Below, one piece after another: positions 1 through 34,589 of a DNA stretch of 34,589 nt (within the stretch, counting starts at the first letter, position 1; each line of letters begins with the position of its first letter). The notes under the pieces were generated by a model. That model searched no databases, had not been told where the DNA came from, and saw nothing but the letters and a program-made list of their open reading frames with translations. This stretch comes from a virus. The stretch covers positions 1-34,589 of IMG/VR virus record IMGVR_UViG_3300025168_000300; one strand, given 5' to 3'. Position numbers and translations under genes: made by a program.

Positions 1-432
1 TAACTTTGCTTCACAGCGTTCTAGGTGTTTTCCAATTGGTATCATTTTATTCACCTTAGTATGTGGGAATTTTCGATAATACCATTGGTGTGCTTGGGTT
101 GTATGTTGGTCTAAGGGAGAAATTGTATGTTGTATATCCGTATAAGATAGTTGTGGGGCCGTGTGTAAGCTGCTTTTTTTATCTAAAACACAAAACTTAT
201 ACTTTGCCAACAATTTAAATATAATATTTCTGTCTTGGTTTATACATTCTAAATGACTTAAGGGAATAATGTAACTTTTAAAGTTTACATTTAAATAAAC
301 AGCTATGATTTCAGCTAACGCAGGGTGTGTGTTGTCATTGCCTTGAATAAATTCAAGATAAGGTAATTTACTAATAGATAATTTGTCTATTAGTTTGTCT
401 AATTGGTTTGAAGTTTCGATAAGATAGAACAT
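1..432 (-). CDS. Probable phage family A DNA polymerase, N-terminal part (runs off the left edge)
   Basis: An open frame of 144 codons starts at ATG 432 and stays open to base 1, so the 3' part lies outside the window. It begins MFYLIETSNQLDKLIDKL and contains LEFIQGNDNTHPALAEI (around residues 30-46), IIPLSHLECINQD (around 60-72) and MIPIGKHLERCE near the visible end. From memory, the pattern 'NDNxHPALxE ... hydrophobic-IP-x-H ... IPIxKHxERCE' occurs at the N-terminus, in the 3'-5' exonuclease region, of family A DNA polymerases of uncultured marine phages. No polymerase catalytic motif is inside the window, so this is a family guess and not a proof. If right, a replication gene lies directly downstream of the baseplate genes, only 26 bases after the stop of the 305-aa gene, with no terminator or late-type motif visible between them. 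Confidence 0.45.
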   Translation of the reverse strand, partial: MFYLIETSNQLDKLIDKLSISKLPYLEFIQGNDNTHPALAEIIAVYLNVNFKSYIIPLSHLECINQDRNIIFKLLAKYKFCVLDKKSSLHTAPQLSYTDIQHTISPLDQHTTQAHQWYYRKFPHTKVNKMIPIGKHLERCEAKL

Positions 433-458
433 ACCTTATCAATGTAATAAAACTTTAT

Positions 459-1376
459 CTAATAACCACCTCCTCCACCACCAGAAGAACCACCAGAAGA
501 TCCTCCTCCACCAGAATACTTTCCACCTTTATTTTTAAATCGTTTTAAATTTCTTATTGAATTTTTTAAACCTTTTCTTTTTCTATTTTTACTAGATGGA
601 GGTGGGGTATGTTTTACTCTTTTTCTAGCAATATTTTGAACTTCTGCTTCTACTTCTTTTTTAACTTCCTCTAATCTTGAGTCTACTCCACTTAAAGGTA
701 TTACTTTTTCTTCTTCAACCTCTTCTTCAATAGTAGCTATTTCTTCTAATTGTGTTTTTGGTTTAAATAATGAATCTGGAAGATGATATTCAGTTAAATT
801 TTTAAATAATATACTACCAACATTAGGAAAAGCTTTATTTAACTTTTGAATTAGTTTATTATTTATATTTACATTATTATCTGTTAGAATCCATCTTGTA
901 GCACCTACCTCATATAAATTATGATCGTATTTTCCTTCTTTTTTATTAATAGAATCAAAAACTTTTTTTGAAATTTCTCTATATTCATTTAAAGTATTTT
1001 TTCTTCTACAAAAATATCGATAAAATTGTCCTTTTTTATATTCTTTAGTAGTTGGGGGGGATTTTGAGGAGAATATAGGTTCAAAATTATCTTGTTTTTT
1101 TAAGATTTTCTTTTTTAATTTACTATAATTAAAAGCATTTTTACGAGTTGTAATATCTAAAGATAAGCCCTTATTCATTACTCTATATGTGTTGTCTTTC
1201 TTTATAGAGTTTACACGAACTAATAATATACCCTCTTTCATAGTATCCCCTGTTTGGTAAGTACCATCACTTAACTCCATATACTTCCCTACATAAGGTT
1301 TAGAGGTATTTTTTTCCATAAATTCCCCCTTTCCTGCTATTTTTATTTTGTATTTTGATTTAGGTCTATATGCCAT
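459..1376 (-). CDS. Hypothetical virion/baseplate-region protein with Gly/Ser-rich C-terminal tail (305 aa)
   Basis: I do not recognise a family. The N-terminal part (residues about 1-80) is a predicted beta-rich segment with evenly spaced Tyr and Gly (KPYVGKYMELSDGTYQTGDT). A basic middle region follows, then an acidic Glu-rich stretch near 215-245 that could form a coiled coil. A strongly basic stretch (KNRKRKGLKNSIRNLKRFKN) precedes a tail of almost only Gly and Ser that ends in Tyr. The gene starts 10 bases after the stop of the 1303-aa hub-like gene and is probably cotranscribed with it. Position at the end of the baseplate block suggests a structural or baseplate-associated role; this is inference from context only. 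The Gly tail could be a flexible linker or an adhesin-like tip. No signal peptide or membrane helix is visible. Confidence 0.6.
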   Translation of the reverse strand: MAYRPKSKYKIKIAGKGEFMEKNTSKPYVGKYMELSDGTYQTGDTMKEGILLVRVNSIKKDNTYRVMNKGLSLDITTRKNAFNYSKLKKKILKKQDNFEPIFSSKSPPTTKEYKKGQFYRYFCRRKNTLNEYREISKKVFDSINKKEGKYDHNLYEVGATRWILTDNNVNINNKLIQKLNKAFPNVGSILFKNLTEYHLPDSLFKPKTQLEEIATIEEEVEEEKVIPLSGVDSRLEEVKKEVEAEVQNIARKRVKHTPPPSSKNRKRKGLKNSIRNLKRFKNKGGKYSGGGGSSGGSSGGGGGGY

Positions 1377-1386
1377 TTTTTAAATT

Positions 1387-4300
1387 TTAATAAACAAAGT
1401 CATCTTTAAAACCAGATGCTTTCCAAGCTTCATATTCGTCGTTAGAATTCTCAGATAAGTATTTTAATTCATCAAAAGTTGATTCTATATCATAAGCCCA
1501 ATCATCTAAATATTCACTATAATATATTAGTCTATCTTCAGCTACCATCGCACTAGAATCATCATACCCCCACATTAATTGTTCTTTAGTACCATTTGTT
1601 CCTTCATAAGCATGAAGTTTCGTTGGATCATCTTTATTTACATGTCCTCCAAAATTATACCCTCTTCCTATTTTAATATCTAGCTTTGGGGAATTCCCCA
1701 TTCCGTCAAGGTGAACAGTATGAGTTATTTCTGCATTTGAATCATCCCATACATATGCAGGTGGTGGTGGTGGTATTTCTACACATTTACCATCTTTAGG
1801 TTCAAAACCTTCCTCACATTCACATTCACAATCTTGACCATCATTTGATTTTACATGTACCTCATTTTCATTACAAGTTACATCATCACAAGGGTCATAA
1901 TCTTGCATTTCTTTAGCTAGTCTCTGTTGTTTTTCTAATTCTGTTTCTTCATCTACTCCTGTTGTAGCTTCTCTTTTTAGTCTTTCTCGTTCTCTAGGAG
2001 CCATTGAGTACCACTCTGATTCTGATACTCCAACATCTTCCCATGGTTTATCTCCTGTTCTAGTAGTGTTCTCTTTTTCTCTAGCGTCATATTTCTTTTC
2101 ATGATCATCCCAATCTTTTGAATAATTCATTCCATCACCGTATCCCCATTCATTTGAACTTCCATTACCTACTTGTTGAGGCACCCCTGGGTATAATTGC
2201 ATTTGGCCTTTTATTTTAGTTATCCAATTACCTTCAGCATCTATTGATGTTTCTTCTGCTATTATTATAAAACATATCTTTTTTCGTCTATATTGTTTTG
2301 GTAATCTGCTTTCATTAATCCTAAACATTTGACCAATAACTAATCCTGATATTCCATCTATTTCTATATCTATATTAATAGGAATTGGAGTTGGGGTAGG
2401 GGGATTTCTTACTGTCATCCCATCATCATCTTTAGTTCCTAGGATGTCTACTAAAGTACTTGCTCTTGATAACATATGTTTATTAGAAGCTACCTTATTT
2501 TTCCAAGCATCATTACCTTTTGTAAAATATTCTCCACTAGCTACTTTAGCTTGAAATTCTGATAAATTGTCTAAAAGTTCAACTAATTCATTCATTTCTC
2601 CCTTCATCTGTTTTATCAACTTATTTTTATCTACCTTTGTTATTTTTTTAGTTGAAGGGGGTGTATTTCTATATAATCTATTAGAAACTCCTCTATTCAT
2701 AGATGCAAAAGACACAGCATCTAAACTATCTATAGAATCTGGGTTTCCTGCTGCTACTGCTATCGTAGAGGACATTGCTGTAGGTATAGATGTGGTGAAT
2801 GTAAATTCTCTTACACAACTATGATTACTTAAAACATCAAATATAAATATATCTTGGAATCTGGTTTTTGTAGGTTTGTTTAAATCTACTATATTTGAAA
2901 TATGGTTAAATTCATTATCACTTACTATAGCTAATTTATGTTGTCCTCCTGTTGCTTCATTTATACCATTTAATACTTCTTTTAAATAATTACCTACACC
3001 ATAACCTGTAAATTCACTTTGTTTAAATAATCTTTCATGAACCTCTAATAAAAATTCAATATTTAACATAATATGTCCAATAGACTGCATTGATGTTTGT
3101 TTTTCTGCTTTGGTTTTACCAGGGAAAGACTTGTCAAATTCTGCTCCTGTTTCAAAATCTTCATCAGGAAATCCTACAAAATTTCTACATGGTTGTATAA
3201 ATTCTTTATTATATTGACCCTCCAGTTCATATACATTATTAACTAGTTTTATTCCAAATTGATCTGGAAATTGCCAAGGCATTAAACAAGTATAAGGGTC
3301 TACAGATCCATCCATCATTGATTGAACAGCAGATCTGTCTGTAAATCCTGCTCCTGTTGGTCTATCTTCCCACCATAATGATTTAAATAATTGTTGAGAT
3401 TTTAATTGATAAGAATTCATTTCATGCATTCTATATTTTTCACCACTAGGTTTATTTGGGAAATGTTGCAAAGTTTGATAGCATGTTATTTTTTGATCTG
3501 GTTTCTTTGGAATTTCTGTCATACAACGACTATTGATTATATACAATAAAGCATCTAATCTAATATAACATTCTGATAATACTCTTTTATCATCAGTAAA
3601 AAAGTCTATAGCAAGTTCAAGACCCCAAGCTAGCCAACTTCCTCTATCTGCATAATATCCTGCTAAAGCTTCTGCTCCTTTCCAAAAAGTTGCCCAACCA
3701 TCTCTACCTTTAGCAAAATGCATTAAATATAGTGGTTTATATATTGGAGGAATGTTCCCTGACCCATTATCAAAAAACTCATTTTCGTAAGTTTTTTCAA
3801 CCATATCCCTATCAATATTAAAAGTTACTCTTCTATCTATGTAAAAAAGACCTTTCCTAACTATAGGTGCTGTTTGGTTTCTAGGACTTCTATTATAATA
3901 TAGTCCTTTTTTATATGTATCATCACCTGTGCCATATACTTCATCCTTCCCCGCATAATGTCTTTCTTGAAAATCTTTATAACCTCCTGCTATATGGTCA
4001 GCTGAACCTGCGTCTTCTAATACTCCATATTTGTAATCAAAAGTTGCTAATAAAAAATCCATTAAAGTTGGCATTTTCATAATATTAGCACCTGATGAAT
4101 CTAAGTTCTCTAGGTATATTGCCCCATCAGTTGCCTTTTTAACTTTATCTATATTTATATTCCCTATTATTGTAATATTTTTAGGTTTTAAACTACTAAG
4201 TACATCACCCATTGCCATTAATTCAGTACTACAATTAAAACCCCCATCATCTCTAGCTGTGTAGCTAAAGTTCTTACATAACCCTAAAACACCATCATAA

Positions 4301-5298
4301 TTTCCAGAATTTGCTCTTCTTTTAGAGACTAACATATCTGCTATTTCATATTGTAATAAAGTTTGATTACCTGTTCCTTTTCTTCCCCAAAATCTATCCG
4401 AATCTGAAATATAGGTGAATCCATTTTCTAATTCTAAATCATTACCTACATAAGGTGTCCATCCCCATTCTAATAAAACTGGGTAACCTGGTCTCATATA
4501 AAGTAATTCCATAACAGAAAGTTGTCTTAAATTATGACATACAAAATCTATTTTAGCTTCTCTTAAAGAACCATAGGCTGATTTTGTTCTAACGGATACA
4601 TTAGTAATTCCTGCCATAGGAACTATTCCGTAACTCTCACCATACTCATCTATTCTACTATCTGATCTAGATAAAGGATCTCCGTATGCTGTCCCTAATA
4701 ATTTTCCTGCTTGAGGGAAACCTGATCTCATTTTAGGTTCATTAAAACCTTCTGGGTTTAAAAGAGTTCCTCCTTCAAGCATATAATTTCTAGCTAAACC
4801 ATAACCTAATAGTTCCTTTTCTAAAACAACACCATTAAATTCATAATCTAAATCTAATATAGTCTCTTCAGTTAGATCTACCATAGAGGCCATTCTTAAA
4901 CCACAATATCTTTGTGTCATCCAACTATGCCAATACTCAGATTTGATAAAATATCCTCTTTTTTTATTTCTTTCAGCAATTTCTTCCTCAGACATTGCGT
5001 ATACTGGAAAAATACCTGCGTCTGGGTTTATTAACTCTCTTTTCTTTTTCCCATTTTTTATAACTGTGTGAAATGATCTAGCATATTGAGAATAGGAACC
5101 TATTCCCTCCATATTTGTCCCTACAGCTATTCCATCAAATCCTGCTCCTCTGAACCCCCTACTTTCTCCTACCATATTTCCCATCCCTCTTGAAACAGGA
5201 CCAGTACCATATTGACTCACTCCATGAGCTATCATACTTTGTCTTATGTAAAATTGATCATTTACATAAGGGTATAAAGTGTCTTTAAATATTCCCAT
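1387..5298 (-). CDS. Large baseplate hub-like protein with EGF-like Cys-rich insert (1303 aa)
   Basis: Likely the baseplate hub (gp27 / gpD-like fold), which seats the tail tube. Residues about 230-285 hold a motif seen in phage hub proteins, with LSVMELLYMRPGYPVLLEWG followed by WTPY. Residues about 979-1037 look like the final hub domain: SGLVIGQMFRINESRLPKQY, then FIIIAEETSIDAEGNWITKI, matching the general pattern 'xGIxIGQxFxI..xLPxxY...FxI.....I....W.T'. T4 gp27 has 391 residues, so this protein is over three times longer and probably fuses additional domains. Residues 1137-1172 contain eight Cys in an EGF-like spacing ending CECECEEGFEPKDGKC, followed by a five-Pro linker and a roughly 120-residue C-terminal domain. 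It starts 13 bases after the LysM-type gene. The hub call rests on remembered patterns; the exact T4 counterpart is uncertain. Confidence 0.6.
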   Translation of the reverse strand: MGIFKDTLYPYVNDQFYIRQSMIAHGVSQYGTGPVSRGMGNMVGESRGFRGAGFDGIAVGTNMEGIGSYSQYARSFHTVIKNGKKKRELINPDAGIFPVYAMSEEEIAERNKKRGYFIKSEYWHSWMTQRYCGLRMASMVDLTEETILDLDYEFNGVVLEKELLGYGLARNYMLEGGTLLNPEGFNEPKMRSGFPQAGKLLGTAYGDPLSRSDSRIDEYGESYGIVPMAGITNVSVRTKSAYGSLREAKIDFVCHNLRQLSVMELLYMRPGYPVLLEWGWTPYVGNDLELENGFTYISDSDRFWGRKGTGNQTLLQYEIADMLVSKRRANSGNYDGVLGLCKNFSYTARDDGGFNCSTELMAMGDVLSSLKPKNITIIGNINIDKVKKATDGAIYLENLDSSGANIMKMPTLMDFLLATFDYKYGVLEDAGSADHIAGGYKDFQERHYAGKDEVYGTGDDTYKKGLYYNRSPRNQTAPIVRKGLFYIDRRVTFNIDRDMVEKTYENEFFDNGSGNIPPIYKPLYLMHFAKGRDGWATFWKGAEALAGYYADRGSWLAWGLELAIDFFTDDKRVLSECYIRLDALLYIINSRCMTEIPKKPDQKITCYQTLQHFPNKPSGEKYRMHEMNSYQLKSQQLFKSLWWEDRPTGAGFTDRSAVQSMMDGSVDPYTCLMPWQFPDQFGIKLVNNVYELEGQYNKEFIQPCRNFVGFPDEDFETGAEFDKSFPGKTKAEKQTSMQSIGHIMLNIEFLLEVHERLFKQSEFTGYGVGNYLKEVLNGINEATGGQHKLAIVSDNEFNHISNIVDLNKPTKTRFQDIFIFDVLSNHSCVREFTFTTSIPTAMSSTIAVAAGNPDSIDSLDAVSFASMNRGVSNRLYRNTPPSTKKITKVDKNKLIKQMKGEMNELVELLDNLSEFQAKVASGEYFTKGNDAWKNKVASNKHMLSRASTLVDILGTKDDDGMTVRNPPTPTPIPINIDIEIDGISGLVIGQMFRINESRLPKQYRRKKICFIIIAEETSIDAEGNWITKIKGQMQLYPGVPQQVGNGSSNEWGYGDGMNYSKDWDDHEKKYDAREKENTTRTGDKPWEDVGVSESEWYSMAPRERERLKREATTGVDEETELEKQQRLAKEMQDYDPCDDVTCNENEVHVKSNDGQDCECECEEGFEPKDGKCVEIPPPPPAYVWDDSNAEITHTVHLDGMGNSPKLDIKIGRGYNFGGHVNKDDPTKLHAYEGTNGTKEQLMWGYDDSSAMVAEDRLIYYSEYLDDWAYDIESTFDELKYLSENSNDEYEAWKASGFKDDFVY

Positions 5299-5311
5299 AA
5301 CTTTTTATTTT

Positions 5312-5632
5312 TTATCTAAAAGAATTAACAGCATCAAATGCTAGCATTATATCTGGTATTACACTTTCTCCTGGTATCCTTAAATGGGATCCTAGTCTGC
5401 ATACAAAACTATCTCCTCTAGTTGCATCTGGGTTGGCATTGTTTATAATCCACCATAATGATGAATCTTTATAAAACTGATCTGCTAATAAATCAAGTCT
5501 ATCACCCGAAGTTGTTATTAAATAAGTATCATCATCTCCATATAATATATCAGGATAAATTACATTAACATAATGTTTTTTTCCTGTTTCGGCGTTTTCT
5601 CGTAAGTTTATATTTCTATATAAATAAGGCAT
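5312..5632 (-). CDS. LysM-like baseplate/tail protein (gp53 / tail protein X type, 106 aa)
   Basis: A small protein with one LysM-like module at residues about 41-87: TTSGDRLDLLADQFYKDSSL, then WWIINNANP and, after a loop, LRIP. This matches the GDxLxxIAxxFY....WxxIxxaN...I..G..L.IP pattern of tail protein X in P2-like phages and of the LysM fold in T4 gp53. In those phages such proteins bind in the baseplate next to the hub. The position directly upstream of the hub-like gene (13 bases) and 13 bases after the 776-aa gene fits that role. The LysM identification is fairly safe; which wedge or hub component it equals is inference. Confidence 0.7.
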   Translation of the reverse strand: MPYLYRNINLRENAETGKKHYVNVIYPDILYGDDDTYLITTSGDRLDLLADQFYKDSSLWWIINNANPDATRGDSFVCRLGSHLRIPGESVIPDIMLAFDAVNSFR

Positions 5633-5645
5633 TTTTTATATTATT

Positions 5646-7976
5646 TTAATAAGGATCATCCTCGTCTTCTTCTTCTAAATCCTCCATCATAGCTTCAAGT
5701 TCTTCATCTTGTTGAACTTCAAAGTTTGTTTTATATCCTAAACCAGCATCTTTATTTGCTAATCTTTCTGCTTCTTCTTCTGCTTCATAATCAGCTACTC
5801 TTTGTAATCTTTCTTCTTCCTCTCTTTCATCTCTTTCTGCTTGTTCTAATGCTGCCATTTCAGCCATGTCATCCTCATATTCTTTTGTTGCTTCTGCATT
5901 TTCTTGGATCAATTTTTCTTTGTCATCTCTATCATCTCTTAATATTTCTTCTGGTACCGAGTTTGCTGAATCACTAAAAGCCCCAAACCATTTAACGTCA
6001 GATGCACCATTACCATGTACCGTAATTCCAGTTTTCATTTGTTCTGAAGGTCCTATAAATGGAGAATTCAAAATTGATTTACGTGGTATAAAGTCATGAA
6101 TAGGTAAGAATGCACAACTTACATCTAATATATGAGGTAATTGAAATATATCATAATCAACATGTACACCATCTTTTGCTGGTCGTTCTCCATCCTTTCC
6201 ATACGCAATTTCCCAAGGATATTCTTTAGACCATTTAAGTTTTATATTTGTAAAAACACCTGGTACTCTATTTAAATAATCTCCTATAGTTACTCTATTA
6301 AGATTACCTCTTAATCTTGTTTTTTTATAATCTCCTGCTGTTTGAGTAAGTAAATAATTTAATTTTGTATATAAAGGTCTTAATTCAGTTCTAGAACTTG
6401 CTGCTATTTTAAAACTAAAATTAATAGATCTTTTAAAATTACCATAAGTGTAAAAAGGTTCTGATCTACCATTATATCTAAATTCATTCCATTTTGCAGC
6501 ATAATCATCATCCATACTTTCTAAATAAGCTCTAAATACCATTGTGTCTGTTTCAGCAGGATCATCAGTGTTTACTGCTTCTATCATAAATTTTATCATG
6601 TCTTTAACCCCTTTGTGAGCTACAGTAGTCTCTATCTGACTGACACTCGTAGCAGTAGATCTAATAATAGGCATTCTATTTATTTTATCTCCTACCCAAT
6701 AAAATTGAGTTGGTTTGTATAAACCATCTCCAGCAGTTTCATCATCTGAATATGCTTTTTGTGTATAATCTATAGTTCCATCTTTAAATTTAGGAATGTT
6801 TGGAAAGCTTGGAAGTCCATTACTGTCAAAAGATCTTTGTAATTGAGTGGATTTATTTTGTTGGGTTAATATAGGATATCCTAATCTATTTAATATAGGT
6901 TTTCCGAATTTATCTTTTGCATTATAATCTGAATATGCTTTATCAGGTATAAATTTTCTAAAATCTATTATTTCATTTAGGAGTGTTTGAGTTTTTCCTA
7001 CCATTCCTTGACCTAAATGTCTTGAAGAAAGATAAGGTGTTGTATCTTGTTTAATTTTATCTACTGCTAAAAACGTATCCCTAGTAGTAAAATTATATCT
7101 TTTTAAACGTGTTTTACCTATACCGTATACTGAATGAGGTCCTCCTCCAAATTTATATAATTCAGGATTACCTCCTGATTTCATTCCTAAAGGGTTTTGG
7201 ATCCCTATTATTTTATTATATAAACTGGTTAGTCTATTTCCTTTATATACATCTTTTAGGTTTGTTACATCACCTGTACCTCCTGAGGATGAATAAGTTG
7301 CTCCATCTACTACTCTTCCCCCTTTTACATTATATTCATATTTTGTATCATTACTAGTATCAACTCTATATCCTTGTTCTACTCTATAATTTCCTTTTCC
7401 TATAGGTAAAACCCCTGCTCTATTTACATGAAGCCCTGTAAAAGAGGTTGCTACTTGAGCTAAGGTATTAATTCCTAAATTGTATACTCTATTTCTTCCT
7501 AACCATCCTGCACCCTCTTGGAGTTTAGGATTCATTCTTTGCATTCCTACATTTTTAGCTATAAAAGCTAAACCATTAGACGAAATTAAATATTTACCTA
7601 TTCTTTCAGCATCTATAAGAGCTCTTTTAGTTGCTGTTATTAAACCCCCCCTTACAAAACTATCTGAAACATCATCTATTACATCAAATGTTCCTGATCC
7701 TTGATCTTCATTTAATCCTGGTAGTTTTTGTTGTATAAAAGGTGTTGGAGAAACTCCTCTACCAAATAATGATGATTCTACATTAATTCCTTTAGGACCA
7801 TATCCCATAGATCTTTGTCTAAAAGGAAAATAATCATTTTTGTTTGAGGGTATATTAGTATCGAATATAGAGATACTTTCTCCATAATTGTATGCTTCTG
7901 GTGTACTTTGATTAGGAAAACCATCACCAAAAGCATTACCTGCTTCGAGGTTAGATATAAGTGTTTTTAACCCCAT
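5646..7976 (-). CDS. Baseplate / tail-tube-cap-like structural protein with acidic coiled-coil C-terminus (776 aa)
   Basis: Begins MGLKTLISNLEAGN, the same N-terminal motif as the next upstream gene. Residues about 475-600 carry the most family-like stretch: TDTMVFRAYLESMDDDY, then W-x3-RYNGRSEPFYTYGNFKRSI, then NFSFKIAASSRTELRPLYTK, LNYLL, and later the GDYL and PWEI motifs. This arrangement (FxAYxxSxxDxxxxxWxxxxYxGRxEPxYxY...R.I.FSFKIxxxSxxEL) is what I recall from marine phage baseplate proteins that close the tail tube (gp48/gp54-like), but T4 gp48 and gp54 are only about 320-360 residues. Residues about 680-776 are highly acidic and helical (repeated Glu/Ala/Arg, ending EEEDEDDPY). Spacing to the 295-aa gene upstream is 8 bases. 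Structural role likely; precise equivalence uncertain. Confidence 0.55.
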   Translation of the reverse strand: MGLKTLISNLEAGNAFGDGFPNQSTPEAYNYGESISIFDTNIPSNKNDYFPFRQRSMGYGPKGINVESSLFGRGVSPTPFIQQKLPGLNEDQGSGTFDVIDDVSDSFVRGGLITATKRALIDAERIGKYLISSNGLAFIAKNVGMQRMNPKLQEGAGWLGRNRVYNLGINTLAQVATSFTGLHVNRAGVLPIGKGNYRVEQGYRVDTSNDTKYEYNVKGGRVVDGATYSSSGGTGDVTNLKDVYKGNRLTSLYNKIIGIQNPLGMKSGGNPELYKFGGGPHSVYGIGKTRLKRYNFTTRDTFLAVDKIKQDTTPYLSSRHLGQGMVGKTQTLLNEIIDFRKFIPDKAYSDYNAKDKFGKPILNRLGYPILTQQNKSTQLQRSFDSNGLPSFPNIPKFKDGTIDYTQKAYSDDETAGDGLYKPTQFYWVGDKINRMPIIRSTATSVSQIETTVAHKGVKDMIKFMIEAVNTDDPAETDTMVFRAYLESMDDDYAAKWNEFRYNGRSEPFYTYGNFKRSINFSFKIAASSRTELRPLYTKLNYLLTQTAGDYKKTRLRGNLNRVTIGDYLNRVPGVFTNIKLKWSKEYPWEIAYGKDGERPAKDGVHVDYDIFQLPHILDVSCAFLPIHDFIPRKSILNSPFIGPSEQMKTGITVHGNGASDVKWFGAFSDSANSVPEEILRDDRDDKEKLIQENAEATKEYEDDMAEMAALEQAERDEREEEERLQRVADYEAEEEAERLANKDAGLGYKTNFEVQQDEELEAMMEDLEEEDEDDPY

Positions 7977-7984
7977 AATTTATC

Positions 7985-8872
7985 TTATTGAGGTAAGTTA
8001 TTCTGATATTTACTTGGAGTGTTTCCGTTTCTATCTAAATCTGGTGTTTGTCTTGATGGTGTTGGCCAATTTGCATTATATACTGTACCTGGGTTTACTG
8101 TACTAGTATATAGTCCTTCTAATCCTTTTTCTGATACTGTGTCTTTTCCTCCAACAACTTGCATAGGTTCTGCAGATGCATTACCTCTAATGTTTCTATA
8201 TTGATCAAATACAGGTCCATTAACACCATTTATATCTTGGAAGTTAGGTTGATCTCTTGGTACTGGAGATGGCATAATGTTAGGATATAAAGATGTTGGC
8301 TGACCGGCACCATAAGCATAAGATGGATTTCCTCCTTGTCCTAAATAGGGTGAAGTATTTGTATACATTTGTGTTAATAAATGTTCGTGTAAATCTTTTC
8401 CACCAATGGTTTTTTTAGGAGTACTCATTGAATCACCAAAAGTTGCTGGTGTATTATTATTTAAACTAGGAACTGAATTTAAAGTACCTTGTCCTGATCC
8501 TCCCGAATTTCCTGTAGCATCAACATAGTGCATTGGTAAAGAGTAGTTTGTAGGGGGTCCTAAAGGTACTTCGTTTCTACTTTTTGTTTTTCTTCTTTCT
8601 AACATAGCTATTAAATGATCATCCGTCCCTGGATAAGCACCATTTGTAGCTGAATTTGGATTATATTCAAACGGATCATCATTAGCCCCACTATCTCTAT
8701 AATTATCATAATCATAATCTTGTACTCCTACTTCTGGTCCTTGAGCTTTATAAGCTCCCCCATCAAAAGGTGAGTTTGGATTTGAAGCAAAACCTGCTGG
8801 ATTTCCCCCAATTAAACCTGCTTGGTTACCTCCGTGTATATCTAAATTTGACTTTAAATTTTTTAATCCCAT
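7985..8872 (-). CDS. Low-complexity hypothetical structural protein sharing the MGLKxLxSNL N-terminus (295 aa)
   Basis: No recognisable domain. Apart from the first ten residues (MGLKNLKSNL, nearly the same as the downstream 776-aa protein), the sequence is rich in Gly, Asn, Pro, Ser and Tyr and looks disordered, for example GGNPAGFASNPNSPFDGG and SYAYGAGQPTSLYP. The gene follows a late-type motif ATATGTATA at 8895-8903 (minus strand), placed 22 bases before the start codon, and lies 8 bases upstream of the 776-aa gene, so the two are probably translated together. The shared N-terminus suggests a common docking signal or joint processing during baseplate assembly. That is inference; a role as baseplate linker or assembly scaffold is possible. 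Confidence 0.55.
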   Translation of the reverse strand: MGLKNLKSNLDIHGGNQAGLIGGNPAGFASNPNSPFDGGAYKAQGPEVGVQDYDYDNYRDSGANDDPFEYNPNSATNGAYPGTDDHLIAMLERRKTKSRNEVPLGPPTNYSLPMHYVDATGNSGGSGQGTLNSVPSLNNNTPATFGDSMSTPKKTIGGKDLHEHLLTQMYTNTSPYLGQGGNPSYAYGAGQPTSLYPNIMPSPVPRDQPNFQDINGVNGPVFDQYRNIRGNASAEPMQVVGGKDTVSEKGLEGLYTSTVNPGTVYNANWPTPSRQTPDLDRNGNTPSKYQNNLPQ

Positions 8873-8894
8873 AATTTTATTATTTTTTGTTTAT

Positions 8895-8903
8895 TATACA
8901 TAT
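8895..8903 (-). promoter_or_regulatory. Conserved late-type motif ATATGTATA upstream of the 295-aa gene
   Basis: The minus strand reads TATTATATGTATAATAAACA, and the nine-base core lies 22 bases before the ATG at 8872. The same core with T or G at the fifth base occurs in ten other intergenic positions of this window. It starts a possible transcription unit running through the baseplate genes. Function as a promoter is inference. Confidence 0.5.
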
Positions 8904-8916
8904 AATATTTTTACAT

Positions 8917-11253
8917 TTAAGTATAAATTCCTGTTTTAGTTGCTTCAAATGCTACTGCAGAACTGTAGAAGTTTGCATCCGCATGTTTATCTTTATAAGT
9001 TTTAGAGGTTACAGATATTGGTTTATTATTTCCTTCTTTAAATGCTTCTATCACAGGACCCATATCAAACATTTTTTTCATACTATCCATATTTAAAACT
9101 GCCTCAGGTCCTTTTTCTGCTAATGTTGCTATTTGTGGAGTCATTGCTATTCCCTCATTAGCATATCCCCTCATTTCGCTTCCTTCCATAGTGTCTCCTG
9201 ACCCCATACCAAAATAACTTGCTTGTTCTTGAACAGATCCTGCATATCTTTTAGCTGCTGAAACAGTCCCTGTATAAGCTTCTGCTTTACTTTCCCCCCA
9301 TAAACCAAATCCTCCTAAAACATATCTTATAGTATCTACTATAGCTGTTACAGCCATTGTTACAAAGTTTATTGAAGGTTCTAACAATTTTAATAAACCA
9401 AATACAGGTTCAAGCATGCTCATTATCATGTCCATTAAAGGAATTAAAGGTGTAATAATATCAGCTAACATACTTTTTAATTTATCCATAGCTGCATTAA
9501 ATTTATCTTGAGCTGTTGTTTGTGCCATTATATCAGCTGCTTTATCTTTACCCATAGCTCTTAACTCTTTTTCAGTTTTACCTATGGTTTCTTGTTTAAA
9601 TAATTGATCTGCTAATTGATCTGAAGTCATACCTAAGGCTTTAGCTAAAGCATCTTGTTGTAGAACATTCATAGCAGTAAATGAGGTCCAATCTCCAGCA
9701 TTTTTAGCTACCTCCCTCATTAATCCTTCATAATCTCCTGTTAGAGCATATAATCTGGCTTTTTCTAAATTTAATTCTTTTCCTAATAATAGTTCAGCTT
9801 CTAATTCTGCTTTAATAGATTGTTCAAAATCTAATATTTGTTTACCTGCTGATGCTATAGTACCTAATTCCATTCCTAAAAGATGGGCTTGAGTTACAGC
9901 TCCTGCTATTTGTTCAGTGCTACCTTGTAATTGGGCTCTTATTTGTCCTGAAGTTCTACCTACTTTTTCTAATATTACATGCATAGGAATAGGAATATTA
10001 GCTGCTGCTGACATAGCATCAACTATCCCTAATGCCCCTTTATAAGCGTCATCTAAACTTCGATCAGCTACCATTGCTAAAGCTACAAATCCTGCTGTTG
10101 CATCTGCTGTCATTTTTACTTTTTCAAGTAATTTAGTTGCGGAGACTAATATTTCTCCAGTAAAATATCCTGCTGTTCCTAATTTTGTATTTAGGGTACC
10201 TAAGGTTTTTGTCATTTTATCACCAGTAACAAACAGGTCGCCTGATCTCAGTGCTGCAGTTGCCATGTTCATCCTTAGGTCTGCTGCTTCCCTTTTAGTT
10301 ATCATTAAGGTTTTACTCATATTTACGAGTTGAGAGTCTACTTTACCAATTGCATTTTTTAATTCAATAAGTATCGAAGCTATTATTCCTATAGGTCCTA
10401 ATGCCCTCATTAACATTGGTCCTAATTTAGCAAACACTTTTGTTAACGACCCCATAAGTCTTTTAGCTAAACCACCCCCTCCTTTAGCTATTTTAGAATC
10501 TAAAGCTTTAACTTTATCTCCACTAACTAATTTTCCAGATGTTTTATCTCTAAATCTTCCTCTTTTTGTAGGGTCTTTTGTATTAGCCCCCATTCTTTTA
10601 TCAAATTCGATGTTTTTTCTTTCTTTTGCAGCTGTTTTAGCTTGATCTTGTTGAAAGCTAATTTTTTTAGCTTCTTTAGCAGCTTCACTAAATCCTTGTT
10701 TTAATGTTCCAAAAAATCCTTTTTGTTTACCCTTACCTTCTGCTCCAAAAGCTTTATCTAATTCATTCCAAAAACTTGTTCCACTTTTATTTTCTAATTT
10801 TTTAGCTTGATCTTCTACTCCTTTTGCAGCAGCCTCCATTTTTTCTAATTTATCAATGGATTCTTCTATTTCTTTTGTTATATCCTGGTATAATTCAGAT
10901 TCATCTTTTAATCCATCTTTTTGAGCCTTTACTGAAGCTTGTTCAGCTAATGATTTATCTGCAGTTAGATTTTTTATTCTGTCTAATATATTTTCTCTTT
11001 CTTTTTCTATATCTCGAGATTTAACAGTACCTTGAGATATTTCTTCTTCTAACATTAGAAGTAATTTTTTACTTTTAACAGCTTTTTGTGTTTCTTGTTG
11101 AACTTGTTTTATTAATTCATGTTCTTTAGCTGCTTCACTATATGAACTCTTTATTATAGATACTCTCTCCATAAGTTCTACATTAGCTTGTTTATAAGCT
11201 CGTACTAATTGAGAAGCTAAGTCTATTGATTTTTCGTCGTCTTGTTCTGCCAT
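8917..11253 (-). CDS. Tail tape measure protein (778 aa)
   Basis: Sets tail length and occupies the tube lumen before DNA ejection. Residues about 1-210 are charged and helical (Lys/Glu/Gln-rich coiled coil). Residues about 272-303 form a hydrophobic helix (MLMRALGPIGIIASILIELK), and residues about 593-650 form a second long hydrophobic block (LADIITPLIPLMDMIMSMLE and following). The C-terminal part contains NEGIAMTPQIATLAEKGPEA at about 697-716, matching the 'GGIVT.P..ALVGEAGPEAVIP' motif typical of tape measure proteins. At about 1.5 angstrom per residue, 778 residues would correspond to a tail of roughly 115 nm if the protein is not cleaved. It has its own late-type motif (11273-11281) and follows a strong hairpin terminator. 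The two probable tail chaperone genes immediately upstream are the classic neighbours of a tape measure gene. Confidence 0.88.
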   Translation of the reverse strand: MAEQDDEKSIDLASQLVRAYKQANVELMERVSIIKSSYSEAAKEHELIKQVQQETQKAVKSKKLLLMLEEEISQGTVKSRDIEKERENILDRIKNLTADKSLAEQASVKAQKDGLKDESELYQDITKEIEESIDKLEKMEAAAKGVEDQAKKLENKSGTSFWNELDKAFGAEGKGKQKGFFGTLKQGFSEAAKEAKKISFQQDQAKTAAKERKNIEFDKRMGANTKDPTKRGRFRDKTSGKLVSGDKVKALDSKIAKGGGGLAKRLMGSLTKVFAKLGPMLMRALGPIGIIASILIELKNAIGKVDSQLVNMSKTLMITKREAADLRMNMATAALRSGDLFVTGDKMTKTLGTLNTKLGTAGYFTGEILVSATKLLEKVKMTADATAGFVALAMVADRSLDDAYKGALGIVDAMSAAANIPIPMHVILEKVGRTSGQIRAQLQGSTEQIAGAVTQAHLLGMELGTIASAGKQILDFEQSIKAELEAELLLGKELNLEKARLYALTGDYEGLMREVAKNAGDWTSFTAMNVLQQDALAKALGMTSDQLADQLFKQETIGKTEKELRAMGKDKAADIMAQTTAQDKFNAAMDKLKSMLADIITPLIPLMDMIMSMLEPVFGLLKLLEPSINFVTMAVTAIVDTIRYVLGGFGLWGESKAEAYTGTVSAAKRYAGSVQEQASYFGMGSGDTMEGSEMRGYANEGIAMTPQIATLAEKGPEAVLNMDSMKKMFDMGPVIEAFKEGNNKPISVTSKTYKDKHADANFYSSAVAFEATKTGIYT

Positions 11254-11272
11254 TTTTATATAGTTATTCCCC

Positions 11273-11281
11273 TATAAATAT
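11273..11281 (-). promoter_or_regulatory. Conserved late-type motif ATATTTATA upstream of the tape measure gene
   Basis: The minus strand reads TTCATATTTATAGGGGAATA, with the core 19 bases before the ATG at 11253 and directly downstream of the terminator hairpin at 11283-11311. Terminator followed at once by this motif is repeated at 12.4, 15.6 and 20.26 kb. Promoter function is inferred. Confidence 0.55.
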
Positions 11282-11282
11282 G

Positions 11283-11311
11283 AAAAAAAAAAAGGTATCT
11301 ATGATACCTTT
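11283..11311 (-). terminator. Rho-independent terminator after the 75-aa gene
   Basis: On the minus strand a nine-base-pair stem AAAGGTATC / GATACCTTT with the three-base loop ATA overlaps and is followed by a run of eleven T (11283-11293). It starts 4 bases after the stop codon of the 75-aa gene and precedes the late-type motif of the tape measure gene. Confidence 0.85.
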
Positions 11312-11315
11312 AATT

Positions 11316-11543
11316 TTAGAAGTTATATGTTGAAGATGGTTTTATGTTAGGTCTGTGTATTTTTTTATTTTCCTCTAGTTCAGATGACCCTGTTTGTTTA
11401 TCTCTTTCTTCTTGTTGTTTTTGGTTATGTTGGTTTATTCTATCAATATGAAAAGTTCTCATCCATACTGGCATATTATAAACTTCTGAATGTAGAAATC
11501 CTCCTCCTCCATGATATACTAAATCATGAATAGCGTCGAACAT
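11316..11543 (-). CDS. Small tail assembly chaperone-like protein, possibly expressed by frameshift (75 aa)
   Basis: The sequence GGGGFLHSEVYNMPVWMRTF followed by HIDRINQHNQKQQEERDK resembles the C-terminal part of phage tail assembly chaperones ('GGfswsdVYNMPVWLRkfhi..i...' type). Such proteins are encoded just before the tape measure gene and often made by ribosomal frameshift from the preceding gene. Here the frame is +1 relative to the gp26-like gene and stays open upstream from ATG 11543 through the T7 run at 11571-11577, without a stop. The ATG lies 7 bases after the upstream stop and has no evident ribosome binding site, so translation as a fusion tail of the 280-aa protein is plausible. 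Independent initiation by coupling is the alternative. Confidence 0.65.
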   Translation of the reverse strand: MFDAIHDLVYHGGGGFLHSEVYNMPVWMRTFHIDRINQHNQKQQEERDKQTGSSELEENKKIHRPNIKPSSTYNF

Positions 11544-11550
11544 TGATTTT

Positions 11551-12393
11551 CTATAAGTCTGCGTCAGGCCAAAAAAAGTTGAGCCCCAAGGGAATACTTA
11601 CGCCCTCCGCAGTCGCTCCACTAGAAAAGTCTAAATCGACTTTCAAATCAATATCAGGCATGATTTCATTTAAATAATTTCTAAGAGATTTAGAATCTCT
11701 TGCTAATAAAGCATTATCAACAAATTCTCTAATTGTTTTTAGTTCATAATCACCATTTACAGATAAAATCATATGTTTTAAACGTGTAGTTAATTCTGCT
11801 GAATGAAATTTGTTGATTTTTTTAAGACCTTTTAATTCTTTAGTAATTTTTTCTTCATCACCATGAGTTAACATTTTAAAAGTAATATCAATTTTAGAAT
11901 GAGGTAAATTAAAATTAAATTCATTTTTACCATTTTTCATTAAACTTTCATCAAGTTCTTTATCGTCTAATTCTGTTAGATCTACTGTTACTTGTTCTTC
12001 TTCACCTGTTGAAGGATCTCTGTAGTTAAAAGTATAATCACTACCATATCCTAAGATACGAGCAGCTATTAATAATGAATTTTTATCTCCTATTAATAAA
12101 TCATTATAATCACAAGGTGTAACAATGACAGACTGTAATAGTTTATTTATTACTGTACCATTTTTTATGTAATTTTGGTTTGTTAAAATATCCTCTTCTC
12201 GAGCAGTCATATACTTCATTCGTATAAGTCCTGATCTTAGGGGATGACCTTCTGGGTAAAGTAAACCTCTTGAAGGTAAAGTAACTTCCTCTGTTGGGAA
12301 CTGGTATGTTTGTTCTTCCTGTGAGGGAGTTGATGGGGATTGGGTGTTTGAAAGTGGTTTATTTTCCATAAACTCGTTTGTTGTTTGTTTCAT
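11551..12393 (-). CDS. gp26-like baseplate/tail assembly protein (T4 baseplate family, 280 aa)
   Basis: Residues 1-35 are a disordered Ser/Thr/Pro/Gln segment. The conserved part begins with VTLPSRGLLYPEGHPLRSGL, followed by IRMKYMTAREEDILTNQNYI, KNGTVINKLLQSVI, and then GDKNSLLIAARILGYG. This pattern is that of the T4 gp26-like baseplate family (PF12322), proteins needed for hub assembly or acting as tail assembly chaperones in T4-like marine phages. T4 gp26 has 208 residues. The C-terminus ends IPLGLNFFWPDADL. The codons for FF lie in a run of seven T just before the end, where a +1 or -2 shift enters the frame of the 75-aa gene. It follows a late-type motif at 12429-12437, 35 bases upstream of the ATG, and a terminator after the tail tube gene. 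Confidence 0.72.
   Translation of the reverse strand: MKQTTNEFMENKPLSNTQSPSTPSQEEQTYQFPTEEVTLPSRGLLYPEGHPLRSGLIRMKYMTAREEDILTNQNYIKNGTVINKLLQSVIVTPCDYNDLLIGDKNSLLIAARILGYGSDYTFNYRDPSTGEEEQVTVDLTELDDKELDESLMKNGKNEFNFNLPHSKIDITFKMLTHGDEEKITKELKGLKKINKFHSAELTTRLKHMILSVNGDYELKTIREFVDNALLARDSKSLRNYLNEIMPDIDLKVDLDFSSGATAEGVSIPLGLNFFWPDADL
11571..11577 (-). promoter_or_regulatory. Candidate +1/-2 programmed frameshift site (T7 run)
   Basis: On the minus strand the zero-frame codons read AAC TTT TTT TGG. A +1 slip of the second TTT, or a -2 slip, allows perfect re-pairing on TTT and continues as GGC CTG ACG CAG ACT TAT AGA without a stop into ATG 11543. A -1 slip would give TTG GCC TGA and end at once. 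The fusion would be 358 (+1) or 359 (-2) residues. The site is 18 bases before the zero-frame stop codon. Confidence 0.45.
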
Positions 12394-12428
12394 AACGTTT
12401 TTTGATTAATAACTATTTTTTGTTCAGA

Positions 12429-12437
12429 TATACATAT
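12429..12437 (-). promoter_or_regulatory. Conserved late-type motif ATATGTATA upstream of the gp26-like gene
   Basis: The minus strand reads CTATATATGTATATCTGAAC, 35 bases before the ATG at 12393 and just downstream of the terminator at 12445-12476. It belongs to the G variant of the window-wide ATAT(T/G)TATA motif. Promoter role is inferred. Confidence 0.5.
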
Positions 12438-12444
12438 ATAGAGA

Positions 12445-12476
12445 AAATAAAAAAGCGCCAAATTAGGCGCTTTCTT
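12445..12476 (-). terminator. Rho-independent terminator after the tail tube gene
   Basis: The minus strand forms an eight-base-pair stem AAAGCGCC / GGCGCTTT with a six-base loop, followed by T-rich TTTATTTT. It starts about 25 bases after the tail tube stop codon. The other side is also T-rich (TTTCTTTTT on the plus strand), so it could work in both directions. Confidence 0.82.
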
Positions 12477-12498
12477 TTTAAAATATATTTTATTACTA

Positions 12499-12984
12499 TT
12501 AGTAATTTAATATAGCATAATCCATTCTGATAGTTAATGTAATTTCAACAGGTGTATCAACACTCCAATCCATTTCTCCAAAATTTGCTTGTTGTACATA
12601 AGCTCCTTTCATAATCCATTCTTCAACTATATCACCTACAGGACCTAATGCATTAAATCTAATGTCTTTTTTGTAGAAATCAGAATAACCATCTCTACCT
12701 GTAACTGATTCATGTGACAAACGAACCCATTCCATTACTGCTTGAGCACCTGATGGTGTTACTGGGTCATAAAGAGTAGCTGTAACATTTTGCCAATCTG
12801 CTTTACCTTTTAATTTTCTTTTCACATTAATGTGATCAAGAGTTATGTCTCCAAATTGTACATTAGGTCTTGATATTTTTTTCACTAAAAATGCTGGTAT
12901 ACCATCTATATACATTATAAACCTATTTTGTACTTTAGGTTCAAATGCAGTGAACATGATTTCGTTTGTGTTTAATATTGCCAT
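12499..12984 (-). CDS. gp19: Tail tube protein (gp19-like, 161 aa)
   Basis: Forms the inner tube of the contractile tail. Length 161 matches T4 gp19 (163 residues). Features of the T4 gp19 tube family are visible: FEPKVQNRFIMYIDGIPAFL near residues 14-33 (first strand and loop), KKISRPNVQFGDITLDHINV, KRKLKGKADWQNVTATLYDP (the conserved 'G...W.dvt.tlyd' strand), a helical VMEWVRLSHESVTGRDGY segment, and a C-terminal PVEITLTIRMDYAILNY strand. The start ATG is 25 bases after a late-type motif. It lies directly downstream of the sheath gene, the usual 18-19 order of T4-like phages, and is followed by a strong terminator, consistent with high expression as a separate unit. The protein ends in Tyr. 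Confidence 0.87.
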   Translation of the reverse strand: MAILNTNEIMFTAFEPKVQNRFIMYIDGIPAFLVKKISRPNVQFGDITLDHINVKRKLKGKADWQNVTATLYDPVTPSGAQAVMEWVRLSHESVTGRDGYSDFYKKDIRFNALGPVGDIVEEWIMKGAYVQQANFGEMDWSVDTPVEITLTIRMDYAILNY

Positions 12985-13009
12985 CTTTGTTGTTTTATTT
13001 TTATTCCGT

Positions 13010-13018
13010 TATAAATAT
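13010..13018 (-). promoter_or_regulatory. Conserved late-type motif ATATTTATA upstream of the tail tube gene
   Basis: The minus strand reads CATTATATTTATAACGGAAT, 25 bases before the ATG at 12984 in the short gap between sheath and tube genes. No hairpin terminator is visible between the sheath stop and this motif, so tube mRNA may come both from read-through and from this site. Promoter role is inferred. Confidence 0.5.
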
Positions 13019-13033
13019 AATGTTTTTCTTTTT

Positions 13034-15532
13034 TTAGTAACTTCCACCACCATCAAATGTAGCTCCTGTTGGAAGGATGTTAAAGTCAAGAATTATAAAT
13101 TCTGCTGTTCTAGTTGGTTGTAAATAAATACCACCTACTAATCTATTTCTGTCGATTTCATCAGGTGTATTATTACTTTCATCCATTACTACTCTAAATG
13201 CATATAATCCTTGTCTTTGTTGAATTGATTCTAAATATGGATTTGCTATATTTAAGAATCTATTTCTTGTTTGTACTGTATTTTGTTCAAATACTAAGTA
13301 TTTAGAAGAACTTGCAATAAATTTCTTAACTTCAATTAATAATCTTCTTACATTAATTCTATCTAATGCTGTTGGACGTGTTTGAAGTGTTTTCTGACCC
13401 CAAATACAAACTCCTGTTCTTGGGAATGTAGCGATTGGGTTTACTTTTCCTTCATATAATTGATCTCTTTCAGATTGGTTTAATCTTGTTCTTGCTTCAA
13501 TTACATTTCCTAATATACCTCTATTTAAACCTGCTGGAGCAAACCATTCAGCAGCAATTCTATCAGATTGAGCTATTGCTCCTGGTACAATTACTGAAGG
13601 TGGGACAAATGTTGGTTTATTTGTAGATGGAGTTAATACTTTAACCCATGGATAGTAACCTGCAGCATAGTTTGTATCAATTCCATCTGCTTCACTTACT
13701 GCTGATGCTACATTATCTTCTTGACCTACTAAATCCATAATATAGAAACAATCTCCTCTATCTTCAGCAAAAGTATAAGCTTGTGTAGTTACATAAGAGT
13801 GGTATTTATTCATTACTCCAGGTATTGATAACATATTAATGTCATACTCGTCTTGATTAGCCATAATATCTAAAGCTTTATCATAAGCTATACCTCCTGG
13901 TTGTCCTACTCTTAAATCTAATCCGTGTAAATTAGTTTCTGTAATAAATTCTCCTGTCTTTTTAACAATATGTGGTCCCATACCATCTGTACCTCCTTGG
14001 AATGGTACTGAGAATTTACATTGACCTGCATTAGGTCCTGCTACTTGTGATTGATCTATTGAAGCACTTAATGATCCAGTCCATGATGCTGAAGGGTGTC
14101 CATTATAATTAGATAAATTAAATTTACCTGTTGAATTCACTATTGTTACTTGTGGAAGAGGCATATTCCACATCATATTATCTTTTTTACTAAAATCCCA
14201 TCCTAAATAAGCTTTTTTATTATATACACTATTAAGTGTTTGTACTGATTTAGTTACATAAGGAACTAATACTGATGCTACATTACCTGAATAAACTCCA
14301 CTTGTCTCTGAAGCACCTCCTACTATTGGATCTAATAATCCAGCAAATCCTTTAGGTGATAATTTTGGTGAAGCTGCTCCTTGATCTATAGTAGAATCTA
14401 CTTCAATTCTAATATATCTTGATTTGTTAGGATAATCACCATATATAATTACTTTTTGCATATCTTCATTCCATTCAGCATATCTATCTCCAATTGATCT
14501 TGCAATATAATTTGGGTTATTTGGATCTAATGATAAATTATCATATTGTTCTAATACTTTTGGTGATTTATCTGTATCATCAAATTTTCTAACTTGTAAA
14601 GAAAACCTACTATATTGTTCTTCACCATCTATATCTGATGGTTCTTTAAGGTTTAATATACTAACTTTACAATCTGTATTTGTTTGAGTACCATCTGCTA
14701 ATTTATGTGCTTTAAATAAGGGTGATGTAGCTCCTACTTCATCTGTATATCCTGATTCAATCCATGGAGTTGCAGCATGATCATATCCTTCTGTAAACCC
14801 ACCATTATTTGTACCTCCCGCAAATATATGTTCTGGTAATCCTACCATTTCTAAATTTGTTATTGAAGTATTAGTTTGGTATTCTTTAAAATTGATATAA
14901 GGGAATGCTTGATCTACAAAAGCATTTGAGCCTGATCTTGAGTTGTCTGCATTTTTTCCTAATGCTCTTGTAATATAATTAGAAGATCTAGGGTCTAATG
15001 ACATAGATACTTCTTTTAAAGTAAAAGCATCTCCTTCTAAATTTAAACAAAAAGTACTTGCAAAAGAAGCTTGTGTACCACCATTAACACCTGATGTTGA
15101 TCCTCCTCCTGCTAATTTAGATAAATCTAAGTTAAACCCAGAACCTGAAGGTGCTGCGTCATCGTTTTTAGAAGGGTGTAATACTGTTAATATACGTTTA
15201 ACTCCTGCATCATCTACTGCTGCATTTCTAAGTGCTACTAAACCTTTTGAATCAAATCTCCAACCACCACCACCTAATATTCTTACTATAGTTACAACAC
15301 CTGCATTCTTTAAATAGTTTCTTACTGTTAAAGGAACATAAGTGTCTTTATCATAAGATCCAAATCTTGCTTCAAATTCTGCAAATCCTCTACGGATAAC
15401 TGTAGGGACAAATGCTGGACCCTTTACTGTAGGTCCTATTACACATGCTCCGATTTGTCCTATACCTTGAGGTAAAAAGGATAGATCGTTTTCTCTGGTA
15501 AATACACCTGGTGAAATTATATTTTCTGCCAT
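13034..15532 (-). CDS. gp18: Tail sheath protein (gp18-like, 832 aa)
   Basis: Forms the contractile sheath around the tube. The N-terminus has the sheath signature IISPGVFTRENDLSFLPQGI (residues 5-24), followed by GACVIGPTVKGPAFVPTVI. The C-terminal domain is equally typical: FAPAGLNRGILGNVIEARTR (about 615-635), then NPIATFPRTGVCIWGQKTL, INVRRLLIEVKKFI, SKYLVFEQNT, TRNRFLNIANPYLESI, and close to the end NTPDEIDRNRLVGGIYLQPT plus AEFIILDFNILPTGATF. At 832 residues it exceeds T4 gp18 (659) by about 170, probably through insertions in the variable middle region, which faces outward in known sheaths. It ends in GGGSY. A late-type motif lies 47 bases upstream of the ATG. Confidence 0.93.
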   Translation of the reverse strand: MAENIISPGVFTRENDLSFLPQGIGQIGACVIGPTVKGPAFVPTVIRRGFAEFEARFGSYDKDTYVPLTVRNYLKNAGVVTIVRILGGGGWRFDSKGLVALRNAAVDDAGVKRILTVLHPSKNDDAAPSGSGFNLDLSKLAGGGSTSGVNGGTQASFASTFCLNLEGDAFTLKEVSMSLDPRSSNYITRALGKNADNSRSGSNAFVDQAFPYINFKEYQTNTSITNLEMVGLPEHIFAGGTNNGGFTEGYDHAATPWIESGYTDEVGATSPLFKAHKLADGTQTNTDCKVSILNLKEPSDIDGEEQYSRFSLQVRKFDDTDKSPKVLEQYDNLSLDPNNPNYIARSIGDRYAEWNEDMQKVIIYGDYPNKSRYIRIEVDSTIDQGAASPKLSPKGFAGLLDPIVGGASETSGVYSGNVASVLVPYVTKSVQTLNSVYNKKAYLGWDFSKKDNMMWNMPLPQVTIVNSTGKFNLSNYNGHPSASWTGSLSASIDQSQVAGPNAGQCKFSVPFQGGTDGMGPHIVKKTGEFITETNLHGLDLRVGQPGGIAYDKALDIMANQDEYDINMLSIPGVMNKYHSYVTTQAYTFAEDRGDCFYIMDLVGQEDNVASAVSEADGIDTNYAAGYYPWVKVLTPSTNKPTFVPPSVIVPGAIAQSDRIAAEWFAPAGLNRGILGNVIEARTRLNQSERDQLYEGKVNPIATFPRTGVCIWGQKTLQTRPTALDRINVRRLLIEVKKFIASSSKYLVFEQNTVQTRNRFLNIANPYLESIQQRQGLYAFRVVMDESNNTPDEIDRNRLVGGIYLQPTRTAEFIILDFNILPTGATFDGGGSY

Positions 15533-15579
15533 TTTATTATTATTTGATAATTGTTATATATTCTGATTTTGTCATCATA

Positions 15580-15588
15580 TATAAATAT
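15580..15588 (-). promoter_or_regulatory. Conserved late-type motif ATATTTATA upstream of the tail sheath gene
   Basis: The minus strand reads TTCATATTTATATATGATGA, 47 bases before the sheath ATG at 15532. It follows the hairpin at 15615-15641. The flanks (CATATTTATATATGA) are nearly the same as at the gp13-like gene (33979-33987). Promoter role is inferred. Confidence 0.55.
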
Positions 15589-15614
15589 GAAGAAAATTCA
15601 CAAACCTAAACTAA

Positions 15615-15641
15615 TATAGGCGACTATTTTAGTCACCTATA
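15615..15641 (-). terminator. Hairpin, probable terminator after the 95-aa coiled-coil gene
   Basis: The minus strand forms TATAGGTGACTA / TAGTCGCCTATA, a twelve-base-pair stem with one G-T pair and a three-base loop. It lies about 22 bases after the stop of the 95-aa gene and upstream of the sheath promoter-like motif. It lacks a good T run, so termination could be weak or it may protect an mRNA end. Confidence 0.55.
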
Positions 15642-15663
15642 AGTATAAGTATATTTTAGAAAA

Positions 15664-15951
15664 TTATTTTGAGGGTGTAAAATCTCCTGTTTCTATATCA
15701 ACATTTCCTACTCCATATTTTGAAGCATATTCCTTACCTAGTTCTGCTTCTTTTTGGTCTATTTTTTGAAGTTCTGCTTTAAGATTATTTTCTGTTTGTG
15801 TTAGTCTTTCTCTTTGTATAGAAATTTGACCTAAACTATATATAATTTTATCTGTTTCTCCTTGAAGTCCTCTAAGAATTTGTAGATCTTTATCTTCAAA
15901 TTTTGTAGATTTTGTTGCTGATGGTTTTTGGGTTTTTTCTTTTACTGCCAT
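15664..15951 (-). CDS. Small coiled-coil protein of unknown function (95 aa)
   Basis: After a basic N-terminus (MAVKEKTQKPSATKSTKF), residues about 20-75 form a heptad-like helix (LQILRGLQGETDKIIYSLGQ, then QISIQRERLTQTENNLKAEL). The C-terminus reads KYGVGNVDIETGDFTP. This layout (coiled coil followed by 'KYGxGxIDxETGxFTP') is one I have seen in small proteins encoded among structural genes of marine and crAss-like phages, without a known function. It has its own late-type motif (15986-15994) and a hairpin behind it, so it appears to be a single-gene unit between the fibre array and the sheath. Role in tail or fibre assembly is inference. Confidence 0.65.
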   Translation of the reverse strand: MAVKEKTQKPSATKSTKFEDKDLQILRGLQGETDKIIYSLGQISIQRERLTQTENNLKAELQKIDQKEAELGKEYASKYGVGNVDIETGDFTPSK

Positions 15952-15985
15952 AACTTTATTTTATTATTAATAATTGTTGTTCTTA

Positions 15986-15994
15986 TATACATAT
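15986..15994 (-). promoter_or_regulatory. Conserved late-type motif ATATGTATA upstream of the 95-aa gene
   Basis: The minus strand reads CGCATATATGTATATAAGAA, 34 bases before the ATG at 15951. It is the G variant, with a right flank (TATAAGAACAA) similar to the copy at 12429-12437. Promoter role is inferred. Confidence 0.5.
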
Positions 15995-16003
15995 ATGCGA
16001 ATT

Positions 16004-16849
16004 TTAAAAAACGCCACCTTCTATTACATTAAAACTACCTGTTAATGCTATTACTGAAGCTTTACATTCTATATTTCCTGTTGCAGTTATTATAGAAGCT
16101 GATAATATTGTTTCTGCATCTGAGTTGTCAGCTACTTTTAATCCTCCCTCTCTATCAAAACTCATTTTTCCTACCAATCCCTGAGCATCATAAAATTTTA
16201 TTGAAGATGAATTTAAATGAAGATCTCTCCATCTATGAGTAGCACTACCTAAGTCATATACGTAATCTGTTGCTGGTACAAAATGACCTGTTGTATTTAT
16301 TGTTCCATTTCCTGATGTTAAATTATCTGTGTGTATTATTCCACTTGAGCTTATATTACCTACTGTAATAAGATTACCTGAGGTATCTACTGTTAATTTT
16401 ACTATACCTGCACTTCTTAAATCTAAATCTGTGCCTAATAATGTTGCGCTAGAGCTAATATCTCCTGATGCTATTACTCCTCCAGTAACATTAACACTAT
16501 CTGCTATGTCTATTTCTGTACTACCATGTGATTCAAATGTATTAGCATAAATAGTACCACTTGCACTTACATCACCTGAGGCTGTTATATGGTGAGTTAT
16601 TATATTTCCTCCACTTATATCACCTGAGGCTGTTATAGCGTTAATTACTGCATTTGATGAAGATACTGTTCCTGTTGTAAAAGTAGGTCCTGCTGGTGTA
16701 ACGTGAGTAGTGTCTTGGCTTAATATTTTTTTTAGTTTTCCTCTTCTGTCTTTAAAATAAATATCCCCATTTTCGATATCTAACATTAAATCTTTATTGC
16801 TAAATTCGTAAATTTTAGGAGGGCCAACTTTTATTTTTACTTGTCCCAT
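16004..16849 (-). CDS. Repeat-type tail fibre protein (281 aa)
   Basis: The N-terminal head (MGQVKIKVGPPKIYEFSNKD, then GDIYFKDRRGKLKKIL) differs from the other fibres and may be the attachment domain. Residues about 50-180 are SASGDIS-type repeats (HHITASGDVSASGTIYANTF, ASGDISSSATLLGTDLDL). At about 195-212 lies VYDLGSATHRWRDLHLNSSS, the 'YDLGS...RWRDLYL' motif common in phage fibres. The C-terminus ends FNVIEGGVF. Such low-complexity Ser/Gly/Thr strands usually form trimeric beta-helical shafts. The gene is separated by only 3 bases from the 749-aa fibre gene upstream, so both are probably cotranscribed and may sit in the same fibre. Confidence 0.75.
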   Translation of the reverse strand: MGQVKIKVGPPKIYEFSNKDLMLDIENGDIYFKDRRGKLKKILSQDTTHVTPAGPTFTTGTVSSSNAVINAITASGDISGGNIITHHITASGDVSASGTIYANTFESHGSTEIDIADSVNVTGGVIASGDISSSATLLGTDLDLRSAGIVKLTVDTSGNLITVGNISSSGIIHTDNLTSGNGTINTTGHFVPATDYVYDLGSATHRWRDLHLNSSSIKFYDAQGLVGKMSFDREGGLKVADNSDAETILSASIITATGNIECKASVIALTGSFNVIEGGVF

Positions 16850-16852
16850 AAA

Positions 16853-19102
16853 TTAATAATTTATATCATCAAAATCGTTTTCTATTACAACAGTTACATA
16901 CATTCTATCTCCTGCATTTGTAGGTCCAGTTGATGCCCACTGCATACTAATTGATATAGCGTCTCCAGCTGCAAATGTTTCTTCTAAGACTGCTGATCTT
17001 CTAGTATTATTTGTATCATTACTTTCTTGAGTTGGATTTGTCATAGTAAAACTTGAAGCTTCATCCATACCATTCATTCTTTTTGCAGCAAGTCTTTTAT
17101 ATATTTTCCAAGTTATATCATCTGAAGTTGTTATAGAAGCCCAATGCATTCTAAGAATTATTTCTTTTATAGTTCCCGAAAAAGGCATTATAAGTGCGCA
17201 TGCTTCTTTAAAACCTGATGCACCCTCATCTGGAACCCCTGCTAAAGGTATAAAATGCTCTGTAGTTCCTGCGCTATCTTTCCAATTGGCATGATAAACT
17301 TGTAATTGTTTTCCTCTTATGGGACCAGCAAATGAACCTGACCCGTCTGCTGTTATTGAAGCTTTTGCTACACCTGCTGATCTTATATCTAAATTTGTAC
17401 CTGATAATTGACCACTTGAACTAACATATCCTTCTGCTGCTACATTTCCTGAAGCGTCTATTGTTGCTTTAGTAGCACCATTTGTTTGAGCAGTAAATGC
17501 AGTTCCTTGTATTGTACTACTTGCACTTATAGCTCCAGCGTTAGATATGTTAAGTGTGTTTATACCATTATGTGCAAATTGACCTGTGTTTGCACTAAAA
17601 ATTCCACTTCCACTCATTCCTCTACATGCCAAATCTCCTGAAGTGTCTATACTTGCTCTATCTGCACCATTTACTTTTATGTCTAAACTTGTTCCTGATA
17701 ATAATGCACTTGAGCTTATATATCCTTCTGCTGCTATATTTCCTGAAGTATCTATAGATGCAAGTGTTGCTCCATCTGTTTCTATAACTATGTTAGTTCC
17801 ATTATATCCTCTACTTGCACTAATTGCTCCTGCTGCTGTAGCTGTAAACACGTTTACACCATTTGATGCTAATGTTAAAGCTGTTCCTGCTATTGTTGAA
17901 CTTGCACTTAAAGCTCCAGCTGCTGATATATCAAATGCATTTACACCATTTGTTGCTAATGTTAAAGCTGTTCCTGATATTACTCCACTTGAACTAAGAG
18001 CTCCTAAAACTGTTAATTTTCCTGTTGATGGGTTTTGTTTTAATTTTGTACTTGTTTCAACTGCTTGTGTTCCACTTGCCCCATCTAATACTCCTATAAA
18101 AAATTCTGTGTTGTCTGTCGTTGCAACTGCGTTTACATTAGCAGATACATTAGCTATTGGTGCAATATTTTCTCCTTCTGTTGTTACTATAGATCCTTGT
18201 GCTCCCCATACTCCTACATCTATTTCGTCTGTTACCAATCTATTTGCAGAATTTAACACTACAACTGAATTGTCTGTTCCTGCTCCTAATTCCATATTTA
18301 CTGCATCGGATCCAATTATTAGACCCTCTCCAAATAATTTTCCACTTGCACTTACATCTTCACTACAAGAAATATATCCAAATGAGCCTGTTGCATTTAT
18401 ACCATCTCCAATACAATCAATACCTCCATTAAATGAACCTGTTCCATCAGATGCAATTGCTGCTTTTAGTACTCCTGCTGTTCTTAACTCTAATAAATTA
18501 CCAAATAATCTACCACTTGAACTTATAGTTCCTTCTGCTGCTATATTTCCCGAGGCATCTATAGTTGCTTTAGTTGCACCATTTGTTGCTAATGTTAAAG
18601 CTGTTCCTGATACTACTCCACTTGAACTTATATTTCCTTCTGCTGCTACATTTCCTTCAGGATCTATACTTGCTTTTGTTACTCCGTTCGTTTGAGCAGC
18701 AAACTCAGTTCCTTGAATTGCTGAACTTGCGCTTATAGCTCCACCACTAGATATATTAAGTGTATCTACACCATTATTGGCAAATTGAGCTGAGTTCCCT
18801 AATAATGCTGCACTTGCACTTACATATCCCTCTACTGCTACATTTCCTGAAGCGTCGATTGATGCTTTATGTACACCATTTGTAGTTAGTTTTAATTCTT
18901 TTGCTGATACTGTCCCACTTCCACTTATGTCTCCAGAAGAAGTTATATGTTGAAAAGCAAAACTTGATGAAACAGCATTACTAGAACCTGAAGTTCCATA
19001 GAATAATTTACCATTATCAACATTAATTGCTAATTCTCCTTGTTTTAAGGAACTTGGTACATCTGTTCCTGCTCCATTTTTTATTATTATTGTACTTGCC
19101 AT
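16853..19102 (-). CDS. Large repeat-type tail fibre protein with C-terminal receptor-binding-like domain (749 aa)
   Basis: The N-terminus MASTIIIKNGAGTDVPSSLK followed by QGELAINVDNGKLFYGTSGS is the 'LxQGELAINxxxGKLFYG' head found in phage fibres. Residues about 50-590 are a shaft of two alternating repeats: VSSSGxLxGTALTLATNGVN/TKATIDASGNVAAEG (about 28 residues) and ATGSFGYISCSEDVSASG. The C-terminal domain (about 597-749) is not repetitive: HANWKDSAGTTEHFIPLAGV, IMPFSGTIKEIILRMHWASI, ISMQWASTGPTNAGDRMYVT, VVIENDFDDINY. It looks like a beta-sandwich and is the best receptor-binding candidate of this fibre; I recall close relatives in marine phages. Several DNA blocks are shared with the 1011-aa fibre gene. 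A late-type motif ends only 4 bases before the ATG. Confidence 0.8.
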   Translation of the reverse strand: MASTIIIKNGAGTDVPSSLKQGELAINVDNGKLFYGTSGSSNAVSSSFAFQHITSSGDISGSGTVSAKELKLTTNGVHKASIDASGNVAVEGYVSASAALLGNSAQFANNGVDTLNISSGGAISASSAIQGTEFAAQTNGVTKASIDPEGNVAAEGNISSSGVVSGTALTLATNGATKATIDASGNIAAEGTISSSGRLFGNLLELRTAGVLKAAIASDGTGSFNGGIDCIGDGINATGSFGYISCSEDVSASGKLFGEGLIIGSDAVNMELGAGTDNSVVVLNSANRLVTDEIDVGVWGAQGSIVTTEGENIAPIANVSANVNAVATTDNTEFFIGVLDGASGTQAVETSTKLKQNPSTGKLTVLGALSSSGVISGTALTLATNGVNAFDISAAGALSASSTIAGTALTLASNGVNVFTATAAGAISASRGYNGTNIVIETDGATLASIDTSGNIAAEGYISSSALLSGTSLDIKVNGADRASIDTSGDLACRGMSGSGIFSANTGQFAHNGINTLNISNAGAISASSTIQGTAFTAQTNGATKATIDASGNVAAEGYVSSSGQLSGTNLDIRSAGVAKASITADGSGSFAGPIRGKQLQVYHANWKDSAGTTEHFIPLAGVPDEGASGFKEACALIMPFSGTIKEIILRMHWASITTSDDITWKIYKRLAAKRMNGMDEASSFTMTNPTQESNDTNNTRRSAVLEETFAAGDAISISMQWASTGPTNAGDRMYVTVVIENDFDDINY
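17868..17887 (-). repeat. 20-bp exact repeat in fibre genes (first of four copies)
   Basis: The plus-strand string gctaatgttaaagctgttcc is found exactly at 17868, 17955, 18588 and 21290, with near copies at 20871 and 21377. It encodes part of GTALTLA. The exact copies span two genes and form obvious recombination substrates. Confidence 0.7.
18354..18445 (-). repeat. 92-bp block shared with the 1011-aa fibre gene (copy 1)
   Basis: Aligned by eye without gaps against 21161-21252, the 92 bases differ at about 12 positions (roughly 87% identity). It encodes INATGSFGYISCSEDVSASG plus neighbours. Presence in two different fibre genes suggests exchange or duplication of shaft modules. Confidence 0.7.
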
Positions 19103-19106
19103 ATGT

Positions 19107-19115
19107 TATAAATAT
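19107..19115 (-). promoter_or_regulatory. Conserved late-type motif ATATTTATA immediately before the 749-aa fibre gene
   Basis: The minus strand reads AATATATTTATAACATATGG, leaving only 4 bases between core and ATG. If the motif is a promoter like the other copies, the transcript would be nearly leaderless; alternatively this copy has another role or is a chance A/T match. Confidence 0.35.
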
Positions 19116-19121
19116 ATTTTT

Positions 19122-19361
19122 TTAAAATGTTCCACCATGTATAAAACTTGCTGTTTGAGCATATGATGATGATAACTCAAGTGTTATTTCGTGAGAAGCA
19201 GAAACTGCAAATAATGCATATGATGCAGATATAGAGTGGGAAGAAGAAATAGGAATAAATATAGAACCAGTTCCGTCGGCTAATCTATTAGTTCCATCTG
19301 TTTGGACTATTCTTTGATAAGTGTCCTTTATATTTTCTCCTGTGAAATTGCTTATTGCCAT
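19122..19361 (-). CDS. Short fibre-associated protein (79 aa)
   Basis: The sequence NFTGENIKDTYQRIVQTDGT followed by RLADGTGSIFIPI is the 'GxNIxDTYQRVVQ...LxDGTGS' head motif of phage fibre proteins. It continues into the Ser/Ala/Tyr pattern SSSHSISASYALFAVSASHE and SSSYAQTASFIHGGTF. It consists of a fibre head plus about 45 residues of shaft-like repeat and no tip domain, so it could be an adaptor that docks another fibre or a reduced fibre. It lies 12 bases after the 186-aa gene and 19 bases before the 749-aa fibre gene, sharing their reading direction and probably their mRNA. Ends in Phe. Confidence 0.65.
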   Translation of the reverse strand: MAISNFTGENIKDTYQRIVQTDGTNRLADGTGSIFIPISSSHSISASYALFAVSASHEITLELSSSYAQTASFIHGGTF

Positions 19362-19373
19362 TTATAACCATTT

Positions 19374-19934
19374 TTAGTTTTGTTTTTCAAGAACTTTTAA
19401 CACACCATGTATTATTTTATCTGTGTTTTTCACGGTATTTTCTTGTAGATATGTTGCTACTATATTATTTAGTTCATTACGCTTGAATGAAATATTATCT
19501 ACGTTTATATCGTCTTTTACTAAAAGTTTAAATAAATTTATAACGTGTTGTGTTTCAGTAATTGTTGGTTTTTTATTTTTAACTTTAACCTTTACTTTAG
19601 CTTCTACGATAGGTTTTTTAGTTGTTTGTGATTTAACCTCAACAGTTACTTTTTTACTTGCGTTTACTTCAAAATCACTTTCCCAGGGTGTAAAAAAAGT
19701 ATCTTCAGCAATTACTTCTAATCGTATATTTCCTGAAGTATTTTCATCTATAAGTCCTTTTAATTTTTTAATTGGAATTTCACATTTACCTGATTTAGAA
19801 ATTGATCCCTTAAATAATAATGAATATTCAGGAGTTTCTACTACTAAACGTGCTTTTGATTCTTTTAAACTTGCTCCTTGTAGTGATATACTACATTCAA
19901 AAAGTTCTGTTTTATCTGTAAATAATTTATACAT
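19374..19934 (-). CDS. Conserved-looking phage protein of unknown function, beta-rich head with basic linker (186 aa)
   Basis: Residues 1-95 look like a beta-sandwich: MYKLFTDKTELFECSISLQG, ARLVVETPEYSLLFKGSISK, CEIPIKKLKGLIDENTSGNI, RLEVIAEDTFFTPWESDFEV. A Lys/Val-rich linker (KPIVEAKVKVKVKNKKP) follows, then a helical C-terminal segment (about 130-186). I recall similar N-terminal sequences (MYKLFTDK..FEC.I..EGAS) as hypothetical proteins in marine phage structural clusters; no function is known to me. It sits within the fibre array between the 94-aa and 79-aa genes, 21 bases downstream of the former. A virion or fibre-assembly role is inferred from location only. Confidence 0.6.
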   Translation of the reverse strand: MYKLFTDKTELFECSISLQGASLKESKARLVVETPEYSLLFKGSISKSGKCEIPIKKLKGLIDENTSGNIRLEVIAEDTFFTPWESDFEVNASKKVTVEVKSQTTKKPIVEAKVKVKVKNKKPTITETQHVINLFKLLVKDDINVDNISFKRNELNNIVATYLQENTVKNTDKIIHGVLKVLEKQN

Positions 19935-19955
19935 TATTGTGCTTTATAATAAATA

Positions 19956-20240
19956 CTAAAAGGATACATTTTCAGCCATTAATTCTATGCTTGCTTTATC
20001 TACTACTATTTTTATATCTTTAGCTGTTATTTTATATTGTTTAATTTCTCTTTTTTTAGATTCTGTTATGGTATTACCATATACTTTTAAAGTTAAACTT
20101 ATTAATTTTTCTTTTTTCTCAGTATCATATTTATAGATTTCTTCTATAAAATCTCCACCACCTGTAAGTACAGATAATTCCCAAATTAATTGAGTTTCAT
20201 CATAAGTAAAATTTGCATTATCCCAGGTCCAATATGACAT
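19956..20240 (-). CDS. Small unknown protein in the fibre cluster (94 aa)
   Basis: Starts MSYWTWDNANFTYDETQLIW. The Trp/Asp-rich opening 'TWDN..xTYDExxxxWE' is followed by an acidic/basic helix (EEIYKYDTEKKEKLISLTLK) and the segment KITAKDIKIVVDKASIEL. I have seen similar small proteins beside fibre and neck genes in marine phages, without an assigned role. The gene begins a new unit: a terminator after the 1011-aa fibre gene (20262-20286) and a late-type motif 12 bases before the ATG. Together with the 186-aa, 79-aa, 749-aa and 281-aa genes it may form one operon. Confidence 0.6.
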   Translation of the reverse strand: MSYWTWDNANFTYDETQLIWELSVLTGGGDFIEEIYKYDTEKKEKLISLTLKVYGNTITESKKREIKQYKITAKDIKIVVDKASIELMAENVSF

Positions 20241-20252
20241 ATAACGTTTTAT

Positions 20253-20261
20253 TATACATAT
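20253..20261 (-). promoter_or_regulatory. Conserved late-type motif ATATGTATA upstream of the 94-aa gene
   Basis: The minus strand reads TTTATATGTATAATAAAACG, 12 bases before the ATG at 20240 and directly joined to the T run of the preceding terminator. Right flank ATAAA is shared with the copy at 8895-8903. Promoter role is inferred. Confidence 0.5.
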
Positions 20262-20286
20262 AAAAAAAGCCTCATAAAGAGGCTTT
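20262..20286 (-). terminator. Rho-independent terminator after the 1011-aa fibre gene
   Basis: The minus strand forms AAAGCCTC / GAGGCTTT with a five-base loop, followed by TTTT. It begins about 25 bases after the stop codon of the 1011-aa fibre gene. Confidence 0.82.
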
Positions 20287-20310
20287 AATTATTTTTATTT
20301 TAATTAATTA

Positions 20311-23300
20311 TTATGTTGTTGAAATATCTGCTACATCACAAGGACAAAATGCATTTATTTGCCATATTGTTCCATCAGAAATACAATGTACTCTTGTACC
20401 TTGTTCAAATTTCGTTGCTGCAAATATAAAGTTAGTTCCGTATATGTGTTCATTAGCGTCTTTACAAATTGCCATACCGGCTAAATCTGTGGATGCTGCT
20501 TTTATTGTTGTAGTACCTGTACCCGTTGAAGTTTGTGTTGCAATAAATGTATATTCTAATCCTTTTGTTGCTGCGGGAAGAGTATATGCTACTGCATTAT
20601 TACCTGTTCTTTGATCAACTGAAATTACTGTTCTACTTGGGTAAACAGCTTCAGTTAATTCTAAGTTAATTGCACTACTATTTGCTTGTGCATCTGTTGG
20701 CATTTTACCAGATACTGTTGTAAACGAACCTGTTCCATCAGCTGCAATTGTTGCTTTAGTTACTCCTGCTGTTTTTATATCTAAAGCTGTTCCTGCTAAA
20801 GTGCTACTTGCACTTAAAGCTCCAGCAGTTGTTACTGTTAAAGCATTTACACCGTTTGTTGCTAATGTTAAAGCTGTACCTGATACTACTCCACTTGAAC
20901 TTATTGTTCCTTCTGCTGCTACGTTTCCTGAAGCGTCTATTGAAGCTTTATGAACTCCATTAGTTGTTACTGTTAAAGCTGTTCCAAATAATATAGCACT
21001 TGAACTTAAATTTCCTATAACCTCAGAGGCACCTAAAACTGAAATTCCTGGAGTAGTTCCTAATGTAACTATATCATCACCAGATCCATTTGCAATTATT
21101 GGAATAACAGCACGAGTTCCTGCTGTTAGTGTTTCACCAAATACTGTTCCACTTGAGCTAACATCTTCACTACAAGAAATATATCCAAATGAACCTGTTG
21201 CATTTTTTGCATCTCCTATACAATCAATTCCCCCTAAGAACGAACCTGTTCCTAAAGCATCTATACTTGCATAAGTAGTTCCTGTTGTTGCTAATGTTAA
21301 AGCTGTTCCTGCTATTGTTGAACTTGCACTTACAGCTCCTGCTGTTGATATTGTAAGGGCATTTACACCATTTGTTGCTAATGTTAAAGCAGTACCTGCT
21401 AATGTTGAACTTGCACTTACAGCTCCTGCTGTTGTTATTGTAAGAGCGTTTATACCTGCTGATGCAAATGTTGCACTTCTACCTGCTATTAATGCACTTG
21501 AACTAATATTTCCTAATCCGTAAATAGCACCTTCTGTAATGATATCTGCATTTGCACCACTCATACTTAAAGCACCACTCATTGAAACTGATCCAGTTAC
21601 ATCAATTGATAAACCATGTAACTGTGTTACACTTGCTCCTCCTCCTAATTTTACTGTGTTTGTTGCTTGATCTCCTGTTGCAAATAGAAGTGAATCTGTG
21701 TAATATTGAACAGCATGCATATGAGCACTTGTACTAATATTTCCACTTGCCGAAACATTTCCAAATGAACTTGTGCTTAATGTGTCTGCTTCAAATCCTA
21801 AACTTGCACTTACTCTACTTGCACTTATTTCTCCTGCTGTTACAAGAGCACCACTCATTGAAATTGTACCAAAATTACTTGTAGTTCCTGCGTCTGTTTC
21901 AAATCCAGCACTTGCACTAACTCTTCCACTTGAACTAATACTTCCTACAATTTCTACATTTCCTGAAGAATCAATAGACATTTGTTGTGTATTGTTTGTA
22001 TGGAAGTCCATAGAGTTATCAGTATGTTGATATCTTATTCTACCTATATCTTCATCATCAGTGTCTCCTAATTTTACAATTGATTCTCCTGCAGCATGAC
22101 CAATAATAGATACTGCTGCACTTGAATTACCTGGTAAATTTCTTTGGAATATTGCTACTGTGTCATTATCAATTGTAGGAAGAGCTCCATTTCCATTTAA
22201 TTGTGTATGTAAAACACCACTCATTGAGACAGATCCTGATACGTCTATACTTAAACCATGTAATTGAGTTACACTTGTTCCTCCTCCTAATTTTACTGTG
22301 TTTAATGATTGGTCTCCTGTTAATGCTAAAAGTGAATCTGTGTAATATTGAACCGAACGTACAGCTGTGCTTGTACTAATGTCTCCACTTGCACTTACAT
22401 ACCCAAATGAACCTGTAGCTGCTGCTGCGTCTACTCCTCCAAAGAAGGAACCAGTACCTGCTGAGCTTACATCGCCACTTGCTGAAATATATCCAAATGA
22501 ACCTGTTGCTGTTCCATCTGTAACTATACCTGCTGCAAAAGATCCTGTTCCACTAGCACTTATATCTCCACTAGATGAAACATACCCAAATGAAGCTGAT
22601 ACGTTATTACTTGAGCTAATATTTCCATGTATGACAGTAACTCCTTGTATTTCTACAGCATCATTTACAAATAAATCATTTAATGATCCTGAAGCACTAC
22701 CACTTATGTTTTCTTCAACATGAACATATTGGAATGAACCTGATGCATTTAAAGCATCAATACCTCCTCCAAAAGAAGCTGTTCCACTCATAGTCATATC
22801 TCCACTTGCTGAAATATATCCAATTGAAGCTGTATGGTATACTTCAAGTCCTACTTGAGTAGAACCTGTTGCAGTAAATAAACCTCTACTAGCACTTATA
22901 TGATATGATGTTACAAGAGCACCACTCATTGAAGCATATGTTAATGATGATGAATTTGATGCTATCATTCCTTGATCAAATGAACCTGTTCCAGATGCTA
23001 ATATTTCTCCATTTGAATACACATGATGGAATGAGCCTGTTCCATTTACACCAGTACCACTTGCACTAATATTACCACTTGCTGTTATATGTTTTACTAC
23101 TAAGGAATTTAAATAAATTGTTCTCCATTGTTTTGCTTGGGATCCTAAATCATATGTGATATTTGCATCTGGTAATATACTTGAACTTACCTCTGCTGAG
23201 AAAGTTACTGAGTCTGTGTCTGCGTCTCCAATGTATAAATGACCACCTATTGTTACGTCATTTTTAACTACTAAAGATCCAGATACACTAACTGATGAAC

Positions 23301-23346
23301 CCGATCCTAATAGAGGGGTTAAATTATTTACATTAATATTGCTCAT
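20311..23346 (-). CDS. Largest repeat-type tail fibre protein (1011 aa)
   Basis: The N-terminal part contains HLYIGDADTDSVTFSAEVSS and ITYDLGSQAKQWRTIYLNSL (about 35-82), which parallel the 805-aa fibre at 25897-28314. A shaft of more than twenty ATGSFGYISASGDISASGTGSF-like units follows, then GTALTLATNGVNALTISTAGAVSASS-like units near 640-890. Two copies of a block YYTDSLLxxTGDQxxNTVKLGG followed by SVTQLHGLSID lie near residues 333-378 and 546-590. The C-terminal tip (about 898-1011) is non-repetitive: AVAYTLPAATKGLEYTFIAT, then MAICKDANEHIYGTNFIF and GTRVHCISDGTIWQINAFCP. It resembles the tip of the 805-aa fibre and is a host-recognition candidate. The gene has a late-type motif 48 bases upstream and a terminator behind it. 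Confidence 0.8.
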   Translation of the reverse strand: MSNINVNNLTPLLGSGSSVSVSGSLVVKNDVTIGGHLYIGDADTDSVTFSAEVSSSILPDANITYDLGSQAKQWRTIYLNSLVVKHITASGNISASGTGVNGTGSFHHVYSNGEILASGTGSFDQGMIASNSSSLTYASMSGALVTSYHISASRGLFTATGSTQVGLEVYHTASIGYISASGDMTMSGTASFGGGIDALNASGSFQYVHVEENISGSASGSLNDLFVNDAVEIQGVTVIHGNISSSNNVSASFGYVSSSGDISASGTGSFAAGIVTDGTATGSFGYISASGDVSSAGTGSFFGGVDAAAATGSFGYVSASGDISTSTAVRSVQYYTDSLLALTGDQSLNTVKLGGGTSVTQLHGLSIDVSGSVSMSGVLHTQLNGNGALPTIDNDTVAIFQRNLPGNSSAAVSIIGHAAGESIVKLGDTDDEDIGRIRYQHTDNSMDFHTNNTQQMSIDSSGNVEIVGSISSSGRVSASAGFETDAGTTSNFGTISMSGALVTAGEISASRVSASLGFEADTLSTSSFGNVSASGNISTSAHMHAVQYYTDSLLFATGDQATNTVKLGGGASVTQLHGLSIDVTGSVSMSGALSMSGANADIITEGAIYGLGNISSSALIAGRSATFASAGINALTITTAGAVSASSTLAGTALTLATNGVNALTISTAGAVSASSTIAGTALTLATTGTTYASIDALGTGSFLGGIDCIGDAKNATGSFGYISCSEDVSSSGTVFGETLTAGTRAVIPIIANGSGDDIVTLGTTPGISVLGASEVIGNLSSSAILFGTALTVTTNGVHKASIDASGNVAAEGTISSSGVVSGTALTLATNGVNALTVTTAGALSASSTLAGTALDIKTAGVTKATIAADGTGSFTTVSGKMPTDAQANSSAINLELTEAVYPSRTVISVDQRTGNNAVAYTLPAATKGLEYTFIATQTSTGTGTTTIKAASTDLAGMAICKDANEHIYGTNFIFAATKFEQGTRVHCISDGTIWQINAFCPCDVADISTT
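21161..21252 (-). repeat. 92-bp block shared with the 749-aa fibre gene (copy 2)
   Basis: Second copy of the block at 18354-18445, about 87% identical by hand count. It encodes KNATGSFGYISCSEDVSSSG plus neighbours. The two copies have the same direction and length. Confidence 0.7.
21573..21711 (-). repeat. Internal duplication in the 1011-aa fibre gene (copy 1, 139 bp)
   Basis: Aligns without length change to 22215-22353, with long identical stretches such as tcctcctcctaattttactg. It encodes the QYYTDSLL...TGDQ...NTVKLGGG.SVTQLHGLSID block. Both copies are in direct orientation, 642 bases apart. Confidence 0.7.
22215..22353 (-). repeat. Internal duplication in the 1011-aa fibre gene (copy 2, 139 bp)
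   Basis: Partner of 21573-21711. Equal length and direct orientation would allow loss or gain of 642 bases (214 codons) in frame by recombination. Confidence 0.7.
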
Positions 23347-23394
23347 TCTGTTTTTGTTTTAATGTGGTTGTCTGTTTAATATTGTTTTACGTTA

Positions 23395-23403
23395 TATAAA
23401 TAT
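23395..23403 (-). promoter_or_regulatory. Conserved late-type motif ATATTTATA upstream of the 1011-aa fibre gene
   Basis: The minus strand reads TCTATATTTATATAACGTAA, 48 bases before the ATG at 23346. No hairpin is visible between it and the preceding gene's stop at 23427. Promoter role is inferred. Confidence 0.5.
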
Positions 23404-23426
23404 AGATTTTTTTTGGAGAACCATAA

Positions 23427-25844
23427 TTATAATGCACTACCCGTTATGGATAAATGTCCTGAATTATTTACTGTAAATCTAAATTTATTTCCATTAGGGG
23501 CTGTTAGTATTATTCCTTGAGAAGATGAATCTCCTGCATAAATATCTCCACTAGCACTTATACTTCCTACTACTGATAATTCTTTTTGAGGATCCATTCC
23601 TCCTATTCCTACTCTACTTCCTGTTAGTATTAAAGTATTTGTTGCACTTCCACTAAATATTTTTACTATTGATTGCTTTGTCCCATCTTTATTAATTTGT
23701 AAAACCTGTAGTGGTTTTTTAGATTCATTTGCATTATATGAAAATCTAAATTCACTATTCCAATCTGTTTTATTGAAATCATCTGCCCCATCTTTAAAAG
23801 CTAAATAACCTGCATGATTAGATGATGAACCAATCATAGAGATTTCTGGGGCTCCCTCTTTAGCTTCTAAAACAAGTCTTGGTTTACTTGCTGAAATATG
23901 TAAGTGTGCAGAAGCTGAAGGGTAAATATTATTATATTGGTCATTAAATGAATTACTTCCTGAAGGACCAATTGCTTGTGTGTCTCCTATCCCTATGGTT
24001 TTAAAAAGGGCTATATCTTTTCTAACAACCCCATGATGTACCCCATCTACTGTTACATCTGCTCCTTGTTTTATAGTGTAAGTAGAGTTGTTTTGGATTG
24101 TTATTGAATGAGGATCCGTTGTTATTGGATTATTATTTGGATCCTCAGATTGTGTTACGTTTGTAGTTGTGTGTAAAATTGTAACAAAATTTTCTGGAAC
24201 TGTTGCATTGTGTCTTATAGTTACATCGTTACCTACTCCTGCTGTCCCTGCTCCAAAACCTTTCATTAAGGTTGTTTCAGAATCTATATTTGCTTGAGCA
24301 TAAGGAATAAAATCACCTGTATCAACATCATATCTATATAATCTTTCTGCTATTGGAGTGTATTGTAAATCTACTTGGGCATCTGTATTTATTGTATAAT
24401 TTGATCCCATAGGGATTGTAAATTCTCCCGTATTATTAGTAACTATAGTATTATTAGTATTAGGAGTTATTGTTACACTACCTGTTACTGATACTTCATT
24501 ACCATGGACTCCTGCTCCTAAATTAGTTATACCACTACCATCTCCTACTAAATAACCAAAAGAACCAGTACCACTAGCACTTACATTACAACTTGCTGTT
24601 AATTGACCTTTAACGTGAAGGCTAGAATCACAATCTTCTCCTATTGTTACCTGATTTCCTATTATATTATGTCCTCCACTTGCACTTAAATTTCCACTAG
24701 CTGTAACAGATACTTGGGCAAAAAGATGTCCTGACATGTTTATCATAGTAGATTGATCATTTTCTCCTATTTGGAGAGATGAACCTGAATCTGGTAATAC
24801 TTGGTCTAAGGTTATTGATCCAACATTAGTTATATTTTGATCTCCAAAATCAGCTCCATAAGCATATAACATTCCGCTTGCACTTATTTCACCTGAAGCT
24901 GTTAAAGATCCTGAAGCTCCACTAGATGATCCTGCTAAAAATAGAGAACCAGTTATAACACTAGAGCCACTTCTATGACCTGTTACTTTAAAAGTATCTA
25001 ATGTGGACGCGAATCCTGCACTTGAAGTGTAAAAGAATTGTCCTGATTGTGAATTGTAAGTTGCTATATTTTGAAATCCTAAGGAAGCTGAAATATAACC
25101 AAATGACCCAGTTGCTCCAATTACTGTTCCACTTGCACTTATGTTTCCACTAGCTGTTATATTTCCTGATGATCCAGATATTATTACTGTTGCTTGACCA
25201 AATCTTACATTATTTGCAAAATAACCTTCATTTGCAAATAAAGTTCCATTACTTGAACTTATATTTCCTGATGCTTGTATTGTAGTAAAACTAGCAGAAG
25301 AGGCTCCACCAAATCCTATTGCTGAATTATCAATATCTATGTTTTTAATCATACCTGAACTACCAGATAACATACTAAAGGAACCAGATATAGATGTTAA
25401 ACTATTTATTGTCGCTATATTTTTATTAGAATCAAGTATTAAAGCTTTTTTTGCTTGAGCTATTCCAACAAATACCTCGTCTATAGCAAAAAGGTCTGCA
25501 TCGTCTACATTAACACTACCAACTCTAAAAAATGTGCCTGCTTCTATACTTTGGTCTGAAAGTATTTTTCCATTAGTTGATAACTCCCCATTGGCAGCAA
25601 TAGTTAATCCTGAATTTCCATATCCACCTCCAACTGTTATACTGGGGAATGCTGTTACCCCTGATATGTCTAGATAAGCAAAACTACCTGTTGTAGCTGA
25701 TATAGTTCCACTAATAGTAACAGTTCCCGTGTTAACTTCTGACATATGAACAATAGAATCAATCAGATCCCCAAATTGTGCTTGAGTTGGTCTATCTCCT
25801 GTTTGAAATGTTGCCTTTATTACTGAGGTTGGTTGTATTGCCAT
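23427..25844 (-). CDS. Tail fibre protein with DLIDS-type head and complex C-terminal region (805 aa)
   Basis: The head reads VIKATFQTGDRPTQAQFGDL, then IDS, the 'xFxTGDxPTxxQFxDLIDS' motif of phage structural proteins; the 172-aa fibre-like protein at 30330 has a related head. Residues about 45-450 are repeats (ASGNISASGTVIGATGSFGY) with a GDGSGITNL motif, a common fibre turn. The C-terminal 350 residues are less repetitive: VTITPNTNNTIVTNNTGEFT, RPRLVLEAKEGAPEISMIGS-like strands, then VGIGGMDPQKELSVVGSISA, which matches the 'VGIGTTxPxxxLxVxGxISASG' motif close to fibre tips, and a final GIILTAPNGNKFRFTVNNSG strand pair. No S74-type intramolecular chaperone motif is seen. A late-type motif lies 21 bases upstream of the ATG. 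Confidence 0.78.
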   Translation of the reverse strand: MAIQPTSVIKATFQTGDRPTQAQFGDLIDSIVHMSEVNTGTVTISGTISATTGSFAYLDISGVTAFPSITVGGGYGNSGLTIAANGELSTNGKILSDQSIEAGTFFRVGSVNVDDADLFAIDEVFVGIAQAKKALILDSNKNIATINSLTSISGSFSMLSGSSGMIKNIDIDNSAIGFGGASSASFTTIQASGNISSSNGTLFANEGYFANNVRFGQATVIISGSSGNITASGNISASGTVIGATGSFGYISASLGFQNIATYNSQSGQFFYTSSAGFASTLDTFKVTGHRSGSSVITGSLFLAGSSSGASGSLTASGEISASGMLYAYGADFGDQNITNVGSITLDQVLPDSGSSLQIGENDQSTMINMSGHLFAQVSVTASGNLSASGGHNIIGNQVTIGEDCDSSLHVKGQLTASCNVSASGTGSFGYLVGDGSGITNLGAGVHGNEVSVTGSVTITPNTNNTIVTNNTGEFTIPMGSNYTINTDAQVDLQYTPIAERLYRYDVDTGDFIPYAQANIDSETTLMKGFGAGTAGVGNDVTIRHNATVPENFVTILHTTTNVTQSEDPNNNPITTDPHSITIQNNSTYTIKQGADVTVDGVHHGVVRKDIALFKTIGIGDTQAIGPSGSNSFNDQYNNIYPSASAHLHISASKPRLVLEAKEGAPEISMIGSSSNHAGYLAFKDGADDFNKTDWNSEFRFSYNANESKKPLQVLQINKDGTKQSIVKIFSGSATNTLILTGSRVGIGGMDPQKELSVVGSISASGDIYAGDSSSQGIILTAPNGNKFRFTVNNSGHLSITGSAL

Positions 25845-25865
25845 TTTTATTGTTTATTTATCATA

Positions 25866-25874
25866 TATAAATAT
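25866..25874 (-). promoter_or_regulatory. Conserved late-type motif ATATTTATA upstream of the DLIDS-type 805-aa fibre gene
   Basis: The minus strand reads GTTATATTTATATATGATAA, 21 bases before the ATG at 25844, in the gap after the stop of the upstream fibre gene. Flank TATATGAT is shared with the copies at 15580 and 33979. Promoter role is inferred. Confidence 0.55.
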
Positions 25875-25896
25875 AACTTTTTATTCTATTATTGAG

Positions 25897-28314
25897 TTAG
25901 GCTAAAGCTGGTGTGTCATTTGTTCTTCCCTCTACAATATATTTTTCTCCGTCACTTACTATAGTAAACCTATCTCCAACTTTAGGATTTACTAATGTTA
26001 TCCTAGTTACTCCACTTCCAAAATCAGTTCTTGCCATAGTAGAATCGGTATCATCATTAGCATTATCCATTACATACCCTTGCATTATTGCGGCAGGAGC
26101 TAATAGGATATGTTCTACGGCGCTAGCCGCTATAAATCTGTAATTTACACCTTTAGAACCATCTATTGATGGTAATTGGAATGTTTGTGCTGATGCTCCT
26201 GATGGCATTAATAATACACCACTATCATTTATACTTAATTCTAAGGATGAAGCTTTTATTATTTTTTTACTTTTAAATGCTCCAGAAGCATCATATCTAA
26301 CTAATTTACTAACTTCAATAGAATCATCATCAGTTTTAACAAGTTGGTTTAAATCATTTACGCCTCCAATAAATCCATCTAATTTATTTAATTCAGCTGC
26401 TGTTGATGATACTGTTACTCCTCCTATTTGAAAACCACTAGCTGCATTTAAAGTTCCATTTGTTGTTGTTTCTGCTGCTATTGTTGCAATTCCTCCTACT
26501 GTTAAAGCTCCCCCTACTAATGCTGTTGCACTAGCTGTGAAAGGAAGTGTTACACTTACAGGTAAAGAAGGTATTTGCAAGTGTGCTCTTTCCCCTATTA
26601 CATTATATTGTACACCATTTATTTGTGAATCATCATTTAAGTTAAATCTATATCCTAAATTATTTCCTACTTGAGCTTGAACTGATTGTCCTTTTAATAA
26701 ACTTCCACTTATAGTTCCACTTGATGATATAGCGCCTGCTGCAAATGTTCCACTCATGCTTATATCTCCACTACAAGAAATATACCCAAATGAACCTGTA
26801 CCATCAACACCATCACCTCCTGGAGAAATACAATTTATACCCCCTTCAAACGAACCGGTTCCACTTGAACTAATATCTCCACTACAAGAAATAAACCCAA
26901 ATGAACTAGTACTTAAAGTATCCGCTTCAAATCCTAAACTTGCACTTACTCTACTTGCACTTACATGGCCTAATCCGGGAGTATTATTACCTACTATTAT
27001 AGATCCTGATACTGATAAAATACCTAAACCTGATTTATTATAAGTTAGTCCAGTATCACTTCCCATATTTGTACCACCATCATTAAATTGTATAAATGTG
27101 TCTGAACCGTGAGCTGTAGCAGCACCTACACTAGCTGTTACATTAGTAAGATATCTTCCATCTCCTGCAAAATAACTTGAAGAAATAGTTCCACTAGAGC
27201 TTATTGTAAATTCTAATTCATCAGATGCTGATATAAACATATATCCCATAGAACTTGATCCACTTAATATAAGATGATCCATAGAAGATGTTACACTTAT
27301 AATTTCTCCACTTGAACTTACATATCCAAACGAACTTGTACTTAAAGTATCTGCTGCAAACCCACTAGCACTTATCATACCACTAGCACTAATATCAGTA
27401 AGAACTTCCCCTGTTATAGATATATTTTCAGTAAATATATTTCCACTTGTACTTATATCTCCACTAGCTGAAATATACCCAACTGATGCTGTTGTAGTAG
27501 ATGCTATGACTATACCTCCTATAAATGAACCAGTTCCACTGGCACTTACATTACCTACTATTTCACTTGTTACTTGTAAAAATTCAAAGGAACCTGTACC
27601 TGAAGATGATATGTCTCCACTTGAACTAATATATCCAAATGAACCAGTTGCATTAGGAGATTCTATTCCTCCTTGAAACGATCCTGTTCCACTAGAACTA
27701 ACATTACTTGTTGCAATATATCCAAATGAACCTGTAGCTCCTGTTGCTACTACACCTCCTTGAAAAGAACCAGTTCCACTAGCACTAACTGATCCACTGA
27801 TTTCACCACTTACAAAGAAATGATTAAAAGATCCTGTTCCTGCTCCACTTACAAAAGTATCTACACTTACACTAACTACATCTAAAACAGAACCTGTAGT
27901 TCCTACTCCTGTTAGTTCACTTCCATCTCCTCTAAAAATAGATGCTGATATTCCCCCACTAGCTGTAATTGTAGTAAAGGGAGGTAATTCTAATTCATCA
28001 AATTTACCTACTTTTCCATATACTATTCCACTTGCACTTATTTCACCTGAAGCTGTTATATTTGCTATATGTAATTTATTCCATTCTTTTACTGTTGAAC
28101 CTAAATTATAAGTTACTGTAGCATCTGGAATTATACTTGAACTTATTTCTGCTGTTAAACTTACTGAATCTGTTGTTGCATCTCCTAATTTAATAGATCC
28201 ACTCATAGTAATATTATCAGCTACTATTAAGCTTTGAGATATTTTTAAAGATCCCGATATATTAACTATAGATCCTGAATCTGGATAAATTGTATTTACG
28301 AATAATGTACTCAT
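25897..28314 (-). CDS. Repeat-type tail fibre protein (805 aa)
   Basis: The head has SGSIKLGDATTDSVSLTAEI and VTYNLGSTVKEWNKLHIANI (about 40-90), similar to the 1011-aa fibre. Shaft repeats of the GTGSFQGGVVATGATGSFGY type run to about residue 600, with two GDGSxLTxV turns. Near 620-640 lies VSSTAAELNKLDGF, a recurrent 'TATAAELNKLDG' fibre motif. The tip (about 700-805) shows QTFQLPSIDGSKGVNYRFIA and, near the end, VGDRFTIVSDGEKYIVEGRT, related to the tip of the 1011-aa fibre by the pattern 'F/YxLPxxxKGxxYxFIA....G....ISDGxxxxI'. Two fibres with related heads and tips but different shafts suggest a duplicated fibre pair. It begins 16 bases after the stop of the Cys-rich 658-aa gene. Confidence 0.8.
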   Translation of the reverse strand: MSTLFVNTIYPDSGSIVNISGSLKISQSLIVADNITMSGSIKLGDATTDSVSLTAEISSSIIPDATVTYNLGSTVKEWNKLHIANITASGEISASGIVYGKVGKFDELELPPFTTITASGGISASIFRGDGSELTGVGTTGSVLDVVSVSVDTFVSGAGTGSFNHFFVSGEISGSVSASGTGSFQGGVVATGATGSFGYIATSNVSSSGTGSFQGGIESPNATGSFGYISSSGDISSSGTGSFEFLQVTSEIVGNVSASGTGSFIGGIVIASTTTASVGYISASGDISTSGNIFTENISITGEVLTDISASGMISASGFAADTLSTSSFGYVSSSGEIISVTSSMDHLILSGSSSMGYMFISASDELEFTISSSGTISSSYFAGDGRYLTNVTASVGAATAHGSDTFIQFNDGGTNMGSDTGLTYNKSGLGILSVSGSIIVGNNTPGLGHVSASRVSASLGFEADTLSTSSFGFISCSGDISSSGTGSFEGGINCISPGGDGVDGTGSFGYISCSGDISMSGTFAAGAISSSGTISGSLLKGQSVQAQVGNNLGYRFNLNDDSQINGVQYNVIGERAHLQIPSLPVSVTLPFTASATALVGGALTVGGIATIAAETTTNGTLNAASGFQIGGVTVSSTAAELNKLDGFIGGVNDLNQLVKTDDDSIEVSKLVRYDASGAFKSKKIIKASSLELSINDSGVLLMPSGASAQTFQLPSIDGSKGVNYRFIAASAVEHILLAPAAIMQGYVMDNANDDTDSTMARTDFGSGVTRITLVNPKVGDRFTIVSDGEKYIVEGRTNDTPALA

Positions 28315-28330
28315 GTTGTATTATATTATA

Positions 28331-30307
28331 TTAATAACTATAACTTGTTCCTGTTCCACTTGTTCCTGTTCCACTAGAACTTCTTCTAACAGTTTGGGTT
28401 CCTCCTGTTGTTTGAGTTCCTCCTGTTGTTTGAGTTCCTCCTGTTGTTTGAGGTGTTACTGTTGTTTGAGTTCCTCCTGTTGATGACATTTGTGAGTTAA
28501 GCATCAAACTTCCGTCTGGCATATAATGGTACCCAGGTGGGGCCGTTTGTGAACTTGTTATTTCTTCTATTTTTGGTTTTTTTATGTTGATTACTTTATT
28601 ACAAGGGTGATATCTTTTTGTAAAATGTGCTTTTTTATTATTCCCTATACCTAACATTAATGAAGGTTTTAAAGTTAAAGATGTTCCAAAAGCAACGGGT
28701 CCTGTAGGGGAAGAGGGGGTTGATTCTGCTTTATAAGCCCCATTAGGGAGAATGTGATAATTTCCTACAAAAAATTTATTATTAGGTAATAAAAATTGAT
28801 TGCCATTAGTATGGAATCCTTTTTGCATAATTCCTGGATAACAATTTCTAAAAGTATCTCCTGCATATATTAATAATTCTTTAGGAGCCCAACTAACACA
28901 ATAATATTGGCTTCTTATTTGTGCATTCCATTTTGAACAATTGTTATTTTTGTTAAAAATACAATTTACACATTTTTGACCCCCATCTGTAGGTAACTTG
29001 TATGATGATGGTAAAGTTGACATTAATGCTTGGTTTGTATCTTTATATGTTCTATCACCATTTCTATAAGAAAGAATAGTATTACTAAATTCTGTAGGGA
29101 TAGTTAAAGGTGCATTTCCTTTTACTTTTTTACCCAAAAGAGCTACAGCAATACCGGTGTTGCTATTATTTGCAGGTAAATATTTCATTTTAAAGGTATA
29201 ATAAGGCCCTTTATAAACTTCTCCTGTAGTTGAAAGTACAAATTTCTGTGATTTTGATAATCTTTGTCTTACTTGTGATTTTGGTTTTTTAATTTCATTT
29301 TCATAAGTATTAGTACTTCCCTTTTTTGATTTTAGTTTAGGTTTAGATAAATCATCAGGTCTATCATCTAATTTAGTTTTTACTATTATTTTATCCCTCT
29401 TTATTGGTACTAAAGGTCTTTCTCTTTCATCACTATTATAATTAGTATCTAAATTATCTGAAATCTTAAAATCCTGATAATCAACTGTTCCCCCTACGGG
29501 GGCATAATGGCAGGCTCCATTATTTACTGTAGCTTTAGGGTTATGATTTAAGGCAGAAGGATCTGTACAACCAAAATAACCACATGAACCATCATCTAAA
29601 TTTGCTCTTGTATTATAATTATATGCTGTTGGATCCATACATCCTTCAACTGTTACCATACATGAACCATCATCTACTACTGCTTTAGGGTTAAAATTTC
29701 TAGAATTAGGATTTGTACATCCTGTTTTTATTTGGAAATTAATTCCATCTATAACTCTTAAGGTTGCTCCTTCTTTAATTCTTAAACTACCTGTTTTATT
29801 AGACCCCTCACTTCCTGTAGTTATTCTTATAGGACCCTCTATTTTAGGAGATGGATTTATTTTAGATGTTTCTAATCCTTTTCTCTTAATAATATAACGT
29901 TTTTCTTCTCCATCTTGTCCTGGTAATACAATTTTATTTGCACGATTATCATCTTCTGATATAACATTATCTATTTTTGAAGATGTAAAAGTTGTAGTAT
30001 CAAATTCATATAGGGGATTTTCAAGATCAAAAGAAGTTTCTAAATTAATCCCACAAGTAAAAGCAGCGCTTCCTGATAGAAGAAATTTTGAACCTGAGTA
30101 TAAGACAGGAGAGGAAGTTGATGTTCTTTCAGAAGAACTAATTGCTAAAGTTGTTGTTGCTCCTAGTCGCTCATAACTTATATAATCCTCTCTATTACCT
30201 TTAAATAAAGGATTATAAATAGACATTGGTATTTGTTTCCCTTTATCATCAAGATATGATGATTTTTCTGATGGAATTACTGGTTTAGGTTGTGTATAAT
30301 CGGCCAC
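28331..30307 (-). CDS. Cys-rich structural protein with GCxDPxAxNY repeats and HiPIP-like Cys motif (658 aa)
   Basis: The start is GTG at 30307, giving (M)ADYTQPKPVIPSEKSS; the next ATG would remove 27 residues. Residues 196-266 hold three tandem repeats: GCTNPNSRNFNPKAVVDDGS-C, GCMDPTAYNYNTRANLDDGS-C and GCTDPSALNHNPKATVNNGA-C. This motif is known from Bacteroidota secreted and cell-surface proteins and some marine phage proteins. Residues 446-470 have C-x2-C-x7-C-x12-C followed by VSW, resembling the Fe-S ligand pattern of high-potential iron-sulfur proteins with a shorter second gap. Later come FFVGNYHILPNGAY and PPGYHYMPDGSLML, turns found in phage tail proteins. The C-terminal 40 residues are TTGGTQ repeats and end TSYSY. 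Located between neck and fibre genes, it is probably a virion protein; ligand binding and function are inference. Confidence 0.65.
   Translation of the reverse strand: MADYTQPKPVIPSEKSSYLDDKGKQIPMSIYNPLFKGNREDYISYERLGATTTLAISSSERTSTSSPVLYSGSKFLLSGSAAFTCGINLETSFDLENPLYEFDTTTFTSSKIDNVISEDDNRANKIVLPGQDGEEKRYIIKRKGLETSKINPSPKIEGPIRITTGSEGSNKTGSLRIKEGATLRVIDGINFQIKTGCTNPNSRNFNPKAVVDDGSCMVTVEGCMDPTAYNYNTRANLDDGSCGYFGCTDPSALNHNPKATVNNGACHYAPVGGTVDYQDFKISDNLDTNYNSDERERPLVPIKRDKIIVKTKLDDRPDDLSKPKLKSKKGSTNTYENEIKKPKSQVRQRLSKSQKFVLSTTGEVYKGPYYTFKMKYLPANNSNTGIAVALLGKKVKGNAPLTIPTEFSNTILSYRNGDRTYKDTNQALMSTLPSSYKLPTDGGQKCVNCIFNKNNNCSKWNAQIRSQYYCVSWAPKELLIYAGDTFRNCYPGIMQKGFHTNGNQFLLPNNKFFVGNYHILPNGAYKAESTPSSPTGPVAFGTSLTLKPSLMLGIGNNKKAHFTKRYHPCNKVINIKKPKIEEITSSQTAPPGYHYMPDGSLMLNSQMSSTGGTQTTVTPQTTGGTQTTGGTQTTGGTQTVRRSSSGTGTSGTGTSYSY
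28398..28487 (-). repeat. Tandem 18-bp repeat, five units, encoding TTGGTQ
   Basis: Plus-strand unit gttcctcctgttgtttga is perfect at 28398, 28416 and 28434, degenerate at 28452, and partial at 28470. Unit length is a multiple of three, so copy-number change keeps the frame. A pair of 15-base units (gttcctgttccactt type) lies just beyond it at about 28349. Confidence 0.85.
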
Positions 30308-30329
30308 TTTTGTTTTTTTATTAAATTAA

Positions 30330-30848
30330 TTAACCGGTAAATACCATTAAATATTTAGAAGTTCCAGAAGCACTTGATCCTGATAACCATAATGCTCCAG
30401 TTATAGATGTTTCTGTTGTTGGTAATCCTTTTAATACTGAATTACCTTCTCCACTTATATACCCACTTGCACTTATATTTCCTGTTACATCTAAGGAACT
30501 TAAAGTACCTAATGACGTTATATGAGGTTGTGCAACTGTTGATAAAGTACCTGCTACTGATCCAAAAGAACCTGTTGATTCTATAGCGTTTATCCCTCCT
30601 GTAAATGAACCTGTTCCACTAGCACTTATATCTCCACTAGCAGATATCATTCCAAAAGATCCTGTTCCATTATATGCTCCTGCATCTATGCCTCCTTCAA
30701 ATGAGCCTGTTCCTTGTAAATTAAGACTGCCTGTATTAGCAACATCTAATATTATAGGACTATCTATTAAGTCTGCATAATTTCCTCCTGTAGGTATATC
30801 TCCTGTTTCAAAGTATCCTTTTAATGTTGTTCTTGTTTGTTTTGCCAT
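30330..30848 (-). CDS. Short fibre-like protein with DLIDS-type head (172 aa)
   Basis: The head TTLKGYFETGDIPTGGNYAD, then LIDS, parallels the head of the 805-aa fibre at 23427-25844 (ATFQTGDRPTQAQFGDLIDS). The shaft consists of about five units such as GTGSFEGGIDAGAYNGTGSF and GMISASGDISASGTGSFTGG. The C-terminus TSITGALWLSGSSASGTSKY, then LMVFTG, is short and non-repetitive. It is the first fibre-type gene after the neck block and lies 4 bases downstream of the gp15-like gene, so it is read from the same mRNA. It may be a short tail fibre, a whisker-like neck fibre, or an adaptor; the sequence does not decide between these. Confidence 0.72.
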   Translation of the reverse strand: MAKQTRTTLKGYFETGDIPTGGNYADLIDSPIILDVANTGSLNLQGTGSFEGGIDAGAYNGTGSFGMISASGDISASGTGSFTGGINAIESTGSFGSVAGTLSTVAQPHITSLGTLSSLDVTGNISASGYISGEGNSVLKGLPTTETSITGALWLSGSSASGTSKYLMVFTG

Positions 30849-30852
30849 TTTA

Positions 30853-31896
30853 TTATCCTATTTGTTGATGTCCTATTTTATCATAACCAATACCTGATCC
30901 TTCATCTCCTACTTTATTTATTTTGTGTCTTTTTCTATCATTTTGAACACCATCTCCCGTTGTTTCTGTAAAATAAGTTGATATTGATTTTGAGAATGTT
31001 TTTTTAGGGTATTGTTTTAATAATGCTCCCATAGCCTCAGGAACAATATATCCTTGTAAAACCATATCAAAATCCGTCTTTACTATTCTATTTTCTCCTT
31101 GAGGAGTTTCTACACTACTATTAAAAGAATCAATTCTTGCATTAAATTTAAATCTTTCTGGATCTCCCCAATAAGAATCTGAAGCATAATTTATAGCTTC
31201 AGTAATTTTATTCATATCTGCTATAAATGATGTCCATATAGTGAAAGTATACCCTAATTTAACATAATCCGGTATTACTACATTATAAATTTCTTTTTGA
31301 GGTATTCTACCTTGTAATACTGAGAAATTATCATATTGGTTTCTTTTTGAGTATTGTTTTTGAACGGCATATTGTAATTGAGGATTATTAGCATCCATTT
31401 TATTACCTAAATCTCTTCGTTTTTCAATGCTATTTCTTTTAAACATAATAAGGGGAGTTTGTATCTTTCCTTCCTTATCTCTATAATGACCATCTCGTTG
31501 AACAGATTTCCATCTTTCAGGAGAACCATAAACTAAAGGAACATCTACTCTTAAACCATTTTTTACTATTGAAGGTTGAATAACATTATTAAAATAATAA
31601 GCTATAGCTTCATCATGGTCTTGTAAACTAATTGTTATATCTTTTACATTATCATCATCTCTACGTGTAACATTAGCTCTATTGACTTTATCTTTTAATA
31701 ATCCTGGAGGTTTATTATCAGGGACTAATCCTTTTATTGGAAAATCTATTTTTTCTACATTAGAAGATTCTCTTGAATAATCTGATCCTTTTTTTACTTT
31801 TTCCTCAAGTGAAGGTAAATCATAAGCAGGAGCAGACATATTTTTTCTTAGAAGCTCATTTTGTCTAGAAGGTATAGGTCTTTTAAAATCTGTCAT
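30853..31896 (-). CDS. gp15: gp15-like tail completion / sheath stabiliser protein (347 aa)
   Basis: In T4, gp15 caps the head-proximal end of the tail and binds the neck. The match is by pattern: residues about 105-135 (IQPSIVKNGLRVDVPLVYGS, then PERWKSVQRDG) align with the T4 region around IRVPITYASKEHFMMKL. Residues about 205-290 (YVKLGYTFTIWTSFIADMNK, ITEAINYA, then FKFNARIDSF and IVKTDFDMVLQGYIVPEA) align with the T4 region from YELSIFTRYEDDMFQIVEQI to LTFEVNGWMYPP. It is longer than T4 gp15 (272 residues), with a disordered N-terminus of about 90 residues. Gene order 13-14-15 supports the call. The start codon overlaps the gp14-like stop by one base (TAATG). Confidence 0.7.
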   Translation of the reverse strand: MTDFKRPIPSRQNELLRKNMSAPAYDLPSLEEKVKKGSDYSRESSNVEKIDFPIKGLVPDNKPPGLLKDKVNRANVTRRDDDNVKDITISLQDHDEAIAYYFNNVIQPSIVKNGLRVDVPLVYGSPERWKSVQRDGHYRDKEGKIQTPLIMFKRNSIEKRRDLGNKMDANNPQLQYAVQKQYSKRNQYDNFSVLQGRIPQKEIYNVVIPDYVKLGYTFTIWTSFIADMNKITEAINYASDSYWGDPERFKFNARIDSFNSSVETPQGENRIVKTDFDMVLQGYIVPEAMGALLKQYPKKTFSKSISTYFTETTGDGVQNDRKRHKINKVGDEGSGIGYDKIGHQQIG

Positions 31897-32441
31897 TATC
31901 CAAGTAAATTAGCTGTTCCATCTGTTATTTTAGTTGTAGATGGATATTTTCCACCTCTTAAAGGTATTAAGTTTAATCTTTCTATCCCTGATAAGTTAGC
32001 ACTTACTATAATAGAAAAACTACTACCAAAATCTGTAGTTCCTGTTGATATAGCATAATCAGGATCTTTACCTACTATAAGTTGATTTTCAATTTTACCA
32101 TCAACTTCATAAAAATTATTTCTATAAAGTATAATGTCTCCTACTTCAGGTACTAAATTTATTGTTTCAAGTTCATGTTTTAAAAAACGAAAAGTATTTT
32201 GTTGGTTAACATCAGGTCCAAAGTTAGTAGCTGACCATTTTTGATCATCTCTAGCTATTAAACCTGCAATTCTTACAGGTTCATAATATACTTTACCTTG
32301 AGATTCACCATAAACATTAGCCGTTGTACGTTCAAGTGCAAATTTATAATATCCAACTTCTGATTGTATAATATCATTAATTAACTCTTTATTTAAATTA
32401 TTAAATAAACATATGTCTCTTGATTTTCCAAATAAAGCCAT
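31896..32441 (-). CDS. gp14: gp14-like neck protein (181 aa)
   Basis: T4 gp14 joins gp13 in the neck that connects head and tail. Here VYYEPVRIAGLIARDD (about 51-66) and VGDIILYRNNFYEVDGKIEN (about 107-126) align in pattern with T4 gp14 segments CYYVPREYVSPDLIFGED and [20 protein letters not shown]. At 181 residues it is shorter than T4 gp14 (256). The position between gp13-like and gp15-like genes agrees, though a 113-aa gene is inserted after gp13. It overlaps both neighbours by one base in TAATG, suggesting translational coupling and balanced amounts. Similarity is weak residue by residue; context carries much of the call. Confidence 0.65.
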   Translation of the reverse strand: MALFGKSRDICLFNNLNKELINDIIQSEVGYYKFALERTTANVYGESQGKVYYEPVRIAGLIARDDQKWSATNFGPDVNQQNTFRFLKHELETINLVPEVGDIILYRNNFYEVDGKIENQLIVGKDPDYAISTGTTDFGSSFSIIVSANLSGIERLNLIPLRGGKYPSTTKITDGTANLLG

Positions 32442-32782
32442 TATATTCTTATTAAAGTTTCTACTCTAAAATTAACATTTTTTAATCCATCTATTCTCAT
32501 ATCTGATGTTTTTATATCAGAGGTTAGCATGTCTTTTTTAAATTTTATTAGATCCTCTTTTGGATTTCCTCTTGAAACAAATTTCATTTTTATCCTTGTA
32601 TATTCAATATCTTTCTTTTGCATATATTCTTCAGGAGTAATATTATTTACAATAGTTACTTTTTCTAAACCTCTAATTTGATCTAATATATTTGTAATTC
32701 CCGCTCTTTTATCAGACATAAGAGATGCCTGTACTTGAAAAGTATTCATTACTTCTGATAATATGTCTTTTAATTTTATCAT
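32441..32782 (-). CDS. Small unknown protein between gp13-like and gp14-like genes (113 aa)
   Basis: Starts MIKLKDILSEVMNTFQVQAS. After a basic loop follow VTIVNNITPEEYMQKKDI, EYTRIKMKFVSRGNPKEDLI and a final VNFRVETLIRI strand. The order strand-helix-strand-helix-strand suggests a small alpha/beta sandwich (ferredoxin-like), but this is only a reading of hydrophobic patterns. The opening MIKLKDILxE occurs in several phage structural-cluster proteins I have seen. No T4 gene lies at this place. One-base overlaps with both neighbours make it part of the neck operon, so a neck or head-completion role is inferred. Confidence 0.6.
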   Translation of the reverse strand: MIKLKDILSEVMNTFQVQASLMSDKRAGITNILDQIRGLEKVTIVNNITPEEYMQKKDIEYTRIKMKFVSRGNPKEDLIKFKKDMLTSDIKTSDMRIDGLKNVNFRVETLIRI

Positions 32783-33954
32783 TATGCTATATAAATTGGA
32801 TAAGGAACTTTATAAAATGTTTTTTGAGTTAATTCTGCTTCTTCATTTTGTCTTTCTAATTGTTTAACTCTTGTTGTTGATTCTAATACTTTTTGTAATT
32901 CTTCAATTAGTGTTGTTTTTTCAGCTGTTGCTTCACTTAATAATCGTGTATAATCTAAAGTTGTCTCTGCTCCCGGGATGGGAACTTGTTGATATTTACC
33001 TCTTACACTACCTAACATTTCTTTAGCTAATGCTAATGCATATCTTCTAATCCATTGTTTTCCTGGTTCATTAATAAATTCATATGTAGGATTAGTATAA
33101 GGTACATTTGATATATCTGTTATTAAATTTGTTGCTGTATTTTTAACAGGAGCATTTGCTACTGATTTTAATTGATATTCAAAGTGTAAAGTAGCATTAA
33201 CTTTAGGTATAGGAAATAGTTTTAAATATCTATTATCTGATATTTCAAAATGGTATGCTGATTTTCTTATTTGATCATTTAATTCAATTGCTTGAATTTT
33301 TAAAACATCAAAATATAAGGGCATTAACATAAAATTTACACCTGGTGAAAAATTACCAAATCCAAATGTTTGCATTAAAGATTGAATTCCCGTTCCTGTA
33401 CCTGCGTAAGGATCAAAATATCTATTAATTGCTGCTGGTTGGTAATGAAATATTTTTTTAATGTATACTGATTCAGATCCTGCTGTGGTTATTGCTTTAA
33501 GAGATGAACTTGGAGTTGTTAATAAATCATATTTTTGGATACCTGCTGTTACTTCTAATTGTCCTGATTCTTTCTTATAATCTCCCCCACCACCAATAGT
33601 TTCATTACCATATTGATCTGATACATTAATAGTACTACCTAAATTAGGTGAAATTACTTGATTATTAAAATCAGATCCTGTAGTTGTTCCCTCTAAAGTA
33701 TGAAAATTATTTATAATTTGAAAATTATATACTTGGGATCCATATTCATTTACAGCTTCTTCAAAACATGTATAAAAATTTACATCTTGTAATTCAACAT
33801 CTACTAAAGGATATCCTAATCTTTTAGCACACCAATCTGATACTTTATCAGCATCTGATATAAAAGAAGTATCTGTATCAAAGAATGCAAAGGGTGTAGG
33901 ATTACTTATATTTGCAAAGGATGAAGATCCGGGCCATATTGGGATGTCTGCCAT
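32782..33954 (-). CDS. gp13: gp13-like neck / head completion protein (390 aa)
   Basis: In T4, gp13 binds below the portal and seals the filled head. Two regions align well in pattern with T4 gp13. Residues about 40-75 (WCAKRLGYPLVDVELQDVNF, then YTCFEEAVNEYG) match T4 [20 protein letters not shown], then DCIQRALELYG. Residues about 315-375 (WIRRYALALAKEMLGSVRGK, YQQVPIPGAETTLDYTRLLS, then EATAEKTTLIEELQ) match T4 [40 protein letters not shown], then ARLEKEALREELYLL. It is about 80 residues longer than T4 gp13 (309), with an N-terminal extension (MADIPIWPGSSSFANISNPT) and a Gly-rich insert near 120-145. Late-type motif 24 bases upstream. Starts the coupled neck operon. Confidence 0.85.
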   Translation of the reverse strand: MADIPIWPGSSSFANISNPTPFAFFDTDTSFISDADKVSDWCAKRLGYPLVDVELQDVNFYTCFEEAVNEYGSQVYNFQIINNFHTLEGTTTGSDFNNQVISPNLGSTINVSDQYGNETIGGGGDYKKESGQLEVTAGIQKYDLLTTPSSSLKAITTAGSESVYIKKIFHYQPAAINRYFDPYAGTGTGIQSLMQTFGFGNFSPGVNFMLMPLYFDVLKIQAIELNDQIRKSAYHFEISDNRYLKLFPIPKVNATLHFEYQLKSVANAPVKNTATNLITDISNVPYTNPTYEFINEPGKQWIRRYALALAKEMLGSVRGKYQQVPIPGAETTLDYTRLLSEATAEKTTLIEELQKVLESTTRVKQLERQNEEAELTQKTFYKVPYPIYIA

Positions 33955-33978
33955 TTTTAATTAATTAGGTTATTCATA

Positions 33979-33987
33979 TATAAATAT
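33979..33987 (-). promoter_or_regulatory. Conserved late-type motif ATATTTATA upstream of the gp13-like gene
   Basis: The minus strand reads TTCATATTTATATATGAATA, 24 bases before the ATG at 33954, in the 52-base gap after the PhoH-like gene. It would drive the neck operon. Promoter role is inferred. Confidence 0.55.
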
Positions 33988-34006
33988 GAAAAAACTATAG
34001 AAAAAT

Positions 34007-34589
34007 TTACATTCCGTTTAACAATTCGAATACTTCATCTATTGCTACATGGCGATGGTTGTCTAATAATACTCTTTTATAAACATATTGAGAATTATCA
34101 ATTTTAGATAAGTCAACTATTGCAGAATAATTTTTATCTTTTAAATCAATTTGTTGGTTGTCTCCACAAAATATCATTGTTGAATTTTTTCCTAATCTAC
34201 CTAATGCCATTCTAAATTGTGAACGAGTTAAATTTTGAAATTCATCAACTATTACAACTGCATTTTCAAATGTTCTACCTCTAAAATGAGCCAATGAAAC
34301 TAATTCAATTGATTCATTTTTTTCCATTTTTTCTAATATAAGTGGTTTATTGTAAATTTTACGCATGTTAGATTTAATAGGTACTATCCATGGTTCCATT
34401 TTTTCTTTTTCTGAACCAGGTAAAAATCCATTGTCTTCAGTTGACACTGTAGGTCTTGTGATTATAATTTTATTTATCTGTTTTTTAAAAAACATGTCTA
34501 ATGCAACTTGACAAGCTAACAATGTTTTACCACTACCTGCTTTCCCTACAATAAAATTGTAAGGGTGATGTAAAATTGCCTGTTTTGCT
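34007..34589 (-). CDS. phoH: PhoH-like ATPase (partial, N-terminus beyond the right edge)
   Basis: 193 residues are visible; the frame is open to the right edge, so the start codon is outside. Walker A is GKAGSGKT (visible residues 15-22), followed by LLACQVALDMFF, the conserved IIITRPTVSTEDNGFLPGSE, EKMEPWIVPI, and Walker B AVVIVDEFQN, then the sensor-like FCGDNQQIDL. These are all hallmarks of the PhoH family, P-loop ATPases common in marine phages whose role in infection is unresolved (RNA metabolism or phosphate response proposed). The C-terminus FELLNGM completes the domain. It is the only non-structural gene at this side; the gp13-like gene follows after 52 bases with its own late-type motif. 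Confidence 0.9.
   Translation of the reverse strand, partial: AKQAILHHPYNFIVGKAGSGKTLLACQVALDMFFKKQINKIIITRPTVSTEDNGFLPGSEKEKMEPWIVPIKSNMRKIYNKPLILEKMEKNESIELVSLAHFRGRTFENAVVIVDEFQNLTRSQFRMALGRLGKNSTMIFCGDNQQIDLKDKNYSAIVDLSKIDNSQYVYKRVLLDNHRHVAIDEVFELLNGM

Follow-up and report, generated by a model that had tools for sequence, protein, structure and literature searches.

Comparative evidence for +1 programmed frameshifting in the gp26/gp51-like tail assembly chaperone genes of a large phage group

Results

The long form of a tail assembly chaperone is very probably made by +1 programmed frameshifting from a pair of overlapping reading frames in the virus record analysed here, a stretch of 34,589 bases which is called the window below. 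Comparison with relatives supported this reading through the frame relation, a conserved site, missing starts in relatives, a switch in codon periodicity and homology to the gp26/gp51 pair. A programmed +1 or -2 frameshift within 11544-11600 had been proposed in the initial annotation, and the relatives strongly supported a programmed event at this junction, while the full feature was found to extend from 12393 to 11316.

Gene organization at the locus

The features of the locus were collected in Table 1. The upstream gene, recognized as gp26-like in the initial annotation, is TAC-N, which matched PF12322 (T4_baseplate, E 4e-8) and phrog_150 (E 5e-14), and the gene behind the 75-aa ORF was identified by BLASTP as the tape measure gene. 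The arrangement was of the G/GT type, with two overlapping ORFs flanked by the tail tube and tape measure genes. On the minus strand, the zero frame read AAC (11580-11578) TTT TTT TGG CCT GAC GCA GAC TTA TAG (11553-11551). The T7 run lay at 11577-11571, and the +1 frame read across it as ACT TTT TTT GGC CTG ACG CAG ACT TAT AGA AAA TCA ATG without any stop. A -1 shift at the site soon met TGA (TTG GCC TGA). The +1 fusion was 358 aa in length (first row of alignment A1), and a -2 fusion would contain one Phe more. The initial annotation had read the junction in the same way, including the end of the zero frame, the downstream ORF open in the +1 frame back through the run, the early TGA after a -1 slip, the fusion of 358 or 359 residues and the ATG at 11543. 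The motif TTT[T/C]TTTGGCC occurred only once within the window, and no tRNA genes were found in it. The first post-shift codons, GGC CTG ACG CAG (11570-11559, minus strand), were all rare in this AT-rich genome, as would be expected if the stretch is constrained by both frames.

Table 1. Features of the chaperone locus in the window
Feature	Position	Strand	Evidence
Tail tube gene, upstream of the chaperone pair	12499..12984	-	phrog_4542 tail tube, E 3e-26
TAC-N (short form), 280 aa, gp26-like tail assembly chaperone / 'baseplate hub' gene	11551..12393	-	PF12322, phrog_150, gp26 profile
Putative frameshift site TTT_TTT_TGG_CCT (mRNA UUU_UUU_UGG_CCU), +1 slip on UUU codon	11566..11577	-	codon strings of 172 clusters
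Zero-frame stop TAG, end of short form	11551..11553	-	
TAC-C (+1-frame part), read ...F GLTQTYRKSMFDAIHDLVYHGGGGFLHSEVYNMPVWMRTF...	11319..11573, stop codon 11318-11316	-	alignment A2, hhalign
75-aa ORF, mechanical listing	11316..11543	-	
Tape measure protein gene, 778 aa	8917..11253	-	BLASTP to annotated tape measure of Flavobacterium phage immuto, E 5e-31

Conservation of the +1 frame in relatives

Relatives were gathered from isolate records and from six IMG/VR scans, for which both window proteins and more divergent family members were used as queries. Among the 352 sequences collected, 347 had a zero-frame stop, and these loci fell into 184 clusters at 90% amino acid identity, 174 of them complete. 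In 338 of the 347 loci the +1 frame was open for 30 codons or more and crossed the zero-frame stop; of the remaining nine, six were truncated at contig ends, and L096, L273 and L277 were real exceptions. TAC-C was in the +1 frame and at least 65 aa long past the site in 172 of the 174 complete clusters. The alignment of the junction in relatives, which had been suggested as a check, gave a near-invariant site and an open +1 frame in these 172 clusters, and neither a +1-frame stop on the way from the T run to the downstream ORF nor separate well-initiated genes, either of which had been named as counter-evidence, was found in them. The 17-mer CTTTTTTTGGCCTGACG was also searched in all IMG/VR contigs and retrieved at least 120 loci; among the matches listed, 120 of 120 had an open upstream zero frame and chaperone context, 114 had the +1 downstream domain and six were cut off by contig ends. 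As judged from this comparison, the frame overlap together with the site is far beyond chance.

The +1 pair was carried by a large group of uncultured and mostly aquatic phages. The same +1 relation was present in two isolates, Flavobacterium phage immuto and Microcystis phage Mel-JY01, and the isolate hosts include Bacteroidota and cyanobacteria. In both isolate records the pair was annotated as two separate genes with no frameshift annotated. There, TAC-C was listed as a hypothetical gene of its own whose start was arbitrary (L093 5851-5961 and L094 5737-5973, the immuto and Mel-JY01 records).

The peptide motif GLTxxYR...GGF..VYNMPIWxR was conserved in TAC-C (39-row alignment A2). The clusters share descent and their counts are not independent, so that counts of changes on the tree (FastTree) are the fairer measure. 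The zero-frame stop, which mainly ended 21 or 27 nt past the site start, was relocated at least 20 times on this tree with the +1 frame open and GLTxxYR retained, and the run of T changed about six times. Upstream of the site, the information content was lowest at position 3 of the zero-frame codons (0.32 bits vs 0.47 and 0.61). It was lowest at position 3 of the +1 frame both from the site to the zero-frame stop (0.66 vs 0.88 and 0.93) and past the stop (0.43 vs 0.64 and 1.15). This switch of the low-information codon position showed that the frame under selection changes at the site.

The putative slippery site and its variants

The site comprised 12 near-invariant bases, UUU_YUU_UGG_CCU in most clusters. 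The 172 clusters contained TTT_TTT_TGG_CCT (130), TTT_CTT_TGG_CCT (22), TTT_TTT_TTC_CCT (5), TTC_TTT_TGG_CCT (3) and CTT_TTT_TGG_CCT (3), plus seven rare strings. Wobble positions were conserved within the site and not just upstream of it, and CCT was present in 168 of 172 clusters compared to 37% of Pro codons across these genes. The conservation of UGG_CCU is only partly explained by the fact that CCT stands for Pro when read in frame 0 and for Leu in the +1 frame whatever base comes next. Every cluster (172/172) had an in-frame UUU with U or C as the next base, so re-pairing of tRNA-Phe after a +1 slip would be possible in all of them. As to which Phe codon slips, TTT_CTA_TGG points to the first and TTC_TTT_TGG to the second.

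A search for stimulators at the sites of relatives gave neither a conserved Shine-Dalgarno element upstream nor an RNA structure downstream (mean fold z -0.3 to -0.7 vs -0.9 for the control stretch). Codon counts in the window gave no advantage to the A-site codon reached by the shift (UGG 6.8 vs GGC 1.9 per 1000). Since UGG was commoner than GGC, simple tRNA competition fails to explain the shift, and an explanation by rare codons was unsupported.

Alternatives to a +1 ribosomal shift

A -2 ribosomal slippage on the T run would reach the same frame as +1 and yield a fusion one Phe longer, and it is considered improbable. Such a shift is known for the tail chaperone of phage Mu, with the same net frame (PMC5009743), and Phe re-pairing after -2 would be possible in 143 of the 172 clusters, the window among them. 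Re-pairing was not shared by all relatives as a Mu-type site would have it: tRNA-Phe could not re-pair after -2 in 29 clusters with TTT_CTT, TTT_CTA, TTC_TTT_TGG and TTC_TTC variants, where Leu-tRNA re-pairing in the CTT variants would require wobble. Compatibility with -2 changed about six times on the tree and the frame was kept. Of the two directions offered in the initial annotation, +1, with re-pairing in 172/172, was thereby favoured over -2.

The two parts might also be separate genes, with translation of the 75-aa protein beginning at ATG 11543, perhaps as reinitiation following termination at the TAG. This is given very little probability, in spite of the position of that ATG 7 nt past the zero-frame stop and of the many gene starts in the window genome without a Shine-Dalgarno site; since most window genes lack one, its absence at ATG 11543 is weak evidence. 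Among the 159 clusters scored between the site and the GG motif, an in-frame ATG was absent in 146, none of ATG, GTG and TTG occurred in 89, and a start with a Shine-Dalgarno match was present in only two. GLTxxYR, which is located upstream of any start, was conserved. Separate initiation was rejected by the missing starts for most relatives; the ATG of the window itself is probably not the true start, although re-initiation there is conceivable.

Separate ATG genes for the downstream domain do seem to be used in the sister relatives L273 and L277, but the clusters with their own TAC-C start have lost the site. This single sister pair, with its own ATG in another phase and decayed sites (TTC_TTG_TAT_CCT and TTC_CTT_TGG_CCA), is a natural control at the sequence level. 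The separate ATG-initiated TAC-C gene of L273 (3650-3711 onward) carries a new stretch (MENIDNLLREIQST...) at its N-terminus, and that of L277 does likewise (one of the contigs is 188 kb). In the third exception, L096 (LR756511.1, from a 595 kb phage), the gp26-like gene, at 4795 onward, was a distant one with a possible downstream partner in -1 phase and an overlapping TAATG start; this pair may use coupling or -1 shifting.

RNA polymerase slippage on the T7 run, giving mRNAs one base shorter or two longer, is just as unlikely as separate initiation. The main site variant is a T7 homopolymer, but a conserved long homopolymer was not found, as 29 of 172 clusters had no run of at least six T and about six independent changes were counted, and transcriptional slippage offers no explanation for the conservation of UGG_CCU past the run. 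Both -2 slippage and RNA polymerase slippage were rejected on the site variants that have no T run. Homopolymers are error-prone in some sequencing methods. A sequencing or assembly error in what is truly one normal gene has a negligible chance and was already refuted by the relatives, in which the +1 relation was found in hundreds of independent contigs, in the isolates immuto and Mel-JY01, and in variants with no homopolymer.

Comparison with T4-like chaperones

The tail assembly chaperone pair of T4-like phages is gp26/gp51 (Vladimirov, Gautam and Davidson 2022, Virology 566:9-15, as cited in PMC10885494 and PMC12846349), and for T4-like groups a long form made by frameshifting at a poly-T site is proposed (as cited in PMC12846349). 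The TAC-N profile matched the gp26 family of cyanophages and others (hhalign probability 96%, E 3e-9), and TAC-C matched the short gp51-like domain found in T4-like phages of the -1 type (hhalign probability 91, P 1e-6). In direct profile comparison, TAC-N had no match to the single T4 gp26 sequence and TAC-C gave no signal with T4 gp51 alone; a PDB search with the fusion profile returned no match. The 75-aa part had been correctly located before the tape measure gene, and its homology to the short gp51-like chaperone domain was added here.

Thirteen T4-like phages were compared (Kyanoviridae, HTVC008M, phiN3, Stenotrophomonas, Vibrio, Aeromonas and Ackermannviridae). In 13/13 the second part was in the -1 frame, open for 52-61 codons past the stop, and 11/13 had TTTTTT at the site. 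Both parts were homologous to the window pair, with two Phe codons at the same place, whereas the comparison phages would shift -1 at poly-T and the window family +1 at UUU_YUU_UGG_CCU. The direction therefore appears to differ between clades of one homologous pair. In T4 itself, 26 and 51 are separate genes on opposite strands.

Other features of the window

Most gene starts in the window lacked Shine-Dalgarno sites and had A-rich leaders. A ATATTTATA-like element was repeated upstream of several gene starts (11253, 15532, 23346, 25844 and 33954), and leader-like repeats were shared among window genes (12391-12439 vs 15949-15996). These elements are possibly promoters of a Bacteroidota-infecting phage. 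Genome contigs were scanned for host clues and no relative was found. Two adjacent proteins (23427-25844 and 25897-28314), each of exactly 805 aa with 'SASG/TGSFGYI' repeats, were weakly alike (30% over about 140 aa) and had no PHROG match; they are probably tail fibre or other structural proteins.

Discussion

In the proposed mechanism, which we hold with high confidence as a whole, most ribosomes would stop at the zero-frame TAG and release the short form, and a minority would shift by +1 at UUU_UUU_UGG. There, tRNA-Phe (anticodon GAA), bound as peptidyl-tRNA to a UUU codon, would re-pair one base downstream on UU(U/C), then the ribosome would read GGC CUG ... into the long form, which consists of the short form and the downstream domain. 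If the pair works as lambda gpG/gpGT does, the tape measure protein would be coated by the short form, and recruitment of the tail tube protein would fall to the downstream domain. Two forms of a tail assembly chaperone are usual, with frameshifting as the source of the longer one, and -1, -2 and +1 shifts are each used in some phages (PMC5009743). Lambda gpG/gpGT (Xu, Hendrix and Duda 2004, as cited in PMC5009743) is likewise placed between the tail tube and tape measure genes and also has short and long forms, but the lambda frameshift is -1 and that of the window family would be +1.

A P-site tRNA that slips +1 from CUU onto UUY is also known at the yeast Ty1 site CUU_AGG_C. For influenza PA-X (UUU_CGU, as cited in PMC7230728), the P-site tRNA slips +1 from UUU to UUY, as is proposed here. 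PA-X and Ty1 are eukaryotic systems with CGU or AGG in the A site, whereas the window family has UGG. The prfB (RF2)-type site, CUU_UGA with a Shine-Dalgarno sequence just upstream, does not match either; the A-site codon of the window family was UGG, UUC or UAC and never a stop, and no upstream Shine-Dalgarno sequence was conserved.

A +1 frameshift in tail chaperones was already proposed for the HF1-group and HSTV-2 haloviruses (PMC7230728 and PMC5009743). These are also myovirus tail chaperones, and the HF1 site TTT-CGC is UUU followed by a pyrimidine as in the window family, but the viruses are archaeal and the downstream codon differs. The view of the initial annotation that such a case would be unusual holds among T4-like phages, where the 13 others compared use the -1 frame. 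A +1 tail-chaperone shift is not new as a category; that of the window family would be a variant within it.

The finding would explain a mis-annotated gene in phage records (immuto gp038 and Mel-JY01 WWT39326). It also makes available, from bacterial viruses, a very large number of natural examples of a +1 recoding site, whose variants already test the mechanism. With somewhat more confidence than doubt, we propose that UUU_YUU_UGG_CCU is a compact bacterial +1 signal which works in phages of distant hosts without Shine-Dalgarno or RNA structure, and that the T4-like homologous pair switched direction (-1 vs +1) in evolution with both products kept. Opposite frameshift directions in one homologous gene pair suggest that selection holds the two products and not the direction of the shift.

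Follow-up and report, generated by a model that had tools for sequence, protein, structure and literature searches.

The window, that is, the whole stretch of DNA analysed, is a 34.6-kb fragment of an uncultivated far-T4-type phage, a distant relative of T4. Its PHROG matches cover sheath, tube, hub, wedge and head-tail adaptor, the genes of a T4-type contractile tail, and the sheath is nearest to those of Mel-JY01, LR756508, immuto and RM378. Judged by these tail genes, with gp23 outside the window, the phage is placed in the far-T4 group of the T4 superfamily. An array of seven fibre-type genes, one Cys-rich gene and two small genes, p94 and p186, all intact ORFs tightly packed on the minus strand, is bordered on one side by a presumed neck gene (30853-31896) and on the other by a short 'coil' gene (15664-15951) followed by the tail sheath gene (13034-15532). 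The fibre ORFs named by an earlier note (172, 805, 805, 1011, 79, 749 and 281 aa) were recovered at their coordinates on the minus strand, as were the 658-, 94- and 186-aa genes between them and all the head motifs that it quoted; its total of about 3000 residues was too low, the seven fibres summing to 3902 aa.

Composition of the array

The bordering neck gene (347 aa) was named by its position beside the head-tail adaptor gene and had no PHROG or Pfam match; relatives of it are present in immuto, LR756508 and Mel-JY01. It is followed by fibre A1 (30330-30848, 172 aa), whose DLIDS head is a probable baseplate anchor, the Cys-rich gene (28331-30307, 658 aa with 13 Cys and three GC(T/M)(D/N)P...C repeats at residues 196, 222 and 246), fibre B1 (25897-28314, 805 aa) with a VN..GDATTDSV..YNLGS head, fibre A2 (23427-25844, 805 aa) with a second DLIDS head, and fibre B2 (20311-23346, 1011 aa), also with a B head. 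The two small genes come next, p94 (19956-20240, 94 aa) being conserved before the strongly conserved p186 (19374-19934, 186 aa), and then fibre F (19122-19361, 79 aa), a minimal form with a DTYQR head, fibre G (16853-19102, 749 aa) with a GELAIN head, and fibre H (16004-16849, 281 aa) with a KIKPP head. At the other border stand the coil gene (95 aa, charged) and the 832-aa sheath (phrog_23, E 3e-71). Scans of 10 array proteins gave no Pfam or NCBIfam match at the family's cut-off, and PHROG gave weak matches for two only, A1 (phrog_6942, tail fiber, E 3.1e-5) and H (phrog_7121, tail fiber, E 4.5e-5).

The Ser/Gly/Ala richness reported earlier was confirmed, these residues making up 30-41% of the seven fibres, 11-26% of 16 other window proteins and 22% of the Cys-rich protein. 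The claim of common shaft repeats stood for six of the seven fibres, which match two repeat profiles (repeat type A, 3-8 units in six fibres; repeat type B, 3-12 units in four), and failed for the 79-aa gene, which, like the Cys-rich gene and six other window proteins, gave zero matches; 160 shuffled control sequences gave one unit per profile. This result is partly circular, since the proteins scored also supplied the seeds of the profiles. Independently of the profiles, the fibre genes have in common 13 families of direct DNA repeats of at least 40 nt, for example 146 nt at 79% identity between 16853-19102 and 20311-23346. The Y(D/N)LGS...W motif, previously assigned to two genes, occurs in three, including residue 198 of 16004-16849, and is therefore a module of the fibres rather than of the head alone. 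The 79-aa gene had been entered twice, once among the fibres and once among the small unknown genes; the F family ranges from 64 to 1338 aa, and this gene is near its minimum. The suggestion of three small connectors is thus reduced to the conserved p94-p186 pair, a possible adaptor or chaperone, the 79-aa gene being a very short fibre-family member.

A conserved slot with fixed heads and variable tips

For each of three queries the 80 best matches were taken as related loci, out of 488 for the sheath, 240 for the neck protein and 222 for p186, so that the counts describe near relatives rather than the whole group; many of the contigs are short. The 241 sources were merged into 140 groups by common exact 300-mers. 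The profiles used for labelling were iterated and drew on these very loci; a labelled ORF took precedence over any that overlapped it, and a labelled neighbour was counted whenever the loci within a group disagreed. This comparison of gene content, proposed in the earlier note, found the same slot, gene order and heads recurring: neck, A, ..., p94, p186, F, G, ..., H, coil, sheath. Among these best-matching loci, the neck gene is followed by A in 81 of 89 contig groups, p94 lies directly upstream of p186 in 56 of 61, p186 is followed directly by F in all 57, and coil directly precedes the sheath gene in all 61. Within the same best-matching set, 17 of the 18 complete neck-to-sheath intervals span 5.0-17.6 kb, and these 17 complete arrays hold from two to eight labelled fibres; the remaining interval, of 0.4 kb, is the empty slot of Microcystis phage Mel-JY01. 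Cassettes are absent or replaced in the close relatives L165 and L166. The slot adjoins neck genes and is not part of a baseplate gene run.

Flavobacterium phage vB_FspM_immuto (Immutovirus) has a 12-kb slot at the same place, with genes carrying the database annotations 'tail fiber' and 'structural protein' and with a W-x60-W cassette resembling that of the window's close relatives; unlike the window, it has no recognised A, p94, p186, F, G or H gene. Immuto is not mentioned in the available part of the Baltic Flavobacterium phage paper (PMC7077304). In 84,980 species genomes, pattern-limited scans for p186 and the sheath gave zero relatives, hence no hint of the host. A direct search of named phages (tblastn) and viral contigs gave no relative of the Cys-rich protein, relatives of which are found in three other contig groups among contigs fetched by other genes; the named-phage search likewise gave no match for A2 (23427-25844).

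Across the best-matching loci, the heads are conserved and the tips variable. Mean identity over the first 40 and last 100 residues is 0.56/0.20 for A (first 60 entries), 0.61/0.24 for F, 0.67/0.17 for G, 0.41/0.15 for H, 0.43/0.22 for W and 0.31/0.15 for B, the B head being only weakly conserved over the whole set; the pairs compared are not independent of one another. Against L166 and L165, over the first 60 and last 120 residues, there is no such contrast in the neck protein (0.75/0.73 and 0.79/0.83) or the coil protein (0.72/0.68 and 0.53/0.54). Among close relatives the contrast is mild in the Cys-rich protein (0.58/0.51 and 0.42/0.32), mild or absent in B1 (0.63/0.53) and H (0.38/0.32) of L165, and reversed in A1 of L166 (0.58/0.74 over the first 60 and last 120 residues). 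The first 60 residues of B2 are 93-98% identical to those of two close relatives.

Tips were compared among 203 fibres of 150 aa or more whose C-terminus was complete and whose last 120 residues differed from one another; these fell into 65 clusters including 38 singletons. Tips of the same kind sit on different heads in 53 pairs, not independent of one another, from different contig groups and aligned over at least 60 residues to both C-termini; they involve 26 of the 203 fibres, the other 177 having no cross-head tip in that comparison. The B2 tip has no match among the 203, and the B1 tip is retained in two close relatives at 51-53%.

Proposed docking of the fibres and the p94-p186 pair

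A clue to attachment comes from the type A head. A profile of an alignment of all 73 A heads matched, among solved structures, the tail fiber 9qgo best (E 7.4e-5), followed by AfpX13 (E 0.0028) and, weakly, All3316 (E 0.084), over about 22 residues; third rank in this list is taken by 8prj (E 0.029), an artefact of repeats. None of the 73 has a Pfam match, and 4 of 24 match phrog_22781, of unknown function. The A head has an N-terminal motif, LK..F..G.IP.Q..(Y/F).DL(I/V)D, resembling that of Afp13/Cis13-kind fibres; All3316 is Cis13, described in the available text of PMC8894136 as trimeric, with N-terminal domains that attach to the baseplate, and five anchor types (eBAP anchors) have been described for contractile injection system fibres (PMC12923769, in the part available). 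In contrast to these systems, the window has a phage locus beside neck genes, Ser/Gly-rich shafts and two such fibres per array. From this match to contractile-tail fibres, type A fibres are probably baseplate-anchored. Neck whiskers had first been suspected from the position of the slot, and the A-head match redirected the reading to the baseplate.

The G head of the window scores 18.0 bits against Mtd_N (PF18454), below the curated cut-off of 26.3; 21 of the 24 G heads scanned (24 of 28 aligned) match this family at E ≤0.1, the best at 3.2e-7, and 22 of 24 match phrog_15769, of unknown function. The H head is similar to the G head by profile comparison (hhalign probability 93.6). Profiles of the G, H (24 of 29 aligned) and F (24 of 34) heads, p94 (30 of 60 representatives) and p186 (28 of 29) found no convincing solved relative, nor did the whole fibres 25897 and 16853; the other A-head alignment comprised 24 of 76.

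Named-phage tblastn gave no match for p94 (19956-20240) and only LR756502 for p186, in which the p94-p186 pair is also found. The predicted models are of low confidence (pLDDT 55.5 for p186, 43.2 for p94). That of p186 had no PDB match at E ≤0.001 and three uncharacterised viral proteins in BFVD at that threshold; its N-terminal beta sandwich, in this model of pLDDT 55.5, resembled a BppU-domain protein with probability 0.99 but E 0.04, and its best PDB Z, 5.0 with a phage Douge baseplate chain, was tied with unrelated folds. The BppU Pfam family had zero matches among 28 p186 family members. Identity of p186 stays flat (82-83%) where neck identity is below 80% in 51 groups of the best-matching loci; a freely mobile cassette was considered for this reason and rejected, since this set is biased by p186-fetched loci and the 17 neck-fetched groups show a correlation with neck identity (r 0.64), so that strong constraint on p186 is the simpler reading. 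The pair is possibly an adaptor or an assembly chaperone. A more specific proposal, a dedicated docking unit with p186 as an Ig-like adaptor bridging the tail to whichever F or G fibre is present, several fibre species per virion and tips traded between fixed sockets as a plug-and-socket system of host range of an uncultivated group of phages, is rather doubtful. In that proposal p186 varies little across far-T4 phages and stays paired with p94 even in a phage of 642 kb.

A probable multi-fibre array and its alternatives

The branched or multi-receptor apparatus of the earlier note is partly supported: a multi-fibre array is the best-supported reading, in view of the conserved slot, the fixed heads, the variable and sometimes swapped tips and the A-head match, and no known branching domain was recognised by sequence. 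We consider it fairly probable that this far-T4-type myovirus, whose hosts are probably Bacteroidetes, encodes at the locus a rack of several adsorption fibres, their N-terminal anchors being fixed and their C-terminal ends exchangeable. Points against it are the place of the slot outside a baseplate gene run, the scarcity of family matches, the weakly conserved B head, the shortness of the A-head match and the repeat artefact beside it, the mild, absent or reversed contrast in several comparisons with close relatives, and the 177 fibres without a cross-head tip. A few head types would dock each fibre, presumably a trimer carried on the virion, at a defined place of the tail, a Ser/Gly-rich repetitive shaft joining the head to an exchangeable end that would meet the receptors of the host. 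The two type A fibres would be held at the baseplate by the short Afp13/Cis13-like motif; for the B, F, G and H heads the docking site may be another part of the baseplate or another fibre, and p94 and p186 would assist the F/G part, either as an adaptor or as an assembly chaperone. Tips or whole cassettes may change by recombination within the shaft repeats and between phages, heads and gene order being kept.

The fixed gene order of the fetched arrays and the small conserved proteins between large ones would also fit one long composite fibre, built of serial segments like T4 gp34-gp37 with p94, p186 and F as hinge pieces. A serial chain should need every joint, so that the varying fibre number (two to eight among the 17 complete arrays) and the cassettes missing or replaced in L165 and L166 count against it, as do tips found on different heads, and we regard it as unlikely. 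T4 wac adjoins neck genes, and the slot, with presumed neck genes on one side and the gene for the sheath on the other, is similarly placed; neck whiskers, a collar or a sheath decoration with a stabilising or sensing role only, like T4 fibritin, are nevertheless very unlikely, given the match of the A head to fibres of contractile tails, among them one with known baseplate binding, the variability and exchange of tips, a typical trait of receptor-binding proteins, and the resemblance of the G heads to Mtd_N, a tropism-determinant domain. Virion decoration, the other suggestion of the earlier note, keeps a small probability. Cassette replacement in relatives and the DNA repeats common to the fibre genes are in line with a reservoir, from which each virion would draw one or two fibres only, the others being spare or switchable cassettes; this is very improbable, as the ORFs are all intact and tightly packed on one strand, heads that idle cassettes would not need are kept across contigs, and the 11 short imperfect inverted pairs in the array (18-29 nt, 72-94%, a count without a chance level) include none resembling an inversion switch.

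The multi-fibre array has counterparts. The branched tailspikes of Ackermannviridae (CBA120 TSP1-4, S117) also comprise several receptor-binding proteins with conserved N-termini and variable C-termini, and their receptor modules are swapped between tailspike types (PMC8432352, in the part available). Genes with conserved heads and swapped C-terminal modules are likewise found here. Ackermannviridae differ in heads, shafts and partner genes and use N-terminal XD docking domains; sequence searches of Pfam, PHROG and NCBIfam found no such T4 gp10-like domain in the array. In models of the jumbo phages phiKp24 and RaK2, a primary baseplate fibre carries the ten to fourteen putative fibre proteins of each phage (PMC9700779, PMC10253068, in the parts available); these are hyperbranched fibres of Klebsiella phages with depolymerases, and no sequence link to the array was found. 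Multi-fibre loci with swapped tips are already known in other phages, and this locus adds a variant. The available text of one far-T4 survey (PMC4360716) does not contain the words 'fiber' or 'fibre'; the wide occurrence of far-T4 phages in aquatic environments has been described, and a marine far-T4 genome has been linked in silico to Bacteroidetes (PMC7198788, in the part available). A slot with recognisable anchors would help to name the receptor-binding genes of hundreds of contigs that lack annotation (488 sheath matches). The A-head match suggests that phages and injection systems may share a kind of baseplate socket, and the locus looks like a rack for swapping host-recognising parts.

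Phage type and composition of the array

The window, a virus record of 34,589 bases (GC 28-37% in 2-kb windows), was read with all genes on the minus strand; overlapping ORFs on the plus strand reach 369 aa. Transcription would pass through PhoH, a head-tail adaptor, three short genes, the array, a 95-aa gene (coil, 15664-15951) and the tail sheath gene, after which come tube, hub and other tail genes. The three short genes were assigned to the neck by position, and neither a PHROG nor a Pfam match was obtained for two of them (at 30853 and 31896). The best relatives of the sheath are those of the Microcystis phage Mel-JY01 (45.7%), the uncultured 484-kb phage LR756508 (38.6%) and the Flavobacterium phage immuto (49.7% across 53%), with that of Rhodothermus phage RM378 (27.8%) more distant; judged from these sheath relatives, the window is that of a far-T4-type phage. 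A 1303-aa tail-region protein (1387-5298) carries near its C-terminus a Cys run that by eye is EGF-like, and its immuto relative is annotated as a carboxypeptidase.

No host was obtained from genome matches. AGGAG occurs within 20 bases of the start codon in none of the 11 genes between 15664 and 30848 (AGGA in one), an absence that is expected in Bacteroidetes. The host of immuto is Flavobacterium, and a Bacteroidetes host was predicted for one marine far-T4 genome (PMC7198788); a contrary hint is that Mel-JY01 comes from Microcystis.

The seven fibre-type genes proposed in the earlier note form a real array, totalling 3902 aa; the Ser/Gly/Ala-rich composition holds for all seven, and shaft repeats were found in six. 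Named by their heads, they are A1 (30330-30848) and A2 (23427-25844), B1 (25897-28314) and B2 (20311-23346), F (19122-19361), G (16853-19102) and H (16004-16849). The Cys-rich protein (28331-30307) has a Thr/Gly-rich end and three GC(T/M)(D/N)P...C repeats, which resemble calcium-binding thrombospondin type 3-like motifs; its relatives occur in three other contig groups among the fetched loci.

Gene order between neck and sheath

In the relative loci (the best 80 each of 488 sheath, 240 neck and 222 p186 matches, contigs merged into groups), head profiles gave a single order: neck, A, optional extras, p94, p186, F, G, extras, H, coil, sheath. Next to the neck gene (30853-31896 in the window) comes A in 81 of the 89 groups, and otherwise p94 (five) or B, coil or an unlabelled gene (one each); p186 (19374-19934) is preceded by p94 (19956-20240) in 56 of 61 and by an unlabelled gene in five, F directly follows p186 in 57/57, and the sheath follows coil in 61/61.

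Besides immuto and Mel-JY01, 15 viral-contig intervals are complete and have a neck-to-sheath slot of 5.0-17.6 kb, the window (15.3 kb) lying at the large end with its close relatives L165 (16.7 kb) and L166 (17.6 kb). The immuto slot measures 12 kb, its annotations including tail fiber, structural protein and lysozyme, and that of Mel-JY01 is fibre-free, with 41 bases from the neck gene to a short pre-sheath gene and 378 from neck end to sheath start. No fibre gene was seen in the ORF list of the LR756508 slot; by eye, the place where relatives carry fibres, from the neck gene to the main sheath gene, is occupied by a second sheath-like gene (L242:6512-8986, 824 aa, motif 'IIGPTEQGPAFVPKTL'). 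Very long array proteins were also observed in L172, L175 and L174: two with H heads (3351 and 2717 aa) and one with an A head (2268 aa).

Of the 18 complete intervals, 14 contain p186, whereas those of Mel-JY01, immuto, L165 and L166 lack it. L165 and L166, with sheaths 74 and 92% identical to that of the window, keep A, Cys-rich, B, A, B and have p94-p186-F replaced by W-x73-x60-W, W being a head type of relatives; both cassettes occur together in L172 and L176. Across 17 neck-fetched groups, p186, which lacks a Ser/Gly-rich make-up, averages 83.0% identity against 66.8% for the neck protein, exceeding it in 134 of 136 pairs. Its model points to a beta sandwich that carries a helical tail, at a confidence too low for naming the fold. 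When 83 segments of the 642-kb phage LR756502 were searched, two adjacent ORFs (L241:7451-8360) were matched, one by the p186 profile at E 2.2e-37 and the other by the p94 profile at E 6.1e-6 (19 bits, with strong bias); the N-terminal extension of this p186 relative differs, and the pair adjoins an opposite-strand 1501-aa gene rich in Ser/Gly/Ala/Thr.

Conservation of heads and tips

Mean within-type identity over the first 40 residues is 56% for A, 61% for F, 67% for G, 41% for H, 43% for W and 31% for B, against 20, 24, 17, 15, 22 and 15%, respectively, over the last 100, and lengths spread widely within a type (H 79-3351 aa, F 64-1338 aa). Compared with L165/L166, B2 shows 93-98% identity over its first 60 residues but no match for its tip. 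This contrast is mild in the Cys-rich protein and, in L165, in B1 and H, absent from the neck and coil proteins compared with L165/L166, and reversed for A1 in L166 (head 58%, tip 74%). The tips of 203 fibres fell into 65 clusters, 38 of them singletons. In 53 pairs of fibres from different contig groups, unlike heads are joined to a common tip that runs to both C-termini; these pairs involve 26 of the 203 fibres and six head combinations, and one of them links a G fibre from L164 with a W fibre from L166 (62% over 132 columns). The A-F match of L088 and L231 (83%) was left uncounted as a shared tip, since it is internal.

Resemblance of heads to known fibres

A profile of 73 A heads, searched against 177,635 distinct solved sequences, best matched the tail fiber protein 9qgo (E 7.4e-5), followed by AfpX13 (E 0.0028), All3316 (E 0.084) and 8on5, named an adenoviral fiber protein (E 0.12); four more matches up to E 2 bear unrelated names. 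The repeat protein 8prj (E 0.029), with eight equal weak stretches, was taken as an artefact. A 24-sequence profile ranked 9qgo, AfpX13 and All3316 highest (E 0.017, 0.07 and 0.59). As described in PMC8894136, All3316 is Cis13 of an Anabaena injection system, trimeric and fibre-like, with N-terminal domains that bind the baseplate; type A fibres are thus probably baseplate-anchored, because their heads match solved fibres including this one. An injection-system survey defines five N-terminal baseplate anchor domains, of which eBAP1 and eBAP2 are helical bundles (PMC12923769). Of 24 G heads, 21 resemble Mtd_N with E values of 0.1 or lower; that of the window scores 18.0 bits, under the cut-off of 26.3. 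By hhalign, a resemblance was found between H and G heads (93.6) and no relation between A and G heads (1.5), and F heads found no match among solved structures.

Loci with several fibres whose heads are fixed and whose tips are traded have been described before (PMC8432352, PMC9700779 and PMC10253068). In open-licence papers we found no description of the far-T4 slot, nor of the conserved rack, the p94-p186 pair or the A-head link; the finding of the earlier note is real, and its reading as a multi-fibre adsorption array is largely right.
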